Below, piece by piece: positions 1-64,000 of a stretch of DNA of 64,000 nt (positions within the stretch are counted from its first letter, which is position 1; every line of letters begins with the position of its first letter). Under the pieces are notes generated by a model. The model did no database searches, was not told the origin of the DNA, and saw only the letters and a program-made list of their open reading frames with translations. The position numbers and the translations under genes are program-made. Source of the DNA: Nocardioides marmorisolisilvae (lineage in GTDB: Bacteria > Actinomycetota > Actinomycetes > Propionibacteriales > Nocardioidaceae); assembly GCF_031656915.1 (NCBI RefSeq), contig NZ_CP134227.1, positions 2,232,001 to 2,296,000 on the forward strand. The letters are read 5' to 3'.

Positions 1-2
1 TG

Positions 3-866
3 TCCACGACGCTGCTGCTCGGCCTCATCGCGGGCAGCACGATCGTCCTCGGACTGCCCGTCGGCCGGCTGCGCAGCCCCGCGGCCGGACTGAGGCTGTT
101 CCTCAACGCGATCGCCATCGGCGTGCTGATCTTCCTGGTCTGGGACGTCCTCTCCGCCGCTTGGGAGCCGATCGACGGCGCCCTGGCCGAGACCCACGCG
201 GGTCACCGCGAGCTCGGCACCGCCGTCGGCTACGGCCTGCTGATGCTCGCCGGCGTGGCCGTCGGGCTGCTCGCGCTGGTCTGGTACGAGCGCTGGATGG
301 CCAGCCAGGTCGGTGTGCCCGCGACCACCGGGCAGGGCCCCGGCGCGATGCCGGTAGCCGTCGTCCCCCCACGCGGCCTGGCCGCCTGGCCGAAGGCCCG
401 TCGGCTCGCCCTGCTGATCGCCGTCGGCATCGGTCTGCACAACTTCGCCGAGGGCCTCGCGATCGGCCAGTCCGCCGCCAGCGGCGAGATCGCCCTCGCG
501 CTGATGCTGGTGATCGGCTTCGGCCTGCACAACGCCACCGAGGGCTTCGGCATCGTCGCGCCGCTCGCCGGCGACCTCGACGACGACGGCGTCGCCCGGC
601 GCCCGAGCTGGGGCTTCCTGCTCGCCCTCGGCCTGATCGGCGGCGGCCCGACCTTCGTCGGCACCGTGATCGGGCACGGCTTCACCAGCGAGCCACTCAG
701 CGTGGTGTTCCTCTCCCTGGCCGCCGGCTCGATCCTCTACGTGATCATCCAGCTGATCGGCGTCGCCAGCCGCGCCAAGCGAGCCGACCTGCTCTCCTAC
801 GGCATCCTGCTGGGAATGGTCGCCGGGTTCGTCACCGACGCGATCGTCACCGCCGCCGGCGCCTGA
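3..866 (+). CDS. ZIP family divalent metal transporter (5' truncated by window)
   Basis: Reading frame 3 is open from the first bases, so the gene starts before the window; 287 residues are visible. The protein is a multi-pass membrane protein with the two ZIP signature helices, HNFAEGLAIG and, about 35 residues later, HNATEGFGI. Their His/Glu residues form the binuclear metal site of ZIP carriers. A His-poor, Pro/Gly-rich cytoplasmic loop precedes the first motif. The family moves Zn2+ and sometimes other divalent metals into the cytoplasm; the exact metal cannot be told here. The last 13 codons (ending TDAIVTAAGA) are repeated in tandem just after the stop. An internal ATG at 123 exists, but upstream codons encode matching hydrophobic helix sequence, so it is not the start. 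Confidence 0.85.
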   Translation, partial: STTLLLGLIAGSTIVLGLPVGRLRSPAAGLRLFLNAIAIGVLIFLVWDVLSAAWEPIDGALAETHAGHRELGTAVGYGLLMLAGVAVGLLALVWYERWMASQVGVPATTGQGPGAMPVAVVPPRGLAAWPKARRLALLIAVGIGLHNFAEGLAIGQSAASGEIALALMLVIGFGLHNATEGFGIVAPLAGDLDDDGVARRPSWGFLLALGLIGGGPTFVGTVIGHGFTSEPLSVVFLSLAAGSILYVIIQLIGVASRAKRADLLSYGILLGMVAGFVTDAIVTAAGA

Positions 867-910
867 CCCCCCACCGACGCGATCGTCACCGCCGCCGGTG
901 CCTCACCCGA
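833..910. repeat. 39-bp tandem duplication of the ZIP gene 3' end
   Basis: Positions 833-871 and 872-910 are direct repeats of 39 bp, exactly 13 codons, differing at only a few positions. The first copy carries the TGA stop; in the second copy this triplet is TCA. A recent in-frame tandem duplication of the gene end would explain this. Confidence 0.85.
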
Positions 911-921
911 CGGCCGGCGCC

Positions 922-1713
922 TCAACCGACCTCGCGGGTCGCCACCACCGCACGATGATCGGACGCATTCTCCAGGATCCTCACCGCCGCGGCGGGGCCC
1001 GGGCCGTGCACATCGTCCACCTGCCGGCGCGGTCCCAGGGTCCCCGGCCCGTCCTCGCGGCCCTGCCATGCAGAGGTGAGGCCCCGCAGCCGCAGACCGT
1101 CGAAGTTCGAGTCACCGACGGCGTGCACGACCCGACCGCGGGCCAGCTCCCGGTCGATGACGGTCTGCAGCCGGCGTACCTCCGCTCGGTGCCGCGCCAC
1201 GAGCAGCGGCCGGTCGCAGCGGTACCTCCCCCCGCGTTGTACCCCGGGCACCAGGTGGAAGCAGAGCAGGCACACCGTCCGGCCACTCGCACGGTCACGG
1301 TAGACAGCGCTGGTCAACAGCCGCCCCGGCTCGATCCCGCGCCACCGGTCGGGATTCTCGCCGCGGCCCGGGGCACTCAGCGGCACCAGGCGACTGTCCA
1401 CGAGGTCGTAGCGATCGGCCCGCGCACCGACGACGCAGTCGCCCACGACCGGCACGCTCCAGAGGTACGACGACCCGGTGCCGGGCGCCCAGAGGCCGGG
1501 AATCGATGGAGCGGTCCCGACCCTGCCGTGCTCGCGCAGCAGCCCGAGCCGACCCGGTCCCCACTCCTGCAGCCCGACCAGGTCCGGACCGGCCGCGAGA
1601 ACACCGGCGAGGGCCTCCCGAGCGGCCCGCCGGCCCAACCCGTCGCGGATGTTCGCGGTGGCCACCACGGTGCGCACCACGGGACCCGGTTCGCGGTGTC
1701 GCCCCCCATTCAT
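922..1713 (-). CDS. Endonuclease/exonuclease/phosphatase (EEP) fold hydrolase
   Basis: 263 residues if the ATG at 1713 is used; an ATG at 1758 would add 15 residues, and neither has a clear Shine-Dalgarno. Motifs of the EEP superfamily occur in the right order: ANIRDG near the N-terminus, LQEWG about residue 50 (metal-binding Glu), GDSNFDG near residue 200 and the C-terminal SDHRAVVA. These are the metal- and phosphate-binding positions of DNase I-like phosphodiesterases and phosphatases. The substrate cannot be deduced. It has no signal peptide. It lies downstream of the PIG-L gene on the same strand with a gap of about 60 bp, so the two may be cotranscribed. Confidence 0.7.
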   Translation of the reverse strand: MNGGRHREPGPVVRTVVATANIRDGLGRRAAREALAGVLAAGPDLVGLQEWGPGRLGLLREHGRVGTAPSIPGLWAPGTGSSYLWSVPVVGDCVVGARADRYDLVDSRLVPLSAPGRGENPDRWRGIEPGRLLTSAVYRDRASGRTVCLLCFHLVPGVQRGGRYRCDRPLLVARHRAEVRRLQTVIDRELARGRVVHAVGDSNFDGLRLRGLTSAWQGREDGPGTLGPRRQVDDVHGPGPAAAVRILENASDHRAVVATREVG

Positions 1714-1777
1714 GCTTCCGTCAGGTTGGATGTGGGAATCTGGGTGCGAAAGGTCCATGGGAGGCAGCCGATGCGGG

Positions 1778-2590
1778 TCAGCGCAGGGTCTCGAACACGT
1801 CGTCGAGCAGTGCACCGGCCCTCGGGCGACCGCGCTCGCGGAACCACTCGTGTCCCAGCACCGGACCCAGCAGCGGACGCGGCAGTCGCAGCAGCAGAGC
1901 GACCGTCCGGATCGACCGGCCGCCGCCGGTCTGGCTGTGGTGCGCCGCGAGCGCCGCACGCTTCGCGCCGAGGTGCCGACGTACGTCGACCCGGTGCGTC
2001 AGATCCGACCGCGCCGTGTAGCAGTTCGCGAACCGGCCGGGTGGCACCAGCCGCGCCAGCCCCGGGATCACCTCCATCAGCCGGGCGATCCTGCCGAGCA
2101 GGTCGCGATCGACTGTCGCCTCCAGCACCACCGGTGTCCCGGCGAGCTCGGCGGCAAGCACTCCGACTCGGTGCACCTGGACGTGGTCGGCATGGCCGTA
2201 GCCACCGTGCTCGTCGTACACCGTCAGCACGTCCGCTCGTTCCTCGTCCAGCACCGCTGCGAGCCTCGCGGCCGGTCCGGCCGGGTCGAGCAGCGCGAAC
2301 GGCACCGGGCCGCCCGGAGACGACGTCGGAGTGTCACTGCCCGAGTCGGGATATCCCAGCAGCACCACCCGAGCGCAGCCGAGCGCTGCCGCCGCGCGGT
2401 CGAGCTCCGCGAGGCGGCGTTCCCCGAGCCCGGACCTTGTGGACGCGTCGTCGGCCAGACCGGCCTCGCCGGCAGTCGCCGTCACCAGCACGACCCGGTG
2501 ACCTTCTGCCGCGGCGCGGGCCAGGGTGCCTCCGGTCAGCAGCGACTCGTCGTCGGGGTGGGCATGGAAGGCGACCAGCGTGAACGACAC
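1778..2590 (-). CDS. PIG-L family N-acetylglucosaminyl deacetylase-like protein
   Basis: 270 residues from a GTG at 2590. The N-terminus has AFHAHPDDES, the zinc-binding HPDD signature of the PIG-L/LmbE family, and a later HADHVQVH supplies the third zinc ligand. In actinobacteria such proteins include MshB (mycothiol biosynthesis), Mca (mycothiol conjugate amidase) and deacetylases of glycolipids; this sequence is not clearly any one of them. The open frame continues upstream to 2701 but that part is low complexity and antisense to the divergent gene. The two divergent genes start within about 10 bp of each other, so they must share promoter DNA. Confidence 0.72.
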   Translation of the reverse strand: MSFTLVAFHAHPDDESLLTGGTLARAAAEGHRVVLVTATAGEAGLADDASTRSGLGERRLAELDRAAAALGCARVVLLGYPDSGSDTPTSSPGGPVPFALLDPAGPAARLAAVLDEERADVLTVYDEHGGYGHADHVQVHRVGVLAAELAGTPVVLEATVDRDLLGRIARLMEVIPGLARLVPPGRFANCYTARSDLTHRVDVRRHLGAKRAALAAHHSQTGGGRSIRTVALLLRLPRPLLGPVLGHEWFRERGRPRAGALLDDVFETLR

Positions 2591-3689
2591 GACCCAAGTC
2601 TTGCAGCGGCCGGAGCCCACGGCTCCCCCCACGCCCACTGATGGCGTGCCGCCGACGCCGCGCAGCCGCACCCGTACTCGCGTGCTGCGCGTCCTGGGCA
2701 TGGCCGCCGGACTCGGCCTGCTCGGCTACGTGCTGCCGCGCGCGCTGGGCACCACTCTGACCGCGATCGGTCACACCCTCGCCGCGCTGCCACCGACGTG
2801 GGTGGCCGGCCTCCTCGTGCTGTGGGCCGCCGGCCTCGTGGCGCACTCGTTCGTCCTGACCGCCGCACTGCCCGGCCTCACCACCCGCCGGGCGCTGACC
2901 CTGAACCTCACCGGCAGCTCGGTCTCGAACGTGGTCCCGTTCGGCGGCGCCGCCGGGATGACGCTCAACTACGTGATGATCAGGTCGTGGAAGGCGGACA
3001 CCTCGGCGTTCGCCGCCTTCCTGCTGGTCAGCAACATCTGGGACTTCATGCTCAAGCTCGCGCTGCCGGCGGTCGCACTGATCGCCCTCATCCTCGAAGG
3101 CGGAGTGGTCAGCCCCGGCCTGCGCACGGTCGCCGTGATCACCGCGAGCGTCCTCGGCGCCACCGTGGTCGCACTGGCCGTGGGCATCGTCAGCCGTCGG
3201 CACGCCGAGGCCGTGACCCGTCCCCTCGTGCACCTGTTCGCTGCGGTCCGACGGCTGCTCCGCGGCCACGCCGACCCCGCCGCGCTGACCCACCACGTGC
3301 TCGAGGCACGCGACCGGGTCGCCGAGGTCGTCCGCCGCAAGTGGTGGCAGCTCTCCGCCGGCATGGTCGGCTATGCCGTCCTCCAGGCCCTGCTGCTCGC
3401 GGCCTGCCTGACCGCCGTCGGCAACACCTTCGGCATCGCCGCAGTGCTGGCGGCGTACGCCGTGGAGCGGATCCTCACACTTGCCCAGATCACGCCGGGA
3501 GGCACCGGCATCACCGAGGCCGGGACCGCCGGGGTGCTGATCGCCCTCGGCGGCGACCCGACCGCGGTCGCGGCGGGCGTGCTGCTCTACCGAGCGATCA
3601 CCTACGCGCTCGAGATCCCGGTCGGCGGAGCCTGGCTCGGCGGCTGGCTGTGGGCCCGACGGGTCCGACGCACGGCGGGCATCGCCTGA
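2580..3689 (+). CDS. Lysylphosphatidylglycerol synthase TM-region/flippase-like membrane protein (UPF0104 type)
   Basis: Up to 369 residues; possible starts are GTG 2580 and TTG 2601. After a 40-residue Pro/Thr/Arg-rich leader there are about seven to eight hydrophobic segments. The C-terminal half has GGTGITEAGTAG, the glycine-rich motif typical of the MprF/AglD membrane domain family. There is no cytoplasmic lysyl-transferase domain, so this is the membrane part alone, which in relatives moves or modifies lipids. Its stop overlaps the start of a glycosyltransferase gene (ATGA at 3689), so the two are translationally coupled. A joint role in making or flipping a glycolipid is inference. Confidence 0.72.
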   Translation: MNDTTQVLQRPEPTAPPTPTDGVPPTPRSRTRTRVLRVLGMAAGLGLLGYVLPRALGTTLTAIGHTLAALPPTWVAGLLVLWAAGLVAHSFVLTAALPGLTTRRALTLNLTGSSVSNVVPFGGAAGMTLNYVMIRSWKADTSAFAAFLLVSNIWDFMLKLALPAVALIALILEGGVVSPGLRTVAVITASVLGATVVALAVGIVSRRHAEAVTRPLVHLFAAVRRLLRGHADPAALTHHVLEARDRVAEVVRRKWWQLSAGMVGYAVLQALLLAACLTAVGNTFGIAAVLAAYAVERILTLAQITPGGTGITEAGTAGVLIALGGDPTAVAAGVLLYRAITYALEIPVGGAWLGGWLWARRVRRTAGIA

Positions 3690-4852
3690 TGCGGATCCTG
3701 CACGTCACCGACGTCTACCACCCGCGGGTCGGCGGCATCGAGGTCTTCGTCGACGACCTCGCCGGCCGACAGTCGGCCCGCCACGACGTGACCGTGCTGA
3801 CCACCACCCCCGCGAGGCGGGGCCACGACCCGTTGCCGGACGGTCCGGTGCAGGTCGCCCGAGTGCCGCGCAGCACGCCGTACGGCCTCCTGGCGGCACG
3901 ACTTCCGGTCCGCCTCGATGAGTACGACGTGGTGCACGCCCACCTGTCGGTGGTGTCCCCGTTCGCGACCCTGGTGGCTCGTCGGGCCGCCGCAGCGGGC
4001 CTGCCCTGCGTGCTGACCGTGCACTCGATGTGGGGCGGCAACCCTGCGGTCGTGCGCACCGTGCGGACGCTGTCCGGCTGGTCCCGCTGGCCGGTGGTGT
4101 GGACCACGGTGAGCCGGGCAGCCGCGCGTGACGTGCGCAGTGCCCTGCCGGGCGCACACGTCCTGGTGGTGCCCAACGCCGTCGACGTCGACTGGTGGCG
4201 CGAGCACGCCGCGGTCCCGTCCGACGAGCGTCCGATGACGATCGTGGCGGTGATGCGGCTGGCCGGCCGCAAGCGACCCCTCGAGCTGGTCCGCGCTCTG
4301 GCGCAGGTCCGGCGCAGCGTCCCGGCCGACGTACCCCTGCGCGCGGTGCTGGTCGGGGACGGTCCGCTGGCCGGGCCGGTCGCGGCCGCGGTCGAGCGGC
4401 ACCAGATGACCGACTGGGTCGAGCTGCCCGGCTACCTCACCCGCAGCCAGATCCGCGATCTCTACGCCGAGGCCGACGTGCACGTGGCGCCGGCCTTCCG
4501 GGAGTCCTTCGGGATCGCCGCCCTCGAGGCGCGCGCCGCCGGGCTGCCCGTGGTCGCGATGCGCAGCGGCGGCGTCGGGGAGTTCATCCTCGACGGGGTC
4601 GAGGGGATGCTCTGCCTCGATGACTCGGAGATGGCGCACGCCCTGACCCATCTGGCCACCCGCCCGGCCACCAGGCGCGCGATGGCCGCCCACAACGTCG
4701 CCGTCCGACCCGACCTCGACTGGGAACGGGTGCTCGACGAGACCGACGACGCCTACCAGCAGGCAGAGGTGCGAGTCAGCCTCGCGCCCGCCGGACGCGG
4801 CGCCCGCAGACGCGCCACGTCCCGGCTCAGGACGGCAGCGCTTCGGGACTGA
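3689..4852 (+). CDS. Family 4-type (GT-B) glycosyltransferase
   Basis: 387 residues, starting at the ATG that overlaps the upstream stop. It has the GT-B two-domain layout: an N-terminal acceptor domain with GGIEVFVDDLA near residue 15, and a C-terminal nucleotide-sugar domain with VAVMRLAGRKRP and FRESFGIAALEARAAGLPVV. The latter is the E-x7-E motif of retaining family 4 enzymes. It is probably peripheral on the cytoplasmic membrane face. Being coupled to a flippase-like membrane protein it likely acts on a lipid-linked or envelope glycan; sugar and acceptor are unknown. The last 26 bp overlap the end of the convergent PAP2 gene. Confidence 0.85.
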   Translation: MRILHVTDVYHPRVGGIEVFVDDLAGRQSARHDVTVLTTTPARRGHDPLPDGPVQVARVPRSTPYGLLAARLPVRLDEYDVVHAHLSVVSPFATLVARRAAAAGLPCVLTVHSMWGGNPAVVRTVRTLSGWSRWPVVWTTVSRAAARDVRSALPGAHVLVVPNAVDVDWWREHAAVPSDERPMTIVAVMRLAGRKRPLELVRALAQVRRSVPADVPLRAVLVGDGPLAGPVAAAVERHQMTDWVELPGYLTRSQIRDLYAEADVHVAPAFRESFGIAALEARAAGLPVVAMRSGGVGEFILDGVEGMLCLDDSEMAHALTHLATRPATRRAMAAHNVAVRPDLDWERVLDETDDAYQQAEVRVSLAPAGRGARRRATSRLRTAALRD

Positions 4853-5936
4853 CCAGCCGCGCGGGCTCGTCGACCAGATGCCGCGGGGGTCCGGCCACGG
4901 ACGGAGCGGCGGCGGCCTCGCCCTTGGGATAGATCATCCAGCGTCCGAAGCGCACGCCCAGGAAGGCGATGATCAGCCCGGCGACGTCGTCGACGGCGAA
5001 GTGCCAGCCCCAGTACACCGTGGCGAACGCCGTACCGATGAGGAAGACGAGCATCACGATCGTCGTACGACGCAATCGGTAGTAGCTCGCCATCAGCAGC
5101 ACCAGCGCCGTCACCCCGATGTGCAGGCTCGCGAACGCGGACACTGCAGCCCAGGAGTCGGCCGCATGCGGATGGGCCAGCAGGTGTGCGCGTTGCACCA
5201 GCAGGTGGGCCTGGTCGTCCTGGATCGGCGTGTGCGCGAGGCCCGCGAAGTCCTTCGGGGCCGACCAGAACGGCCCCAGCGTGGGGATCAGGTAGTAGCT
5301 GCCTACTCCGAGGATCCACACCCACATCCCCGCAGCGATGAACACGAAGCCGTCGCGCAGCCGCTCCACGAAGACGATCGCGGCCACCGGGCCAACGGTC
5401 TCGGGGATGCCGAAGGCCTCGTAGATCGCCCACAGCACCCACGCGGCGACGTGCTGGCCGAAGAGGTCGTGCAGCAGCACCGCTGGGCTGTGCCCGAAGA
5501 AGATCACCTTGTCCCAGTGCAGCAGTATGGAGTCGCGCGGGGCGTTGAAGACATCCCAGCTCTTCAGGTTGTGGTAGGAGAAGTAGACGACCTGGTAGGA
5601 CAGCAGCGCGACCAGGGAGAGCGCGGTGCGGCGCCAGGTCCACTTGCGCTGCAGCCCGGCGAGCACCGCCCGTGGGCTGCGGCCGCCGCGGGGCAGCCGC
5701 CACCAGGCGTCGAGCACCGCGAGCAGCACCAGGAGCAGCAGGAAGACCCCGAATCGGGACCCGAACATGGAGTGGTGCGGATCCTTCAGCGGGATCCCCA
5801 CGAACGCTGACCGGACCGCGGCGAGCGTGACGAACAGGCCGGCGAGCACCAGCAGCGGCACGATCCAGCGCGCCTCCGGCTCGCTCTGGCGAGTCGTCGT
5901 GGGCACCGGATCGACCCTCTCGGCGTCCGCGGTCAT
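4827..5936 (-). CDS. PAP2 superfamily membrane phosphatase
   Basis: 369 residues. The ATG at 5936 is chosen because an AGGAGG lies 6 bp upstream; an in-frame ATG further out has no ribosome site. About six hydrophobic segments are seen. The C-terminal part carries the PAP2-type histidines in SLHIGVTALVLL and WGWHFAVDDVAG. This resembles the aureobasidin-resistance/inositol-phosphotransferase subgroup, which acts on lipid phosphates or phosphoinositol transfer at the outer membrane face. Whether it is a hydrolase or a transferase cannot be settled. Neighbouring glycosyltransferase and flippase-like genes point to lipid or envelope work. Confidence 0.78.
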   Translation of the reverse strand: MTADAERVDPVPTTTRQSEPEARWIVPLLVLAGLFVTLAAVRSAFVGIPLKDPHHSMFGSRFGVFLLLLVLLAVLDAWWRLPRGGRSPRAVLAGLQRKWTWRRTALSLVALLSYQVVYFSYHNLKSWDVFNAPRDSILLHWDKVIFFGHSPAVLLHDLFGQHVAAWVLWAIYEAFGIPETVGPVAAIVFVERLRDGFVFIAAGMWVWILGVGSYYLIPTLGPFWSAPKDFAGLAHTPIQDDQAHLLVQRAHLLAHPHAADSWAAVSAFASLHIGVTALVLLMASYYRLRRTTIVMLVFLIGTAFATVYWGWHFAVDDVAGLIIAFLGVRFGRWMIYPKGEAAAAPSVAGPPRHLVDEPARLVSPEALPS

Positions 5937-6108
5937 CGCCACCTCCTGGTCATGCGGTTCGGGCCCAACCAAGCGTGTGCGCATGACGGGCACATGAAGG
6001 CCGGGGCAGGAAAACCCTGCCATGCCCGCCATTCCCGAGCCGTCCCGGGTCAGTGCCGCGCTGCCGTGGAGCGCGTCCGCCGGTGAGCGCCGCGCCCAGT
6101 CAGTCCAG

Positions 6109-6678
6109 TCAGTCCAGCCAGGTGACCGCGGTGTCCACGCGCGCAACGGCGCCGTTGGGGACCTCGACCCACGTCGTCCGGTGTGCGGGCTCGCCCCTCA
6201 GATGTCCCACGGCGGCGCGGATCGCATCGCCGTGCGAGACCAGCACGGTCGGGCCCCGACGGGGCACCTCGGCCAGCGCAGCGGCCATCCGGTCGCGTAC
6301 GTCGGCCGGCGACTCGCCGCCGGCCACGGGCAGGGTCGGATCGCTCCACTCGTGGGCCTCGGCGGCCGCCCAGGTCTCGTCGTACGTCTTGCCCTCGAGC
6401 GCACCGAGCGCCTGCTCGCGCAGCCGCGGATCGGCCTCGACGGCGCCGCCGGCGATCGTCGCGATGATCTGCGCGGTCTCGACGGCGCGCACCAGATCGC
6501 TGGTCAGGATCCGCGACACGGCCGCTCCGCCGAGATCGCGCTTGATCCGCAGCGCCGCGAGGACCGCCTGCTCCCTGCCGAGGTCCGTCAGCCGAGGGTG
6601 GGAGGTCTGACCCTGGGTGAGCCGGAGCACGTTCCACTCCGACTGGCCGTGCCGGGTCAGGTAGAACGGATCGGGCAC
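6109..6678 (-). CDS. Histidine phosphatase superfamily protein, possible alpha-ribazole phosphatase (CobC-like)
   Basis: 189 residues from a GTG at 6678; no ATG is in frame nearby. The N-terminus reads YLTRHGQSEWN, the RHG phospho-histidine motif of the phosphoglycerate mutase-like family. The second catalytic His is in VLVSHGDAIRA, and the middle has the Glu-containing REQALGALEGKTYDE region. The gene is divergent from cobN and its riboswitch. In cobalamin clusters a protein of this family removes the phosphate from alpha-ribazole phosphate or adenosylcobalamin phosphate, a step with no other candidate here. That role rests only on location; the family also includes general sugar and nucleotide phosphatases. 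Confidence 0.75.
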   Translation of the reverse strand: MPDPFYLTRHGQSEWNVLRLTQGQTSHPRLTDLGREQAVLAALRIKRDLGGAAVSRILTSDLVRAVETAQIIATIAGGAVEADPRLREQALGALEGKTYDETWAAAEAHEWSDPTLPVAGGESPADVRDRMAAALAEVPRRGPTVLVSHGDAIRAAVGHLRGEPAHRTTWVEVPNGAVARVDTAVTWLD

Positions 6679-6714
6679 CGGCCCATTGTCCGCCCATCCC
6701 GTAGGCTGACGCCC

Positions 6715-6865
6715 ACCGCCCGTGGCGCAGGAACCCGGTGAGACTCCGGGGCGGTTCCGCCACTGTGATGTCCCCGAGCCTGTGGGGGACGCAGCCAGAC
6801 ACTGGCCACGGGTAGATCCGACCGCTAGACGGGGCGAGAACCCCGGAGGAGGAACCCGCCCCCGT
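6715..6865 (+). ncRNA. Cobalamin riboswitch 1 (upstream of cobN)
   Basis: The conserved core is GGTGAGACTCCGGGG followed by GGTTCCGCCACTGTGATG (about 6737-6770) and the distal GCAGCCAGACACTGGCC (6791-6807). The closing stem CCCGTGGC (6719-6726) pairs perfectly with GCCACGGG (6805-6812). Downstream, ACGGGGCG (6829-6836) can pair, with one bulge, to the CGCCCCCGT that spans the start codon (6857-6865). This would place GGAGGAGG and the GTG of cobN in a hairpin, which suggests translational control. Helix bounds are by eye. Confidence 0.9.
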
Positions 6866-9800
6866 GGCCGAGTCGTCCAGCCGCATCGCCCTTCTCTCGA
6901 CGTCCGACACGGACCTGCTCTCGGCGCGCGCCAGCGGCGCCGACTACGCGTGGGCGAACCCGTCGCGCGCGGGCGCCGACGAGCTGCTCGAAGCCACCGA
7001 CGGCGCCGACCTGGTCGTGGTGCGCCTGCTCGGCTCCCCCGACGACCTGTGGTCCGGCGTGGACACGATCCGCGCGCAGGGCACGCCGCTCGTCGTCCTC
7101 GGCGGCGAGCAGCAGCCCAGTGCCGAGCTGATGGAGCGCTCGACCGTGCCGATCGGCGTCGCCACCGAGGCGCACCGCTACCTGGCGGAGGGGGGCCCGG
7201 CCAACCTGTCCGCCCTGCACGCGTTCCTCTCCGACACCGTCTTGTTGACCGGCGAGGGGTTCGAAGCGCCCATCGCCGTCCCGGCGTGGGGCATCGCCAC
7301 CCGTACGGCGCCGGTCGACGAGACCCTGCCGAGGGTCGGCATCCTCTACTACCGAGCGCATCAGGCGAGCGGCAACACCGCCTTCGCCCATGCACTCGCC
7401 GATGCGGTCGACCAGACCGGGCAGGGCGTCGGAGTGCCGATCTTCGCCGGCTCCCTCCGCTCGGCGCCCGACGAGCTCTACGACGCGCTGGGCACTCTCG
7501 ACGCGCTGGTGGTGACCGTGCTCGCCGCGGGCGGCTCGGTGCCCGCGACCTCCGGGGCCGGCGGGGACGACGAGGCGTGGGACGTGGAGCGGATGGCGGC
7601 GCTCGACATCCCGGTGCTCCAGGGACTGTGCCTGACCTGCAGTCGCGCCGACTGGGAGGCGTCCGACGAGGGCGTCACCCCGCTCGACTCGGCCACCCAG
7701 ATCGCGATCCCGGAGTTCGACGGCCGCATCATCACGGTGCCGTTCTCGTTCAAGGAGATCGACGACCAAGGCCTTCCCCGCTACGTCGCCGATCCCGAGC
7801 GCGCCGACCGGGTCGCCCGGATCGCGGTCAACCACGCCCGTCTGCGCCACCTCGCCAACGCCGAGAAGAGGGTCGCGCTCGTCCTGTCCGCCTACCCCAC
7901 GAAGCACGCCCGCATCGGAAACGCCGTGGGCCTCGACACTCCCGTGTCGACGGTCAGGCTGCTGCGCGCGATGCGCGAGCACGGCTACGACCTGGGAGCC
8001 GACAACGTGGTGACGGCGATCCTCGACGCCTCGACGACCGACACCGAGGCGGGCGACGCCCTGATCCATGCCCTCATCGCCACTGGAGGCCAGGACGAGG
8101 AGTGGCTGACCAACGCCCAGCTGACCGAGGCCCACGTCCGCATCACGCGGGCCCAGTACGACGACTGGACGACCGACCTCCCCGAGGCGCTCAGGAGCGC
8201 CATGGCCGACGCGTGGGGCGAGTCCCCCGGCGCGCTGTTCGTCAACGACGACGGGGAGCAGGTCCTGGCGACCCTGCCGGCCGGCAACGTCGTCCTGCTG
8301 ATCCAGCCGCCGCGTGGCTTCGGCGAGAACCCGGTGGCGATCTACCACGACCCGGACCTGCCGCCGTCGCACCACTACCTCGGCGCCTACCGATGGCTCG
8401 AGCACGGGTTCAAGGCTGACGCGGTCGTCCACCTCGGCAAACACGGCTCGATGGAATGGCTGCCGGGCAAGAACGCCGCAGTGTCGGCGGAGTGCGGGCC
8501 CGATGCCGCGATCGGCAGCATGCCGCTGATCTATCCGTTCCTCGTCAACGACCCGGGCGAGGGCGCGCAGGCCAAGCGCCGGGCACACGCGACCATCGTC
8601 GACCACCTCGTCCCGCCGATGGCACGCGCCGAGGCGTACGGCGACATCGCTCGCCTCGAGCAGCTCCTCGACGAGCACGCCAACATCGCCGCGATGGACC
8701 CGGCCAAGCTCCCCGCTGTTCGCGGCGAGATCTGGCAGCTCATGCAGGCCGCGCAGATGCACCGCGACCTCGGGCTCGAGGACCGCCCCGAGGACGACGA
8801 CTTCGACGACTTCCTCCTCCACGTCGACGGCTGGCTGTGCGAGATCAAGGACGCCCAGATCCGCGACGGCCTGCACGTCCTCGGCGAGGCTCCGACCGGA
8901 GAGGCCCGCGTCAACCTCGTGCTCGCGATCCTGCGGGCCACCCAGGTCTGGGGCGGCCAGGGCGGTGCCGTGCCGGGACTGCGCGCGGCGCTCGGGCTCA
9001 AGGACGTCGACTCGGTCACCGGCAACGAGCTCGACGCGTTCGAGGCACAGGCCCGTGCGCTGGTGCTCCGCATGGAGGAGACCGACTGGGACGCCGACGC
9101 GGCGGCCGCACTGCACGAGGACCCCGAGGTCCAGCGAGTGCTCGAGTTCGCCGCCACCCAGGTCGTGCCGCGCCTGACCCGGACCGCCCAGGAGCTGGAC
9201 GCGATCCTGCACGCGCTCGACGGCGGCTTCATCCCGGCCGGCCCCTCCGGCTCACCCCTGCGCGGCCTGGTCAACGTGCTGCCGACCGGGCGCAACTTCT
9301 ACACCGTGGACCCCCGCGCGGTGCCGAGCCGACTCGCCTGGCAGACCGGCCAGGCGATGGCCGACTCCCTCCTCCGCCGCTACCTCGACGAGACCGGCAC
9401 CTATCCGGAGTCGGTCGGCCTCTCGGTGTGGGGCACATCCGCGATGCGCACGTCTGGAGACGACATCGCCGAGGTGCTGGCGCTGCTGGGCGTTCGTCCG
9501 GAGTGGGACGAGCAGTCACGCCGGGTCGCCCGCCTGGTCGTCGTACCACTCGAGGAGCTCGCGCGTCCACGCATCGACGTGACGGTGCGGATCTCGGGCT
9601 TCTTCCGTGACGCGTTCCCGCACGTCGTCGCGCTGCTGGACGACGCCGTGCAGATGGTCGCCGAGCTCGACGAGCCGGCCACGCAGAACCTGGTCCGCGC
9701 CCACGTGCAGGACGACCTGGCGGACCACGGCGACGCCCGCCGCGCCACCACCCGGATCTTCGGCTCCAAGCCCGGCTCGTACGGCGCCGGCATCCTGCAG

Positions 9801-10475
9801 GTCATCGAGTCGGGCAACTGGCGCGGTGACGACGACCTCGCCGAGGTCTACACCGCCTGGGGAGGCTTCGCCTACGGCCGCGACCTGGACGGCGCTCCGG
9901 CGGCCGAGGACATGCGCGTCAACTACCGGCGCATCAAGGTCGCCGCCAAGAACGTCGACTCCGTCGAGCACGACATCGCCGACTCCGACGACTACTTCCA
10001 GTACCACGGCGGCATGGTCGCCACCGTCCGGGCGCTGACCGGGTCCGACCCCAAGGCGTACGTCGGCGACTCGACGAGCCCCGACGCCGTACGGACCCGC
10101 ACCCTGGCGGAGGAGACGGCCCGCGTCTTCCGCGCCCGTGTGGTCAACCCGCGCTGGATCGCGGCCATGCAGCGACACGGCTACAAGGGCGCCTTCGAGC
10201 TGGCCGCGACCGTCGACTACCTGTTCGGCTTCGACGCCACCGCCGGGGTCGTCCATGACTGGATGTACGACAGGCTCGCCGAGGAGTACGTCCTGGACGA
10301 GACGAACCGGGCGTTCCTCCGCCGGTCGAATCCCTGGGCGCTGCGCGGCATCGTCGAGCGGCTCCACGAGGCCGCCGAGCGAGGGCTGTGGGCCGAGCCG
10401 GACCCGGACGTGCTCGCCGCCATGCAGCAGGTCTATCTGGACGTCGAGGGCGATCTCGAGGATCGCGATCAGTGA
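6864..10475 (+). CDS. cobN: Cobaltochelatase subunit CobN
   Basis: 1203 residues from a GTG with GGAGGAGG upstream. This is the large subunit that binds hydrogenobyrinic acid a,c-diamide and cobalt in the aerobic pathway; insertion of Co2+ needs an AAA+ partner. The family motif HLGKHGSMEWLPGKNAAVS is near residue 520, and length is normal for CobN (about 1200-1270). The partner is probably the ChlID-type protein encoded at 21029-22999, since no separate cobS/cobT chelatase genes are seen. It is first in the cobN-cobF-cobQ-cobK-cobU operon and is preceded by a cobalamin riboswitch, so expression should drop when B12 is abundant. Confidence 0.96.
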   Translation: MAESSSRIALLSTSDTDLLSARASGADYAWANPSRAGADELLEATDGADLVVVRLLGSPDDLWSGVDTIRAQGTPLVVLGGEQQPSAELMERSTVPIGVATEAHRYLAEGGPANLSALHAFLSDTVLLTGEGFEAPIAVPAWGIATRTAPVDETLPRVGILYYRAHQASGNTAFAHALADAVDQTGQGVGVPIFAGSLRSAPDELYDALGTLDALVVTVLAAGGSVPATSGAGGDDEAWDVERMAALDIPVLQGLCLTCSRADWEASDEGVTPLDSATQIAIPEFDGRIITVPFSFKEIDDQGLPRYVADPERADRVARIAVNHARLRHLANAEKRVALVLSAYPTKHARIGNAVGLDTPVSTVRLLRAMREHGYDLGADNVVTAILDASTTDTEAGDALIHALIATGGQDEEWLTNAQLTEAHVRITRAQYDDWTTDLPEALRSAMADAWGESPGALFVNDDGEQVLATLPAGNVVLLIQPPRGFGENPVAIYHDPDLPPSHHYLGAYRWLEHGFKADAVVHLGKHGSMEWLPGKNAAVSAECGPDAAIGSMPLIYPFLVNDPGEGAQAKRRAHATIVDHLVPPMARAEAYGDIARLEQLLDEHANIAAMDPAKLPAVRGEIWQLMQAAQMHRDLGLEDRPEDDDFDDFLLHVDGWLCEIKDAQIRDGLHVLGEAPTGEARVNLVLAILRATQVWGGQGGAVPGLRAALGLKDVDSVTGNELDAFEAQARALVLRMEETDWDADAAAALHEDPEVQRVLEFAATQVVPRLTRTAQELDAILHALDGGFIPAGPSGSPLRGLVNVLPTGRNFYTVDPRAVPSRLAWQTGQAMADSLLRRYLDETGTYPESVGLSVWGTSAMRTSGDDIAEVLALLGVRPEWDEQSRRVARLVVVPLEELARPRIDVTVRISGFFRDAFPHVVALLDDAVQMVAELDEPATQNLVRAHVQDDLADHGDARRATTRIFGSKPGSYGAGILQVIESGNWRGDDDLAEVYTAWGGFAYGRDLDGAPAAEDMRVNYRRIKVAAKNVDSVEHDIADSDDYFQYHGGMVATVRALTGSDPKAYVGDSTSPDAVRTRTLAEETARVFRARVVNPRWIAAMQRHGYKGAFELAATVDYLFGFDATAGVVHDWMYDRLAEEYVLDETNRAFLRRSNPWALRGIVERLHEAAERGLWAEPDPDVLAAMQQVYLDVEGDLEDRDQ

Positions 10476-10482
10476 GGGCGAC

Positions 10483-11217
10483 GTGAGAGTCAAGGTCCTC
10501 GGGATCGGGATGGGTCCGCAGCACGTGACCCCCGAGGTGGCCGGGGAGCTGCGGTCGTGCGACTACGTGGTGGCCGCCCGGAAGCGGGTCGACGACCGCC
10601 TGTTGGAGGTGCGCCGCGCCGTCTGCGAGCAGTACGGCGTCCCGCTGGTGGAGTTCGACGACCCCCAGCGCGACCGAGACACCGTGCCCGGCAACGGCCC
10701 GGCCCACTACGCCGACGCCGTCCGGGACTGGCACGAGGCTCGCGTCCGGTCCTACGAGTCCGTCCTGCGCGAACGTGGTGGCACGGCCGGGCTCCTGGTC
10801 TGGGGCGACCCGTCGCTCTACGACTCCGCGATCCGTGTCGTCGAACGGCTCGCCGCCCGGAACGACCTCGACTGGGACGTCGTCCCGGGCATCAGTGCCC
10901 CGCAGGTCCTCGCCGCGCGTCACCGCGTCGTGCTCCACGAGGTCGGCCGGCCCGTGCACCTCACCACTGCCCGCCGGCTGCGCGAGGACATCGCAGCCGG
11001 CCAGACCAACCTCGTCGTGATGCTCGGGGGCGCCCTCGCGCTCGACGGGCTGGAGGACTGGTCGATCTGGTGGGGGGCGAACCTCGGCACCGACTCCGAG
11101 GAGCTCGTGGCCGGCCGCGTCGGCGACAGGCTGGGGGAACTGGCGGCGGCACGGGCGCGGGCGAGGGCCGCGGCGGGCTGGGTCATGGACATCTATCTGC
11201 TGCGGGGCCCCGGGTGA
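10483..11217 (+). CDS. cobF: Precorrin-6A synthase (deacetylating) CobF
   Basis: 244 residues from GTG 10483, 7 bp after the cobN stop. It is a tetrapyrrole methylase-fold protein. It starts with VLGIGMGPQHVT (family SAM-site glycine motif), has the LLVWGDPSLYD loop in the middle (the G-D-P SAM contact), and ends in [10 protein letters not shown]. CobF methylates C-1 of precorrin-5 and releases acetate, using S-adenosylmethionine in the cytoplasm. This enzyme marks the aerobic (late cobalt insertion) route; the anaerobic route uses CbiD instead. The gene overlaps cobQ by 4 bp (GTGA). Confidence 0.93.
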   Translation: MRVKVLGIGMGPQHVTPEVAGELRSCDYVVAARKRVDDRLLEVRRAVCEQYGVPLVEFDDPQRDRDTVPGNGPAHYADAVRDWHEARVRSYESVLRERGGTAGLLVWGDPSLYDSAIRVVERLAARNDLDWDVVPGISAPQVLAARHRVVLHEVGRPVHLTTARRLREDIAAGQTNLVVMLGGALALDGLEDWSIWWGANLGTDSEELVAGRVGDRLGELAAARARARAAAGWVMDIYLLRGPG

Positions 11218-12689
11218 GTGGACTGCTGGTCGCCGGCACCACCTCCGACGCCGGGAAGAGCGCCGTGACGACCGGCCTGTGCCGGGCCTTCGCGCGGCGC
11301 GGTGTGGCGGTGGCGCCGTACAAGGCCCAGAACATGTCCAACAACTCGATGGTCTGTGTCGCCGCGGACGGGAGCACCGCCGAGATCGGGCGCGCCCAGT
11401 GGGTGCAGGCGCTGGCCGCCCGGGTCAGGCCGGAGCCGGCGATGAACCCCGTCCTGCTCAAGCCCGGCAGCGATCGCCGCAGCCACGTCGTCCTGCTCGG
11501 TCATCCTGCCGGCGAGGTCTCCTCGGCCGACTGGCAGACGGGGCGCCGCCAGCTCGCTCGGACCGCACACGCGGCGTACGACGATCTGGCGACCCGCTTC
11601 GAGCTGATCGTGGCCGAGGGCGCCGGCAGTCCGACTGAGATCAACCTGCGCGCGGGCGACTACGTGAACATGGGGCTCGCGCGCCACGCCGGACTGCCCA
11701 CGATCGTGGTCGGCGACATCGACCGTGGCGGCGTGTTCGCGGCGATGTACGGCACGGTCGCCCTGCTCGACGCCGCCGACCAGTCGCTGGTGGCCGGCTT
11801 CGTGGTCAACAAGTTCCGCGGTGATGCCGACCTGCTCTCGCCCGGCCTGAGGTCGCTGGAGCGCCTCACCGGCCGGCAGGTGTACGGCGTGCTGCCCTGG
11901 GACCCCACCTTGTGGCTCGATTCCGAGGACGGACTCGACCCGGGGAGCCGGCGCGCGGCGACCGGCGCGAGACATCGGGTGGCCGTGGTCCGGCTCCCGC
12001 GGATCAGCAACTTCACCGACGTCGACGCGCTCGGCCTCGAGCCCGACCTCGACGTCGTCTTCGTCTCCGACCCGCGCGAGCTGACCGACGCCGACCTCCT
12101 CGTCCTGCCGGGCACCCGCTCCACTCTGGCCGACCTCGCCTGGCTGCGCGACCGCGGGCTCGATGCCGCGATCGTCGAGCACGTCCGCCGCGGAAAGCCG
12201 CTGCTGGGCGTGTGCGGAGGCTTCCAGATGCTCGGGCGCACGATCGCCGACCCCTCGGGGGTGGAAGGCAGCCCCGGCGCCGAGGTCGACGGCCTCGGGC
12301 TGCTCGACGTACGCACCGACTTCGTCGCCGAGAAGACGTTGGGTCTCCCCGTCGGCGAGGCCCTCGGCGCCCCCGCGAGCGGCTACGAGATCCACCACGG
12401 ACGGATCACCCGCGGCAACGGCGAGGACTTCCTCGGTGGGATGCGCACCGGCACGGTGTTCGGCACGATGTGGCACGGCAGCCTCGAGGGCGACGAGCTG
12501 CGCGGCGCGCTGCTGGGCGAGATGCTGGGGCGGCCGCCGTCCACCATCAGGTTCGCTGCCGCCCGAGAGGCGAGGCTCGACCGGCTCGGTGACCTGGTCG
12601 AGGGCCATCTCGACGTCGACTCCCTGCTCACCCTGGCTCGCGACGGCGTGCCGACGGTGCCCGTCCTGCCCCCGGGCGGCGTCCGGTGA
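11214..12689 (+). CDS. cobQ: Cobyric acid synthase CobQ
   Basis: 491 residues from the GTG overlapping the cobF stop. It amidates side chains b, d, e and g of adenosylcobyrinic acid a,c-diamide with glutamine and ATP. The N-terminal dethiobiotin-synthetase-like domain has the P-loop [14 protein letters not shown] near residue 10 and KAQNMSNNS, a CobQ hallmark. [10 protein letters not shown] follows near residue 165. The C-terminal class I glutamine amidotransferase-like domain has the nucleophile in [12 protein letters not shown] and the His in HHGRI. Length is typical. It lies inside the cobN operon and is coupled on both sides. Confidence 0.95.
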
Positions 12690-13411
12690 GGCTCCTCCTG
12701 CTCGGCGGCACCTCCGAGGCGCGCCAGCTGGCGGCGCTGCTGGTCGCCCAGGGCATCGACGTGACCTCGTCGCTCGCCGGCCGGGTGGCCGACCCTCGAC
12801 TCCCGGTGGGGAGGGTGCGCATCGGCGGCTTCGGCGGCGTGCAGGGGCTGCGGACCACGCTCCGGGAGTTCGACGCGCTCGTCGACGCCACCCACCCCTT
12901 CGCACGGGGCATGAGCGCCAACGCAGAGGACGCCTGCCTGACCGACGGCGTACCCATGCTGCGGCTGGAGCGGCCGGGCTGGGAGCCGGACCCGGCGTGG
13001 CACCTGGTCGACACCCATGAGCAGGCCGCCGAGACCGCCGCCGGTCTCGGGGCGCGGCCGGTCCTCACCGTCGGCCGCACGGAGCTCGCCCGGTTCGTGC
13101 CGCACCTCGGCACACACCCCGTGCTCGCCCGCGTCGTGGACGTCCCTGAGGTCGTCCCGCCCGAGAGGTGGACGCTGTTGACGAGCCGCGGTCCCTACAC
13201 GCTGGACGGAGAGTTCGACCTGCTGCGCGGCCACCGGGCCGACGTGCTCGTGACCAAGGACTCGGGCGGCAGCTACACCCGCCCCAAGTTGGAGGCCGCG
13301 GCGACGCTCGGGGTGGCCGTCGTCATGGTCCGGCGCGCCGTACCCTCGCCTCGCGTGACCACCGTCCACGACGCCCACGCGGCGTTCGAGTGGGTCAGGG
13401 GCCTGGCGTGA
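12686..13411 (+). CDS. cobK: Precorrin-6A reductase CobK
   Basis: 241 residues, GTG start overlapping the cobQ stop. The N-terminus [15 protein letters not shown] is the CobK/CbiJ nucleotide-binding start, followed by [13 protein letters not shown] and, near the C-terminus, [16 protein letters not shown], both well-known CobK blocks. It reduces a macrocycle double bond in precorrin-6A with NADPH to give precorrin-6B, the substrate of CobL. The gene is coupled to cobU by another GTGA overlap. Confidence 0.94.
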
Positions 13412-13932
13412 GGGTGCTGGTCACCGGAGGAGCCCGCTCCGGCAAGTCCCGCCACGCGGAGTCACTGCTCTCCGGCTTCGACGCGGTCACCTATGTCGCG
13501 CCCGGGCCCACGACCGCCGAGGACCCCGACCCGGACTGGGCGGCACGGATCGCCGCGCATCGGGTCTCCCGCCCACGGGGCTGGACCACGCTGGAGACCC
13601 GTGACCTCGCCGCCGCGCTCAGCGTCGACGGCCCGATCCTGGTGGACTGCCTGGGCACCTGGCTGGCCGGCACCCTCGACGAGCGCGGCCTGTGGGACGA
13701 GTCGAGCGCGACGATCACGCAGATCGTGACCGCGCTGCTGGCTGACGCCGTGACCGCACTCGAGGACCGTGACGACGTCGTCCTGGTGACCAACGAGGTC
13801 GGCCTCGGCGTCGTCCCTGACCATCGCTCCGGCCGGCTCTTCCGCGACCTGCTCGGCCTGGTCAACCAGCAGGTGGCCACCGCCTGCGACCAGGTCCACC
13901 TGGTGGTCGCCGGGCGCGTGCTGACGCTGTGA
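13408..13932 (+). CDS. cobU: Adenosylcobinamide kinase / adenosylcobinamide-phosphate guanylyltransferase CobU (CobP)
   Basis: 174 residues from the GTG overlapping cobK. The N-terminal P-loop [14 protein letters not shown] is characteristic; the middle has DCLGTWLAG, and near the C-terminus are [13 protein letters not shown] and [10 protein letters not shown]. The bifunctional enzyme phosphorylates adenosylcobinamide and then transfers GMP to it, giving AdoCbi-GDP for the CobS/CobV step. It is the last gene of the cobN operon, and a second riboswitch begins within about 20 bp. Confidence 0.94.
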
Positions 13933-13946
13933 GGGCCAGACACCCG

Positions 13947-14088
13947 GTAGGTTCGGCCTGCCCGGTCGCTGACCGGGTGGTCCAGACGGAGCGAAGCCGG
14001 TGAGATCCCGGCGCTGTCCCGCAACGGTGATGCCCCCTCGCGCCAGCGAGCGGGGATGAGCCCGGTCGCCTCCCCTGGGTCGCCGTTG
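13947..14088 (+). ncRNA. Cobalamin riboswitch 2 (upstream of the Ni/Co permease)
   Basis: The core GCCGGTGAGATCCCGGCG plus CTGTCCCGCAACGGTGATG is at about 13995-14031 and the distal box GAGCCCGGTCGCCTCCCC at about 14058-14075. The CCTCCC at 14069-14074 is complementary to the GAGGAGG ribosome site at 14099-14105, a possible switch for translation. The outer limits are approximate. Confidence 0.88.
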
Positions 14089-14111
14089 TGACCGTCCCGA
14101 GGAGGATGGCG

Positions 14112-15251
14112 ATGTCGCCCTCTGCTTCCACCGCGTCTGTCGGCACCAGCCGCGACGAGGACCCGCGGCGAGCCATGACCACGTGGAGCGCGAAGGACTG
14201 GCTCGGAGCAGGCGCGCTGCTGGCCTTCATCGTGCTGATGCACGTGATCGGCTTCGGGGTCCTGGTCCTCGTGGTCGCCCCGCACCACTACGGTCTGGGC
14301 ACCGAGGTGTTCAGCGTCGGCCTCGGAGTGACGGCCTACACCTTCGGACTGCGGCACGCCTTCGACGCCGACCACATCGCGGCGATCGACAACACCACCC
14401 GCAAGCTGCGCAACGACGGCCTGCGGCCCACGTCGGTGGGCTTCTGGTTCGCGATGGGGCACTCGAGCGTGGTCTTCCTCCTCGCCGCTCTCGTGGCCCT
14501 CGGCGCCCACGCCGCCAACACCCTGGTCGACGACCGCTCGCCTGTGCACGAGGCGATGGGCGTGGTCAGCACCCTCAGCTCGGGCGCCTTCCTCTGCCTC
14601 ATCGGCATCCTCAACGTGTTCGCACTGGTCGGCATCTGGCGCGTCTGGCAAGGCCTTCGCCACGGGCAGTTCGACGAGGACCGGCTCGAGGAGCACCTGC
14701 AGAGCCGCGGCTTCGTCGCCCGCTTCCTCAACGGGCTGACCCGGGCGACCCGGCGACCGTGGCAGATGTATCCGGTCGGTGTGCTGTTCGGGCTCGGGTT
14801 CGACACCGCCACCGAGGTCGCGCTGCTGGTGCTGGCCGGGTCCGGGGCTGCCGCCGGGGTGCCGTGGTACGCGATCTTGGTGCTGCCGCTGTTGTTCGCG
14901 GCGGGAATGAGCCTGCTGGACTTCCTCGACGGGCTGCTGATGAGCGTCGCCTACGACTGGGCGTTCCTGAAGCCCGTGCGCAAGGTCTACTACAACCTGG
15001 CGATCACCGCGCTCTCCGTCACCGTCGCGCTGCTCATCGGAACCATCGAGATCGTCAGCGTCCTCCACGACCACGCCGGCTGGGTCAACCCGGTCACCGA
15101 CCGGATCACCGAGCTCAACCTCAACAACGTGGGCTTCATCATCGTGGGGCTGTTCGTCCTCACGTGGGCCGCCGCGATCGCCTACTGGAACATCGCCCGG
15201 GTCGACGACCGGTGGGACCACGTCGACGCGGCCCGGCCGGCCGAGGACTGA
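14112..15251 (+). CDS. NiCoT family nickel/cobalt permease
   Basis: 379 residues from ATG 14112, 6 bp after GAGGAGG. About eight membrane segments are seen. HAFDADHIAAIDN is the family signature in helix 2 and gives the metal specificity; LGFDTATEVALL is the second signature. HoxN/NixA-type permeases import Ni2+ and Co2+ by the proton motive force. Control by a cobalamin riboswitch and location among cobalamin genes make cobalt the likely main cargo. Its 3' end overlaps the convergent cobD frame by 70 bp. Confidence 0.92.
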   Translation: MSPSASTASVGTSRDEDPRRAMTTWSAKDWLGAGALLAFIVLMHVIGFGVLVLVVAPHHYGLGTEVFSVGLGVTAYTFGLRHAFDADHIAAIDNTTRKLRNDGLRPTSVGFWFAMGHSSVVFLLAALVALGAHAANTLVDDRSPVHEAMGVVSTLSSGAFLCLIGILNVFALVGIWRVWQGLRHGQFDEDRLEEHLQSRGFVARFLNGLTRATRRPWQMYPVGVLFGLGFDTATEVALLVLAGSGAAAGVPWYAILVLPLLFAAGMSLLDFLDGLLMSVAYDWAFLKPVRKVYYNLAITALSVTVALLIGTIEIVSVLHDHAGWVNPVTDRITELNLNNVGFIIVGLFVLTWAAAIAYWNIARVDDRWDHVDAARPAED

Positions 15252-16171
15252 GCACGCCGGGTCGAGCACGCGAACGCCACCGCCGCCAGCGCGGCACCGT
15301 GGCCGACCCGACGAGCGAGCACCGTGGCCCGACTGATGTCCGCCGCCTGCGCCGGGCGCCCCGAGCTCGTCACGGGCCGATGCTCGATCCGGCCGCCGTC
15401 GTACGTGTTCGTGCCGCCCAGGCGGACGCCGAGGGCACCGGCGAAGGACGCCTCGACGACGCCGGCGTTGGGGCTGGGATGCCCTGCGGCGTCGCGGTGC
15501 CAGGCACGCCATGCGGCGTGGGGGTCGCCGCCGAGGGCGACGGCCAGGAGAGCGGTCAGACGGGAGGCAGGCAGGTTGACCAGGTCGTCGAGCCGTGCCG
15601 ACGCCCAGCCGTAGCGCTGGTAGCGGTCGTTGCGGTGGCCGACCATCGCGTCGAGGGTGTTGGTCGCGCGGTGTCCGAGCAGACCGGGTACGCCGGCGAC
15701 GGCCCCCCACACCAGGGGTGCGACGACCGCGTCGGAGGTGTTCTCCGCGACGGACTCGACCACCGCCCGCGAGATCTCCGTGGGCCCGAGGCGACGGGTG
15801 TCGCGTCCGACCAGATGGGTCAGCCGTTGCCGCGCCGCGACGAGGTCGTCGCCCTCGAGGAGCCGCCCGACCGCAACCGCCTCACCCTCCAAGGACCTGC
15901 CGCCCAGCACGACCCAGGTGGCCACGGCAGTGACGAGCACGCGTGCCGCCGGATGGCCGGCGAGTCGCTGCGCACCCGCCCCGAGGGCGACCGCTCCCCC
16001 GGCGAGGACGGCCGTGTGGACCAGGCCACGGGCGCGGGAGTCGGCGTACAGGCGCCGCTCGACCGCCGCAGCCGTCGTACCGAAGCCGGCCACCGGGTGG
16101 AGGCGGGCAGGGTCTCCCAGCAGCCGGTCCGCGGCATAGCCGAGCGCCAGGCCGAGCGCACGGGCCCTCAT
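15182..16171 (-). CDS. cobD: Adenosylcobinamide-phosphate synthase CobD (CbiB)
   Basis: 329 residues. It is an integral membrane protein with typical CobD/CbiB blocks: RLLGDPARLHPVAGFG at the N-terminus, and ISRAVVESVAENTSDAVVAP and ATNTLDAMVGH in the middle. It joins the aminopropanol arm (from threonine phosphate via CobC) to adenosylcobyric acid. The last 23 or so codons run into the convergent permease gene and look atypical (Ser/Arg-rich), so the stop may have been extended during evolution. The start overlaps the end of cobS (ATGA). Confidence 0.92.
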   Translation of the reverse strand: MRARALGLALGYAADRLLGDPARLHPVAGFGTTAAAVERRLYADSRARGLVHTAVLAGGAVALGAGAQRLAGHPAARVLVTAVATWVVLGGRSLEGEAVAVGRLLEGDDLVAARQRLTHLVGRDTRRLGPTEISRAVVESVAENTSDAVVAPLVWGAVAGVPGLLGHRATNTLDAMVGHRNDRYQRYGWASARLDDLVNLPASRLTALLAVALGGDPHAAWRAWHRDAAGHPSPNAGVVEASFAGALGVRLGGTNTYDGGRIEHRPVTSSGRPAQAADISRATVLARRVGHGAALAAVAFACSTRRAQSSAGRAASTWSHRSSTRAMFQ

Positions 16172-16935
16172 GCCAGCGCCACCAGCAGCGTCGCGAGAGC
16201 GAGCTCGATGCTCGCCCCGAAGACGTCACCCGTGACGCCGCCGAAGCGGCGGACGGCCCGGTCGACCACCAGCGACGCCACGGCGAGCGCCAGCAGCGCC
16301 CCGACCGCTCCGCGCCACCACGCCAGCCCTGCCCATGAGGCCGCCACCGACACGACGGCGGTGCCAAGGACCCACACCAGCGCGGCTGCCGCGCGCGGGA
16401 CCGACTGGGTGTAGGTGTCGCCCAGGCCACCGGGACGTGCCGACGGCACCCCGCGCAGGCAGCACACCGTCAACGCGGCCCGGGAGACGCAGAACGCGAC
16501 GCCGGCGAGGACGCCGGCACGCAGCGGCTGGGACGCCGACACCATGCTCGACAGCGCGGACACCTGGAGGCCGACGACCAGGACGATCGCGGCCACGCCG
16601 GCGGGACCGGAGGTGCCGGACTTCATCACCGCAAGCGACCGGTCGCGGTCGTAGGAGGCCGCCATCCCGTCGACCGTGTCGGCCAGGCCGTCGAGGTGGA
16701 AGGCCCGGTTGCCGACGACCGCAGCGCCGATGCCCAGCAGGGACGACACCAGCGGCGGCAGGCCGAGGTCGTGCGCGACGACCAGGACCAGGACCAGAGC
16801 GATCCCGAGTGGCATCGCGGCCACCGGCGCCAGCACCATGGCGACGCCGGCGCGACGTCGGTCGACGAGGATCGGCGACCTGACCGGCACCGCGGTCAGC
16901 GTTCCCAGCGACAGCCTCCAGGCATCGCGCAGCAT
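16168..16935 (-). CDS. cobS: Adenosylcobinamide-GDP ribazoletransferase CobS (CobV)
   Basis: 255 residues and very hydrophobic, with about six or seven membrane helices. The family motif HLDGLADTVDGMAA (Asp-rich metal/pyrophosphate site) lies near residue 80, followed by MKSGTSGPAGVAA. It joins AdoCbi-GDP and alpha-ribazole (phosphate) to complete the lower ligand loop at the membrane. The start codon overlaps the cobT stop and its stop overlaps the cobD start, consistent with one operon. Confidence 0.94.
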   Translation of the reverse strand: MLRDAWRLSLGTLTAVPVRSPILVDRRRAGVAMVLAPVAAMPLGIALVLVLVVAHDLGLPPLVSSLLGIGAAVVGNRAFHLDGLADTVDGMAASYDRDRSLAVMKSGTSGPAGVAAIVLVVGLQVSALSSMVSASQPLRAGVLAGVAFCVSRAALTVCCLRGVPSARPGGLGDTYTQSVPRAAAALVWVLGTAVVSVAASWAGLAWWRGAVGALLALAVASLVVDRAVRRFGGVTGDVFGASIELALATLLVALA

Positions 16936-17975
16936 CAGGGCATGAGTTCGGACAGCAGGGCGACGTCACGGAGCAGTGCCACCGCACTGCGCACGACGGG
17001 CACCGCGGCGACCGCGCCGGATCCCTCACCGAGCCGCAGCCCCAGGTCGAGCAGGGGCTCTCGTCCCATCTTCGCCAGCGCAAGGCTCTGCGCCGGCTCG
17101 GTGGAGCGATGGCCGGCGGCGTACCACGCGACGGCACCGGGCTCGATGCGGTCGGCGGTCAACGCGCACGCGACGCTCATCAGGCCGTCGAGCAGGACGG
17201 GCACGCCGTCCTGCGCCGCGGCCAGCAGGTAGCCGGTCGCCGCAGCGAGGTCGGCGCTGCCCAGCGCGGTCAGGGTCTCGATCGGGTCAGCGATCCGCGT
17301 GCCCGTCCGAGCCAGCGCCGCGTCGATCACCTCCGCTTTGCGCAGCAGTCCGGCGGCGTCGATGCCGGTGCCACGGCCCACGACCTCGGACGCCGGAACC
17401 CCGAGGGCCGCCGCCACGAGCGCTGCCGCGGGCGTGGTGTTGCCGATGCCCATGTCGCCGCTGAGCAGCAGCTGAGCACCCGCGGCGATCTCCTCGCGTG
17501 CGACCCGCGCGCCCGCTGCCAGTGCCGCGGCCGTCTCGTCGACGCTCAGCGCATCCTCGAGATGGATCGCGCCGCTCCCCCGGCGGACCTTGTGCTCCAT
17601 CAGCGCCGCCCGGGTCACCTCGTCGAGGTCCGCGAAGTCCTCGTCGACCCCGAGGTCCAGCACCCGTACGGCGATGCCGTGCGCCGCAGCCAGCGCGCTG
17701 ACGCCGGCCCTGCCGGCCACGAAGGTACGGACCATCGCACCGGTGATCGCGGGAGGGAACGCCGAGACGCCGTGGGCGGCCACGCCGTGGTCCCCGGCGA
17801 AGATCACCAGGCGGACGTTGTCGATGGGGCTGGGAGGCACCTGGCCCTGGCAGCTGGCGACCCACACGCCGAGCTCGCCGAGCCTGCCCAGGGCGCCGGG
17901 TGGCGTGGCGAGGGCGGCGAGCCTCTTGGTGGCGTGCGCGCGGGCGATGTCGGAGGGAGCGGAGACGTAGGGCAT
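16935..17975 (-). CDS. cobT: Nicotinate-nucleotide--dimethylbenzimidazole phosphoribosyltransferase CobT
   Basis: 346 residues from ATG 17975, which has AGGA 6 bp upstream; an ATG two codons earlier abuts that site. Blocks include IFAGDHGVAAHGVSAFP near residue 60, LLLSGDMGIGNTTPAAA near 170 and DGLMSVACAL. A C-terminal Glu in RLGEGSGA matches the catalytic base of the family. The enzyme makes alpha-ribazole phosphate from DMB (produced by BluB) and nicotinate mononucleotide. It lies 13 bp after the cobB-cobC gene. Confidence 0.95.
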   Translation of the reverse strand: MPYVSAPSDIARAHATKRLAALATPPGALGRLGELGVWVASCQGQVPPSPIDNVRLVIFAGDHGVAAHGVSAFPPAITGAMVRTFVAGRAGVSALAAAHGIAVRVLDLGVDEDFADLDEVTRAALMEHKVRRGSGAIHLEDALSVDETAAALAAGARVAREEIAAGAQLLLSGDMGIGNTTPAAALVAAALGVPASEVVGRGTGIDAAGLLRKAEVIDAALARTGTRIADPIETLTALGSADLAAATGYLLAAAQDGVPVLLDGLMSVACALTADRIEPGAVAWYAAGHRSTEPAQSLALAKMGREPLLDLGLRLGEGSGAVAAVPVVRSAVALLRDVALLSELMP

Positions 17976-17988
17976 CGGCATTCCTGTA

Positions 17989-20421
17989 TCAGTGGGCGGG
18001 TAATGGGAGACGGATCCGGTCGAGCGCGGCGAACAGGTCGGCGGTCCGGGCGGGCGGACGAGCAGCGATGCGGACCCAGGAGTCATCCAGGCCGGGGAAG
18101 GTGTCGGCCCGGCGTACCGCGACGCCCTGGGCACGCAGCGCCGCGTGGGCACCCGCGCCGACCCTGGCCAGCACGAACGGCGCGGCCGACGGCACCTGGA
18201 CGATCCCCCGCCGGCGCAGACCATTCTGGAGGTCGTCGCGCCAGCGGGCGAGGTCGACGGCCCGACGGCGGGACTCCGAGACAGCAGCGCCGCCCGAGCA
18301 CGCCACGATGGCCGCGATCGCCGGGGCCGAGACCGACCATGGCGTCTGCCGCGCCGACAGCTCATCGACGACGGAGGACTCACCGACGACGTACCCGACC
18401 CGGACGCCCGGGATGGACCAGTGCTTGGTGAGGCTGCGGACGACGACCAGCCCGTCCAGCCGCTCACCGACCAGGGACTCGCGCTCGTCGGGGACGGCGT
18501 CCATGAACGCCTCGTCGACGACCACCAGGCGACCGCGCCGGCGCAGTCCGCGGATCAGCGCGGCCGGGTGCAGGACCCCGGTGGGGTTGGTCGGGTTGCC
18601 GATCACGACGAGGTCGGCCTCCTCCGGGACTGCGAGGGGATCCAGGCCGAAGCCGTCCTCAGGGCGGCACAGCACGGTGGTCACCCGACACCCGGCCTGA
18701 TCGAGGGCGACGTGCGGCTCGGTGAACTGGGGGTGCACGACGACGGGCCGGCGCCAGGGTCGCAACCTGGCGACCAGGGCGAAGGCCTCAGCCGCGCCGG
18801 CGGTCGGCAGCACCTCGTCGGGCCGCCGGCGGTGCTGCTCGGCGATCGCCAGTCGGGCCGGCTCGGGATCCGGGTACGCCGTCGAGCCGTCGACGCCGCC
18901 GTACAGCGCGTCGAGGAGCCACCGCGGCCGTTCGCCGGCGTACACGTTGACGGCGAAGTCGAGAAGCCCCTCCGCGGTCTCGCGGTCGCCGTGGTGGCGC
19001 AGCGGGTCGGGCGGCCCCGCGACGGCAGCAGCCGAGGCGCGGCGGCGCTCCACCAGCGCTGGCGCGCGACCGTGCGGCACCGCTGCGTGGACGGCGTCGG
19101 CGAACCGCTGGGCAAGGTGCGGATGTCCCGCCCAGTGCACGTGCAGGTAGGACGCATGCCAGGTGTCCGTGGTGAACCCGGTCGCCTCTCCGTCGACCAG
19201 CCACGCGGGCCGGTCGCCCTCCGCCGGGACCGCCCGGGTCCGGTGGAACTCGTGCCCGGTGACCTGCTCGCCCGTCCGGGTCAGCAGCGAGTCCGACGCG
19301 GCGGTGGCCACCGGGTAGCGCAGCGTGAGCCGGTCGGACATCGCCGTCGCGGCCCGGACCACACCGGCCATCGGCACGTCGTGCAGCGTCTCGGCCAGGT
19401 ACAGCAGGCCAGCGCACTCGGCCACGGTCGGTACGCCGGTCACGACCGCAGCGTGCAGGTCGTCCAGCAGGGCCCGGTTGGCCGCAAGCTCGTTGACGTA
19501 GACCTCCGGGAAGCCGCCGCCGAGGTAGACCCCCTGCGTGCCGTCCGGAAGCGCGGGGTCGACGAGCGGGTCGAAGGTGACCACCTCGCACCCTGCCGCA
19601 CAAAGCAGCTCCTCGGTCTCCGGGTAGCGGAAGGTGAAGGCGCGACCGCCCGCCACGGCGACCACGGGGCGGGAGGCCGACGCGGGCGTGACCTCGCGGG
19701 CCGGGTCCCAGGGCAGGGCGTCGAGATCCACGGCGCTGCCGGCCACGGCAACCAGTGCGTCGAGATCGAGGTGGCGCGCGACCTGCTCGCCGAGGTGTGC
19801 GACGAGCCGTGCCGACTCCTCGCGCTCGTCCGCCGGCACCAGGCCGAGGTGGCGGGCAGGAGCGCACAGCCCGTCATCACGGGGGAGGGCGCCGAGGACT
19901 CGGAGCCCGGCACGGTCCATGGAACGGACGATCTCGGCGAGGTTCGGCGCCGAGCCGGTCCGGTTGAGGATGACCCCGGCGATCTGGATCCGGTCGTCGT
20001 AGGCGGCCATCCCGGCTGCGATCGCGCCCGCGGATCGGGAGAGCTTCGCGACGTCGAGGACCAGGACCACGGGCGACTGGGTCAGCACGGCGAGGTGCGC
20101 GGTCGAGGAGAACCCGTCCGTGCCGAGCCGGCCGTCGTACAGGCCCATCACGCCCTCGATGACGGCCAGGTCCGCCCCCGCCGCACCGTGCAGGAGGAGC
20201 GGCACGATCCGCTCCTCGCCGACCAGGTGCGGATCGAGGTTGCGACCGGGGCGGCCGGTGGCGAGTGCGTGGTAGCCGGGATCGATGTAGTCAGGTCCGA
20301 CCTTGTGTCCACTCACGACGTACCCGGCGGAGCGCAGCGCCGCCATCAGCCCGGTGGCGACGGTCGTCTTGCCCTGGCCGGTCGACGGGGCTGCCAGGAC
20401 GAGGCGCGGAAGGGCTACCAC
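17989..20421 (-). CDS. Fusion of cobyrinate a,c-diamide synthase (CobB) and threonine-phosphate decarboxylase-type aminotransferase (CobC)
   Basis: 810 residues in one frame, from the GTG overlapping the cobO stop. Residues 1-450 are CobB: P-loop APSTGQGKTT at 11-20, KVGPDYIDPGYH, then an amidotransferase domain with GGGFPEVYVNELAANR and the nucleophile Cys in VAECAGLL near 336. This part amidates the a and c groups of hydrogenobyrinic acid. Residues of about 475-810 are a fold-type I PLP enzyme: NPTNPTG at 609-615, VDEAFMDAVPDE, and the PLP lysine in SLTKHWSIPG near 666. This matches CobC/CobD(Salmonella), which makes aminopropanol phosphate. No frameshift or stop separates the halves; the link is a short Ala/Pro/Arg-rich stretch. 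Confidence 0.93.
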   Translation of the reverse strand: MVALPRLVLAAPSTGQGKTTVATGLMAALRSAGYVVSGHKVGPDYIDPGYHALATGRPGRNLDPHLVGEERIVPLLLHGAAGADLAVIEGVMGLYDGRLGTDGFSSTAHLAVLTQSPVVLVLDVAKLSRSAGAIAAGMAAYDDRIQIAGVILNRTGSAPNLAEIVRSMDRAGLRVLGALPRDDGLCAPARHLGLVPADEREESARLVAHLGEQVARHLDLDALVAVAGSAVDLDALPWDPAREVTPASASRPVVAVAGGRAFTFRYPETEELLCAAGCEVVTFDPLVDPALPDGTQGVYLGGGFPEVYVNELAANRALLDDLHAAVVTGVPTVAECAGLLYLAETLHDVPMAGVVRAATAMSDRLTLRYPVATAASDSLLTRTGEQVTGHEFHRTRAVPAEGDRPAWLVDGEATGFTTDTWHASYLHVHWAGHPHLAQRFADAVHAAVPHGRAPALVERRRASAAAVAGPPDPLRHHGDRETAEGLLDFAVNVYAGERPRWLLDALYGGVDGSTAYPDPEPARLAIAEQHRRRPDEVLPTAGAAEAFALVARLRPWRRPVVVHPQFTEPHVALDQAGCRVTTVLCRPEDGFGLDPLAVPEEADLVVIGNPTNPTGVLHPAALIRGLRRRGRLVVVDEAFMDAVPDERESLVGERLDGLVVVRSLTKHWSIPGVRVGYVVGESSVVDELSARQTPWSVSAPAIAAIVACSGGAAVSESRRRAVDLARWRDDLQNGLRRRGIVQVPSAAPFVLARVGAGAHAALRAQGVAVRRADTFPGLDDSWVRIAARPPARTADLFAALDRIRLPLPAH

Positions 20422-21029
20422 TCGATGCCCTTCTGCCCCTTCTGACCGACGTCCATCGGATGCTTGGCCTTGATCATCTCGGTGACCAGGTCCGCGGCCT
20501 CGATCAGCCTCGGGTCGGCATGCCGGCCGGTGATCACGACGTGCTGGTGACCGGGCCGGTCCGCGAGGGTCGCGACGACCTCGTCGACGTCGACCCACCC
20601 CCACTTCATGACGTAGGTGAACTCGTCGAGGATCAACAGGTCGTGGGTCTGTCGGACGAGACGGCTCTCGATCTCCCGCCAGCCCTCGCGGGCGGCGGTC
20701 TCGTGGTCCTCCGCCTCGCCCTGCTTGCGGGTCCACGACCAGCCGGAGCCCATCTTCTGCCAGTCGACCGACCCGCCCTCGCCGGTCTCCTCGTGGAGGC
20801 GGCCCAGCCGCTCGAGGACGGTCTGCTCGCCGATGCGCCACTTGGCGGACTTCACGAACTGGAAGACCCCGATGCTCCAGCCCTGGTTCCAGGCCCGCAG
20901 CGCCAGCCCGAAGGCAGCCGTCGACTTCCCCTTGCCGTCGCCGGTGTGCACCATGAGCAGAGGTCGGTTGCGCCGCTGCCTCGTGGTCAGGCCGTCGTCC
21001 GGAACGGTCAGCGGTTGCCCCTGCGGCAT
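20415..21029 (-). CDS. cobO: Cob(I)yrinic acid a,c-diamide adenosyltransferase CobO (BtuR type)
   Basis: 204 residues. The N-terminal P-loop VHTGDGKGKSTAAFG and later LLILDEFTYVMKWGW and VVITGRHADPRLI are the standard CobA/BtuR/CobO blocks. The enzyme transfers the 5'-deoxyadenosyl group from ATP to Co(I) of the corrinoid in the cytoplasm. Its ATG overlaps the stop of the ChlID gene, and its TAG lies inside the GTG start region of the cobB-cobC fusion. Confidence 0.96.
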   Translation of the reverse strand: MPQGQPLTVPDDGLTTRQRRNRPLLMVHTGDGKGKSTAAFGLALRAWNQGWSIGVFQFVKSAKWRIGEQTVLERLGRLHEETGEGGSVDWQKMGSGWSWTRKQGEAEDHETAAREGWREIESRLVRQTHDLLILDEFTYVMKWGWVDVDEVVATLADRPGHQHVVITGRHADPRLIEAADLVTEMIKAKHPMDVGQKGQKGIEW

Positions 21030-22999
21030 CAGGCTGCTCCCCTCGTGCTGCTGCGCACGGTCGTGGCCAGGGTCTCCGCGCTGACGTCGGCAAGGGGCAG
21101 GTGCTCGCCCCGCAACAGCACGGCAAGACGAACGGCGAGACCCAGGCGCATCGGCCCGCTCTCCCCGTCGACGACGACCGTGGCGATGCCGAGACCGGAC
21201 AGGTGCTCTGCCGCTCGCTGCGACCGGATCACCGCGTCGGGGCCGCCGGTGGCGCGGCCGTCGGTGACGACCACGAGCAGCGGCCGCAGCGACGGGTCAC
21301 GCAGCCGCTCTCGCAGCAGCACCCGGGCGGCCTCGAGGAGACCCTCGGCCAGCGGCGTGCGTCCGCCTGCAGGGAGGTCGTCGAGGCGTGCGGCGGCGAT
21401 GTCGACCGAGCGGGTGGGAGGCAGGGTGAGCTCCGCGCCGCTACCGCGGAAGGTGACCAGGCCGACCTTGTCGCGGCGCCGGTAGGCGTCGAGCAGGAGC
21501 GACAGGATCGCGGTCTTCACCGCGGTCATCCGCTTGCGCGCGGCCATCGAGCCGGACGCGTCGACGCAGAAGAGCACCAGGTTGGCCTCGCGGCCCTCTC
21601 GTACGGCGGTGCGGACGTCCTCGACGCGCAGCTCGACCCGACCGGTCGTGCGGCCGCGGGCAGCCTGCTTGCCGGCGGCTGCGCGCAGGGTCTCGACCAG
21701 ATGGACCGACCCGTTCCGGCTCACCGTCTGGCGGGCGCCGATCCGCCGCCCGCTGCTGGAGATCGCTCGACTGCGACGACCGGGGGCTCCCTCGCCGAGC
21801 CCCTCGACGTCGAGCAGCTTCGGGCGGTACGGCGTGGTCGCGGCCACGGTCGTGCCGCCCGCACCGGCCGGCGCCGGCACCGGTCGGCCGTCCGCGTTCG
21901 GGTCGGGCGGCGGGGTCTCCGCATCCTCGGTCTGCTCGGGCCGGTCGGTGATCTCGGCCGGCTCGCTCTGGTCGCTGCGGCCCTCCTCCGTCTGCTCCGC
22001 CTGCGCGGTCGACCCCGCACCGTCCGGCGGCATCGGGGGGCCGTCCTCGGGTGGCCCGCCCGACTCCGGCGGCTCGGGCGGCAGCTCGTCGTCGCCGAGG
22101 ATGCGGTCGAGGAGCTCCTCGTCGAGGCCGGGCGCATCGAACGGGGAGCGGCGTCGTCGGTGGGGCAACGCGAGCTGGGCGGCCCGCCGGATGTCGGCCT
22201 TGGTGACCTCGTCGCGACCCGCCCACGCCGCATGCGCCACCGATGTGCGTGCCATGACGATGTCGGCGCGCAGTCCGTCGACCTCGAACGCGGCACAGAC
22301 CTCGGCGATCGTGAGCAGGCCCGGATCGGTGAGCCGCACCTTGGCGAGCCGCTCGCGCGCGGTCTCGATCCGGTCGATGAGCGCGTCGTCGGCGGCCCGG
22401 TAGCGGGCCGCGAAGGCGACCGGGTCGGCGTCGTACGCCATCCGACGGCGGACGACCTCGGCGCGCCGTTGCAGGTCTCGGGGCGCGGCAACCTCGACGG
22501 TGAGCCCGAAGCGGTCGAGAAGCTGCGGACGCAGCTCGCCCTCCTCAGGGTTCATGGTGCCGATGAGCACGAACCGGGCGGCGTGCTCGACCGAGATGCC
22601 GTCGCGCTCCACGGTGACCCGCCCCATCGCCGCGGCGTCGAGGAGCAGGTCGACCAGGTGATCGTGCAGCAGGTTGACCTCGTCGACGTACAGGACCCCG
22701 CCGTCGGCACGAGCCAGCAGGCCCTTCTCGACCTCCACCCTGCCGTGGGCGAGGGCCTGCTCGAGCTGGATCGAGCCGACGATGCGATCCTCGGTGGCGC
22801 CGATCGGCAGCTCCACCAGCGGCGGCAGGCTCGCACCGAGCGCCCGCACGGCCGTGGACTTGGCGGTGCCCTTCTGGCCGCGGATCAGGACGCCGCCGAT
22901 CTCTGGCGAGATCGTGGTGAGGACCAGGGCGACGCCCATGTCGTCCAGCCCGTCCGCCTCGCAGCCGACGACGGCGGAAAAGGGATAGTGCACCGGCAT
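21029..22999 (-). CDS. ChlI/ChlD-fused AAA+ and VWA cobaltochelatase subunit
   Basis: 656 residues. The N-terminal AAA+ domain (ChlI-like) has Walker [11 protein letters not shown] near residues 40-50, Walker [18 protein letters not shown], and [21 protein letters not shown] long acidic Pro/Glu/Asp linker follows (about 310-400). The C-terminal VWA domain has the MIDAS motif in [14 protein letters not shown] and ends with TPLAEGL and [10 protein letters not shown]. This protein takes the place of separate CobS and CobT ATPase subunits and should energise CobN. It is first in a minus-strand operon with cobO, cobB-cobC, cobT, cobS and cobD, preceded by a riboswitch. Confidence 0.93.
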
Positions 23000-23035
23000 G
23001 TGAGGCTCCCGCTCGATTCGCCAATCAGGTTGGTC

Positions 23036-23145
23036 GGGCGCGGGGCCGGTCTTCGGACTTGCCGAGTCCCTCCCTGTCGGGGGCTCGGTTCACCGCAGCG
23101 GGCCTGTGCCGGAGTCTCACCGGCTTCCCAGATTCTCCCCGCCCG
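23036..23145 (-). ncRNA. Cobalamin riboswitch 3 (upstream of the chlID-cobO operon)
   Basis: On the minus strand the core reads GGAAGCCGGTGAGACTCCGG (about 23128-23109) and then CACAGGCCCGCTGCGGTG. The distal box GGCAAGTCCGAAGACCGGCC lies at about 23064-23045. The closing stem pairs GCGGGG (23040-23045) with CCCCGC (23137-23142). It ends about 40 bp before the ChlID start at 22999. Confidence 0.9.
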
Positions 23146-23221
23146 CCGTCCCCGCCGTTTCCGACGGTTGGGCCGTTGGGGCACCTCGTGCCTGTCGGCG
23201 CTCACGATAGCGTCAGGCTCC

Positions 23222-24451
23222 GTGCCAGGAACACCGCACCCGTCCACCGCAGCCACCATCATTGTCATCGGGATCGGTGCCGACGGCTGGTCGGGCCTCA
23301 GCGACGAGTCGCGTCACCACGTGTCCCGGGCGAGCGTCGTCCTGGGTGGGCCGCGGCATCTGGCGCTGTTGCCCGAGGTGGCCGGCCAGCGCAGACTCCC
23401 CTGGCCGCGCCCGCTGCGCGCCGGTCTTCGCGAGCTGCTGGCCGGGCTCGAGGGCGCCGTCGTCGCGCTGGCGTCGGGCGACCCGATGGTGTCGGGCATC
23501 GGGTCGACGCTGGTCGACGCGCTGGGACCGGACCGGGTCGTCGTCGTCCCGGCGGTCTCCTCGGTGGCCCTGGCCCGCGCCGAGATGCGCTGGCCCGCGG
23601 AGTCGCACGCGACCGTGAGCGTGGTCGGCCGCGACGTCTCCCTGGTACGCCGCCAGCTCGCCCCCGGACGCCGGATCCTCGTACTCTCCGCCGACGAGCA
23701 CACGCCGTTCCAGGTGGCGCGACTCCTGGTCGACGCCGGCTACGCGCGGTCCCTGGTCACGGTGCTCGGCGACCTCGGGTCCGAGCGGTCGACCGTCGTG
23801 GGTCCTCGGGCCGCGGCCGGGCTGGTCGACGACCACGGCGATCTCCCCCGCCTCAACGTGGTGGCCGTCGACTGCGTGGGCCCGCACCTGGGCGGCTGGG
23901 TCGCCGGGCTACCGGACGACGCCTTCGAACACGATGGCCAGCTCACCAAGCGGGACCTGCGGGCGTCGGCCCTGGCCCGGATCGCGCCGGCCCCGGGAGA
24001 GCACCTGTGGGACGTCGGCGCCGGTGCCGGGTCGGTCGCGATCGAGTGGATGCGCGCCGATCCGACCTGCACCGCCACCGCGGTCGAGGCCGACGCCGAG
24101 CGGGTCGCCCGGATCACCCGCAATGCCTCGCGCCTGGGCGTGCCCGGTCTCCAGGTCGTGCACGGGACGGCGCCCGAGGCACTCGCCGGGCTCCCCGCGC
24201 CGGACGCGGTCTTCGTCGGCGGCGGCGCGACCCGGGCCGGGGTGGTCGACTCGGCGATGGCCGCGCTGCGCCCCGGCGGCCGGCTGGTGGTCCATGGGGT
24301 GACGTTGGAGACCGAACGTCTCCTGGCCGTGCTCTATGCGGAGCACGGGGGCGAGCTGACCCGCCTCGGCGTCGAGTCCGTTGCCCCGATCGGGTCGTTC
24401 ACCGGCTGGGCGCCGGCGCGCACCGTCACGCAATGGGCGCTGATGCGCTGA
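23222..24451 (+). CDS. cobL: Precorrin-6Y C5,15-methyltransferase (decarboxylating) CobL
   Basis: 409 residues from GTG 23222; no Shine-Dalgarno is visible, so the mRNA may be leaderless. Residues 1-200 are a CbiE tetrapyrrole methylase (IGIGADGWSGLS, VALASGDPMVSGIG). Residues of about 220-409 are a CbiT Rossmann methyltransferase (HLWDVGAGAGSVAIEW, DAVFVGGGAT). The fused enzyme methylates C-5 and C-15 and removes the acetate carboxyl at C-12. Unlike the other cob units it has no riboswitch of its own on this strand. It is divergent from riboswitch 3 and converges with bluB, overlapping by 26 bp. Confidence 0.94.
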   Translation: MPGTPHPSTAATIIVIGIGADGWSGLSDESRHHVSRASVVLGGPRHLALLPEVAGQRRLPWPRPLRAGLRELLAGLEGAVVALASGDPMVSGIGSTLVDALGPDRVVVVPAVSSVALARAEMRWPAESHATVSVVGRDVSLVRRQLAPGRRILVLSADEHTPFQVARLLVDAGYARSLVTVLGDLGSERSTVVGPRAAAGLVDDHGDLPRLNVVAVDCVGPHLGGWVAGLPDDAFEHDGQLTKRDLRASALARIAPAPGEHLWDVGAGAGSVAIEWMRADPTCTATAVEADAERVARITRNASRLGVPGLQVVHGTAPEALAGLPAPDAVFVGGGATRAGVVDSAMAALRPGGRLVVHGVTLETERLLAVLYAEHGGELTRLGVESVAPIGSFTGWAPARTVTQWALMR

Positions 24452-25082
24452 TGTCGATCGACCGACGACCGTACGACTCCTGGTGGACGACGCTGTCCAG
24501 CGGCGAGCGGTGACGCCAGCCGCACCTCTCGAGGTCGGGTGCGTCGGGCAGCTCCGCGACCTCGCCGACGCACAGCCAGGCGACGGGGCGTATGTGCTCG
24601 GGCATCGCGACCAGGTAGCGCAGGAACTCCTCGCGGTAGAAGCTGACCCAGCCCACGCCGAGGCCCTCGGCGGAGGCGGCGAGCCAGAGGTTCTGGATGG
24701 CGCACACCACCGAGTAGAGGCCGGCGTCGGCGATCGCGTGGCGACCCAGCACGTTCGGGCCGCCGCGGTCCGGGTCGTAGCCGACGACGACGCCGAGCCC
24801 GGACTCGCGGATCCCCTCGATCCGGATCCGGGAGAACGTCTCGGCGCGCTCACCGCTCAGGCTGGCTGCGAAGACCTCGCGCTCGGTCGCGACGTGGTCG
24901 TGGAACGACGCGAGCCGAGCGGGGTCGCGGACCAGCACGAAGTCCCACGGCTGCGAGAGGCCCACGCTGGGCGCTGCGTGGGCTGCGGACAGCACCCGGG
25001 TGAGGACGTCCGGCGCCACGCCCGCGCCGGTGAACTCGCGCCGGGTGTCACGGCGGCGGTTGATGACGTCGTAGAGGTCCAT
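24426..25082 (-). CDS. bluB: 5,6-dimethylbenzimidazole synthase BluB
   Basis: 218 residues. It is a nitroreductase-fold flavoenzyme with BluB features: RRRDTRREFTGAGV near the N-terminus, APSVGLSQPWDFV, and GLGVGWVSFY in the C-terminal half. BluB breaks down reduced FMN with oxygen to give the DMB lower ligand. It ends the cobG-cobH-cobIJ-cobM operon, and its ATG overlaps the cobM stop. Its presence with cobT shows that the cell can make true B12 without imported DMB. Confidence 0.93.
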   Translation of the reverse strand: MDLYDVINRRRDTRREFTGAGVAPDVLTRVLSAAHAAPSVGLSQPWDFVLVRDPARLASFHDHVATEREVFAASLSGERAETFSRIRIEGIRESGLGVVVGYDPDRGGPNVLGRHAIADAGLYSVVCAIQNLWLAASAEGLGVGWVSFYREEFLRYLVAMPEHIRPVAWLCVGEVAELPDAPDLERCGWRHRSPLDSVVHQESYGRRSIDISASAPIA

Positions 25083-25831
25083 CAGTGCTTGCTGCTCCGA
25101 TCGCGTTGGGAGGCGTAGAGCCAGGACTCGCCGCCGTCGTTGGCCAGCGCACGGCCGACGAGGATGACCGCGGCCCGTCGCAGTCCCGCGTCCTCGACGG
25201 CATCGGCGATGTCCGCGACCGTGCCGCGCAGCACGCACTGCTCGGGCTGGCTCGCCCGGTGCACGACCACGACCGGGCAGTCGGCGCCGTACTGCGGCGC
25301 GATCTGTGTCATCAGCGCGCGGACCCGCGTGATGGCCAGGTGCAGGACCAGGGTGGCGCGCGTGGCCGCGAACGCCTCGAGCGACTCGGTCCGGGCCATC
25401 GCGCTCGACCGGGCCTGGGTCCGCGTGAGCACCACCGATTGGGACACGAGCGGGACGGTCAGCTCGGACCCGATGACCGCAGCCGCGGCGGCGTACGCCG
25501 GCACGCCGGGCGTGACGTCCCATGCCACCCCGGCCTCGGTCAGCCGTCGGCCCTGCTCGGACAGTGCGGAGTAGACCGAGGGATCACCGGAGGTCAGCCG
25601 CACCACAGTGCTGCCTCGGCGCGAGGCTGCGACGAGGTGCCCCACGATCTGGGCGAGGTCGAGATCCTGGGTGTCGACGAGATCGGCGGTGGGACTGCAG
25701 TGCGCCAACACCTCCGGGTCGAGATAGGTCCCCGGATAGAGGACGACGTCTGCTTGCGCCAGCAGCCGTGTCGCTCGCACGGTGAGGAGGTCGGCCGCAC
25801 CCGGTCCGGCGCCGACGAAGTGCACGGTCAC
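25082..25831 (-). CDS. cobM: Precorrin-4 C11-methyltransferase CobM
   Basis: 249 residues from the GTG overlapping the cobIJ stop. It starts VHFVGAGPGAADLLTVRATRLL, has VVLYPGTYLD, and shows VVRLTSGDPSVYSAL (the SAM-binding G-D-P loop) near residue 90 and PGVPAYAAAAA. These are standard CobM/CbiF blocks. It methylates C-11 of precorrin-4 to give precorrin-5. It is translationally coupled on both sides. Confidence 0.95.
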   Translation of the reverse strand: MTVHFVGAGPGAADLLTVRATRLLAQADVVLYPGTYLDPEVLAHCSPTADLVDTQDLDLAQIVGHLVAASRRGSTVVRLTSGDPSVYSALSEQGRRLTEAGVAWDVTPGVPAYAAAAAVIGSELTVPLVSQSVVLTRTQARSSAMARTESLEAFAATRATLVLHLAITRVRALMTQIAPQYGADCPVVVVHRASQPEQCVLRGTVADIADAVEDAGLRRAAVILVGRALANDGGESWLYASQRDRSSKH

Positions 25832-27348
25832 CGGGGGGCCTCGTCGGTGGAACGCGGCGTCCAGACCCGGCCGCCCGCGACCCGGGTCGAGCTGGCGCCC
25901 ACGATGAGCAGGCACTTCATATCGATGGTCGCGGGGTCGAGCTCGGCCAGCGTCGTGATGGTCAGCGACTCCTCGGCTCGTCCGACGTCACGGCCCACCA
26001 CCACGACGGTGTCGGGCTTGCGGTGCTCCAGGAGCACGTTCCTGGCGACGGCGACCTGCTGCATGCGCGAGCGTGAGGCGGGGTTGTAGATCGCGAGCAC
26101 CAGGTCCGCCTCGGCGACGGCCCGCAGCCGCCGTTCGATGAGCGCCCACGGCTTGAGGCGGTCCGACAGGCTGACCACGGCGAAGTCGGCCCCGATCGGA
26201 GCACCGGCCCGGGCCGCGACCGCCTGGACGGCGCTGACACCGGGCAGCACCCGGACGGCGACGTCCGGGTAGGCCTCGGCCGCCTCGAAGACCGCGGCCG
26301 CCATGCCGAAGACCCCGGCGTCTCCGCCGGAGACGACCGCGACGCGCTCCCCCGCCCGGGCAAGGTCGAGCGCTGCGCGGGCCCGGTCCAGCTCGACGGT
26401 GTTGCCACTCGCGTGCCGGGTCAGGCCGGCGCGCTGCGGTACGCGGCCGACGTACGGTCCGTAGCCGACGACGTGGTCGACGCCTGCCAACGCCTCGGTG
26501 GCCTCGGGCGTGAGCCACTCGTCGCGACCGGGCCCGAGGCCGACGACGAGGAGCTCCGCAGGGGCCCCGTTCACGATCGCATCCGTCGGCGGCGCCGGGA
26601 CGGACCGCATCCGCGTCATGCTCGACCCGGTCGCGGTGTCGCCGGGAACGACGATCAACGAGAAGTACGGCACCGAGTCGGGATCGACATCGGCGACGGG
26701 CAGCCACCGCTCCTCGGCCTGGGATGCCCGCTCGACGTACCAGGCACCGTCCAGGCGCCCGGCCTGCGCCAACGCCGAGCGAACCCTCGGGAACAGCCGA
26801 CCGAGCTTCATGATGACGGCCGCGTCGGTATCTGCCAGCCGCCGGGCCAGCTCGGGCTCGGGAAGCGTGCCGGGCAGGACGGTGAGCACGTCGGTCTGCC
26901 GCACCAGCGGGGTCGAGACCGCCGCCGTCGCCGCCGAGAAGGCCGGCACCCCGGGAACGACCGAGGTGTCGTAGACGTCCTTGAACCGGTCGTGGAGATA
27001 CATCGAGGAGCCGTAGAACAGCGGGTCGCCCTCGGCCAGCAGGACGACGTCGCGATCGGCGCCGAGGTGGGCGGCGAGCCTGGCCGCGCACGACTCGTAG
27101 AAGTCCGCCATCGCGCCGACGTACCCGCCGGGGTGGTCCGTGGTGCCGGTCGTGACCGGGTAGCGCAGCTCCTCCTCGATCACGTCCGCGGGGAAGTACG
27201 CGGCGGCGATCCGCCGCGCATGGGAACTCCTCCCGACGCCCGCGTGGTAGGCGACGACGGCAGCCTCGCCGATCACGCGGGCAGCCTTGATCGTAAGGAG
27301 CTCTGGGTCGCCGGGTCCGATCCCGACGATGGTGAAACGGCCGGTCAT
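25828..27348 (-). CDS. cobIJ: CobI-CobJ fusion: precorrin-2 C20-methyltransferase / precorrin-3B C17-methyltransferase
   Basis: 506 residues. Residues 1-240 are CobI (IVGIGPGDPELLTIKA, LLAEGDPLFYGSS, VPGVPAFSAA). Residues of about 265-500 are CobJ (LVVGLGPGRDEWLTPEA, VVSGGDAGVFGMAA, LAIYNPASRSR and VVVGRDVGR). The two halves methylate C-20 of precorrin-2 and C-17 of precorrin-3B with ring contraction. The same fusion order occurs in Mycobacterium tuberculosis. The CobG step comes between the two reactions, and cobG lies upstream in the same operon. Confidence 0.95.
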   Translation of the reverse strand: MTGRFTIVGIGPGDPELLTIKAARVIGEAAVVAYHAGVGRSSHARRIAAAYFPADVIEEELRYPVTTGTTDHPGGYVGAMADFYESCAARLAAHLGADRDVVLLAEGDPLFYGSSMYLHDRFKDVYDTSVVPGVPAFSAATAAVSTPLVRQTDVLTVLPGTLPEPELARRLADTDAAVIMKLGRLFPRVRSALAQAGRLDGAWYVERASQAEERWLPVADVDPDSVPYFSLIVVPGDTATGSSMTRMRSVPAPPTDAIVNGAPAELLVVGLGPGRDEWLTPEATEALAGVDHVVGYGPYVGRVPQRAGLTRHASGNTVELDRARAALDLARAGERVAVVSGGDAGVFGMAAAVFEAAEAYPDVAVRVLPGVSAVQAVAARAGAPIGADFAVVSLSDRLKPWALIERRLRAVAEADLVLAIYNPASRSRMQQVAVARNVLLEHRKPDTVVVVGRDVGRAEESLTITTLAELDPATIDMKCLLIVGASSTRVAGGRVWTPRSTDEAPR

Positions 27349-28001
27349 TCGTCCTCCTGGGCCAGCGCATTGAGAGCCGATGAGGTCATCGCCGAGCCGC
27401 CGCGACGCCCCTGGACGGTGACGTAGGGGATGTCGATGCCGTGGTCGCGCGTCAGGTCGACAAGGGCCTGCTTCGACTCGGCCGCGCCGATGAACCCCAC
27501 CGGACAGCCGACGACGGCCGCCGGCCGCGGTCCGCCGTCGAGGATCACTTCAAGGAGGCGGAACAGTGCCGTGGGGGCATTGCCGATGGCGACGACCGCG
27601 CCCTCGAGCCGGGGCTCCCAGAGCGAGACGGCCGCGGCCGTCCTCGTGGTCCCCCACTCCCTCGCCAGCGTGGGCACGCGAGGGTCAGCCAGGAGGCAGA
27701 CGACGTCGTTGTCCGCGGGCAGTCGGCTGCGAGTGACGCCGGTCGCGACCATGGTGGCGTCACAGAGGATCGGCGCACCGGCGGCCAGCGCGGCTCGGGC
27801 GGCGTCGACCATCCGCGGGTGGACGAGCAGATCCTGGGCGAGGTCGACCTGCCCACTGCCGTGGATCATCCGTACGGCGAGCCTCTCCGCCTGCGGCGGC
27901 ACCCCCGAGAGGTCGGCCTCGCGGCGGATGGTGGCGAAGGAGTCGACGTAGATCGCTGGGCCGTCGTCGACGTAGTCGTAGTGGCGACGTGGACGCTTCA
28001 T
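27345..28001 (-). CDS. cobH: Precorrin-8X methylmutase CobH
   Basis: 218 residues from ATG 28001, with GAGGAGAGG upstream inside the end of cobG. Motifs include ERLAVRMIHGSGQVDLAQDL (the catalytic His is in this block), PILCDATMVATGV, AIGNAPTALF and VGCPVGFIGAAESK, all typical of CobH/CbiC. It moves the C-11 methyl to C-12, giving hydrogenobyrinic acid. It overlaps cobIJ by 4 bp. Confidence 0.95.
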   Translation of the reverse strand: MKRPRRHYDYVDDGPAIYVDSFATIRREADLSGVPPQAERLAVRMIHGSGQVDLAQDLLVHPRMVDAARAALAAGAPILCDATMVATGVTRSRLPADNDVVCLLADPRVPTLAREWGTTRTAAAVSLWEPRLEGAVVAIGNAPTALFRLLEVILDGGPRPAAVVGCPVGFIGAAESKQALVDLTRDHGIDIPYVTVQGRRGGSAMTSSALNALAQEDE

Positions 28002-28846
28002 GGTGTCCTCTCCTCGGGAATGAGCAGGCCGCGCCATGGCGTGACGACCACCGTGTCGACGCCCGCGGTGTACCGCTCGACGGCCGCTCGGTCGAGCCGA
28101 CCCCCGGGCGCCTCGACGTGGACGCCGCCCCCGACCTCGCCGTACCGGAGCGGACCGGTCGGCTCCGGCACCCTCGGGTCACGGTCGACCGGCGCCAGCA
28201 GCGGCTCGACGAGCTCGGCGACGTGCCAGGCCGCGGCCGGTCCGGTCCCCCGCGCGTCGAGGAAGCGACCGGCCAGATCGGCAAGTCGCGTGGCAGCGTC
28301 GCGGAGCGGCAGGCGCGGCCCCCAGCCCGTCCCCACCCGGAGCTGGACGAGGTCGGCATCGAGCACGCACAGGCCGAGATCACCGCTGCGGTCGAGCACG
28401 TCGCCCCGGCCGTCATCGAGCACGAAGAGGAAGCGGCCCGGCAGGTCGCCCAGTCGCGGGGAGGCGCACAGGAGTCGGTCGAGCTCGGCAGCGACCGGCC
28501 GGAGATCGGCACGGCCACCGGCCAGGCCCGTCTGCGGCGAGACCATCACGTTCCGGACGAGCTCGTGCGTCCGGGTCGGGACCAGCCCGGTCGACTCGAT
28601 CGCACCGAGCGCGTCCGCCCGTACGGCGCCATGGTCGACCGGCAGCCCGCGGATCTGCAGGTTCGCCCGGGTCGTGAGGTGAACGTGCCCGTCACCGAAC
28701 CTCTCGGCAACCTCCGCGACCGAGCGGAGCGCCACCGCGGGGACCCGTCCGCCGACGAGCCGCAGCCGAACCAGCAACCCGTCATCGGCGGGCCACGGGC
28801 GCAGCAGTCCCGGACACCGGTCGCGCCGATCTCGGTGTGCTGTCAC
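27998..28846 (-). CDS. cobG: Precorrin-3B synthase CobG-like protein, C-terminally short
   Basis: 282 residues from GTG 28846, with GAAGG upstream. The N-terminus (RCPGLLRPWPADDG) and the nitrite/sulfite reductase-like block LTTRANLQIRGL then HELVRNVMVSP clearly match CobG. It ends right after VVTPWRGLLIPE. In the CobG proteins I know, roughly 80-180 further residues follow, carrying C-x5-C and C-x3-C clusters that bind the [4Fe-4S] centre. Only three scattered cysteines are present here. The stop codon overlaps the cobH start, so no hidden frame can supply the missing part. Function as the oxygen-dependent precorrin-3B synthase is therefore doubtful. Confidence 0.82.
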   Translation of the reverse strand: MTAHRDRRDRCPGLLRPWPADDGLLVRLRLVGGRVPAVALRSVAEVAERFGDGHVHLTTRANLQIRGLPVDHGAVRADALGAIESTGLVPTRTHELVRNVMVSPQTGLAGGRADLRPVAAELDRLLCASPRLGDLPGRFLFVLDDGRGDVLDRSGDLGLCVLDADLVQLRVGTGWGPRLPLRDAATRLADLAGRFLDARGTGPAAAWHVAELVEPLLAPVDRDPRVPEPTGPLRYGEVGGGVHVEAPGGRLDRAAVERYTAGVDTVVVTPWRGLLIPEERTP

Positions 28847-28914
28847 GGCTACCTTCTGGCCAGGGACCCTTGCGCGGGGCCCGCGTACGACCTGGCGGCG
28901 GTCGCCACCAGCAC

Positions 28915-29055
28915 CAGCAGGTCTTCGGACTCGGGATCCTCCGGCGCGGAGCGCCTTCCCGGAGTGACCTCCAGTGGCTGCCGTTCGGCGTGCTCCGCCC
29001 GTCACCCTCACCGCTGCGCGTCAGTCCCGGATTCTCACCGGGTTCCCTGACCCCA
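28915..29055 (-). ncRNA. Cobalamin riboswitch 4 (upstream of the cobG operon)
   Basis: On the minus strand the core GGGAACCCGGTGAGAATCCG is at about 29046-29027, followed by GGACTGACGCGCAGCGGTGA. The distal box GAGTCCGAAGACCTGC lies at about 28933-28918. A stable hairpin, TGGCG...CGCCA, at about 28893-28908 sits between the aptamer and the cobG start and may be part of the expression platform. Confidence 0.88.
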
Positions 29056-29197
29056 CGAATGGAGTTCGACTGGCCCACCCACCCTACGACGCGGGCAGGT
29101 CGACCCCGAAGATCGGGTCCGGGGTCGACGCGGCCGTGCCCGGGCCGCACCGACCGCCGCGTCACCCATCGGTGATGGTGGGCATGATGGGCGTCCT

Positions 29198-30730
29198 ATG
29201 ACACCCACCCTCGTCTACCTCCACGGCATCGGGACCGAGCACGACGATGCGTGGCGCGACGTGCTGAGCGACGCGTTGCTCGAGGCGGGCTATCCGACTC
29301 TGTACGACGGCGTCGACTGCCGGGCCCCCAAGTACCCGAACACGTTGCGCTATCCCAGCGACGAGCACCATCCTCTGCCGCCGCAGACGATCGCTCCCCT
29401 GTCGCACACCGAGCGCGAGGAGGTCCGGTGGCGAGTGGAGCGGGCCACCGCGGAGCTGGAGCGCGCCCTGGGCGCGCACGTCGTCGGCAGGGGCATGCCG
29501 TTGGCCGCGGAGACCGTCCCGGCCGTGATGAGGGCCGTGCCCCAGGCCCGGCGCTACCTCGAGGACGACGCCACCCGCGCGAACACGCTTCACCGGGTGC
29601 TGGCCGACCTCCCCCGGTCCGGGCCGATCGTGGTGCTGGCGCACAGCCTGGGCACGGTCATCGCCGCCGACCTGCTGACCCGCCTGCCCACGTCGATCGA
29701 CGTCGTCGGCATGATCACCGTCGGCTCGCCGGCGGGGCTGCTCGCGGTGCATCGGGGAAGTGACCGTCTCGAGGTGTTGCGCGAGCCGCCGGCCACGGTC
29801 GCCTGGTGGGTCAACATCTGGGGCGCATCCGACCCGGTGACGGGCCTGCAGGGCATCTCGGCGCGGTTCCCGTGGGTGCTCGACATCGCGCTGCCCGGGG
29901 CGCGGCACCCGATGGAGAACTACCTGGGCTCGACCACGGTCGCCTGCGCCGTGGGACGAGCGATGTTCGGCAGCCGCGCCCGCGAGCTGTCCGTTCCCGT
30001 CTCGCTCCCCGAGCCGGAGGTCGATGACGCGGAGCTCGGCGCCTACCTGTTGCTGACCTACGGTCACTTCGTTGCCGAGCACCTTCCGGCCAAACATCAG
30101 CAACGCTTCCTCGGCGCGCTCGCGGCCGTGCGCGCTGACGTCACCTCCCGCTTCGGCCTGACCGATACCGGCACGCCTCCCGACCCGGCCCGGCTGCGGA
30201 CCCTGTCCAAGTCGACGGCGTTGATGCCGATGCTCGGTGTGGCGATGACGAACCCGGTCGCGCCGTACGACAGCGTGATCAGCACTCGTGCTCGACGAGA
30301 TGCTCTGCACGACCTCGCTGTGTGGATCGGCCTCTACAGCGGTTACGGCGGCACCCTGCAACGCGCACTCACGCAGGCATCGATGGCGATCGCACCGACC
30401 TGGGCCGACCGGATGTGGCTGCGGCCGCGGAGACCACGACGGCCCGAGCGGCTCGATCCGGTGGAGCTGACCGCGATCCGCCTGGTCGCTGCCGAGCTCG
30501 TGCGGCAACGCGAGGGCCTCGACTCCGACCCGCAGGTCCATGCCGCACTGACCCGGGCCCACACCCAGATGAGGGAGGACCGCATCCAGCTCTCCGAGCA
30601 CTCCGCTCCGCACGGGCCCGCGGTCCGGGTGCTCGACCGGCAGATCCGCACGCTGGCACGAGCAGTCCGCGCGCTCGACCGGCGAGGGCTCACCCCGACC
30701 ACCTCCGGGGCGGACCTCCAACGCCGTTGA
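29198..30730 (+). CDS. Alpha/beta-hydrolase fold protein of unknown function
   Basis: 510 residues. I recognise only the hydrolase core: LVYLHGIGTEHDDAW at the very N-terminus (oxyanion-type HG) and VVLAHSLGTVIAADLL near residue 150, which gives the nucleophile elbow. The order fits a lipase or esterase fold with serine catalysis. The rest, about 300 residues, matches no domain I can name. There is no signal peptide or clear membrane helix. The C-terminus is Arg- and Leu-rich and could form helices. It stands alone between riboswitch 4 and the convergent lipid-kinase operon, so context gives no role. Confidence 0.6.
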   Translation: MTPTLVYLHGIGTEHDDAWRDVLSDALLEAGYPTLYDGVDCRAPKYPNTLRYPSDEHHPLPPQTIAPLSHTEREEVRWRVERATAELERALGAHVVGRGMPLAAETVPAVMRAVPQARRYLEDDATRANTLHRVLADLPRSGPIVVLAHSLGTVIAADLLTRLPTSIDVVGMITVGSPAGLLAVHRGSDRLEVLREPPATVAWWVNIWGASDPVTGLQGISARFPWVLDIALPGARHPMENYLGSTTVACAVGRAMFGSRARELSVPVSLPEPEVDDAELGAYLLLTYGHFVAEHLPAKHQQRFLGALAAVRADVTSRFGLTDTGTPPDPARLRTLSKSTALMPMLGVAMTNPVAPYDSVISTRARRDALHDLAVWIGLYSGYGGTLQRALTQASMAIAPTWADRMWLRPRRPRRPERLDPVELTAIRLVAAELVRQREGLDSDPQVHAALTRAHTQMREDRIQLSEHSAPHGPAVRVLDRQIRTLARAVRALDRRGLTPTTSGADLQRR

Positions 30731-30755
30731 TCGGCCGGCACGTCCTCAGCGACCG

Positions 30756-31712
30756 TCAGGGCTGCGCGAATCTGACCAGTTCGGTCTGGTCTCGCCTCGG
30801 GAGGATGAGGTTGAGCGCGCCGGGAAGGACGTCGATCTGCGCCGCGGCACGATCGGAAGGTGGAAGGGGCCCCAGCAGCTCGCCGTCACCGCCCATCGGC
30901 ACCGATGGCGTTCCACTCACCGTCACCGACCGTCCGCGCATCACATGGACCTCAGGGAGCTCGACGTGGGCCCCGTCGTAGACCTTCGGCAGGGACTGGA
31001 GCAGATCCCATCTGCTCGCTGCCTCGATGACCACGACGTCGAGGAGGCCATCATCGACCTCCGCGCTGGGCGCGATCTTCATGCCTGATCCGTAGTACTT
31101 GGAGTTCGCGACGACCACCGTCGCGGCAAGGAAGTCGCGGGCACTCCCGTCCACGACAACGTGAACCCTGGCCGGCTTGTAGGTCACCAGGGAGTGGACC
31201 GCGGCATAGGGATACTGGAGCTTGCGTGGCAGCCAGCGCACCTTGTCCACGACTTCACCGGCGACGGCATCGACACCGGCGTACACCGAGCCTGCGACGA
31301 CGCGTGGAGCGGCGTCGCCGAGACGCAGGGTCAGCAGGTCCGTCGGGGTGGATACGCCCTCGAGCAGCATTCTCGCCAGGTCGTCCGGCGCCGAGGGAAG
31401 GCCGAGCATCCGGGCGAAGTCGTTGCCGCGTCCGGCCGGGATGATGCCGAGCGTCGCGCCCACAGCAGAGACCCGACCGGCGATCGAGGACAGCATCCCG
31501 TCGCCGCCGACGGACACCACCACGTCACCCCTGCCCGCGGCCTCCTCGACGACATCCGCGGTCGCTTGGGGGCCGGTCGAGTAGGTGACCTCGACCTCCG
31601 CACCGGCATCGCGCAGGATCCGGGCCACCGGTACGACCGCAGCGGCCGCTGCACCGCCCCCGGACACCGGGTTGACCAGGAACGAGTAGGAGCGGACGGC
31701 CTGGTCGGTCAC
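30756..31712 (-). CDS. Diacylglycerol kinase-family lipid kinase
   Basis: 318 residues from the GTG overlapping the upstream FAD-oxidase stop. The DAGK catalytic domain is seen in FLVNPVSGGGAA at the N-terminus, VVSVGGDGMLSS near residue 65 (the ATP-binding GGDG) and LGIIPAGRGNDFARMLG. The C-terminal beta-sandwich has KIAPSAEVDDGLLDVVVIE and a final GGDGELLGPLPP. The family phosphorylates diacylglycerol or related lipids at the inner membrane. Gene order with the FAD oxidase, TetR and glpD copies the Rv2249c-Rv2252 region of M. tuberculosis, where the kinase is tied to phospholipid/PIM metabolism. Confidence 0.88.
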   Translation of the reverse strand: MTDQAVRSYSFLVNPVSGGGAAAAAVVPVARILRDAGAEVEVTYSTGPQATADVVEEAAGRGDVVVSVGGDGMLSSIAGRVSAVGATLGIIPAGRGNDFARMLGLPSAPDDLARMLLEGVSTPTDLLTLRLGDAAPRVVAGSVYAGVDAVAGEVVDKVRWLPRKLQYPYAAVHSLVTYKPARVHVVVDGSARDFLAATVVVANSKYYGSGMKIAPSAEVDDGLLDVVVIEAASRWDLLQSLPKVYDGAHVELPEVHVMRGRSVTVSGTPSVPMGGDGELLGPLPPSDRAAAQIDVLPGALNLILPRRDQTELVRFAQP

Positions 31713-33271
31713 GGGATCAGGACCCCCGGGTTGAGCACGCCCGTGGGGTCTACCGCGTCCTTGAGACCGCGCAGCATCGCGACGCCGACCGGTCCGATCT
31801 CTCGGGCGAGCCACGGCTTGTGGTCGGTGCCCACCGCGTGGTGGTGGGTGATGGTGGCGCCGACCTCGATCATCGCGTCGGACGCGGCCGCCTTCGCGGC
31901 GAGCCACTGGGCCAGCGGTTCCTCGGCCTGCTTCGTGGCGACGGTGAAGTACAGCGAGCAGCCGGTCTCGTACACGTGGGAGATATGGCACAGCACGAGG
32001 GTTCCCTCCCCCAGCGAGCCCTCCAGGGCATCCTTCACCGACTGGTAGAGGCGCTCGCGGTTGGACCAGAACGTCGCTGTCTCGAGGGTCTCGACCAGGA
32101 CACCGACGTCGAGCATGGAGTCGCGCAGGTACGGCGCATGGAAGCGGCCGGCCGCCCACGCCTGACCGCGCTCCTCGCCAAGGTTGGTGCCGCCGAGCGA
32201 CTCGAGGATGGCCGTGACCTGGGCTCGGCTGGCCGCGACCGACGCGCCCTCGTGGCCCACGATCATCAGACAGCCGGTGACGCCCTCGCCGCCGATGTCC
32301 TTTTGACTGGCCAGGTTGGCCATCGTCTCGGCCTCGTCCGACAGGCGGATGACGGTAGGTAGCAACCGATCCTGGGCGAGCCGTCGCATCGCCTCGGCGC
32401 CTTCGGCGAAGGTCGGGAAGGTCCACGCCTCGTAGACCTTCTCGGCAGCCAATCGCCGCACCCGCACGGTGACCTCGGTGATGACGCCCAGGGTGCCCTC
32501 GGAGCCCATCACGACCTGGCGCAGGTCGGGGCCGGCGGCGTTGGCCGGCGAGGAGCCTGTTACCAGCTCGCCGATCGGGGTGGCCACTCGAAGCCCGACC
32601 ACCATGTCGTCGAATCGGCCGAAGCCGGCCGAGGACTGCCCGCTCGAACGGGTCGCAGCGAAGCCTCCGACCGAGGCGAACTCGAAGGATTGGGGGAAGT
32701 GGCCCAGGGTCAGCCCGTGCTCGGCCAGAGCGGCCTCTGCCGCCGGGCCGCGCATACCGGGCTGCAGCACCGCGGTCATCGACACGGTGTCCACCGACAG
32801 CAGCCGGTCGAGGCGGATCAGGTCGAGGCTGATGAGACCGGCGTAGCCGTCGCGCCGGGCGGCCAGCCCGCCCGTCACGCAGGTACCGCCACCGAACGGG
32901 ACCACGGCGACGTGGTGCTGCACGGCCCAGGACAGGACCGCGACGACGTCCTCGTGGGAGCTCGGCCGGACCACCACGTCGGGAGCGTCGGTCAGGTCCC
33001 CGGTGCGGGCCCGGAGCAGGTCCGGGGTGGACTTGCCGCGTGTGCGCAGCCGTCGCGCTGCGTCATCGGTCACGACCGCGTCGTCCCCGACTGTGCCGCG
33101 AAGCGACACGAGCAGGTCCTCGGCGAGGCCGGAGGTCGGCAGTGAGACATCGGTCGCCGCGGGGGTGTCGCGGGTGCCGACGAAGGCGTCGACGAGTCCG
33201 CGGACGCTGTCGGGAAGGGCCTCGGCCGCGGCCGGGTCGCCCCAACGCTGCGGGTGCATTTCGATCGTCAT
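31709..33271 (-). CDS. FAD-binding oxidase, alkyldihydroxyacetonephosphate synthase-like
   Basis: 520 residues. It is a PCMH-type FAD domain with VVPFGGGTCVTGGL near residue 120 and GHFPQSFEFASVGGFAATRSS near residue 190, both close to alkyl-DHAP synthase. MGSEGTLGVITEVTVRVRR follows. The C-terminal region has THHHAVGTDHKPWL; the His triplet is part of the alkyl-DHAP synthase active site. In eukaryotes the enzyme makes the ether bond of ether lipids; bacterial homologues in this cluster have no proven product. It is divergent from a TetR gene with only 17 bp between start codons. Confidence 0.82.
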   Translation of the reverse strand: MTIEMHPQRWGDPAAAEALPDSVRGLVDAFVGTRDTPAATDVSLPTSGLAEDLLVSLRGTVGDDAVVTDDAARRLRTRGKSTPDLLRARTGDLTDAPDVVVRPSSHEDVVAVLSWAVQHHVAVVPFGGGTCVTGGLAARRDGYAGLISLDLIRLDRLLSVDTVSMTAVLQPGMRGPAAEAALAEHGLTLGHFPQSFEFASVGGFAATRSSGQSSAGFGRFDDMVVGLRVATPIGELVTGSSPANAAGPDLRQVVMGSEGTLGVITEVTVRVRRLAAEKVYEAWTFPTFAEGAEAMRRLAQDRLLPTVIRLSDEAETMANLASQKDIGGEGVTGCLMIVGHEGASVAASRAQVTAILESLGGTNLGEERGQAWAAGRFHAPYLRDSMLDVGVLVETLETATFWSNRERLYQSVKDALEGSLGEGTLVLCHISHVYETGCSLYFTVATKQAEEPLAQWLAAKAAASDAMIEVGATITHHHAVGTDHKPWLAREIGPVGVAMLRGLKDAVDPTGVLNPGVLIP

Positions 33272-33273
33272 GC

Positions 33274-33286
33274 GTTACAGTGTGAC
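33274..33286. promoter_or_regulatory. Imperfect palindrome in a 17-bp divergent gap (candidate TetR operator)
   Basis: GTTACAGTGTGAC has arms GTtACA / TGTgAC around a central G, with one mismatch. It fills nearly the whole gap between the FAD-oxidase start (33271, minus) and the tetR start (33289, plus). Both mRNAs must be leaderless or nearly so, and a repressor bound here would block both genes. Confidence 0.55.
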
Positions 33287-33288
33287 AC

Positions 33289-33891
33289 ATGACGTCCGAA
33301 CGCAACAAGGTGCCGATGGCGGAGACGGCCGACCGGCTGCTCGCGGCCGCCCGCGCGTGCGTGATCGACGTCGGCTGGCGGCGCACCACCCTGACCGATG
33401 TTGCGAACCGCGCTGGTGTCTCCCGGATGACGGTCTATCGCACGTATGCCGACATGGAGACGCTGTTCGCGGACCTGATGACCCGCGAATGGGCCGACGT
33501 CGTGGCCGCGGTGGTGACCACCGACGACAGCACCGCATCGTGGCCGGATCGGATCGCGGACCGCGTCGCCGGGAGTGTGACCGCGCTGCGGGAGAACCCA
33601 CTGCTGCGCCGGATGGTCGACCTGGACCCCGAGTGGCTGCAGCCCTACCTGCTCGAGCGGCGTGGCCGGTCGCAGGACGCCGTACTCGACCTGCTCGCCG
33701 GCCGGATCGCCGAGGCCCAGGCCGAGGGTGGCCTACGGGAGGGTGACCCGGCGCTCCTCGCCCGGACGATCGTGCTCGCCGCCCATGGCTTCCTCTTCTC
33801 CGCGCACACGATGACCGACGACACCACCCCTCACCTCGAAGCACTCGACCAGGAGCTCGCCGAGCTCGTCCGGAGGTACCTCACGCCATGA
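33289..33891 (+). CDS. TetR/AcrR family regulator
   Basis: 200 residues. The N-terminal helix-turn-helix is seen in RRTTLTDVANRAGVSRMTVYRTYADMETLF (about residues 30-60, given here in part only as the recognition helix VSRMTVYRTY). The C-terminal helices form an unassigned ligand domain. It probably controls itself and the divergent FAD-oxidase/kinase genes through the palindrome at 33274, and glpD, which it overlaps by 4 bp. The ligand is unknown; a lipid or glycerol-phosphate derivative is a reasonable guess. Confidence 0.88.
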   Translation: MTSERNKVPMAETADRLLAAARACVIDVGWRRTTLTDVANRAGVSRMTVYRTYADMETLFADLMTREWADVVAAVVTTDDSTASWPDRIADRVAGSVTALRENPLLRRMVDLDPEWLQPYLLERRGRSQDAVLDLLAGRIAEAQAEGGLREGDPALLARTIVLAAHGFLFSAHTMTDDTTPHLEALDQELAELVRRYLTP

Positions 33892-35405
33892 CTCCCGCAA
33901 CCGCCCGCATCGTGCCGGGCCTCGACGGCGCACCTGACCGCGTTGACCTGGTCGTCGTCGGCCTCGGGGTGACCGGAGCCGGCGTCGCCCTCGACGCGGC
34001 CTCGCGTGGACTGAGCGTGCTCGCGGTCGACGCCCACGATGTCGCTTTCGGCACCTCCCGCTGGTCCAGCAAGCTCGTTCACGGCGGACTGCGCTACCTC
34101 GCCTCGCTCCAGATCGGCATCGCGCACGAGAGCGCCGTCGAGCGCGGCATCCTCATGGAGCGCACCGCTCCGCACCTGACCCGTCAGCTGCCGTGGCTGC
34201 TCCCGCTGACCAGCGGCGTCTCGTTCACCCAGGCGACCCTCGCCTCCGCGGGCTTCCGTACCGGCGACCTCCTTCGCCTCGCCGCCGGCACCTCGCGTGA
34301 CACCCTTCCCCGACCGCGGCGGGTGTCGCGGACCGAGGCCCAGCGACTGGCTCCGGCGCTGCGTTCCTCGGGGCTGCGCGGAGGGCTGATCAACTGGGAC
34401 GGCCAGTTGGAGGACGACGCCCGGCTGGTGACCTGTCTGGCCCGTACCGCAGCCGCCCACGGCGCACAGGTCCGCACCCGGGCCCGCGTTCTGGAGGCGG
34501 CAGCCACCTCGGTGCGACTCCGCGACGAGCTGACCGGCGAGACCCGCACCATCACCGCCCGCGGGGTGATCAGCGCCGCGGGCGTATGGGCCGGTGAGCT
34601 GGCGGAGGAGATCCGGCTGCGGCCGAGCCGCGGCACCCATGTGGTGCTGCGCGCCGAGAGCATTCCGGGCCTCAGGTCGGCCCTCACCGTGCCCGTGCCC
34701 GGAAGCAGCAGCCGCTATGTGTTCGCGCTCCCCCAGCCCGAGGGCGTCATCTACTTGGGCCTGACCGACGAACCCGTGGACGGCGACATCCCCGACGTGC
34801 CCGAGCCGACCGAGGGTGAGATCGGGTTCCTGCTCGACGTGGTCGGCGCGGCCCTGGAGCGTCCCCTCAGGCGCACGGACGTCATCGGCGCCTTCGCAGG
34901 CTTGCGCCCCCTTCTCGAGGCGGGCGGCTCCACCGCCGATCTGTCCCGCAAGCATGCCGTCCTCACGTCACGCAACGGTGTCGTCACCGTCGTCGGAGGC
35001 AAGCTCACCACCTACCGGCAGATGGCCGAGGACGCCGTCGACGCCGTCGGCCTGACCACCACGCCCTGTCGCACCCGGGACCTGCCCCTGCTGGGCGCCG
35101 CTCCCCGCGACGTGCTGGCGCGGTTGGAGGAACCAGCCCGGCTGGTACGCCGGTTCGGCACAGAAGCCCGGTTCGTGATCGACGAGGCCGTCAGGGCGAG
35201 CGGCCTGACCGAGGACGAGCTGCTCACCGCCGGACCCGGTGGGATCACCCTCGCCGAGCTCATCTTCGGTGTGACCCACGAGGGTGCGGCCGATGTCGAC
35301 GACCTTCTTGACCGACGTACCCGTGTGGGCCTCGTCCCAGAAGACCGGGTCTCCGCCCTCCCCCTCGCCGAGCGTGCCCTGAGCCTGGTCCGGTCGGTGT
35401 CCTGA
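33888..35405 (+). CDS. glpD: Glycerol-3-phosphate dehydrogenase/oxidase (GlpD type)
   Basis: 505 residues, ATG overlapping the tetR stop. The FAD Rossmann motif VVVGLGVTGAGVALDAASRG lies near residues 23-42. The GlpD hallmark SRWSSKLVHGGLRYL follows, and ISAAGVWAGEL and GGKLTTYRQMAEDAVD come later. A C-terminal DAO-type domain completes a normal length. The enzyme oxidises sn-glycerol-3-phosphate to DHAP at the membrane and passes electrons to quinone. Clustering with an alkyl-DHAP-synthase-like protein and a lipid kinase suggests that DHAP/G3P balance for lipid synthesis is its setting. Confidence 0.92.
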   Translation: MTPATARIVPGLDGAPDRVDLVVVGLGVTGAGVALDAASRGLSVLAVDAHDVAFGTSRWSSKLVHGGLRYLASLQIGIAHESAVERGILMERTAPHLTRQLPWLLPLTSGVSFTQATLASAGFRTGDLLRLAAGTSRDTLPRPRRVSRTEAQRLAPALRSSGLRGGLINWDGQLEDDARLVTCLARTAAAHGAQVRTRARVLEAAATSVRLRDELTGETRTITARGVISAAGVWAGELAEEIRLRPSRGTHVVLRAESIPGLRSALTVPVPGSSSRYVFALPQPEGVIYLGLTDEPVDGDIPDVPEPTEGEIGFLLDVVGAALERPLRRTDVIGAFAGLRPLLEAGGSTADLSRKHAVLTSRNGVVTVVGGKLTTYRQMAEDAVDAVGLTTTPCRTRDLPLLGAAPRDVLARLEEPARLVRRFGTEARFVIDEAVRASGLTEDELLTAGPGGITLAELIFGVTHEGAADVDDLLDRRTRVGLVPEDRVSALPLAERALSLVRSVS

Positions 35406-35524
35406 AGGAGTCGCGGCCTGCGCCTCGCACCGTCGGTGATGATCCTGTCGAGCCGGTAGCCGGCGGAGGACTCGTGGGTGATCCACTCGGCAGTGAGGAC
35501 GGACTCGGAGGATGGTGGCGCGGC

Positions 35525-36265
35525 CTAGCTCATCGTGAGGCCGCCGCTGACGCTGACGGTCTGCCCGGTGATGAACGCGGCCTCGTCCGAGGCCAGGAAG
35601 GCGACGGCGTTGGCGAGATCCTCCGGCTGGCCCAGCCGCTTCAACGGGATCGCCTTCGTGAGCGCCGCACGCAGCTTCTCCCCGCCGATCGAGGCGAACA
35701 GCGCCGTGTCTGTCGGGCCAGGAGACACGCAGTTCACGGTGATGCCGGCGCGGGCCATCTCTCGAGCCAGGGTCTTGGTGAAGGCGATGATGCCGCCCTT
35801 GGCCGCCGAGTAGACCGCCTCACCACTCGACCCCACGCGGCCGGAGTCCGAGCCGATGTTCACCACCCGGCCGTAGCCCTGCTCCGCCATGAGCGGCAGC
35901 ACCTTGTGGCAGGTGTTGAAGGCGCCGTACAGGTTGATCTGGATGATCCGGTCCCAGGTCGCGGGCTCGGAGTCGACGAACGGCTCGGCCTTGTCCCAGC
36001 CCGCGTTGTTGACCAGGACGTCGACGCGACCCAGCGTGCTGACGACCTGCTCGACCAACGCGTCGACCGAAGGGCGGTCGGTCACGTCAGCACGGACTCC
36101 GATCGACCCGTCGCCCAGTGCTGCGGCGGTTGCCTGGGCGGTTTCCTCGTTGATGTCAGCGACAACCACCGTCGCTCCCTCGGCGGCGAGCTTGGTGGCG
36201 ATCCCGGCGCCGATGCCCTGACCGGCGCCAGTGACGATGGCGATCCTGCTGTCCAGCTTTCCCAT
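35525..36265 (-). CDS. Short-chain dehydrogenase, resembling 2-hydroxycyclohexanecarboxyl-CoA dehydrogenase (BadH)
   Basis: 246 residues. Classical SDR: AIVTGAGQGIGAGIA at the N-terminus (NAD(P) glycine motif), VLVNNAGWDKAEPF near residue 85, catalytic Ser near 140, and YSAAKGG (YxxxK) near 152. The NNAGWD variant is like that of BadH, which oxidises the ring hydroxyl during cyclohexanecarboxylate breakdown. It is the last gene of the enoyl-CoA hydratase/acyl-CoA dehydrogenase/SDR operon. General 3-hydroxyacyl-CoA or ketoacyl reductase activity remains possible. Confidence 0.82.
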   Translation of the reverse strand: MGKLDSRIAIVTGAGQGIGAGIATKLAAEGATVVVADINEETAQATAAALGDGSIGVRADVTDRPSVDALVEQVVSTLGRVDVLVNNAGWDKAEPFVDSEPATWDRIIQINLYGAFNTCHKVLPLMAEQGYGRVVNIGSDSGRVGSSGEAVYSAAKGGIIAFTKTLAREMARAGITVNCVSPGPTDTALFASIGGEKLRAALTKAIPLKRLGQPEDLANAVAFLASDEAAFITGQTVSVSGGLTMS

Positions 36266-36297
36266 GATGAGTTCCTTAACTAGATGCGGTGAGGCGG

Positions 36298-37446
36298 TCA
36301 GGGCGCGTAGGCACGGCCGAGCAGGCTGCGAGAGATGACGAGCTTGGAGACCTGCGCGGTGCCGTCCCCGATCTCAAGACCGATGACGTCACGCAGGCGT
36401 TGCCCGACCTTGTGCTCGGTGGAGTAGCCGACATGGCCGAGCGTGAGCAGACACTGGTGGATCACGTCGGTGGACAGCTTCGGCGCCCAGAACTTCGCCA
36501 TCGCGGCCTCGGCGCTGTGCTCGAGGCCGGCGTCCTTGCGCCAGAGCGCCTCGTAGCAGACGTGCCGAGCACCGGCGATGTAGGTCGCGTACTCGGCCAG
36601 GGGGAATGCGACGCCCTGGTAGCTGCCGATGGGCTTGCCGAACGCCTCCCGGTCGCGTGACCACTGCAGCGCCTCGTCCATGCTCTGCTGGGCGGCGCCC
36701 AGGCAGAGCAACCCGATGATGGCGCGGGAGTAGTCGAAGCCCTGCATGACCGAGACGAACCCGCCGCCCTCGGCTCCGATCAGCTCCGCTCGGGTCACGC
36801 GTACTCCGTCGAAGTGGACCGAGGCGCGACCGATCGCGCGGCTGCCGAGGTCGTCGAAGGCACTGCGCGAGATGCCCGGGTCGCTCATGTCCACCCAGTA
36901 CGCACTCACCCCACGGGCACCGGCTCCGCCGGTCCGGGCGAGCACCACCGCGCAGTCGGCCGCCATGCCGAGCGAGATCGAGGTCTTCTCACCCTGCAGG
37001 GTCCACGCGTCAGAGCCGTCAGGGGTGGCCCTCAACCCGAGGTTGGCGGCGTCGGTGCCCGCGCTGGGCTCGGTGATCATGATGCACGGCACCGTCTCGC
37101 CGGAGGCGATGCCGGGGAGCCAGGCTTGCATCTGTTGTTCGGTGCAATTGCGCACCAGGATGTCGCTGATCAGCGCGGTGTTGATGATCAGGTAGCCGGC
37201 ATTGAAGTCGGCACGCCCGACCTCCTCCGCCGCGATCCCCGCGATCACGGCGGTCGCATCCTGGCCGCCGTGCTCGTCGGGGATGCGCAGCCCGGTCAAG
37301 CCCATCTGGGCCATGTCGGCGGCCAGCTCTCGGCGGAACTCAGCCGCCTTGTCGTCGGCCTGGTAGTGCGGCGCGAGGGTCCTCTCGGCCCAGCGGCGCA
37401 GCTCGGCGCGGAACGCTTCTTCGTCCTCGTCGAATCCGTAGTGCAT
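36298..37446 (-). CDS. Acyl-CoA dehydrogenase
   Basis: 382 residues, a usual length. ACAD signatures are seen: MITEPSAGTDAANLGLRA near residue 130 (flavin/substrate strand) and the C-terminal LGHVGYSTEHKVGQRLRDVIGLEIGDGTAQ, where the catalytic acid region and adenine-binding segment lie. It uses FAD and hands electrons to ETF. With the BadH-like SDR and hydratase neighbours it could be a cyclohexanecarboxyl-CoA or cyclohexenecarboxyl-CoA dehydrogenase, but chain specificity cannot be read from sequence alone. Confidence 0.88.
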   Translation of the reverse strand: MHYGFDEDEEAFRAELRRWAERTLAPHYQADDKAAEFRRELAADMAQMGLTGLRIPDEHGGQDATAVIAGIAAEEVGRADFNAGYLIINTALISDILVRNCTEQQMQAWLPGIASGETVPCIMITEPSAGTDAANLGLRATPDGSDAWTLQGEKTSISLGMAADCAVVLARTGGAGARGVSAYWVDMSDPGISRSAFDDLGSRAIGRASVHFDGVRVTRAELIGAEGGGFVSVMQGFDYSRAIIGLLCLGAAQQSMDEALQWSRDREAFGKPIGSYQGVAFPLAEYATYIAGARHVCYEALWRKDAGLEHSAEAAMAKFWAPKLSTDVIHQCLLTLGHVGYSTEHKVGQRLRDVIGLEIGDGTAQVSKLVISRSLLGRAYAP

Positions 37447-37457
37447 GGGTCGCGACC

Positions 37458-38255
37458 TCAGCGGGCGGACGGAAAGACGGGATCGCGCTTCTCGCGTAGC
37501 GCGGTGTAGCCCTCGACCACATCCGGGGCCATGAAGCAGAGCATCTCGTAGGCGGCGGACTGGTCGAAGATGGGAGCGGCCTGGCGCACCCAGCTGTTGA
37601 GCGCGCGCTTGGTGTAGCGGATCGCCTGCTGGGCGCCCGTCGCCATCACCTGGGCGACGCGCAGGGCCTCATCGAGCACCTCGTCGCGCGGCAGGGCCTT
37701 GCTGACCAGCCCGATCCGCTCGGCCTCGGCTCCGGTCAGCATCTCGCCGGTCAGCAGGTAGTAGCGAGCCTTCGCCATGCCGCACAGCAGCGGCCAGATG
37801 ATCGCGGCGTGGTCACCGGCCGCGACTCCGAGCTTGACGTGGCCGTCACCGAGCTTGGCGTCATCGGCCATGATCGAGATATCGGAGAGGATGCCCACCA
37901 CGGTGCCAGCACCGACCGACACGCCATTGATCGCCGAGACGATCGGCTTATCGCAGTTGACGATGTTGTAGACCATGTCGCTCATCTCGCGCAGCATGTG
38001 GTCAACCCGCTCGTGATTGCCGGCCAGCCGGGCAACCATCTCCAGGTCGCCCCCGGCGCTGAATGCCTTGCCGGCGCCCGTGATGACCGCGACCCGGGTC
38101 TCGGGGTCATCGGAGACATCCCGGAAGACGCGCGCCAGCTCACCGTGCATCTGCTCGTCGGTGGCGTTGTACTTCTCGGGGCGATCCATGGTGATCAGCA
38201 GGACGCCGTTGTCATGTCGGGCGAAGGTCAGCTGGTGGTAGCTCTCGAAGGTCAT
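37458..38255 (-). CDS. Enoyl-CoA hydratase/isomerase family protein
   Basis: 265 residues. Crotonase fold: ITMDRPEKYNATDEQM near the N-terminus, GKAFSAGGDLEMVA near residue 65 (first oxyanion strand), and INGVSVGAGTVVGILSDISIMAD near residue 110 (second). It is the first gene of the operon read from the promoter region with two TGAAT-N4-ATTCA sites. It probably hydrates the double bond made by the downstream acyl-CoA dehydrogenase. Confidence 0.88.
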   Translation of the reverse strand: MTFESYHQLTFARHDNGVLLITMDRPEKYNATDEQMHGELARVFRDVSDDPETRVAVITGAGKAFSAGGDLEMVARLAGNHERVDHMLREMSDMVYNIVNCDKPIVSAINGVSVGAGTVVGILSDISIMADDAKLGDGHVKLGVAAGDHAAIIWPLLCGMAKARYYLLTGEMLTGAEAERIGLVSKALPRDEVLDEALRVAQVMATGAQQAIRYTKRALNSWVRQAAPIFDQSAAYEMLCFMAPDVVEGYTALREKRDPVFPSAR

Positions 38256-38283
38256 GGCGTCCTCGCATCACGGTGAATAGTCG

Positions 38284-38298
38284 TTCAGTATGACTGAA
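38284..38298. promoter_or_regulatory. 15-bp palindrome TTCAGT-ATG-ACTGAA in the acyl-CoA operon promoter
   Basis: Perfect inverted repeat with a 3-bp spacer, 29 bp upstream of the hydratase start and overlapping the neighbouring TGAAT-type operator by 4 bp. It may be part of the same regulator-binding region or bind a second protein. Confidence 0.45.
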
Positions 38299-38308
38299 TC
38301 TAGATTCA
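38295..38308. promoter_or_regulatory. Operator copy 1, TGAAT-N4-ATTCA
   Basis: TGAATCTAGATTCA is a perfect 14-bp palindrome between the divergent hydratase and tetR genes. A second site of the same architecture lies 50 bp away, nearer tetR. TetR dimers usually bind palindromes of this size. Confidence 0.7.
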
Positions 38309-38344
38309 TCCCGCGGGCGTGTCAACGACCTCGACGCCCTAGAA

Positions 38345-38358
38345 TGAATTTGCATTCA
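38345..38358. promoter_or_regulatory. Operator copy 2, TGAAT-N4-ATTCA
   Basis: TGAATTTGCATTCA repeats the arms and spacing of the site at 38295. It ends 16 bp before the tetR ATG (38375) and just before its AGGAGG, so a bound repressor would block tetR itself. Confidence 0.7.
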
Positions 38359-38374
38359 ACGCCCAGGAGGACCG

Positions 38375-39052
38375 ATGGCACGCCTCGCACCGAGCGACCA
38401 CCCGCAAGACGCTGCTCGGCGGACCCTGGCCGAGGAGCGCTCCCGCCAGCTCCTGGGCGCCGCTGCACGCCTGATGGAGCGTGAGGGCTCCGAGGCGGTC
38501 TCGATGCAGGCGCTGGCCGCCGAGGCCGGCGTGAGCGTCGGGCTGATCTACCGCTACTTCGGCAGCAAGGACGAGGTCCTCCTCGCCGTGATCACCCAGG
38601 TTCTCGACGCCTTTGCACGGGAGGTACCTGCCGCGATCAACGATGCCGGCGTCGACCCGGTGCGTCGGCTGGCGGCGGCCTTCGCGGCGTACTGCCGTGT
38701 CATCGACGAATTCCGGCATGCTGCGGTCCTGACCTATCGCGAGTCGAAGACCCTCGACGAGGCCGGGCGCGAGCAGATCAAGAAGCTCGAGGTCGAGACC
38801 AGCCAGCCGCTGCGCGAGGTCGTGCACCAAGGCGTCACCGCAGGTGCCCTCGACGCAGCCGATCCAGATCTCGTCGCGTACAACCTGCTGCTTCTCGCCC
38901 ATGCCTGGGCGCTCAAGCACTGGTACTTCGAACGCACGATGGACCTCGGCGCCTACATCGACGCCCAGCTTGCACTCGCCCTGCGCGCGATCGTTGTGCC
39001 GGAACACCGTGATGCCTACCGCGACCTCTTGACCGCCGGCCCATCTCGTTAG
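38375..39052 (+). CDS. TetR/AcrR family regulator of the divergent acyl-CoA operon
   Basis: 225 residues from ATG 38375 with AGGAGG 4 bp upstream. The helix-turn-helix is at about residues 45-68 (ALAAEAGVSVGLIYRYFGSK). The C-terminal domain is all-helical, without a motif I recognise. Its position beside two operator copies and the divergent enoyl-CoA hydratase/ACAD/SDR operon suggests a local repressor released by an acyl-CoA or free acid. Confidence 0.88.
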   Translation: MARLAPSDHPQDAARRTLAEERSRQLLGAAARLMEREGSEAVSMQALAAEAGVSVGLIYRYFGSKDEVLLAVITQVLDAFAREVPAAINDAGVDPVRRLAAAFAAYCRVIDEFRHAAVLTYRESKTLDEAGREQIKKLEVETSQPLREVVHQGVTAGALDAADPDLVAYNLLLLAHAWALKHWYFERTMDLGAYIDAQLALALRAIVVPEHRDAYRDLLTAGPSR

Positions 39053-39364
39053 TGCTCGGGCGCAAGCAGATGACAGCCGGTCCGTTCCTTCCGCGCCGGG
39101 ACGCGCGGCCGCGGATCCGGGTGAGACCACGGCCCACCCGGGGTCACTCAAGCCCCGCCGAGTAGAAGGAGGCGAAGCGCGACGTCTACTCGCCGCGGTC
39201 GCCGTCGGTCTCGATAGACCGGACGCGCTCCGGCGTCGGGGTCACGCCGCACACAGCAGGTACGGGCGACGGCCAGCCAGGCGTCGCCGCTTGACTGAAA
39301 AGTCGGATTGCGTCACTCAACGGCGCTGGCCTCGTTGTTCCCGTCAGGCCCCGAGAGGATGCAC
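39053..39364. other. Gene-free interval with two inverted repeats
   Basis: No convincing gene is seen. CGAGTAGA (39159-39166) pairs with TCTACTCG (39185-39192), and CGGTCT (39206-39211) pairs with AGACCG (39216-39221) around a CGAT loop. They could be a terminator for the TetR gene or a degenerate intergenic repeat; no T-run follows either. The promoter of the metallophosphoesterase should lie at the right end. Confidence 0.4.
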
Positions 39365-41164
39365 ATGGACGACGAGCAGGCAGCCCCGGCTGCGGCAGAC
39401 CCCACCCCCGGCATCAGTCGCCGCAAGGCGCTCGGCCTCGGCGCCGCGGCGGCGGGCGCGGTCGCCGCCGGTTCGCTGCTGCGGCCCGGCGCCGCCGCTG
39501 CCGATTCGGTCCCGCCGACGGCCTACCCTGTTGCCCCAGTCGGCTCGACCCTGGACAAGACGCTGCTGCGCGGCGCTCCCGGTGCCGGGGGCTACCGTCG
39601 CATCGTCGACGGACCTGGGGAGCCGGCGGTCGTGCGCAGTGACCTGCTCGGCGGCGCCGCCCGCGGCAGCGGCACCCGCACCCCACTGGCCGCGTTCGCG
39701 CAGTTCACCGACATGCACCTCGTCGACGCCCAGTCTCCGGCGCGGGTCGAGTTCATCGACGAGGTCGGCGGTGCAGTAACCGGCGCGTACCGCGCGCAGG
39801 AGATGCTCTCCCTCCATGTGGCCCAGGCAATGGTCCAGGCGATGAATGGCCTGGCGAGCGCCGCACCAGTGACCGGTCGCTCGCTCGACTTCCTGGTCAG
39901 CACCGGCGACAACGCCGACAACACGCAGTACAACGAGATCCGCTGGCACATCGACGTCCTGGACGGGCGGCAGACAGTGCGGCCCGACTCGGGCAACATC
40001 ACCAAGTGGGAGGGCGTCGGCGGTCGCAACGACCCGTCGAGCTACTACTGGCACCCGGACGGTACGCCGAGGCTGGGTGGCCCGGACGACCCGCACACCA
40101 AGTACGGCTTCCCCACCGTCCCCGGCCTGCTGGACCGCTGCCGGGCCCCGTTCGCCGCCACCGGTCTCGCCATGCCGTGGTACACGACGTTCGGCAACCA
40201 CGATGGCCTGGTGCAGGGGAACGCCCCGTCCGACCGAGAGTTCAACCTGATCGCCACCGGGGCGTTGAAGGTCACCGGGTTCCCGTTAGGGCTCGACTCC
40301 AGCAAGCTGGTGGCTGCGGTCCTCAGCGGCGACTCGGCCGCGCTTCTCACCCTGCTCACCGCGGGACCCGCCAAGCTCGTCAAGGCGGATCACAACAGGC
40401 GACAGCTCGTGCACAAGGAGGTGATCAACGAGTACTTCAACACGATCACCACGCCGGTCGGCCACGGCTACACGGCGGACAACCGCGACCACAACACCGC
40501 CTACTACTCGTTCGACAAGGGCGGCGTGCACTTCATCTCGCTCGACACCTGCGACACGTTCGGCTACTCCGAGGGCTCGATCGACCACGCTCAGTTCGTC
40601 TGGCTCGGCAACGAACTGAAGCAGCACAGCTCGCGCTATCTCGACACGAACGGGCAGTGGGTGGCCGGCAACGGCACGGACCAGCTGATCGTGATCTTCA
40701 GCCACCACACGGTCGAAACGATGACCAACCCGATCGGCTTGAACCGAGTCCTCGGCGACACCGTCGCCACGCTGCTGTTGCAGTTCCCCAACGTCGTCCT
40801 CTGGGTCAACGGACACACGCACCGCAACACTGTGGTGCCCTACCCGCGAGCGGCCGGAGCGGCTGTGGGCGGCGGGTTCTGGGAGGTCAACACCGCGGCG
40901 CACATCGACTGGCCGCAACAGGCCCGGGTCGTCGAACTCGTCGACAACGGCGACGGGACGCTCTCGGTCTTCGGCACGATCGTCGACCACGCCGCCCCCA
41001 ACGCGTGGCCGGCGAATCCGATCACGCCGCTCGAGCTGGCCGCGCTGTCGCGCGAACTGGGAGCCAACGACTGGCAGAACGAGACGCCGACAGTGACCGA
41101 GGACGGCAAGCGCGGCAAGGCCTCGGACCGCAACGTCGAGCTTCTGGTCAGGAAGCCCTTCTAA
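39365..41164 (+). CDS. Tat-exported metallophosphoesterase (TIGR03767/PPA1498-like)
   Basis: 599 residues from ATG 39365, chosen for GAGAGG 6 bp upstream. The N-terminus has a twin-arginine signal: SRRKALGLG followed by an Ala-rich hydrophobic stretch and a PGAAAADS cleavage region. The catalytic domain has the calcineurin-like metal motifs FTDMHLVD, STGDNADN (GDxxD-type), TTFGNHDG (GNHD), IFSHHTVE and VNGHTHRN. The last two are the GH and HxH-type ligands. It should act outside the membrane on a phosphate ester; the substrate is unknown. It appears to be a single-gene unit and the last native chromosomal gene before the presumed island. Confidence 0.87.
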   Translation: MDDEQAAPAAADPTPGISRRKALGLGAAAAGAVAAGSLLRPGAAAADSVPPTAYPVAPVGSTLDKTLLRGAPGAGGYRRIVDGPGEPAVVRSDLLGGAARGSGTRTPLAAFAQFTDMHLVDAQSPARVEFIDEVGGAVTGAYRAQEMLSLHVAQAMVQAMNGLASAAPVTGRSLDFLVSTGDNADNTQYNEIRWHIDVLDGRQTVRPDSGNITKWEGVGGRNDPSSYYWHPDGTPRLGGPDDPHTKYGFPTVPGLLDRCRAPFAATGLAMPWYTTFGNHDGLVQGNAPSDREFNLIATGALKVTGFPLGLDSSKLVAAVLSGDSAALLTLLTAGPAKLVKADHNRRQLVHKEVINEYFNTITTPVGHGYTADNRDHNTAYYSFDKGGVHFISLDTCDTFGYSEGSIDHAQFVWLGNELKQHSSRYLDTNGQWVAGNGTDQLIVIFSHHTVETMTNPIGLNRVLGDTVATLLLQFPNVVLWVNGHTHRNTVVPYPRAAGAAVGGGFWEVNTAAHIDWPQQARVVELVDNGDGTLSVFGTIVDHAAPNAWPANPITPLELAALSRELGANDWQNETPTVTEDGKRGKASDRNVELLVRKPF

Positions 41165-41471
41165 TCCCGACGAAACACGTCGCGGTTGGCCACATCACGT
41201 TCCTTGGCCTCTGCGGTTCCCGGGCCACCGCGCGGACCGTAGCCCATCGCGCTCCGGCGATCCGCCCCGCGTCCTGGCTGCTCATTCCGCCCGACCATCC
41301 GGTCAGTCTGTAATCCCGCGCCGATCCGTTCGGCGCGGTCCAGCTCCCGGGCCGCGGCGCGGATGGCTTCCGCGTGGTGGGTCACTCGCGCTGGATCTGC
41401 ATCACGACGGCCTTCGGCTCGGTGAAAACTCGCGACTGAAGTCGCCGTCCTCACGGCCCACGCCGGACAGC

Positions 41472-41519
41472 GAAAAGGGCCCCTGACCCCGGCATAACCG
41501 CAGGTCAGAAGCCCTTTTC
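41472..41519 (-). terminator. Strong rho-independent-like terminator, originally of tRNA-Tyr
   Basis: GAAAAGGGC (41472-41480) pairs with GCCCTTTTC (41511-41519), and inside it CTGACC (41483-41488) pairs with GGTCAG (41503-41508). The stem thus has 15 pairs with one 2x2 internal loop and T-runs on both strands. It lies 8 bp past the 3' end of the tRNA fragment, where a tRNA terminator would be; it may work in both directions. Confidence 0.8.
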
Positions 41520-41527
41520 CGCTTCGG

Positions 41528-41577
41528 TGGCAGGTGCAGGATTCGAACCTGCGTAGGCTATGCCGGCTGATTTACAG
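41528..41577 (-). pseudogene. 3' half of a tRNA-Tyr(GUA) gene: putative attachment site of a genomic island
   Basis: On the minus strand the sequence runs from the anticodon loop CTGTAAATC through a long variable arm (a class II tRNA) to the T-arm GCAGG-TTCGAAT-CCTGC and acceptor strand ACCTGCC-A. Upstream, the 5' half does not fold: the anticodon stem has two pairs of five and there is no D-arm. So only the 3' half is present, as at the attR/attL of elements that insert at a tRNA anticodon loop. Its 3' side faces left, which puts the element to the right. Confidence 0.75.
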
Positions 41578-42058
41578 ACGGGCGCCCCCGAGCCTCTCAC
41601 CTGCAGTTTTGCTGTTTTCGGCGAAACTTCCCCACGTATTCCCCCCACAAGCAGCCGGACGAGACGGCCCTCGACCGGCACCGGCCGGGGCTCCTTTCAC
41701 TCCACAACTGTCAGGCTTGTCTGCAACTGGTAACGGGACCAGCGTGGTGGCCCACGCGGGCAGGGCCGGACCCCGGCTGCTTGTGGATCGGACTGGCCCG
41801 ACCGACGAGCTCTCCCGGTCATCGGGATCGGGCAACTTCTTGGTAGTGGCGCTGCGCGATCACCGAGCAGGCGGCGCCGAAACATCGACGATAGCGCTTG
41901 AGGATCACAGCTGGGTGTCGCCGGACCGACGGCAACGCGACGAATTCGCAGCTCCTGTGTCAACGGACAGCGGGACTTCCCTGTGGGCGGTCAGGTGATC
42001 TCCTTGCTGGCGGACAGTTGATATCCCTGTCCACGGACAACTGATCTCCCTGCGTTGG

Positions 42059-42877
42059 TTAGGTCAGAGGCACCACTCCTCGTCCGGCGGTGGCTTCGGA
42101 GAGGCGCAGTGAGGTGCCCTCGGTGAGCACGACGTGTGCGTGGTGGAGCAGCCTGTCGACGGTGGCTGTGGCCAGAGTCTTGGGCATGATCGTGTCGAAC
42201 CCGGAGGGGTGCAGGTTGCTGGTGACGGCGATGGAGCGGCGTTCGTAGGCAGCGTCGACGACGCGGTAGAACGCCTCGCCGGCTGCTTGGCCAGCGGGGA
42301 GCATGCCGATGTCATCAATCACGATGAGCTCGGCCCTGGTGATCCGGGCGATGGTCTTGGCGACGGATCCATCGACGCTCGCGCGACCGATCGCTGTGGT
42401 CAGCGATTCGAGGCTGAACCAGGAGACGCGCATGCCCTCGTCGATGACCTTGTGGGCCAGGGCTTCAACGAAGTGCGTCTTCCCGGTGCCGCTGGGGCCA
42501 GCGACGGCGAGGTTCTCGGCCCGGCCGACCCATTCCAGGGTGGCGAGGCCGGTCTGGGTGCCGGGTGGGATGGAGGAGTCGGTCTCGCGCCAGGACTCGA
42601 ACGTCTTCCCGGCGGGCAGGCCGGCGGCTTTGCGTCGCATCCTCCTGGTGGCGTCATCACGGCCGCGGATCTCCTCGGTGATCAGGACCCGCAGGACCTC
42701 GGCGGGGTCCCAGCGTTGCGCCCGTGCGGTGGCCAACACTTCGGGTGCGACGTTGCGAAGGTAGGGCAACCGCATCCGTTTCAAGACCGCGAGGAGTTCC
42801 TCGGGCAGCTCCGGCGCCGAGGCCGACTGGGTGCTGAGGGCGGTCGACTGGGGACCTCGCGTGGTCGGCGTGGTCAT
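42059..42877 (-). CDS. istB: IS21-family helper ATPase IstB
   Basis: 272 residues from the ATG overlapping the istA stop. It is an AAA+ domain with Walker A AVAGPSGTGKTHFVEALA near residue 110, Walker B LIVIDDIGMLPAGQAAGE near 175 and TSNLHPSGF after it. IstB binds target DNA and activates IstA during transposition. The gene is complete and shows no frameshift, so the element may still be active. Confidence 0.94.
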   Translation of the reverse strand: MTTPTTRGPQSTALSTQSASAPELPEELLAVLKRMRLPYLRNVAPEVLATARAQRWDPAEVLRVLITEEIRGRDDATRRMRRKAAGLPAGKTFESWRETDSSIPPGTQTGLATLEWVGRAENLAVAGPSGTGKTHFVEALAHKVIDEGMRVSWFSLESLTTAIGRASVDGSVAKTIARITRAELIVIDDIGMLPAGQAAGEAFYRVVDAAYERRSIAVTSNLHPSGFDTIMPKTLATATVDRLLHHAHVVLTEGTSLRLSEATAGRGVVPLT

Positions 42878-44421
42878 CACTGTTCCTCTTCTAGACCCTC
42901 TGGGCGGGCACCGAAGGTTGCCCAGCCGCTGGTGCCGGGTTGGACCGAGTGAGCGTCGTCGGCGACGACCATGCTGGCGATCGAGGCACCGTTCGCGCGG
43001 TGGGTCACGATCGCGAGGAGGTCGCCCTCGGCGAACCGGCCGGCTGCGGCAGCAACACCCAACGCAGCGTCGACGGGTCCGGTCCCGACCAGGGCGGCGA
43101 GCTCGAGCGCGGCGGTCATCTTCGACCGAACGCGTTGCGCACCCACGGCGGCGGCTTCGATCAGCCACGAGTGCGCGCCCGGTCCCAACCCGAGGAACGC
43201 TTTCTCCTGGTCACTGCGGCCCTTCGGTTGCGGTGGCTTCGGGGACCCGTCGGGCTGTTGGGGATGGTCGGGATAGTGGGACAGGTCGATCCGCGGGTTC
43301 CCCGGCGTCGAGAGCCGGTGCCGGGCGACTTCGGTGAGCCCTGCCTGGAGGTTGGCAGTGATGACGAGCTCGTCGCCGTCGGCACGGACCCAGACCTCAC
43401 GACCCACCAGGCCCGACGGGGTGGAGTAGCGCACCGACCCGAACCGAATTGTCTGGTCGGTGTTGACCATGCGGGTCTCACCGAGCGCTGCGGTGAATGG
43501 TGCCACCGGTATCGGATGCAACCGTGCCTGCTCGATGACCAGCGCCTCGGCCGGGATGCGTGCGGTCTCACGGTGGATCCGGTTGTTGACCTTGACGCAG
43601 AACGCCTCACACGCCTCGTCCAGTTCGGCGAACGAGTTGTAGCCGGTCAGCAGGTTCGCCTTGGTCGGGACCAGGTCTGCCTTCGCGATCCGCACGGTGG
43701 CTTCGGACCCACCCTTGGACTCAGGGTCGAACGGGACACAGGTATGGATCGTCAGCCCGTAGTGGCGGCCCGCGGCCACGATCATCGGATGCCGGACCGG
43801 AACCCGGGCGATGTGCTCGACCGTCACGGTCTTCTCGTTGTCGGTCAACGCATACGTCGGCGCCCCACCCACCCTGCGCAAGGTGGTGTCCAGACACGTC
43901 AGCAGGGTCTCGAGTTTGCGGTCCCAGGTCGGCAGGACGACCCGGAATCGCGACCAGGCCAACCACGCGCAGAACAGCAGCGTCTGCCGTGGTCGACCAT
44001 CAGGACCGAAGACGACCGGCCCGTGGCCCCAGTCGAACTGCAACCACAAACCAGGCTCGGTGATCCAGGGCCGGTACTGACGGCGGTGCCCGTTGCGCCA
44101 GGCCTGCTTGGCGTTCGCGACCGCGCGCCGGGTGGTCCGCTCGTCGCCGGTGAATCCCATCGCGGCCAGCCGCTCGTGCAGCACATCGGCACGGACCGTG
44201 CCCTCGGACTGCTCGACCAGTTCCTCGATCTTCGGCAGGAACGGGTCGATCAACTTCGGACGCTGCACCGGCGCATCGACCGGCTCACCAGCATCACGCT
44301 TGGCGACATACCGGCGCACGGTCTTGGGGTCTACCCCCGCCAACAGCGCCGCCGAGTGCGCACACCCGGTGGCATCAAACGCTTCCAGAATCTCCATGAT
44401 TTCCCTGTCAGACTTCTTCAC
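42877..44421 (-). CDS. istA: IS21-family transposase IstA
   Basis: 514 residues. An N-terminal helix-turn-helix is seen around HSAALLAGVDPKTVRRYV. The DDE core follows: the first Asp in LWLQFDWGHGP, the second in YALTDNEKTV, and the Glu in DPESKGGSEATVRIAK. The C-terminal beta-barrel region (VRYSTPSGLVGREV) is typical. Length matches full IstA proteins. It is translationally coupled to istB. Confidence 0.94.
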   Translation of the reverse strand: MKKSDREIMEILEAFDATGCAHSAALLAGVDPKTVRRYVAKRDAGEPVDAPVQRPKLIDPFLPKIEELVEQSEGTVRADVLHERLAAMGFTGDERTTRRAVANAKQAWRNGHRRQYRPWITEPGLWLQFDWGHGPVVFGPDGRPRQTLLFCAWLAWSRFRVVLPTWDRKLETLLTCLDTTLRRVGGAPTYALTDNEKTVTVEHIARVPVRHPMIVAAGRHYGLTIHTCVPFDPESKGGSEATVRIAKADLVPTKANLLTGYNSFAELDEACEAFCVKVNNRIHRETARIPAEALVIEQARLHPIPVAPFTAALGETRMVNTDQTIRFGSVRYSTPSGLVGREVWVRADGDELVITANLQAGLTEVARHRLSTPGNPRIDLSHYPDHPQQPDGSPKPPQPKGRSDQEKAFLGLGPGAHSWLIEAAAVGAQRVRSKMTAALELAALVGTGPVDAALGVAAAAGRFAEGDLLAIVTHRANGASIASMVVADDAHSVQPGTSGWATFGARPEGLEEEQ

Positions 44422-44628
44422 AGTCCCTCCGGTGAGGCAGCTCGAGCGTGGTTAGAGACCTCGAGCGTTGCCCCGGAGGGACCTTCAATTTCGGACCGAC
44501 ACGACCGGCCCCGTAGTCCGTGAAGGGAGATCAGCTGTCCGCGGAGAGGGAGATGAAGTGTCCGCCTACAGGGATCTTGGACTGTCCGCTGTCACTCCTG
44601 CGCGTTCGGGTCCCTCCAGGTCACTCCG

Positions 44629-45852
44629 TCACGCTCGGATCGAGGGCCGAGCATCGAACTCGTCAAGCGCAGCAGCGGCGATCCGCTCGCCGATCAGAAG
44701 GCTTGCGGTCGCAGCAGGCGAGGGGGCATTCAGTACGTGGATCGTCCGAGCGTGCCGTGCGATAACAAAGTCGTCCACCAGGGTTCCGTCACGGTGAACC
44801 GCCTGGGCCCGGACTCCCGAGCTGCAACGGACAAGGTCGGTCGATTTAATGACCGGAACCATCTCCCGAATGCTGCGCACAAACAGCGGCTTCACCAACG
44901 AGCGGGCGATCTCGCCCGCTCCATGCCGCCAAAAACGGCGGACCATTCGCCACACGGCTGGGTCACGTACCAACCCAGTGACGTGACGAGGATCGACATC
45001 TCGCCAGCGGTAGCCGTGCCGAGAGAGTGCAAGTAGAGCGTTGGGCCCCACATGGACCGTCCCGTCCAGTCCTGGTGTGAGGTGGGTCCCCAGGAATGGC
45101 AGCGCCGGATCGGGCACCGGATAGACCGGAATACTCACTAGCGGTCGCGGGGTCGAGCTCAGCTCCGAATACTCGCCGCGGAAGGGCACGATGCGAATGT
45201 TGGGCTGACAGCCACTCATTCTGGCCACCAAGTCGCTCCGCAGACCTGCACAGTTGACCATCACCGCACAACGAAGCTCCCGGTCTTCAGTCGTCACCCG
45301 AACCTCGCCCTCACAAGTAGCCACCTCGACGACTGGTCGGGACACCTGGACGGTGCCACCAAGCGTTTCGACCTCAGCGGCCATCGCGCCGCAGACCAGG
45401 CCGAAGTCGGTGATGGCGGTGCCCTCCACGAACAATGCGTCAACGCCACTGACTTCGGGCTCGAGCTCTGCCAGCTCTGCGCGTGGAAGCGATCGAACGT
45501 TCACGCCGTTGGCTGCGCCCCGGCCCAGGAGTTCGTTCATGCGTTCTAGCTGAGAGCTCCTGGTCGCCACGATGACCTTGCCCGTCTTACGGACGGGCAC
45601 CCCTTGTTCTCTGCAGTACTCGATCATGCGGAGTCCACCCGCCCTGGCGAACTCCGCCTTGAGGCTGCCGGGCCGGTAGTACAGGCCACTATGGATGACG
45701 TTGCTGTTGTGGCCGGATTGGTGGGCCGCGATGGTGGGCTCCGCCTCAAGCACAACGACGCATGTTCCGGGTCGACTCAGCAACACACTCCTTGCTGTCG
45801 CCAGACCGACGATGCCGGCGCCAATGACTACCACATCGGCGACGTCAGACAT
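44629..45852 (-). CDS. FAD-dependent L-2-hydroxyglutarate oxidase-like protein (LhgO)
   Basis: 407 residues from ATG 45852, with GAGG 7 bp upstream; a GTG two codons earlier is also possible. DAO fold: VVVIGAGIVGLATARSVL at the N-terminus, then the LhgO-like block HQSGHNSNVIHSGLYYRPGS near residue 45, NCAGLRSD near 200, and GPNALLALSRHGYR near 270. LhgO oxidises L-2-hydroxyglutarate to 2-oxoglutarate and reduces quinone. Here it ends an operon with a thiolase, SDR, AKR and FMN reductase, so it may act on a related 2-hydroxy acid from the pathway. Confidence 0.85.
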   Translation of the reverse strand: MSDVADVVVIGAGIVGLATARSVLLSRPGTCVVVLEAEPTIAAHQSGHNSNVIHSGLYYRPGSLKAEFARAGGLRMIEYCREQGVPVRKTGKVIVATRSSQLERMNELLGRGAANGVNVRSLPRAELAELEPEVSGVDALFVEGTAITDFGLVCGAMAAEVETLGGTVQVSRPVVEVATCEGEVRVTTEDRELRCAVMVNCAGLRSDLVARMSGCQPNIRIVPFRGEYSELSSTPRPLVSIPVYPVPDPALPFLGTHLTPGLDGTVHVGPNALLALSRHGYRWRDVDPRHVTGLVRDPAVWRMVRRFWRHGAGEIARSLVKPLFVRSIREMVPVIKSTDLVRCSSGVRAQAVHRDGTLVDDFVIARHARTIHVLNAPSPAATASLLIGERIAAAALDEFDARPSIRA

Positions 45853-46492
45853 GTACACGCCTCGCGCACATGAGCGCTGCGAAGTCGAACGCCTGGCTTG
45901 CTACTGTCTCAAGTTGGCCGCGTATAGCGACATCAAGGCACTCGCCTGTTTCGCTGTCAAACACACCCGGACCCGCACCATTCACGGCAACCCCCAGTGG
46001 AGTGGGCCAGGCGCGCAACGCGTGGGCAACGACCCGCAGGGAGTGGAGTGTGGAGACGCTCGCCTGCCACCCGCTAGCTACCGCGATGCATCCAACGGGC
46101 ACGTTGTCCAGGTAGGGCCGCTCGCTGGTACGGAGGTCTTCGACATAGTCGAGAGCGTTCTTGACCATGCCTGACATAGTTCCGTGATATCCGGGCGACG
46201 ACACGAGGAGTGCATCGGCCCGGCGGATCGCGTCGACCAGGGCGCGAGCCGGCGCGGATCTCACGGTGGTTTGCGTGTCGTAGAGCGGGAGCATCAGATC
46301 ACGTCCGACGATGAACTCGACCTCGGCGCCTAGTTGGCGCGCGCGCCCGGCCGAGACTCGAAGAGCCTGCTCTGAACTGGACCCCGGCCGAGTGGATCCG
46401 CCGAGACACAAGACATGTATCGGACGCCCTTCGTACGGCTCGGCAAGGTCGCGGGCCCCGTCCAGAGAGTCGGCCGCTGGTAGGGAAGTCAT
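45845..46492 (-). CDS. NADPH-dependent FMN reductase
   Basis: 215 residues from ATG 46492; a TTG at 46501 would add three residues. Flavodoxin-like fold with LCLGGSTRPGSSSEQALR near the N-terminus (phosphate loop) and LLVSSPGYHGTMSGMVKNALDYV near residue 100, the SsuE/MsuE-type family block. It supplies reduced FMN, most likely to the LLM-class monooxygenase encoded at 59658-60926 in the same putative regulon. It overlaps lhgO by a few bases and follows the aldo/keto reductase within 6 bp. Confidence 0.87.
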   Translation of the reverse strand: MTSLPAADSLDGARDLAEPYEGRPIHVLCLGGSTRPGSSSEQALRVSAGRARQLGAEVEFIVGRDLMLPLYDTQTTVRSAPARALVDAIRRADALLVSSPGYHGTMSGMVKNALDYVEDLRTSERPYLDNVPVGCIAVASGWQASVSTLHSLRVVAHALRAWPTPLGVAVNGAGPGVFDSETGECLDVAIRGQLETVASQAFDFAALMCARRVHV

Positions 46493-46497
46493 GGTTG

Positions 46498-47349
46498 TCA
46501 AAGTTCCTCATCTAGGGCGGCGAGGTCGGAGTCGGACAGCACGAGCCTGGTCGCCTCAATGTTCTCGTCGAGGTGTTCGAGTTGGGACGTGCCGGGTATG
46601 GGAAGGACCACGGGGGATCGCTGGAGAAGCCAGGCCAATGCGACCTGAGCGACAGTGGCGGACTGGCTGCGCGCCACACGCCCGATCACATGCGGAAGAT
46701 CCGCAAGCTTGCCCTGCATCACGGGATACCACGGGATGAAAGCGATCTGGCGCTCCGCGCACATCTCGACCAGTGGTTCGTCGACGCGATCGATCAAGTT
46801 GAAGCGGTTCTGTACCGAGGCAATCGGAGTCAGCGCAAGCGCCTCTTCGAGCTGGCTGCAGCTGATGTTCGAGAGCCCGATGTTGCGAATCTTTCCCGAG
46901 CGTCGCAGATCGGCCAGCGCCCCCAAGGAATCCTCGAATGGAACTGCGGGGTCGACCCAGTGCAGCTGATAAAGGTCGATCGAGTCCACCCGCAGTCGTC
47001 GCAGACTTCCCTCGCAGGCCGCGCGCAAGTGCTCGGGCCGCCCATCGCATCCCCAGTTCCCCTTGCTGTCCCGGGTCCGTCCACCTTTGGTGGCGATCAC
47101 GAGGTCGTCCGGGTATGGATGGAGAGCGTCGGCCAACAGGACCTCGTTCATGTACGGTCCATAGGTGTCTGCGGTGTCTACGAAATTGATTCCGGCGTCC
47201 ACTGCTGAGCGGACCACCGACGTCGCATAGCTGCGGTCCGCAGGCTCACCTAGCCCGCCCGGACCAGTGAGCTTGAAGGCACCGAAGCCGAAGCGGCGGA
47301 CCGTCTGGTCCCCTATCGCGACCTCGCCGGCGAGGGCATTGATCGTCAT
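46498..47349 (-). CDS. Aldo/keto reductase
   Basis: 283 residues from the ATG overlapping the DUF3237 stop. AKR motifs occur in order: FVDTADTYGP (catalytic Asp and Tyr) near residue 57, DLVIATKGG (Lys) near 83 and YQLHWVDP (His) near 125. The NADPH site follows in the C-terminal third (VVLPIPGTSQLEHLDENI). It reduces an aldehyde or ketone, or runs in reverse, in the cytoplasm. The substrate is unknown, but its operon partners point to a catabolic intermediate. Confidence 0.88.
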   Translation of the reverse strand: MTINALAGEVAIGDQTVRRFGFGAFKLTGPGGLGEPADRSYATSVVRSAVDAGINFVDTADTYGPYMNEVLLADALHPYPDDLVIATKGGRTRDSKGNWGCDGRPEHLRAACEGSLRRLRVDSIDLYQLHWVDPAVPFEDSLGALADLRRSGKIRNIGLSNISCSQLEEALALTPIASVQNRFNLIDRVDEPLVEMCAERQIAFIPWYPVMQGKLADLPHVIGRVARSQSATVAQVALAWLLQRSPVVLPIPGTSQLEHLDENIEATRLVLSDSDLAALDEEL

Positions 47350-47774
47350 AGCAGCTCGAACAGGTCGTAGGTCACGCTGGCTCCACTCGTCTTGCCGATG
47401 CCGACGGCCTGGATGCAGTTCAACCACGCATAGTGTTCGTCGCCCGTCTCGAACGTTGCTGCGATCCGTGCATTAAGGAAGCCGCCCGGTTGCGGAATCG
47501 CGATCCCGCCGTAGGTCATCAGGACAACGGCGTTGTCCTCAGTCCTCAGCATGATCCGGGCATCGACCTTCAAGGATCGATCGGTGCGACGAGTTGCCCA
47601 GTCGCCACCTGGTGGGTGGACCGTTCCACGGAGCCGGTGGCCTTCGAAGCTGCCTCCGGTGACCTCGGCGACGATGCGCGAGCCCTGTGGAGCGCCCTTC
47701 AGATAGTGCGTGTCCGGGACGCTGAGCATCGTGACCACAAACAACGGCGCCACATCAAGGGTCGTTGTGGACAT
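47346..47774 (-). CDS. DUF3237-family small protein
   Basis: 142 residues from ATG 47774, with AAGGAG 6 bp upstream. The sequence resembles DUF3237 proteins: SRIVAEVTGGSFEGHRLRGTV near residue 40, VDARIMLRTEDNAVVLMTYGGI near 70 and FETGDEHYAWLN near 110. These form a small beta-barrel that often accompanies catabolic clusters; no reaction is established. It lies between the thiolase and aldo/keto reductase genes with overlaps, so it belongs to this operon. Confidence 0.78.
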   Translation of the reverse strand: MSTTTLDVAPLFVVTMLSVPDTHYLKGAPQGSRIVAEVTGGSFEGHRLRGTVHPPGGDWATRRTDRSLKVDARIMLRTEDNAVVLMTYGGIAIPQPGGFLNARIAATFETGDEHYAWLNCIQAVGIGKTSGASVTYDLFELL

Positions 47775-47785
47775 CGGAATCTCCT

Positions 47786-48949
47786 TCATCCTTTCACCAG
47801 CACATGTGCACTCGACACTGCCGTGTGTCGCTTGATAAGCCCGCCGCCGCATTGGATGAGCGCGACCCGGGGAACATCCAGCTGGCGGCCCCCTGCCGTG
47901 CCGCGAAGCTGCTGCACGGCCTCGTAGGCCTGGGCGAGGCCGGTGGCGCCGATCGGGTGGCCCCTGGCCACCAGCCCGCCGGACGGATTGATCGGCATCG
48001 CACCAGTCAGCTCGGTATGCCCCGTCCTTGCCCACTCCTCTTCGTCGCCGGCGGGGCACAGCCCGCTCTGCACCCAGGAGACCATCTCTCCCGGCGAAGT
48101 CGCGTCATGCAGCTCCGCGAAGTCGATGTCCTCCGGGCCGAGGCTTGCGTGGTCGTACGCCGCCTGAGCCGAGTCTGCATGCGCATCACAGGGCCCGCGA
48201 GCATCGCGCGGGAGGCTGCGCAACGATGATCCCCGGATCTCGATTTGAGGCCCAGTCCCACGGCGCGACGTGACGACTACCGCTGCGGCGCCATCGCTAA
48301 GCGGCGAGCACATGGCTACGGTCAGCGGCGCGAGGACCATACGAGCGGCCAGTGCGGCCTCCACGGAGAGCGCAGTCCGGTGGTGGGCAAGCGGGTTGAG
48401 TTCCCCATTGCTGCGCGCCTTGGCTGCGAGGATGGCGAAGGACTCCGGGCTGACTCCGCGCGTCATCAGCTCAGCGGCGACCAGGGCATAACGATCGATG
48501 AACGGGCTCCGGACGACTTCACTATCGCCGAAGTCCGCGTAGTCCAGGTCGATGCCTCCGCGGAACGCCCGGAAGCTCTTGGTTTTGTCCGGGTGCGTCA
48601 ACTTCTCGCATCCCGCAGCCAACACTGTCTCGTACTGACCGCTGGCGACACTGGCCCAGGCGAGGTGCAGCGCGTTGCCACCAGTTGCGCATGCGTTCTC
48701 GACATTGTTCACAGCGATCGACCCAAATCCCATCTCGTGGGTGACCGTTTCTCCGCGGATGCAGTCCTGACCCCAGATCGCGCCCGCCGTCGAGTTGCCA
48801 AAGAACACTGCCTGGATGTCATCGACTACGGCGTCCGCATCGCCGAGGGCTGAGGTGATCGCGTCGCGCGAGAGCTCTTTGAAGGTCGACTCGGGATGCC
48901 GGCCGAAGGCCGTCATCCCGACACCGGCAATCCTCACTGGTCCGCTCAT
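47786..48949 (-). CDS. Thiolase family protein (SCP2/lipid-transfer type)
   Basis: 387 residues, ATG overlapping the SDR stop. The nucleophile Cys is in NNVENACATGGNALHLA near residue 90. C-terminal blocks HDATSPGEMV, PINPSGGLVARGHPIGATGLAQ (catalytic His) and IQCGGG (second Cys region) follow. This subgroup cleaves beta-keto acyl-CoAs, often branched or sterol side chains. With the acyl-CoA ligase at 50896 it suggests that the substrate passes through CoA thioesters. Confidence 0.88.
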   Translation of the reverse strand: MSGPVRIAGVGMTAFGRHPESTFKELSRDAITSALGDADAVVDDIQAVFFGNSTAGAIWGQDCIRGETVTHEMGFGSIAVNNVENACATGGNALHLAWASVASGQYETVLAAGCEKLTHPDKTKSFRAFRGGIDLDYADFGDSEVVRSPFIDRYALVAAELMTRGVSPESFAILAAKARSNGELNPLAHHRTALSVEAALAARMVLAPLTVAMCSPLSDGAAAVVVTSRRGTGPQIEIRGSSLRSLPRDARGPCDAHADSAQAAYDHASLGPEDIDFAELHDATSPGEMVSWVQSGLCPAGDEEEWARTGHTELTGAMPINPSGGLVARGHPIGATGLAQAYEAVQQLRGTAGGRQLDVPRVALIQCGGGLIKRHTAVSSAHVLVKG

Positions 48950-49791
48950 GCGCGCTGCGCCTCCTCTCGACGTTGTGTGACCGCGACCGGGATGGCATCG
49001 GTGGGCATGCCGCTCGCGAGCTGCCCACCGTCCATGACCAAACACGTTCCGGTGATGAAGCCGGCATCGTCGGAGGCAAGGAAGGCGACCGCAGCGGCAG
49101 TCTCGTATGTCGTGCCTTGACGGCCCATCGGACACTGGCTGCCGCGCCAAGCGCGGGCGACCTCATCGTCGCCCCAGTAGCGGCGAACCATGGTCGAGTC
49201 GATGATCCCCAGCGCCAAGGCATTCGCTCGGATGCCGCGCCTGGCGTATCGGACGCCGAAGTGCCTTGCGACGGCGATGAGACCTGCCTTCGTGACCTCG
49301 TACGACAGAGACGAGCCAGGACTGACTAGTCCAGCAAGGGAGGTCACAAAGACGAAATTGCCGCGGCCACGCGACATCATCGGCTCCAATGCTGCCTGTG
49401 CGGTCAGCCAGTGCGAACGCAGGTTGATTGCTACCGTACGGTCCCACTCCGCCACGCCTTGAACACGTCCGGGTTGCTGGGGGTTGATGGCAACGTTGCA
49501 GACGACGACGTCAAGGGGTCCGAGCTCACGCTCTGCACGGAGCACGACGGCGGTGCAAGCCGCCGGGTCCGCAGCGTCGGACTGTAAGGCCAAGCCTCTG
49601 CCGGGAAGGGCGGCAACGGTTTGCTCCGCCTTGACCAGATCGATGTCAGTCACCGCGACGTCGGCACCTTCGCTGGCCAGGCGCAGCGCGATCGCCCGCC
49701 CGTTGCCCATCGGCAGAACTTCGCCCTCACCCGCGGGGCCGTCAGCGCCTCCACCTAGGACAAGAACCTTGCGGCCGTCAAATCTCTGCAC
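48946..49791 (-). CDS. Short-chain dehydrogenase with extended glycine loop
   Basis: 281 residues from GTG 49791, with GGGAG 6 bp upstream. The cofactor loop is longer than usual, GGGADGPAGEGEVLPMGNGRA instead of TGxxxGIG; part of this variant, with a GNGRA ending, is known from some actinobacterial SDRs. The VCNVAIN block, catalytic Ser in VTSLAG and YEVTKAG (YxxxK) are present. It is the first gene of the SDR-thiolase-DUF3237-AKR-FMN reductase-LhgO operon, directly downstream of the first 18-bp operator. Confidence 0.84.
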   Translation of the reverse strand: MQRFDGRKVLVLGGGADGPAGEGEVLPMGNGRAIALRLASEGADVAVTDIDLVKAEQTVAALPGRGLALQSDAADPAACTAVVLRAERELGPLDVVVCNVAINPQQPGRVQGVAEWDRTVAINLRSHWLTAQAALEPMMSRGRGNFVFVTSLAGLVSPGSSLSYEVTKAGLIAVARHFGVRYARRGIRANALALGIIDSTMVRRYWGDDEVARAWRGSQCPMGRQGTTYETAAAVAFLASDDAGFITGTCLVMDGGQLASGMPTDAIPVAVTQRREEAQRA

Positions 49792-49801
49792 TCCGAACTC
49801 C

Positions 49802-49819
49802 CTAACTAACGTTAGGTAG
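49802..49819. promoter_or_regulatory. Regulon operator copy 1 (CTAACTAACGTTAGGTAG)
   Basis: 18-bp palindrome with a single mismatched pair around the core CTAACGTTAG. It lies 11 bp upstream of the SDR start (49791, minus) and overlaps its ribosome site region. Near-identical copies are at 50833 and 60990. Confidence 0.8.
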
Positions 49820-49859
49820 AACGTAGTCCCAGTCGCGTTCACGGTCAATGAGAGCCACG

Positions 49860-50822
49860 TCACGCCCGTTGAAATCCGGCAAATGGCACAGCGGGGCGAC
49901 CCCTCTTGCCTGGGTTGCACACGAGGACCCGGCCACCAGCAGACAGCAACCCGCTGGCGTCGTCCACGCACGCCGTTGTGATCATCAGCGTCTCGAGGTC
50001 CGCGCCCCCGAAACAGCAGCTGGTGGGATGTGCGCAGGGCAGCGAGATCGCGGTCAGCAGCTCGCCCGCGGGCGAGTAGCACAGCACCGCAGCCCCGCCC
50101 CAAAGCGCTACCCATACGTTGCCATCGCTGTCCACACAGAGCCCGTCCGTGACACCAGGGCCAGGGGGCCGCAGCCACTGGGATCGCGGCCCGACGGTGC
50201 CATTCACGACATCGAAATCGCCAATGTAGATCCATCCGCTGGCACTGTCGGCTAGGTAGATTCGCCGGCCATCCGGGCTCCAGTCGATCCCGTTTGGCAG
50301 GGTGAGGCCGCGCCAGGTCGCCGTCACCGAACGGTCGAGACCAATGCGGTACAGAACTCCGACACCGGGGGTGAGATCGACCGCCATGCTTGAGACCCAC
50401 AGCCGGCCCGCAGCGTCGCACCGCCCATCATTGAGGCGCATCCGCGGTGATTCGCTCGGTTCGACCTGAAGCACGGGCACCACGGAGCCTTCAGGAGTGA
50501 GGCTCGCCAGACGACGCCCTGTGCCGATGAGCAGACTTTCGGACCGCGCCACCGAGACCACGCACAGTGGCGCTCGATCGAGCTGCACGACCTCGAACCC
50601 TGGCACCGCCGACGCGACTTCGTCGACAGCCTTGCCAAGCGCAGCCTCGGTCGCGAACCTGACAGTCCGGCCCACCACATCGATCCATCCGAAGCGAGCA
50701 TGCCCCTGGTCCCACCATGGACTCTCCCCCAGTATGGAGTCCGTGCCCGCACACTCCCACGCCACCCGTTGGATGACGCCTTGGGGCCAAAGCCCGCCGA
50801 CACCACACTGTTCGATCCGCAT
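49860..50822 (-). CDS. SMP-30/gluconolactonase family hydrolase
   Basis: 320 residues from ATG 50822; no clear ribosome site, and a GTG shortly inside could also be used. Beta-propeller blocks are seen: GESPWWDQGHARFGWID near the N-terminus (Glu metal ligand), RMRLNDGRCDAAGRLW in the middle (Asn/Asp ligands), TLPNGIDWSPDGRRIYLADS (Asn) and VTDGLCVDSDGNVWVALWGG (Asp). The family hydrolyses lactones with a divalent metal. A ring-opening role after Baeyer-Villiger-type oxygenation would fit the cluster, as inference. Confidence 0.86.
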   Translation of the reverse strand: MRIEQCGVGGLWPQGVIQRVAWECAGTDSILGESPWWDQGHARFGWIDVVGRTVRFATEAALGKAVDEVASAVPGFEVVQLDRAPLCVVSVARSESLLIGTGRRLASLTPEGSVVPVLQVEPSESPRMRLNDGRCDAAGRLWVSSMAVDLTPGVGVLYRIGLDRSVTATWRGLTLPNGIDWSPDGRRIYLADSASGWIYIGDFDVVNGTVGPRSQWLRPPGPGVTDGLCVDSDGNVWVALWGGAAVLCYSPAGELLTAISLPCAHPTSCCFGGADLETLMITTACVDDASGLLSAGGRVLVCNPGKRGRPAVPFAGFQRA

Positions 50823-50832
50823 AGCGCCTAGC

Positions 50833-50850
50833 CTAACTAATGTTAGGTAG
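50833..50850. promoter_or_regulatory. Regulon operator copy 2 (CTAACTAATGTTAGGTAG)
   Basis: Differs from copy 1 at one base. It lies in the 73-bp gap between the divergent SMP-30 (50822) and acyl-CoA ligase (50896) starts, so one bound dimer could control both. Confidence 0.8.
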
Positions 50851-50895
50851 TCTAACCTTCACTCAGCGCTGCTCTCAAGCAATTGAAGGAACCTC

Positions 50896-52515
50896 ATGAA
50901 ACCGGTCGGCGACCGCCGTTCCATCCACATCGCGATGCACGATGCTGTCCTTCGGATGCCCGGCGCGCCCTTGGTGACCTTCACCGTGGATCCAGAACGC
51001 ACCTACACACGCGCCGACTTCTGGGAGCTGTCGATGCGCTCTGCAGCCGCGCTGGTGTCGTCGGGGACCAAGGCAGGCGATCGGGTCGTGATCATGACCA
51101 GCAACCGGATCGAGTTCCTTGCGACCTGGACCGGAGCGGTGGCCATCGGTGCGATCCCGGCGCCACTGAACACTTCCTTCAAGGGACACATCCTGCGCAA
51201 CATGCTCGCGCTAGTTGATCCAGTGGTCGTCATTGCGGAAGGCGAGGTTCTCACCCATCTGGCTCCGCAGCTGGTCGCCATCGATTTCTCCGGCACGCTG
51301 GTCGCTGTTGACGGAGTTCGAACGCTGCCACCGGCTACCCAAGGGGTCGGGTCCTCACAGTGCTTGTACGCCGACTGGGCTAACGTCGCACCCCTGCAGG
51401 AGTTCGTCCTCACGCGCCCGTCAGACCCTGGCTTGATCCTCTACACCTCGGGTACGACCGGTGCATCGAAGGCCGTCCTATGGCCGCACAACATGCTGAT
51501 CTCGTTCTCGGAGACGGTGGTCGAAATTATGGACTACCAGCCCGGAGACGTGCTCTACACGGCGCTGCCCCTCTTCCATGGCAATGCCTTGATCTACGGG
51601 TTCTACGCAGCGCTGCTCTGCGATGCCACCAGCGTGATCGCCCCACGCTTCTCGCCGTCGACCTTCTGGGACGACATGCGGCGCTGGGGGGTCACCAAGA
51701 CCTCGATGATGGGGCAGATGGCCGCCATGCTCCACGGCAAAGACTGCGACCCGCGCGATCCCGAGAACCCTGTCGAGCGGATCTGGATCACGCCACCTCC
51801 GGCTGACAGCGCAGATTTCGAGACACGTTTCGACGTACGCCTTGCCCAAGGCTATGGACTCACCGACGTCGGGCTGCCCCTCGGCTCTCCACGCGACCTC
51901 AACTACCCCATGGAGTCCGTAGGACGAGTCAACCCGGGGTGGGAAGTGATCGTTGCCGACGACCACGACCAACCGGTAGGCATCGGCGAGACCGGCGAAC
52001 TCCTCGTCCGACCACTCCTACCCTACACGACGCCCATCGGCTACTGGCGCAACGCGGAGGCAACGATGGAGCTGACCCGCAACCTCTGGTACCACACCGG
52101 CGACTCCCTCTGCCGCGACGAGGACGGGTGGTTCTACTACCTTGGTCGGAAGAAGGACAGCATCCGACGGGGTGGGGAGAACATCGCACCCGACGAGGTC
52201 GAGATGGTTCTGGCGCTCCATCCCGCGATCGCTGAGGTTGGCGCATTCGCGGTGCCCTCCGACCTCACCGAGGATGATGTGATGGTCGCTTTGATCCTTC
52301 ACTTCGACGACGTCGACCTGGAGGAGATCGGCGACTTTGCCGAGGAGAACCTGCCGTTCTACGCAGTGCCGCGCTACTACGACGTCCGCTCGGACCTTCC
52401 TCGCACAGCTACTCACAAGGTACGCCGGGAAGCCCTTCGCAAAACGGGCGTCACGCCGACGACCTGGGATCGCGGTCGAACCAAACGTACACAATCGGTA
52501 ACCGAGAACCGGTGA
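50896..52515 (+). CDS. AMP-dependent acyl-CoA ligase
   Basis: 539 residues, AAGGAA upstream of the ATG. ANL superfamily motifs: ILYTSGTTGASKAVLWPH near residue 180 (P-loop), QGYGLTDVG near 315, NLWYHTGDSLCRDEDGWFYYLGRKKDSIRRGGENIAPDEVE region near 395-430 (TGD and the hinge), and the catalytic Lys region TATHKVRREALRK near the C-terminus. It activates a carboxylic acid to its CoA thioester. It stands alone on the plus strand, opposite the SMP-30 gene under a shared operator. Confidence 0.9.
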   Translation: MKPVGDRRSIHIAMHDAVLRMPGAPLVTFTVDPERTYTRADFWELSMRSAAALVSSGTKAGDRVVIMTSNRIEFLATWTGAVAIGAIPAPLNTSFKGHILRNMLALVDPVVVIAEGEVLTHLAPQLVAIDFSGTLVAVDGVRTLPPATQGVGSSQCLYADWANVAPLQEFVLTRPSDPGLILYTSGTTGASKAVLWPHNMLISFSETVVEIMDYQPGDVLYTALPLFHGNALIYGFYAALLCDATSVIAPRFSPSTFWDDMRRWGVTKTSMMGQMAAMLHGKDCDPRDPENPVERIWITPPPADSADFETRFDVRLAQGYGLTDVGLPLGSPRDLNYPMESVGRVNPGWEVIVADDHDQPVGIGETGELLVRPLLPYTTPIGYWRNAEATMELTRNLWYHTGDSLCRDEDGWFYYLGRKKDSIRRGGENIAPDEVEMVLALHPAIAEVGAFAVPSDLTEDDVMVALILHFDDVDLEEIGDFAEENLPFYAVPRYYDVRSDLPRTATHKVRREALRKTGVTPTTWDRGRTKRTQSVTENR

Positions 52516-52528
52516 TATCGCAGCCTGG

Positions 52529-53137
52529 TCAGACGATGACGCCGGACCTGAAGATGTCGATCTGAGCCTTGACGACGTCATCGATCGTGCGGGAGCCGTC
52601 GGGGTCAAACCACCGGAAGACCCAAGTGATAGAGCCCATCATCACCCGGAATGCCATCCGGGGGTCGAGTTCTGAACGCAGCACGCCTTCCGTGACGCCT
52701 CGCTCGATCTGGTCGAGCCAATAGCGTTCGACGCGAGCGCTAGACGCATCCAGCGTCGGCATTACCGAACTGAGGTACTTCCAGTCGCCGAGCAAGATCT
52801 GCACCGCGGACCAGTGCTTGAACCCGACCTCAAGCGAGACGGTCGTCAAGCGCTCGATCGCGTCTACAGCACCCTGTGACTCCGCCACGACCGTGTCGTA
52901 GCCCTCGAAGAGATCGTCCCAATAGCTGGTGATGATCTCTTCGATCATCGCCTCCTTCGACGCGAAGTGGTGGTAGAGGCTGCCCGCCATAATGCCAGCG
53001 CGCTTGGCGATCTGACGGATGGATGAGCCTTGGATGCCGTTCTCAGCCATCGTCATGGCGGCCACCTGGAGCAGGTCTGCTCGTCTGGTGGTGGATGCCG
53101 CGACCTTCTCCGGAGCTTGTCCGGCGCTTCCAGTCAA
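52529..53137 (-). CDS. TetR/AcrR family regulator, likely controller of the catabolic regulon
   Basis: 202 residues from TTG 53137, preceded by AGGAAGG at proper distance; the frame runs further out but without a ribosome site. The helix-turn-helix is at about residues 38-62 (IRQIAKRAGIMAGSLYHHFASK), and AENGIQGSS precedes it as in KstR2-like regulators. The C-terminal domain is helical with a YWLDQIERGVTEGVL block typical of this branch. It is the only regulator in the block, so it is the best candidate to bind the three 18-bp palindromes. The ligand is probably a CoA thioester (inference). Confidence 0.87.
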   Translation of the reverse strand: MTGSAGQAPEKVAASTTRRADLLQVAAMTMAENGIQGSSIRQIAKRAGIMAGSLYHHFASKEAMIEEIITSYWDDLFEGYDTVVAESQGAVDAIERLTTVSLEVGFKHWSAVQILLGDWKYLSSVMPTLDASSARVERYWLDQIERGVTEGVLRSELDPRMAFRVMMGSITWVFRWFDPDGSRTIDDVVKAQIDIFRSGVIV

Positions 53138-53239
53138 GTGCTGCCTTCCTGTCCTCCGGGGGAGTAGTCCGCGGCTGCTGCGACTCCGCACGTCAACTCA
53201 TCTGGCTGCGGGTGATGCTACCGCAGTCCCAATCGTGGC

Positions 53240-54232
53240 TCAGGCTCGCACCAGTGCGCTGGCAGAGCTCCGCCGCTGGACCGCTCGTGTAGCGAATCTA
53301 CCCGCCGCGTACTCCAGCAAAACAACCGCGAACAAGATCAGCCCGGTAAAGAGCTGAATGACGTCATCAGTAGCTCCGTGCGCGTTCAGCCCGCTGGACA
53401 CCATCCCGAGAATGACGACGCCAAAGGCCACGTGAAGGACGGTGCCCCTTCCCCCGACGAGGCTGATGCCGCCGACGAGAGCAGCCGAGATTGCCCCGAG
53501 CAGCAAGGTCCCATATGCATTTGGCGTGATCGCTCCAACCTTCAGCGAGGCCAGCGATCCGGCCAGTGCGGCGCATCCGGCCGATGTACCGAAGGCGAAG
53601 GTAATCGGCCTGATCAGCGAGACGCCAGCGGCTATCGCTTCCTCCCGGGCCCCGCCGATCGCGTAGACCTCTCGGCCCCAACGGGTGAATGCCAGATAGA
53701 AGGCGAGCATGATGAACACTCCGATAGCCGCGACAATGTCTGGCGAGAGGAATGGGCCCCACCGGTCCAGCAGGAACGCGGTGTCTTTGAGCGACTCCAC
53801 GCTGAGCGGCTGCCCACCGCAGAGCTGGAAGCTGACGCCGCCCAGCAGCACCAGGGTGCCGACGGTGACCACCAACGAGTTGATGCGCAGTCGCGCGATG
53901 AGCAATCCCTGCATGCAGCCGAAGAGCGCCATGGTCGCTGTTGCGGCGATGATCGCAACCAGCACACCCGTACCCAGATTCACCAGCCGGACCGTGAGAG
54001 CGCCGCCCACGGCAGCGCTCGCAGCCACGGAGACATCCAGCTCCGCCGCGATCATCGTCACCGCGGCTCCCACTGCCACCAGTCCGAGCAGGCTGAAGTT
54101 GAGGAGGACGGAGTAGACGCCGCTGGTTCCGCGGAAGAGCTCGGTCGTCGACCCGAGACCGACCCACAAGGCAACCAGCAAGATGATCTGCGGCCAGTAC
54201 GGACGGACAGCCTGAAGCGCGCGTTCCATCAT
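53240..54232 (-). CDS. ABC importer permease, RbsC-like
   Basis: 330 residues, ATG overlapping the upstream permease stop. About eight to nine membrane helices. Blocks typical of carbohydrate uptake permeases of the BPD_transp_2 family are seen: NFSLLGLVAVGAAVTMIAAELDVSVAA, INSLVVTVGTLVLLGG and YAIGGAREEAIAAGVS with FGTSAGCAALAG. It pairs with the permease encoded next to it and one double-domain ATPase. Cargo is unknown. Confidence 0.88.
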   Translation of the reverse strand: MMERALQAVRPYWPQIILLVALWVGLGSTTELFRGTSGVYSVLLNFSLLGLVAVGAAVTMIAAELDVSVAASAAVGGALTVRLVNLGTGVLVAIIAATATMALFGCMQGLLIARLRINSLVVTVGTLVLLGGVSFQLCGGQPLSVESLKDTAFLLDRWGPFLSPDIVAAIGVFIMLAFYLAFTRWGREVYAIGGAREEAIAAGVSLIRPITFAFGTSAGCAALAGSLASLKVGAITPNAYGTLLLGAISAALVGGISLVGGRGTVLHVAFGVVILGMVSSGLNAHGATDDVIQLFTGLILFAVVLLEYAAGRFATRAVQRRSSASALVRA

Positions 54233-55224
54233 TTCCCCCTGCGCTGACTCGCGAAGTGGACCACCAATATCGCGACAAGAAGGAGCCCACCCTCGAACAT
54301 CTGGTGATAGCCATCGGAAACGTTGTGCAGTGCAAACAAGTTGTTCAACAAAGAGATGAAGACGGCGCCCAGAGCGGCATTCATCGGGGAGCCCACCCCT
54401 CCTTGGATCGAGATACCCCCGATGAGAACCGCGGTAACGACGTCGATCATCAGCGAAGGCAACATGACGGTCGTCGCCTGACCCACCGTCGATGCGACAA
54501 TGACGCCGGCAATGGCTGCGGTGATGCCCAGCCCCACGAACGCCCACAGCGTGCTCTTGCGAATGCTTACCCCGGAGACGATCGCGGCGGCGGGGTTCGC
54601 TCCGCTCAGGATGATGTGGCGACCGATCACCGAATGGCGTACGAACACTGTGGTGCCAACGGTGACAAGTATGAAGACAATGACGACCACCGGGGCTCCG
54701 AGAAGGTCCCCAGCCACATGGCGAAGCCCGCGCGGCGCGAATGTGAAAGCCCCGCTGTTGTCACCGCTGAACAACGCTACCGCCCCCACAATGACGGTTC
54801 CGAAGGCAAGTGAGGCGACGATGGCGTTCAGTCCAAGCCCGATGACGTAGCCCTGGATGAGGCCTACGACGAGGACCATGGCCAAGACGACAGCGAGGGT
54901 GAGCGCCATTGATTCACCACGGCTCAGCAGCGCCGCTACGAGTACTGCGGGAAGCATTGCCGAGGGTTGCGCTGCCAGGGAGATCAGGTTTCCAGAGACC
55001 GTGACGAGCGACATCCCAACCGCCACGATCCCCACAATCGACGCGTTACGCAGAATTGCCTCGAAATTGGCCGCCGACGAGAACCCGTCGGTCGTCACGC
55101 CACCGGCAACCGTGACGGCGACCAGCAGGGCTGGCAGCGCCCACGCCAGCGCGTCGAAGCGTCGGGTTGCTGACTGGACCGCAGCGACTCGCGCTCCAAC
55201 CCTTGAGTCAGACATCGTCGGCAT
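54229..55224 (-). CDS. ABC importer permease, RbsC-like
   Basis: 331 residues from ATG 55224 (GGAAGG upstream), overlapping the ATPase end. It is very hydrophobic with about nine helices. Family blocks: ILRNASIVGIVAVGMSLVTVSGNLISLAA, LNAIVASLAFGTVIVG, LSGANPAAAIVSGVSIRK and GGISIQGGVGSPMNAALGAV. Having two distinct RbsC-like permeases in tandem suggests a heterodimeric channel rather than the homodimer of RbsC. Confidence 0.88.
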   Translation of the reverse strand: MPTMSDSRVGARVAAVQSATRRFDALAWALPALLVAVTVAGGVTTDGFSSAANFEAILRNASIVGIVAVGMSLVTVSGNLISLAAQPSAMLPAVLVAALLSRGESMALTLAVVLAMVLVVGLIQGYVIGLGLNAIVASLAFGTVIVGAVALFSGDNSGAFTFAPRGLRHVAGDLLGAPVVVIVFILVTVGTTVFVRHSVIGRHIILSGANPAAAIVSGVSIRKSTLWAFVGLGITAAIAGVIVASTVGQATTVMLPSLMIDVVTAVLIGGISIQGGVGSPMNAALGAVFISLLNNLFALHNVSDGYHQMFEGGLLLVAILVVHFASQRRGK

Positions 55225-56740
55225 GGGACACCTTCCGTCCGCTCATCACATGGCTCAGCAGCTCCTGTTCGGTCCAATCACCAAACGGTCGCATCTCCGT
55301 CATCCTCCCGTGGGAGAATGTAGCGATGACGTCGGCCAGCCCGAAGATCTCATTCGTGTCGGATGAGGCGATAAGTACCGCGACACCGCGATCGGCCATC
55401 TGCCGGATCCGTTGATAGATCTCTGCTCGAGCTCCGACATCGACACCGCGTGTTGGCTCATCGGCGATGAACACCAATGGGTCGATTCCAGTCCACTTTG
55501 CGAGTGTGACCTTCTGCTGATTGCCTCCGCTGAGGGTGGAGATGGGACTGGAGAGCCGTTCGGGGTCGAGGGCGAACTGCAGCGCGGCTGCACACGCTTG
55601 CTCCGACTCTTGTCGCTGGGAAACCCAGCCGCGACGCGCAACTCGGTCGATCCATGGCGATGAGATATTCCGCAGGACCGATAGGCCAGAGAAGATTCCG
55701 TCGGATTTCCGGTCCGAAGAGCAGTAGGCGATCCCTGCCCGAATGCCGTGGGTCCGAGAGCGGAGGTTCAATGGCGAACCCGAACCGAGCGTCACCTGAC
55801 CGGCTACTGGTGGGCGACAACCCGCAACCGCTTGGACAGTCGCGCTCGCACCGCTGCCGAGCTGCCCTGTAAACCCGACAATCTCTCCTGCCCTTAGCTC
55901 GAAGGAGACGTCAGCCCCGATAGCGGTCGCCTTCAACCCAGTCACCCTCAGCCGCGTTTCATGGCAAGGCACACCCGCGGCGCGTGCGGGAAACATGTCA
56001 TCCAGGCGTCGTCCCAGCATCAGAGCCACCACGCCGCCTACATCGGTCGCGCTCGTCTCGACGGGCGGCAACGCGACACCGTTGCGCATCACTTGGACCC
56101 GGTCGCACACGGTGAATACCTCGTCGAGGCGATGTGTGACGTAGACCACCGCCATCCCGGAGTCGGCCAGATCTCGCACGAGAGGGAGGACTCTCGCGAT
56201 CTCCGCCTCGGAGAGGGCCGCGGTCGGCTCGTCCAAGATCACCACACGCGCGTCCCGCACAACGACACGTGCGATCTCCACGAGCTGACGCTCACCGACG
56301 CTAAGCTCACGCACCGCGATCCCTGGGTCGACCTGTCCCAGGCCCACCCGCTCGAGGGCACCGAGTGCGCTTCGTTCGAGTTTGCGTCGGTGCCAGATCA
56401 GCCCACTGTCGAGCCTGCCCAAGGCGAGGTTCTCAGCGACTGACATGCTCGGCACAAGACTGAACTCTTGAGTGACGATCGCTACGCCCGCTGCCTTGGC
56501 TTCCGCCGCAGACCTGAACTGCACGCGACGGCCGTCAAGCTCGATGAATCCGCTGTCGGGTTGCTGCAGTCCCGCGACACACTTGACCAATGTGCTCTTC
56601 CCAGCTCCGTTCTCTCCGAGAAGCGCAAGCACCTCACCCGCACGCACCTCAAGCGACACCTCGCTCAGTGCCACCACCGAGCCGTACTGCTTCGACACAT
56701 TGTCGATCCGAAGCCTCGACGAGGACGCCGCTCGGGTCAT
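55208..56740 (-). CDS. ABC importer ATPase with two nucleotide-binding domains, RbsA-like
   Basis: 510 residues with AAAGGAG 6 bp before the ATG. The first NBD is canonical: LLGENGAGKSTLVK, VTQEFSLVPS, signature LSVGERQLVEIARV and VVILDEPTAALSEAE. The second has FTGQLGSGASATVQA, which lacks the Lys of Walker A, and LSGGNQQKVTLAKW with FIADEPTRGVDVGA. A weakened P-loop in one half is usual in this family. It powers the importer together with the two permeases and the lipoprotein. Confidence 0.92.
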   Translation of the reverse strand: MTRAASSSRLRIDNVSKQYGSVVALSEVSLEVRAGEVLALLGENGAGKSTLVKCVAGLQQPDSGFIELDGRRVQFRSAAEAKAAGVAIVTQEFSLVPSMSVAENLALGRLDSGLIWHRRKLERSALGALERVGLGQVDPGIAVRELSVGERQLVEIARVVVRDARVVILDEPTAALSEAEIARVLPLVRDLADSGMAVVYVTHRLDEVFTVCDRVQVMRNGVALPPVETSATDVGGVVALMLGRRLDDMFPARAAGVPCHETRLRVTGLKATAIGADVSFELRAGEIVGFTGQLGSGASATVQAVAGCRPPVAGQVTLGSGSPLNLRSRTHGIRAGIAYCSSDRKSDGIFSGLSVLRNISSPWIDRVARRGWVSQRQESEQACAAALQFALDPERLSSPISTLSGGNQQKVTLAKWTGIDPLVFIADEPTRGVDVGARAEIYQRIRQMADRGVAVLIASSDTNEIFGLADVIATFSHGRMTEMRPFGDWTEQELLSHVMSGRKVSHADDV

Positions 56741-56808
56741 GACCTTCTCCTTTGACGTCGTTTCGGGTCAGGCGCGCCCGAGCGCGGGCACCTGATCCGA
56801 ATAGGGGT

Positions 56809-57942
56809 TCAGTCCAGAGGGCAGTTCTGCGAAAGCGGTACGCCCCACACATTCTGAGTCAAGGAGGCAGTATCTGCAGAGAACACCGGCGGGTTGTCGA
56901 GAATATTGATCTGCGCCGGCGCCTTGTCCGATGTCGAAGGTGCCTTCTCCGAGTAATGGAGAGTAGCTTCACCGGGAGCGATCTTCTTTCCGGATGCGAA
57001 ATAGGCACTAATCACCGAGACCATGCCGGCACCCTCAACGTATCCAGACTGCAGTCCGGTCGCATAGACGGTCTTCGACTCGAGGACCGACGCCGGCCCA
57101 CCACAGTTGCCCGAGACCATCCAGACGTCCTTGCCTGGCTCAAGCCCGTTCTGTCGCAGTGCGCGCGCGATCCCGTTCGCAGTGTCGTCATTCTGGGTAA
57201 CGATGAAGTCAAGTTTCGACTTCCACTTCGGGATCAGCTGAGATGCCATCGCATATGCCTTTTCGGCGTCGGAGCAGCAGTCGTGGTTCTCCAACATGTT
57301 GAACGGAGCCGCCTTAGTTGCATCGACAAAGCCAGCGTAGCGTGCCTGTGCCTGAGCAGTGCCCGGGACTGAGCCGATGAAGAGGACGTTGCCCTCCGTG
57401 CTGTGAAGCTTGGTGCCACGGGCGTTGAGCTCGCCCCGCAGATGCATCAGGCTCTTGCCTGCGGTCTCGCCCACCAGCGCGTCACTCGGGCCGACGTACG
57501 CCTTGACGTAGTCCCAGCCTCCCTCCGCCACCTTCTGATTGATCTGGAACGTGGGCGCGATGCGCGAGAGCTGGGCGGCCTGGTTCACACCCGCCTTGGG
57601 ATCCAGCGGAAAGATCATGATCGCGGCCGGCTTCTCTCCGCTCGCCACGAACTGCTGGACCTGCTGTCCCTGCTGAGCCGCATCCAGATTGTTGAGGACG
57701 AACTTCACGGTATAGCCGGCTTGTTTGGCATAGTCCTTGATGCCCTTGAACTGTGCAATGAGGTAGCTGATTCCAGCAGAAGAAGGGGCGAAATAGACGA
57801 TCTCCCTACTGGCCTTGCCATTTCCACCTCCAGTGGCGGCGCCGCTGCCGCAGGCGCTCGATGCGAAAGCGACGCTCACCAGGAGAGCCAATATTTTCGC
57901 AATCCCGCCGTACTTATGGTTTGGTCGACTAATGGTCCGCAC
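56809..57942 (-). CDS. ABC importer substrate-binding lipoprotein (periplasmic-binding type 1 fold)
   Basis: 377 residues from GTG 57942 (AAAGGAG 6 bp upstream). The N-terminus has a basic stretch, a hydrophobic helix and the lipobox ASSAC near residue 33, so the mature protein is lipid-anchored outside the membrane. The rest looks like a type 1 binding protein: AIMIFPLDPKAGVNQAAQL near residue 110, LDFIVTQNDDTANGIARAL near 250 and a sugar-binding-like Asn/Asp pattern. There is a CC pair (HDCCSDAEKA) and further cysteines that may form disulfides. Cargo cannot be read from the sequence. Confidence 0.87.
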   Translation of the reverse strand: MRTISRPNHKYGGIAKILALLVSVAFASSACGSGAATGGGNGKASREIVYFAPSSAGISYLIAQFKGIKDYAKQAGYTVKFVLNNLDAAQQGQQVQQFVASGEKPAAIMIFPLDPKAGVNQAAQLSRIAPTFQINQKVAEGGWDYVKAYVGPSDALVGETAGKSLMHLRGELNARGTKLHSTEGNVLFIGSVPGTAQAQARYAGFVDATKAAPFNMLENHDCCSDAEKAYAMASQLIPKWKSKLDFIVTQNDDTANGIARALRQNGLEPGKDVWMVSGNCGGPASVLESKTVYATGLQSGYVEGAGMVSVISAYFASGKKIAPGEATLHYSEKAPSTSDKAPAQINILDNPPVFSADTASLTQNVWGVPLSQNCPLD

Positions 57943-57994
57943 TCTGGTCTCCTTTGATTGGCATTTCTTACTCTTTCGAGGGGTTGGCGACACA

Positions 57995-58010
57995 ACAGTC
58001 GAGCGACTGT
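57995..58010. promoter_or_regulatory. 16-bp palindrome upstream of the ABC importer genes
   Basis: ACAGTCG and CGACTGT separated by AG, in the 100-bp gap between the SDR stop (58043) and the binding-protein start (57942). Its sequence is unrelated to the CTAACGTTAG sites, so it may be an operator for another regulator, or a hairpin that reduces read-through from the LLM operon. Confidence 0.45.
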
Positions 58011-58042
58011 GTGATTCGACAGCACAGAGATGCGTGGCTTGA

Positions 58043-58831
58043 TCAGAATGCGACGACGCCATGTCCGCCCCCGAGAACGAGATCGTGACCGGTGACGAAC
58101 GAGGAGTCATCACAGGCAAGGAACACCACTGCGGTAGCGATCTCCGCGGGTAGCGCGCGTCGCTTCATCAGCCGGTGCGATGCCGTGATCGCGTCGTTCA
58201 CCCGCGCGGAGGCGGGAGCGCCATCGGGGGTACGCCGGGCGAGCGGCGTGTCGGTCACCCCAGGCGAGATCGAGTTAACCCGAATATCTGGGCTGTAGTC
58301 GCGGGCCATGGAGATAGTGAGTGCCCTAACACCCCCCTTTGCGGCGTGGTAAGCAGCGAGGGCAGGAGCACCCACAGTCGCGAAGGTGGAACAGGTATTG
58401 ATGATGCAGCCCGATGACTGGCGCAACATCTGCGGCAGGACTGCCCGCGATCCCAAGAACACCCCGGTGAGGTTCACCGCCAGCGATCGGTTCCACTCGT
58501 CGAGCGTCAACTCGTGAGCCGCGCCGTAAACGCCAACGCCAGCGTTGTTGTGAAGCACATCTATCTGGCCGAATCGGTCAACTGTGCTCCTGGCCATCCG
58601 CTCCGTGTCCGCCTCGTTGCTGACATCGGCTTGAACAGCAAGCGCCATGGAGCCTGCTTCAACCAGGCAAGCCGCGGTGGCCTGCGCCGAATCCTCGTCG
58701 ATGTCCACGCACGCCACCGCTGCACCCTCACGCGCCAGCGCCACCGCGGTAGCCGCGCCGATGCCCGACCCGGCGCCAGTCACGATCGCCACTCGCCCAG
58801 CGAGCCGCAGCCACGCCTGCCCACCGCTCAT
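58043..58831 (-). CDS. Short-chain dehydrogenase/reductase
   Basis: 262 residues, ATG overlapping the hydrolase stop. Classical SDR: AIVTGAGSGIGAATAVAL near residue 15, VLHNNAGVGVYG near 90, catalytic Ser in NTCSTFATVG near 145, YHAAKGG (YxxxK) near 160 and ISPGVTDTPLA. It is the third gene after the LLM monooxygenase and the alpha/beta hydrolase. It probably oxidises an alcohol made or released by these enzymes. Confidence 0.88.
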   Translation of the reverse strand: MSGGQAWLRLAGRVAIVTGAGSGIGAATAVALAREGAAVACVDIDEDSAQATAACLVEAGSMALAVQADVSNEADTERMARSTVDRFGQIDVLHNNAGVGVYGAAHELTLDEWNRSLAVNLTGVFLGSRAVLPQMLRQSSGCIINTCSTFATVGAPALAAYHAAKGGVRALTISMARDYSPDIRVNSISPGVTDTPLARRTPDGAPASARVNDAITASHRLMKRRALPAEIATAVVFLACDDSSFVTGHDLVLGGGHGVVAF

Positions 58832-59661
58832 GCTGAGGCCACCATCGCGGCAATGCGCTCGGCGACTACAGCGGGTTGCTCGTAGACAAGCATGTGCGAG
58901 GCGTCCTCGATGACCTCGAGCTCAGCGTGTGGAAGCGCATCCAACCAGTGCTCGGAGAGTGCAACCGGGAGGACTCCGTTGTTCTTGCCCCACAAGATCT
59001 TGACCGGGGTCTCCCGGCTCCCACACAGCCGGTAGAGGCGGTGGGTGATGCCCGTGTCTGGGAACGGAAACATAAAGCGGCTGGCGCTGCCGAGCACCTC
59101 AGCGCGTCGCACCCCAGCCATTGCTCGCTCGTGGGGATTGGCCGGCTTGGGAAAGAGAGCAAGTGACAGCGAGCCCCCCGGCTCAGCCAAGATGTGTTCG
59201 AGGACATCGCGCTGAAGCAGAGCGAAGGCGTCTGCGCCGCCGATCTTGTCCTTCCACATCCCGACAGGATTGACAAGAAGCAGACCGCGGACGCGCTGCG
59301 GCTGAGCGACTGCCATCTCGGCGGCAAGTGCGGCACCCAGCCCGTGCCCGCCAATGAGAACGCGCTCCGAGATGTCCAGTTGATCAAGCGCATGCCAGTA
59401 AGCGATGGCAAGCTCGCCCAGCGATCCAAGACGAGCAACTTCTTCGGTAACACCCCAACCCGGATGATGAGGCAGTAGGAGTCGCAGGCCGGCCAACGAT
59501 TCAGAGCTCGTCGCGAGCTCGGGGACCTGCTCGAAGGTCCCCCACTCGCCATGCAGCCACACGACGGGTCGCCCGGAACCAGTTCCGAACTGAGCCACGT
59601 GCAGAGCGGCCGCAGCCGGACCGAGATCCGTGCGGAGGGTCGCTTCGTTCGCCGCAATCAT
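58828..59661 (-). CDS. Alpha/beta hydrolase
   Basis: 277 residues from the ATG overlapping the LLM oxygenase stop. VVWLHGEWGTFEQ near residue 35 gives the HG oxyanion motif, and LIGGHGLGAALAAEMA near residue 100 is the nucleophile elbow. In the elbow the expected nucleophile position is GHGLG, so the usual Ser (GHSLG) is replaced by Gly. The C-terminal His is in IEDASHMLVYE. Loss of the nucleophile points to a non-hydrolytic or altered mechanism, as in cofactor-independent dioxygenases or lyases of this fold. Otherwise it looks like a C-C hydrolase or esterase family member. Confidence 0.82.
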   Translation of the reverse strand: MIAANEATLRTDLGPAAAALHVAQFGTGSGRPVVWLHGEWGTFEQVPELATSSESLAGLRLLLPHHPGWGVTEEVARLGSLGELAIAYWHALDQLDISERVLIGGHGLGAALAAEMAVAQPQRVRGLLLVNPVGMWKDKIGGADAFALLQRDVLEHILAEPGGSLSLALFPKPANPHERAMAGVRRAEVLGSASRFMFPFPDTGITHRLYRLCGSRETPVKILWGKNNGVLPVALSEHWLDALPHAELEVIEDASHMLVYEQPAVVAERIAAMVASA

Positions 59662-60926
59662 GCTGCACCGCCCATCGAACCCGTGCGAGCCGCATCCGGC
59701 ACGCCGCGTTCCGACAGATCTAGCGGCTTGGGCCACCAACGGTGCTCATAGCCAGAGAACTTGTTTTCAAGGCCAGGCAGCACCTTCGATGTGAAAAGAT
59801 CGATGTTCTGTCGTGCTAGCTCGTCCGGCATGTCGCCGAGGTGCAGCAATGAGATCCAGTTGCCGATATTGAGTCGGTCCGCCGCGTCGGAGAGCCGATC
59901 CCTGACGGTGCTTGGGCTGCCCGCGATCACGATGCCCGAGTCGACGAACTCGTCCCAGGTCAAGTCACGTGCTGCGGCGAAGGTGTCGCGTCTTGCGCCA
60001 CCGGGGGCATCCTTGGGCGGTACCGCAGCGCGCAACGAGTCGAGGCTCTTGTATCCGGGCGCTTCGGCATAGCCGGGATACACATGGCTGAGTCGTTGAT
60101 AGAAGTATTTGACGTGCGGCTCGTAGAGCCGGCGCGCCTCTTCGTCTGTGTCAGCTACCAGAATCGTCTGCACCATGCCAGCGCGGTACGGGTTGCGATC
60201 GCGACCCATCGCATCGACCCTCGCCCAGTACTTCTTCATGTTCGCCTCCGCGAAGTCGGACCCGAAGAAGGAGAGGAAGGTGTAAGGGATGTCGTGCTTG
60301 ACCGCGAAGTCAAACGTCTCTACGGATCCGCTTCCGGGAGCCCAGATTGGAGGATGGGGTTTCTGCAAAGGGCGCGGCCACGGGTTGACGTAGCGAAGTT
60401 TATTGAACTCACCGTTGAACGAGAAGACGTCGGGCTCTGTCCACGCGCGCTTGATGAGCTCAAAGCCCTCGTTGTAACGCGCGCGCGTAGTCCGCGGCTC
60501 AACACCGTACACGAAGTTCGTGTCCTGGCTCGTGCCCATCGGAAAACCGGCAATGATCCGGCCACCGGTGAGAACGTCCAGGAGTGCCGTCTCCTCAGCG
60601 ATCCGGATGGCGGGGTTATAGAGCGGGATCGAGTTGCCCATCACGAGGAGTGCCGATTTCGACGTGCGGCGGGCGAGGGCGGCCGTCATCAGTCCGGGGT
60701 TGGAGACCAGCCCGTATGCGTTGTTGTGGTGCTCATTCAAGCCCAAGCCATGGAACCCCGAGGCGTCGGCCAGTTCGAGCTGATTCAGGTAGGTGTTGTA
60801 GAGCCCATGCACTCGTCGCGAGTCTCCGAGCGACGCAGGGAGATCAACCCACGAACTCCGATACTTCTCCGAGAAGTCTGCAGGGAGGGCGTCGAAGGGC
60901 ATGAAGTGGAAGTAGATGAATCGCAT
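59658..60926 (-). CDS. LLM-class flavin-dependent monooxygenase
   Basis: 422 residues. Luciferase-like TIM barrel: GLGLNEHHNNAYGLVSNP near residue 60, MGNSIPLYNPAIRIAEETALLDVLTGGRIIAGFPMG near 95-130, and PWPRPLQKPHPPIWAPGSGS near 185. The C-terminal IVIAGSPSTVRDRLSDAADRL is the usual end of the family. It needs reduced FMN and O2; the FMN reductase at 45845 is a likely partner. It is the first gene of its operon, 64 bp from operator copy 3. Candidate reactions are Baeyer-Villiger or hydroxylation; the substrate is unknown. Confidence 0.9.
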   Translation of the reverse strand: MRFIYFHFMPFDALPADFSEKYRSSWVDLPASLGDSRRVHGLYNTYLNQLELADASGFHGLGLNEHHNNAYGLVSNPGLMTAALARRTSKSALLVMGNSIPLYNPAIRIAEETALLDVLTGGRIIAGFPMGTSQDTNFVYGVEPRTTRARYNEGFELIKRAWTEPDVFSFNGEFNKLRYVNPWPRPLQKPHPPIWAPGSGSVETFDFAVKHDIPYTFLSFFGSDFAEANMKKYWARVDAMGRDRNPYRAGMVQTILVADTDEEARRLYEPHVKYFYQRLSHVYPGYAEAPGYKSLDSLRAAVPPKDAPGGARRDTFAAARDLTWDEFVDSGIVIAGSPSTVRDRLSDAADRLNIGNWISLLHLGDMPDELARQNIDLFTSKVLPGLENKFSGYEHRWWPKPLDLSERGVPDAARTGSMGGAA

Positions 60927-60989
60927 AGAGGATGACCTCGAAGTCCATGGTTGAGTCGCTGGCTGGCCCGCGTGAGTGGGAACCGTACT

Positions 60990-61007
60990 ACCTTCCTAAC
61001 GTTAGGT
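60990..61007. promoter_or_regulatory. Regulon operator copy 3 (CTTCCTAACGTTAGGTCA)
   Basis: It shares the CTAACGTTAG core and GGT flank with copies 1 and 2. It lies between the divergent LLM monooxygenase (60926) and nitroreductase (61048) genes, so it can control both operons. Confidence 0.78.
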
Positions 61008-61047
61008 CAACGCTTAAGATGGCCACCAAGCCATGACTGGAGATGTG

Positions 61048-61686
61048 ATGACAACCTTGCTGCCCCTGACCCCCGACGAGCTCCTGACCACTACGCGGGC
61101 CGTACGCAAACGCCTCGATCTGGACAGACCGGTGCCCCGGAGCGTGGTCGCCGAATGTGTTGCGGTCGCGGCGCAGGCGCCGTCCGCGAGCAACGTGCAG
61201 CCATACCGCTTCATGGTGGTTGACGCCCCTCCGGTTAGAGCCGCAATTGCCGATTTGTACCGATCTGGATATGACCGGTACAACGGACCACGCACGAGTC
61301 CGAACGATCAGGAGCGGCCTGAACACCCACTACAGAGCTCCTCGGACCACCTGCGCGATCACATGCATAACGTCCCGATGCTGGTCATCCCCTGCTTTAT
61401 GGGCAATCTGGCGGAGCCCCGGTCATCAGCCCTTCGGGCGGGCCAGTGGGGCTCCATCCTTCCGGCTGTGTGGAGCTTCATGCTCGCCCTGCGCGCTCGG
61501 GGGCTTGGCAGCGTGTTCACGGCGGTCCACCTCGCACATGAGGGCGAGGTAGCCGAGATGCTCGGGATCCCCTATCCCGATGTCTCACAAGTCGGGCTGC
61601 TACCCGTGGCCTATACGCGGGGAACAGACTTCAGGCCGGGGACGCGCGCTGATCCTGGGCAGACAACCCGCTGGAACCACTGGTGA
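61048..61686 (+). CDS. Nitroreductase family flavoprotein
   Basis: 212 residues from ATG 61048 (GGAG 5 bp upstream); an in-frame ATG at 61033 would add five residues. Motifs: TTTRAVRKRLDLDRPV near the N-terminus (FMN phosphate contact), AQAPSASNVQPYRFMVV near residue 45 and a C-terminal GLGSVFTAVHLAHEGEVAEMLGIP near 155. The family reduces nitro groups, enones or flavins with NAD(P)H. It may be a second source of reduced flavin or a reductase of a pathway intermediate. It overlaps the C-N hydrolase gene by 4 bp. Confidence 0.87.
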   Translation: MTTLLPLTPDELLTTTRAVRKRLDLDRPVPRSVVAECVAVAAQAPSASNVQPYRFMVVDAPPVRAAIADLYRSGYDRYNGPRTSPNDQERPEHPLQSSSDHLRDHMHNVPMLVIPCFMGNLAEPRSSALRAGQWGSILPAVWSFMLALRARGLGSVFTAVHLAHEGEVAEMLGIPYPDVSQVGLLPVAYTRGTDFRPGTRADPGQTTRWNHW

Positions 61687-62462
61687 GGGACAGCGCCAAC
61701 TCGCCCCTGTCGGTCACGCTGGTCCAGGCGGCGGCAGGGCTCGTCCCCGAGGCAAACCGTGATCGCCTGAAGGAACTAGTGGCGGGTCGTAGCGGCTTGG
61801 TTGTCCTTCCTGAGGCGTACGCCCGCGATTTCGGTAGGGCCGGGACGCAAGTTGGCCCGTTCGCGGAACCGCTCGATGGGCCGTTCGTCGAGGAGTTAAC
61901 CAAGGTGGCAGGAGACGCCACCGTCGTGGCCGGGATGTTCGAGGTCAGCGGTGACCCGGAGCGCCCATTCAATACCCTTGTCGTGGTCGATCGCGCGGGA
62001 CTGCGGGCGTCGTATCGTAAAATCCACTTGTACGACGCCTTCGGCTATCGCGAGTCCGATCGGTTGAGCGCTGGCGTCACTTCACCAGTAAGCGTCGAAG
62101 TGGGTGGCATCACCGTCGGACTAATGACCTGCTATGACCTGCGATTTCCAGAACTCGGACGAGCGCTCGTCGACCGAGGCAGCGAACTGATCGTCGTATC
62201 TGCCGCCTGGCTCGACGGGCCGCACAAGATCCGGCACTGGTGGGCGCTACTAGCGGCGCGAGCAATCGAAAATACCGTCTACGTAGCCGCCGCCGCCCAA
62301 CCGGCACCACGCTACGGCGGCTATTCGGCGCTGCTCGACCCTTACGGCCAGACCCTTGCCTCGGCCGGTCCCGGCGAGGGCCAAGTCATCGGCGAGGTCG
62401 ATCAAAGGGTCATCGCGCTGGCCCGATCGGAGAATCCCTCGCTCAACAACCGACGGATGTGA
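61683..62462 (+). CDS. Carbon-nitrogen hydrolase (nitrilase superfamily amidase)
   Basis: 259 residues from the GTG overlapping the nitroreductase stop. The Glu-Lys-Cys triad is visible: Glu in LVVLPEAYARD near residue 40, Lys in SYRKIHLYDAFG near 117 and Cys in GLMTCYDLRFPELGRAL near 148, followed by AAWLDGPHKIRHW. It hydrolyses an amide or nitrile. It suggests that the pathway substrate, or an intermediate, has a C-N bond, or that the enzyme repairs a side product. Confidence 0.9.
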   Translation: MRDSANSPLSVTLVQAAAGLVPEANRDRLKELVAGRSGLVVLPEAYARDFGRAGTQVGPFAEPLDGPFVEELTKVAGDATVVAGMFEVSGDPERPFNTLVVVDRAGLRASYRKIHLYDAFGYRESDRLSAGVTSPVSVEVGGITVGLMTCYDLRFPELGRALVDRGSELIVVSAAWLDGPHKIRHWWALLAARAIENTVYVAAAAQPAPRYGGYSALLDPYGQTLASAGPGEGQVIGEVDQRVIALARSENPSLNNRRM

Positions 62463-62465
62463 GCA

Positions 62466-62999
62466 CGTGGTCAAGTCCCTCGTAGTGGTGTAGCGCTTCG
62501 CGTTCCTTCTTCTTCTTCGGGTTAGGCGGTCAGTGCGGGCAGGTCGTCAGCTCCGATCTCGGGTCCGGTGGTGGGCACGATGTTGACGCGGCAACGGGCC
62601 AGGACCTCGAGTCCGAGGTAGCGGCGCCCCTCTGCCCACTCGTCGGTCTGCTCGGCCAGCACGGCGCCGACCAGGCGCACGATGGCCTCGCGGTTCGGGA
62701 AGATCCCGACCGCGTCGGTGCGCCTGCGGATCTCGCGGTTGAGGCGCCCGGCGGGGTTGGACCAGATCTGGGTCCACACGTCCTTCGGGAAGGCCGTGAA
62801 CGCGAGGGTGTCCGCGCGAGCGGTGTCGAGGTGCTCGTGGACCTCGGGCAGCTTCTCCTCGATGTAGTCCAGGAGTGGTCGAACTGCGCGCGCACCGCGG
62901 GCGCATCGGGCTGGTCGTAGACGGAGTGCAGCATCGCCTTGACCGCCGGCCACATCGCCTTCGGCGTCACCGACATCAGGTTCGCGGCGTAGATTGCGT
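62466..62999 (-). pseudogene. IS256-family transposase remnant (3' end only, frameshifted)
   Basis: The minus strand encodes the C-terminal third of an IS256-type transposase: NLMSVTPKAMWPAVKAML in one frame (to about 62878), then LLDYIEEKLPEVHEHLD, VWTQIWSNP-GRLNREIRRRTD and EGRRYLGLEVLARC in the next frame, ending at TAA 62522. A residue is also missing within the WSNNP motif. The DDE catalytic region is absent. 62467-62491 resembles the terminal repeat of such elements. It is certainly inactive. Confidence 0.85.
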
Positions 63000-63929
63000 G
63001 TTGGGTGTCCGGGTTCGTGCGAGCGCCTTCTCCTTGATGATGAGGTCTGCGTGGAGGTAGATCTGGGTGGTCTCGACACTGACGTGCCCCAGCCAGAGCG
63101 CGACCACGCTCGTGTCGACGCCGGCGTGCAGGAGCCGCATCGCGGTGGTGTGACGCAACACGTGTGCGGTGACCTTCTTCTCGCGCAGCGAGGGACAGTG
63201 CTTTGCTGCGGTGTCGACGTGGTGGGCGATGCGGTGTTCGATCGCGTCCGGGCTGAGCTGGTTGCCTCGGCGGGTGGCGAACAATGGCTCAGCCGGGCTG
63301 TCGCGTCGTTCAGTGAGCCAGTGGCGCAATACGTTCACGGTGGCGGTGGTGAGCGGAGTGATGCGTTCCTTGCGTCCCTTGCCGTGACAGGCGACATGCG
63401 CCCCGGTGCCCAGCGAAACGTCGCGACTGGTCAGGCCGATCAGCTCGGAGACTCGCAGCCCGGGGGTGAGGGCGAGCAAGAGCATGGCGTGATCGCGTCG
63501 TCCCGTCCATGTCGTTTGGTCGGGGGCATCGAGCAGCGCGTCGACCTCGGCCTCGGTGAGGTAGCTGATGGTGGCGTGGTCAAACCTCTTGGGTGGGATC
63601 GCCAACACCCGGGCGATGGTCTCGGAGTGCTCGGGGTGAGCGAACGCAGCGAATCGGAACAGTGAATGGATTGCCGACAACCGCGCGTTCCGGGTTCGGA
63701 TGCTGTTGCCACGATCGCGTTCGAGGTGGTCGAGAAACCCTGCGATCAGAGCGGCGTCGAGGTCGGCGAAGTCCAACAGGGCTGGCGTGCGGCCTGTGCG
63801 GTCGGCGGCGAAGGCGAGCAGGAGCCGCCAACTGTCGCGGTAGGCGGCGACTGTATGGGGACTGGCGCCGCGCTGCCGGATCAGCCGGTCGGTGAAGAAC
63901 GCCTGCAGGGTGGGAGCCAGCATGCTCAT
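62976..63929 (-). CDS. Tyrosine recombinase, C-terminus replaced at an IS256 junction
   Basis: 317 residues from the ATG overlapping the previous gene stop. N-terminal SAM-like core-binding domain (about 1-100). In the catalytic domain the residues are visible: Arg in LTPGLRVSELIGL, Lys in GKGRKERITPL, HxxR in THVLRHTTAM (as HVLRHT), His in LGHVSVE and Tyr in TTQIYLHAD. After KEKALAR the sequence changes to a short PNTQSTPRT tail that reads into the IS256 remnant. All catalytic residues are intact, so activity may remain. It resembles the multi-gene recombinase modules of transposons such as Tn554-type elements. Confidence 0.88.
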   Translation of the reverse strand: MSMLAPTLQAFFTDRLIRQRGASPHTVAAYRDSWRLLLAFAADRTGRTPALLDFADLDAALIAGFLDHLERDRGNSIRTRNARLSAIHSLFRFAAFAHPEHSETIARVLAIPPKRFDHATISYLTEAEVDALLDAPDQTTWTGRRDHAMLLLALTPGLRVSELIGLTSRDVSLGTGAHVACHGKGRKERITPLTTATVNVLRHWLTERRDSPAEPLFATRRGNQLSPDAIEHRIAHHVDTAAKHCPSLREKKVTAHVLRHTTAMRLLHAGVDTSVVALWLGHVSVETTQIYLHADLIIKEKALARTRTPNTQSTPRT

Positions 63930-64000
63930 CGCGGCGCTCCCAGGTAGCTCTCCAGCCGCTGGCCGGCGGCGGCCATCAGCTCGGGGGACGCCGAGAGATA
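63926..64000 (-). CDS. 3' end of an upstream gene in the recombinase module (partial)
   Basis: The minus-strand frame from the window edge gives 24 residues ending LMAAAGQRLESYLGAPR and a TGA that overlaps the recombinase ATG. Too little is visible to name it, but tandem recombinase modules usually have a second recombinase in this position. Confidence 0.5.
   Translation of the reverse strand, partial: YLSASPELMAAAGQRLESYLGAPR

Follow-up and report, generated by a model that had tools for sequence, protein, structure and literature searches.

The analysed window is a stretch of 64,000 nucleotides, in which positions 44629–62462 hold 18 intact, mostly overlapping genes according to the ORF analysis (Table 1). 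All 18 frames are open from start to stop, and the genes cover 97.3% of the block. Adjacent genes overlap by 4–17 bp at 10 of the 17 junctions, in agreement with the overlapping operons in a block of about 18 kb proposed in the original prediction, which had been made from the sequence alone. The GC content of the block is 0.633 versus 0.720 in window positions 1–41500.

Each gene family named in that prediction was recovered by the Pfam analysis. The flavin-dependent and oxidase set consists of a DAO/LhgO protein, an FMN_red protein, a Bac_luciferase protein (luciferase-like monooxygenase, LLM) and a nitroreductase. The catabolic set includes a DUF3237 protein, a thiolase, two short-chain dehydrogenases (SDRs), an SGL lactonase, an AMP-binding ligase and a CN_hydrolase; two BPD_transp_2 permeases, a two-domain ABC ATPase, a Peripla_BP_4 protein and a TetR protein represent import and control. 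In addition, two genes that had been overlooked were found, encoding an aldo/keto reductase (AKR) and a protein of the alpha/beta-hydrolase fold (ABH). The HIP pathway genes ipdAB, fadE and echA20 have no counterpart in the block: Pfam assigned none of the 18 genes to the CoA-transferase, acyl-CoA dehydrogenase or enoyl-CoA hydratase families.

Table 1. Features of the gene block and its borders (window coordinates).
Feature	Position	Strand	Remarks
Left att repeat, tRNA-Tyr 3' half and downstream, 116 bp	41462..41577	.	identical copy elsewhere
IS21-family element	41980..44590	-	left edge of cluster; ends approximate, by eye
lhgO, L-2-hydroxyglutarate oxidase family	44629..45858	-	NCBIfam equivalog 494.8 bits, above cut-off 299
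fmnR, FMN reductase, presumed LLM partner	45845..46501	-	PF03358, FMN_red 92.3 bits
akr, aldo/keto reductase	46498..47349	-	Pfam; D, Y, K, H motifs by pattern
DUF3237 protein	47346..47789	-	Pfam
SCP2-type thiolase	47786..48949	-	Cys, HDA, GHP, Cys motifs; best solved relative BbsB
sdr1, short-chain dehydrogenase	48946..49791	-	conserved neighbour of thiolase
Operator 1 core CTAACGTTAGGT	49806..49817	.	14 bp before sdr1
sgl, SMP-30/regucalcin-type lactonase	49860..50822	-	Pfam SGL
Operator 2 core CTAATGTTAGGT	50837..50848	.	14 bp before sgl, 47 bp before acs
acs, AMP-forming acyl-CoA ligase	50896..52515	+	PRK06155 closest NCBIfam, 433 bits, below cut-off 722
tetR, KstR2-like regulator	52529..53191	-	Pfam; PDB relatives
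RbsC-type permease 2	53240..54232	-	BPD_transp_2
RbsC-type permease 1	54229..55224	-	BPD_transp_2
RbsA-type double ATPase	55208..56740	-	two-domain ABC ATPase
sbp, RbsB-type substrate-binding protein	56809..57942	-	Peripla_BP_4
sdr2, short-chain dehydrogenase	58043..58831	-	Pfam
abh, alpha/beta-hydrolase fold	58828..59661	-	Pfam; triad residues altered
llm, luciferase-like flavin monooxygenase	59658..60926	-	Bac_luciferase 137 bits
Operator 3 core CTAACGTTAGGT	60996..61007	.	69 bp before llm, 25 bp before ntr
ntr, nitroreductase-family flavoprotein	61033..61686	+	Pfam
nit, carbon-nitrogen hydrolase	61683..62462	+	E, K, C motifs; best solved relative nitrilase homologue 2
IS256 transposase remnant	62522..63079	-	85-87% to Nocardioides/Pimelobacter plasmid copies
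XerC/D-type tyrosine recombinase	62976..63929	-	right edge of cluster

The cluster lies on a genomic island integrated in a tRNA-Tyr gene. The island, of 168 kb, is bounded by identical direct repeats of 116 bp located 168,213 bp apart, and the second copy (genome positions 2441675–2441790) overlaps an intact tRNA-Tyr that adjoins an integrase (domain score 40.1 bits, cut-off 27.1). Its GC content is 0.664, with 0.721 in the left flank and 0.692 in the right flank (12 kb). The IS21 element at the left edge contains an IstB ORF (42059–43168) and an ORF (42877–44421) with a Mu-transposase C-terminal domain. When the block was compared with plasmids at the DNA level, 14 records matched, each through the IS256 remnant alone.

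The original prediction had placed the block under one palindrome. Searched with at most one mismatch, the 4.23-Mb genome contains CTAACGTTAGGT at only three sites, each of them upstream of block genes; the reversed-pattern control gave no sites genome-wide at the same threshold. With up to two mismatches, the window gave six strand-matches, corresponding to the same three sites (shuffle mean 0.50; none of 100 shuffles reached six). One site precedes sdr1, a second separates sgl from acs and a third separates llm from ntr; as drawn, all five transcription units start at one of them. The window scan at up to two mismatches showed no operator before tetR or sbp, so their transcription would start either at the llm promoter or at separate promoters. 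The TetR protein matches KstR2 structures, namely 4w1u (E 2.2e-29, residues 29–218 of 220) and 4w97 (E 3.1e-29). The pattern CAAGnnCTTG was found in none of the five promoter stretches, and its lone copy in the block, at 58993, is inside abh. Taken together, the 18 genes appear to share one predicted regulatory switch.

As for the enzymes, sequence motifs are retained in the thiolase, lactonase, amidase, AKR, SDRs and ligase. The SGL protein keeps the regucalcin Glu, Asn, Asn and Asp positions, and the D, Y, K and H motifs of the AKR were recognised by pattern. The best model for nit was deaminated glutathione amidase (200.9 bits, below the cut-off of 355).

The cofactor class of the LLM was not settled by the NCBIfam models: the FMN-type TIGR04020 was best (83.8 bits), the F420-type TIGR03619 was close behind (72.1 bits), and none exceeded its cut-off. 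The best of five PDB matches, 7bip (E 8.7e-21), is named just luciferase-like monooxygenase, and an AlphaFold2 prediction based on four sequences was of poor quality (mean pLDDT 48.8). The block encodes both a luciferase-like oxygenase and a separate flavin reductase, and we infer that the LLM and the FMN reductase act together; in locus L008, an fmnR homologue (45% identical) adjoins both an LLM gene and a gene annotated as an alpha/beta hydrolase. The LLM gene adjoins an ABH homologue in 11 of the 12 related loci examined. In the ABH of the window, the nucleophile Ser is replaced by Gly (GHGLG) and the acid Asp by Asn (WGKNN), with His kept; both Ser and Asp are present in all 11 related ABHs of the alignment. 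The loss of two of the three triad residues speaks against a plain oxygenase–esterase cassette and weakens the candidacy of the ABH as its Baeyer–Villiger esterase, and the SMP-30 lactonase may be the enzyme that opens the ester instead. A scan of named genomes with the LLM found two loci, in Pseudonocardia acaciae and in an Acetobacteraceae metagenome-assembled genome, and the remaining cluster genes were not found within 10 kb of the LLM in either. Sixteen plasmid records matched the LLM, with contexts examined for four, and the phage collection gave no match at E 1e-20.

Related clusters were sought with sdr1 and with the thiolase in 394 genomes of the class each, and besides the source genome both searches returned an identical set of three; a fourth relative came from 49 genomes of the genus of G080. 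In all four (G080, G139, G076 and G417), sdr1 and thiolase are adjacent, a CoA ligase is at the locus with an importer nearby, and a homologue of the KstR2-like TetR (36–39% identical) is present, in G076 about 21 kb away. In G080 and G139, a DUF3237 gene (34–35% identical) flanks the thiolase gene. All four also have an FMO/BVMO-type flavoprotein (in G417 about 28 kb away); that of G076 is PtlE-like (219.7 bits, cut-off 1100), and G417 has one 67% identical to it. Of the distinct sites of the KstR2-like motif CAAGCRCTTG, all 9 of G076, 7 of the 11 of G417 and 3 of the 4 of G080 lie within 30 kb of sdr1. Genome-wide, the reversed-pattern control was commoner than the motif in all three genomes.

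The ligase is 25–28% identical to those of the three relatives compared, and BLASTP at E 1e-10 found no match between the LLM of the window and the F420-type LLMs that three relatives encode. The idea of a common oxygenase step, suggested by the LLM genes of the relatives, was rejected because the subfamilies differ. The binding protein matches one of the 394 class genomes, its own, at E 1e-50. Plasmid records matched the binding protein (8, at 30–33%), DUF3237 (16) and acs (7), and none matched sdr1 at E 1e-35; three thiolase contexts, examined from the best 30 of 119 on plasmids, contained no match to the DUF3237 protein or LLM of the window. Judged by these comparisons, the cluster is a mosaic, and its importer, LLM and ligase have no orthologues in the clusters of the relatives. 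A conserved neighbourhood of sdr1 and thiolase, in part with DUF3237, recurs with the TetR and ligase genes, but the full 18-gene set was found at no other locus examined.

On balance, we favour a KstR2-type TetR regulon for an imported small molecule, borne on the tRNA-Tyr island, in which the LLM would attack a cyclic or branched ketone in Baeyer–Villiger fashion before activation with CoA and thiolytic cleavage. The regulon itself is highly probable; the Baeyer–Villiger step by the LLM is a more tentative assignment, for which we would claim rather less than even confidence, and we put the reaction order forward as a proposal. The TetR protein would repress all five units until relieved by the CoA ligase product or by a CoA ester formed further on; the effector of KstR2 is likewise HIP-CoA, made by FadD3 of the same regulon (excerpts of PMC5380842). 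The RbsABC-type importer would bring the substrate in, SDR2 would produce the ketone, and the LLM with the FMN reductase would insert one oxygen to give a lactone or ester. This product may be opened by the SMP-30 lactonase, the ABH being devoid of its serine nucleophile. The AKR and LhgO could adjust hydroxy and oxo groups, the ligase would form the CoA ester, and SDR1 would oxidise a 3-hydroxyacyl-CoA subsequently cleaved by the thiolase. The DUF3237 protein may decarboxylate an intermediate (decarboxylase activity has been reported for PinX of this family and for its homologues PhcG and PhcF), and Ntr and Nit may process an amide or side group. Neither an acyl-CoA dehydrogenase nor an enoyl-CoA hydratase is encoded in the block, so thiolysis may draw on genes outside it. 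Further points against the favoured reading are the unmatched LLMs of the relatives and the unsettled cofactor class of the LLM, the operator unlike the KstR2 motif, the missing operators before tetR and sbp, and the absence of the complete gene set from the other loci examined. Precedents for LLM-type Baeyer–Villiger enzymes include the progesterone LLM of Caenibius tardaugens (excerpts of PMC12239570) and the diketocamphane enzymes (excerpts of PMC6352141).

Against the Baeyer–Villiger assignment, LLM enzymes also carry out hydroxylation, desulfonation and amide cleavage. Nitrogen-containing rings are opened by RutA and pyridine monooxygenases. It is conceivable, though unlikely, that the cluster serves catabolism of an N-heterocycle or amide, in which the LLM and FMN reductase would open a nitrogen ring, the Nit2-like amidase would split an oxo-dicarboxylic monoamide with release of ammonia, and a 2-hydroxy acid would pass by way of LhgO to 2-oxoglutarate. 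The resemblance of nit to nitrilase homologue 2 with its motifs kept, the lhgO score above the family cut-off, and operator 3 common to ntr-nit and llm are consistent with such a route. However, the LLM scored 28.4 bits with the NtaA/DmoA model (cut-off 279.7), the RutA model was absent from its 17 matches, and the thiolase/ligase half together with the relatives' clusters indicates CoA-bound carbon skeletons. Nit-family proteins are also widespread repair enzymes. Nitrogen in the substrate is hinted at only by the Nit2-like amidase and the nitroreductase-family protein.

We give a similarly low probability to a KstR2 paralogue regulon that, by analogy with HIP catabolism, would degrade a bicyclic or side-chain acid as the ring remnant of a steroid- or terpenoid-like compound. 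The KstR2-like TetR of the window and relatives, the clustering of CAAGCRCTTG at the loci of G076, G417 and G080, and the PtlE-like flavoproteins of G076 and G417 point to it. Against it are the lack of the three CoA enzyme families among the 18 genes, the sugar-type importer, the different operator, and the control that outnumbered the motif in three of three genomes. Least probable is a chance pile-up of transposon-delivered catabolic fragments with no common pathway: IS21 and IS256 pieces and a recombinase do flank the block, and the nearest relatives differ between its genes, but the operators are exclusive to block genes, start–stop junctions overlap in uninterrupted frames, and the order sdr1-thiolase(-DUF3237) is kept at other loci.

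The reading as a KstR2-type regulon of importer and CoA-type catabolism accords with three operators at five units, the KstR2-like TetR, the preserved ligase and thiolase motifs, and the sdr1-thiolase pair of the four relatives. Of the catabolic regulon originally proposed, importer and CoA chemistry are retained, and its setting is altered to that of an island-borne mosaic. The statement that no pathway with this gene set had been described agrees with a literature search of mostly open-access sources, in which the set was not described among the matches listed, which is weak evidence of absence. We regard as improbable, but worth stating, an undescribed pathway type: a cluster family with a KstR2-like switch, an SDR–SCP2-thiolase(-DUF3237) core and interchangeable oxygenase fronts, in which the alpha/beta-fold partner of the LLM would have dropped serine-hydrolase chemistry for non-hydrolytic cleavage or product channelling. 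Candidate substrates could be screened with a single reporter, given that the proposed regulon has only one regulator, that its three operators are exclusive to it and that the ligase product may be the inducer. If the regulon reading is true, a family of catabolic clusters with no assigned pathway would come under KstR2-like control, and DUF3237, a family with few assigned reactions, would be placed in a CoA-dependent pathway.

Among known systems, the clusters of the four relatives share sdr1 (55–61%), the SCP2-type thiolase (48–62%), an SDR, an ABC importer and, in some, an LLM, but have a branched-chain-amino-acid-type importer, F420-type LLM, acyl-CoA dehydrogenases, the FMO/BVMO-type flavoprotein and a KstR2-type operator. 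LLM–ABH modules, such as those on plasmids of Mycobacterium branderi and Rhodococcus rhodochrous BX2, have LLMs 35–50% identical to that of the window and often a flavin reductase, but their 11 ABHs retain Ser and Asp; a catechol 1,2-dioxygenase is near L007, and a dioxygenase and maleylacetate reductase are near L006. Type II Baeyer–Villiger monooxygenases resemble the system in LLM family and separate flavin reductase, a likeness by family and not by direct sequence comparison. The KstR2 regulon (HIP; mycobacteria and Rhodococcus) differs in its operator (AnCAAGnnCTTGnT versus CTAAYGTTAG here); unlike it, the block has an SCP2-type thiolase, LLM, DUF3237, LhgO, lactonase, amidase and RbsABC importer, with no CoA-transferase or acyl-CoA dehydrogenase among its 18 genes. 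In KstR2, three motifs are located in divergent promoter regions near kstR2 itself (excerpts of PMC3068626), and the two systems share a KstR2-group TetR regulator, palindromes at three divergent or promoter sites, and a CoA ligase, thiolase and SDRs within a single regulon.

The block at 44629–62462 of the window contains 18 genes, all with a reading frame open from start to stop codon and with a Pfam match to the expected family. The gene families listed in the original prediction were correct, with an aldo/keto reductase (akr) and an alpha/beta-hydrolase-fold gene (abh) absent from that list. Ten of the 17 gene junctions overlap by 4–17 bp, and five transcription units account for all 18 genes.

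Transcription units and palindrome sites of the block (window positions; distances to start codons as used here)
Feature	Position	Strand	Details
Unit sdr1-thiolase-duf3237-akr-fmnR-lhgO		minus	
Unit sgl		minus	
Unit acs		plus	
Unit llm-abh-sdr2-sbp-atp-perm1-perm2-tetR		minus	internal gaps 100, 68 and 48 bp
Unit ntr-nit		plus	
CTAACGTTAGGT site	49806		14 bp ahead of sdr1
CTAACGTTAGGT site	50837		one change; 14 bp ahead of sgl, 47 bp ahead of acs
CTAACGTTAGGT site	60996		69 bp ahead of llm, 25 bp ahead of ntr

Six strand-matches to the palindrome CTAACGTTAGGT were detected in the window with up to two mismatches (shuffle mean 0.50; none of 100 shuffles reached six). With up to one mismatch, the three block sites are its only matches in the whole genome (4,228,226 bases), where the reversed-pattern control gave none. 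The window scan found no site of their own for tetR or the binding protein gene sbp at up to two mismatches, and the core of the palindrome was not found in 160 kb of the genome from 2294001 onward.

A route from import to decarboxylation is proposed for these genes. After substrate import, SDR2 would form a ketone, into which the luciferase-like monooxygenase (LLM) and FMN reductase would insert oxygen; two papers provide precedents for such insertion by LLMs, with progesterone (PMC12239570) and diketocamphanes (PMC6352141). The lactone would then be opened, AKR and LhgO would perform redox trimming, and CoA activation would be followed by SDR1 and thiolase and, finally, by decarboxylation by the DUF3237 protein. 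No gene of the block accounts for the acyl-CoA dehydrogenase or hydratase steps. The thiolase contains the Cys, HDA, GHP and Cys motifs, its best solved relative being BbsB, and LhgO scores 494.8 bits, above the equivalog cut-off of 299. The amidase encoded by nit has the E, K and C motifs, with nitrilase homologue 2 as the best solved relative. In PMC12607616 and PMC12997858, PinX is reported to have a DUF3237 domain, with the decarboxylases PhcG and PhcF as relatives, and lariciresinoate accumulated in a mutant lacking PinX.

The best model for the window LLM is the FMN-type TIGR04020 (83.8 bits), followed by the F420-type TIGR03619 (72.1 bits), with no model above its cut-off. Its tentative assignment to the FMN type draws on the FMN reductase of the regulon and on annotated flavin reductases that adjoin llm homologues in three other loci (L005–L007).

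An abh homologue is paired with LLM in 11 of the 12 related loci examined (L003–L008, L028–L033), and all 11 LLM-linked relatives have Ser at the nucleophile elbow and Asp at the acid position. The window abh (58828–59661) has Gly for this Ser and Asn for this Asp, with the His kept. Since its frame is intact, the protein has either lost its function or gained a new role. These changes argue against a plain oxygenase-esterase cassette and leave the SMP-30 protein (sgl) as the candidate lactone opener; it keeps residues at the Glu, Asn, Asn and Asp positions of regucalcin, which we take to be metal ligands. The exceptional locus, L004:10001–13835 from an Acetobacteraceae metagenome-assembled genome, carries two tandem LLM genes followed by a FAD_binding_3 protein, and no match to the window alpha/beta hydrolase was found in this stretch.

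Homologues of llm were found in one of 197 family genomes (E 1e-60) and seven of 394 class genomes (E 1e-90), both counts including the own genome, and sbp in the own genome only (394 class genomes, E 1e-50). Searches of the 394 class genomes with thiolase (E 1e-100) and sdr1 (E 1e-55) both retrieved the own genome and the relatives G076, G080 and G417; a fourth relative, G139, was added from a search of 49 genomes of the G080 genus. In all four, sdr1 and thiolase adjoin, and the locus carries a CoA ligase, an SDR, a branched-chain-type binding protein, an acyl-CoA dehydrogenase, a TetR homologue (~21 kb off in G076) and an FMO/BVMO-type flavoprotein (~28 kb off in G417). The G076 flavoprotein scores 219.7 bits with the pentalenolactone D synthase model (cut-off 1100). 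In G080 and G139, DUF3237 is next to thiolase and TetR next to DUF3237. Identities to the window proteins are 48–62% for thiolase, 55–61% for SDR1, 34–35% for DUF3237 and 36–39% for TetR. The relatives' loci also carry LLMs; those of G080, G076 and G417 exceed F420-type cut-offs (TIGR03617, TIGR03619), and at E 1e-10 BLASTP matched none of these three with the window LLM. The LLMs of G139 and G080 share 75% identity. Thus, the lower pathway and regulator are common to the window and its relatives, and the importer, oxygenase front and ligase differ.

An identical 116-bp repeat is present at window 41462–41577 and genome 2441675–2441790. The latter copy overlaps an intact tRNA-Tyr, and an ORF with a Phage_integrase domain (40.1 bits; L024:6191–7699, own genome outside the window) has its end next to this tRNA. 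The 168-kb stretch bounded by these att repeats is a tRNA-Tyr genomic island, with a GC content of 0.664 (left flank within the window, 0.721; right flank, 12 kb only, 0.692). The catabolic block is located at its left end, with an IS21 element on one side and an IS256 remnant and XerC/D-type recombinase on the other; the rest of the interior could carry conjugation or additional catabolic genes. A second catabolic cluster lies in the island just right of the window (L015:4188–16943, genome 2298188–2310943). It encodes a branched-chain-type ABC importer, an enoyl-CoA hydratase, an ADP-forming acyl-CoA synthetase-like protein and an SDR. Also present are a regulator that matches the NanR model and an acyl-CoA dehydrogenase closest to acryloyl-CoA reductase, both scoring below cut-off.

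Among the matches listed in the mostly open-access literature searched, no pathway with this gene set was found, nor was a description of the combination, operator or island setting. The component parts and the regulatory logic are already known. The top structure match of the window TetR is 2ibd, an unnamed regulator (E 6.6e-35), and the KstR2 structures 4w1u (E 2.2e-29) and 4w97 (E 3.1e-29) rank after it. A second KstR2-like TetR stretch, 32% identical and flagged for two internal TGA codons, is located at 693440–694063 of the own genome (L049). According to PMC3068626, KstR2 has a proposed 15-gene regulon recognised via the motif AnCAAGnnCTTGnT, three copies of which lie in intergenic regions close to kstR2; its effector, as stated in PMC5380842, is HIP-CoA, made by FadD3 of the same regulon. 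By analogy, the inducer of the window TetR is likely an acyl-CoA made by Acs. Three relatives have the motif CAAGCRCTTG concentrated within 30 kb of sdr1: in G076 all 9 distinct sites lie there, in G417 7 of 11 and in G080 3 of 4, a clustering scored without a positional control, as the reversed-pattern control gave counts, not positions. Genome-wide, control matches outnumber those of the motif in all three genomes, so its clustering, not its count, bears the argument. In G139, KstR2-like sites were found at L058:14730 and L059:11899 (34 kb scanned). A second DUF3237 homologue of this genome, 39% identical to that of the window, is located near the latter palindrome (L059:11462–11788). The KstR2 motif and the window operator are different sequences, and the window TetR is therefore regarded as KstR2-like, not as KstR2.
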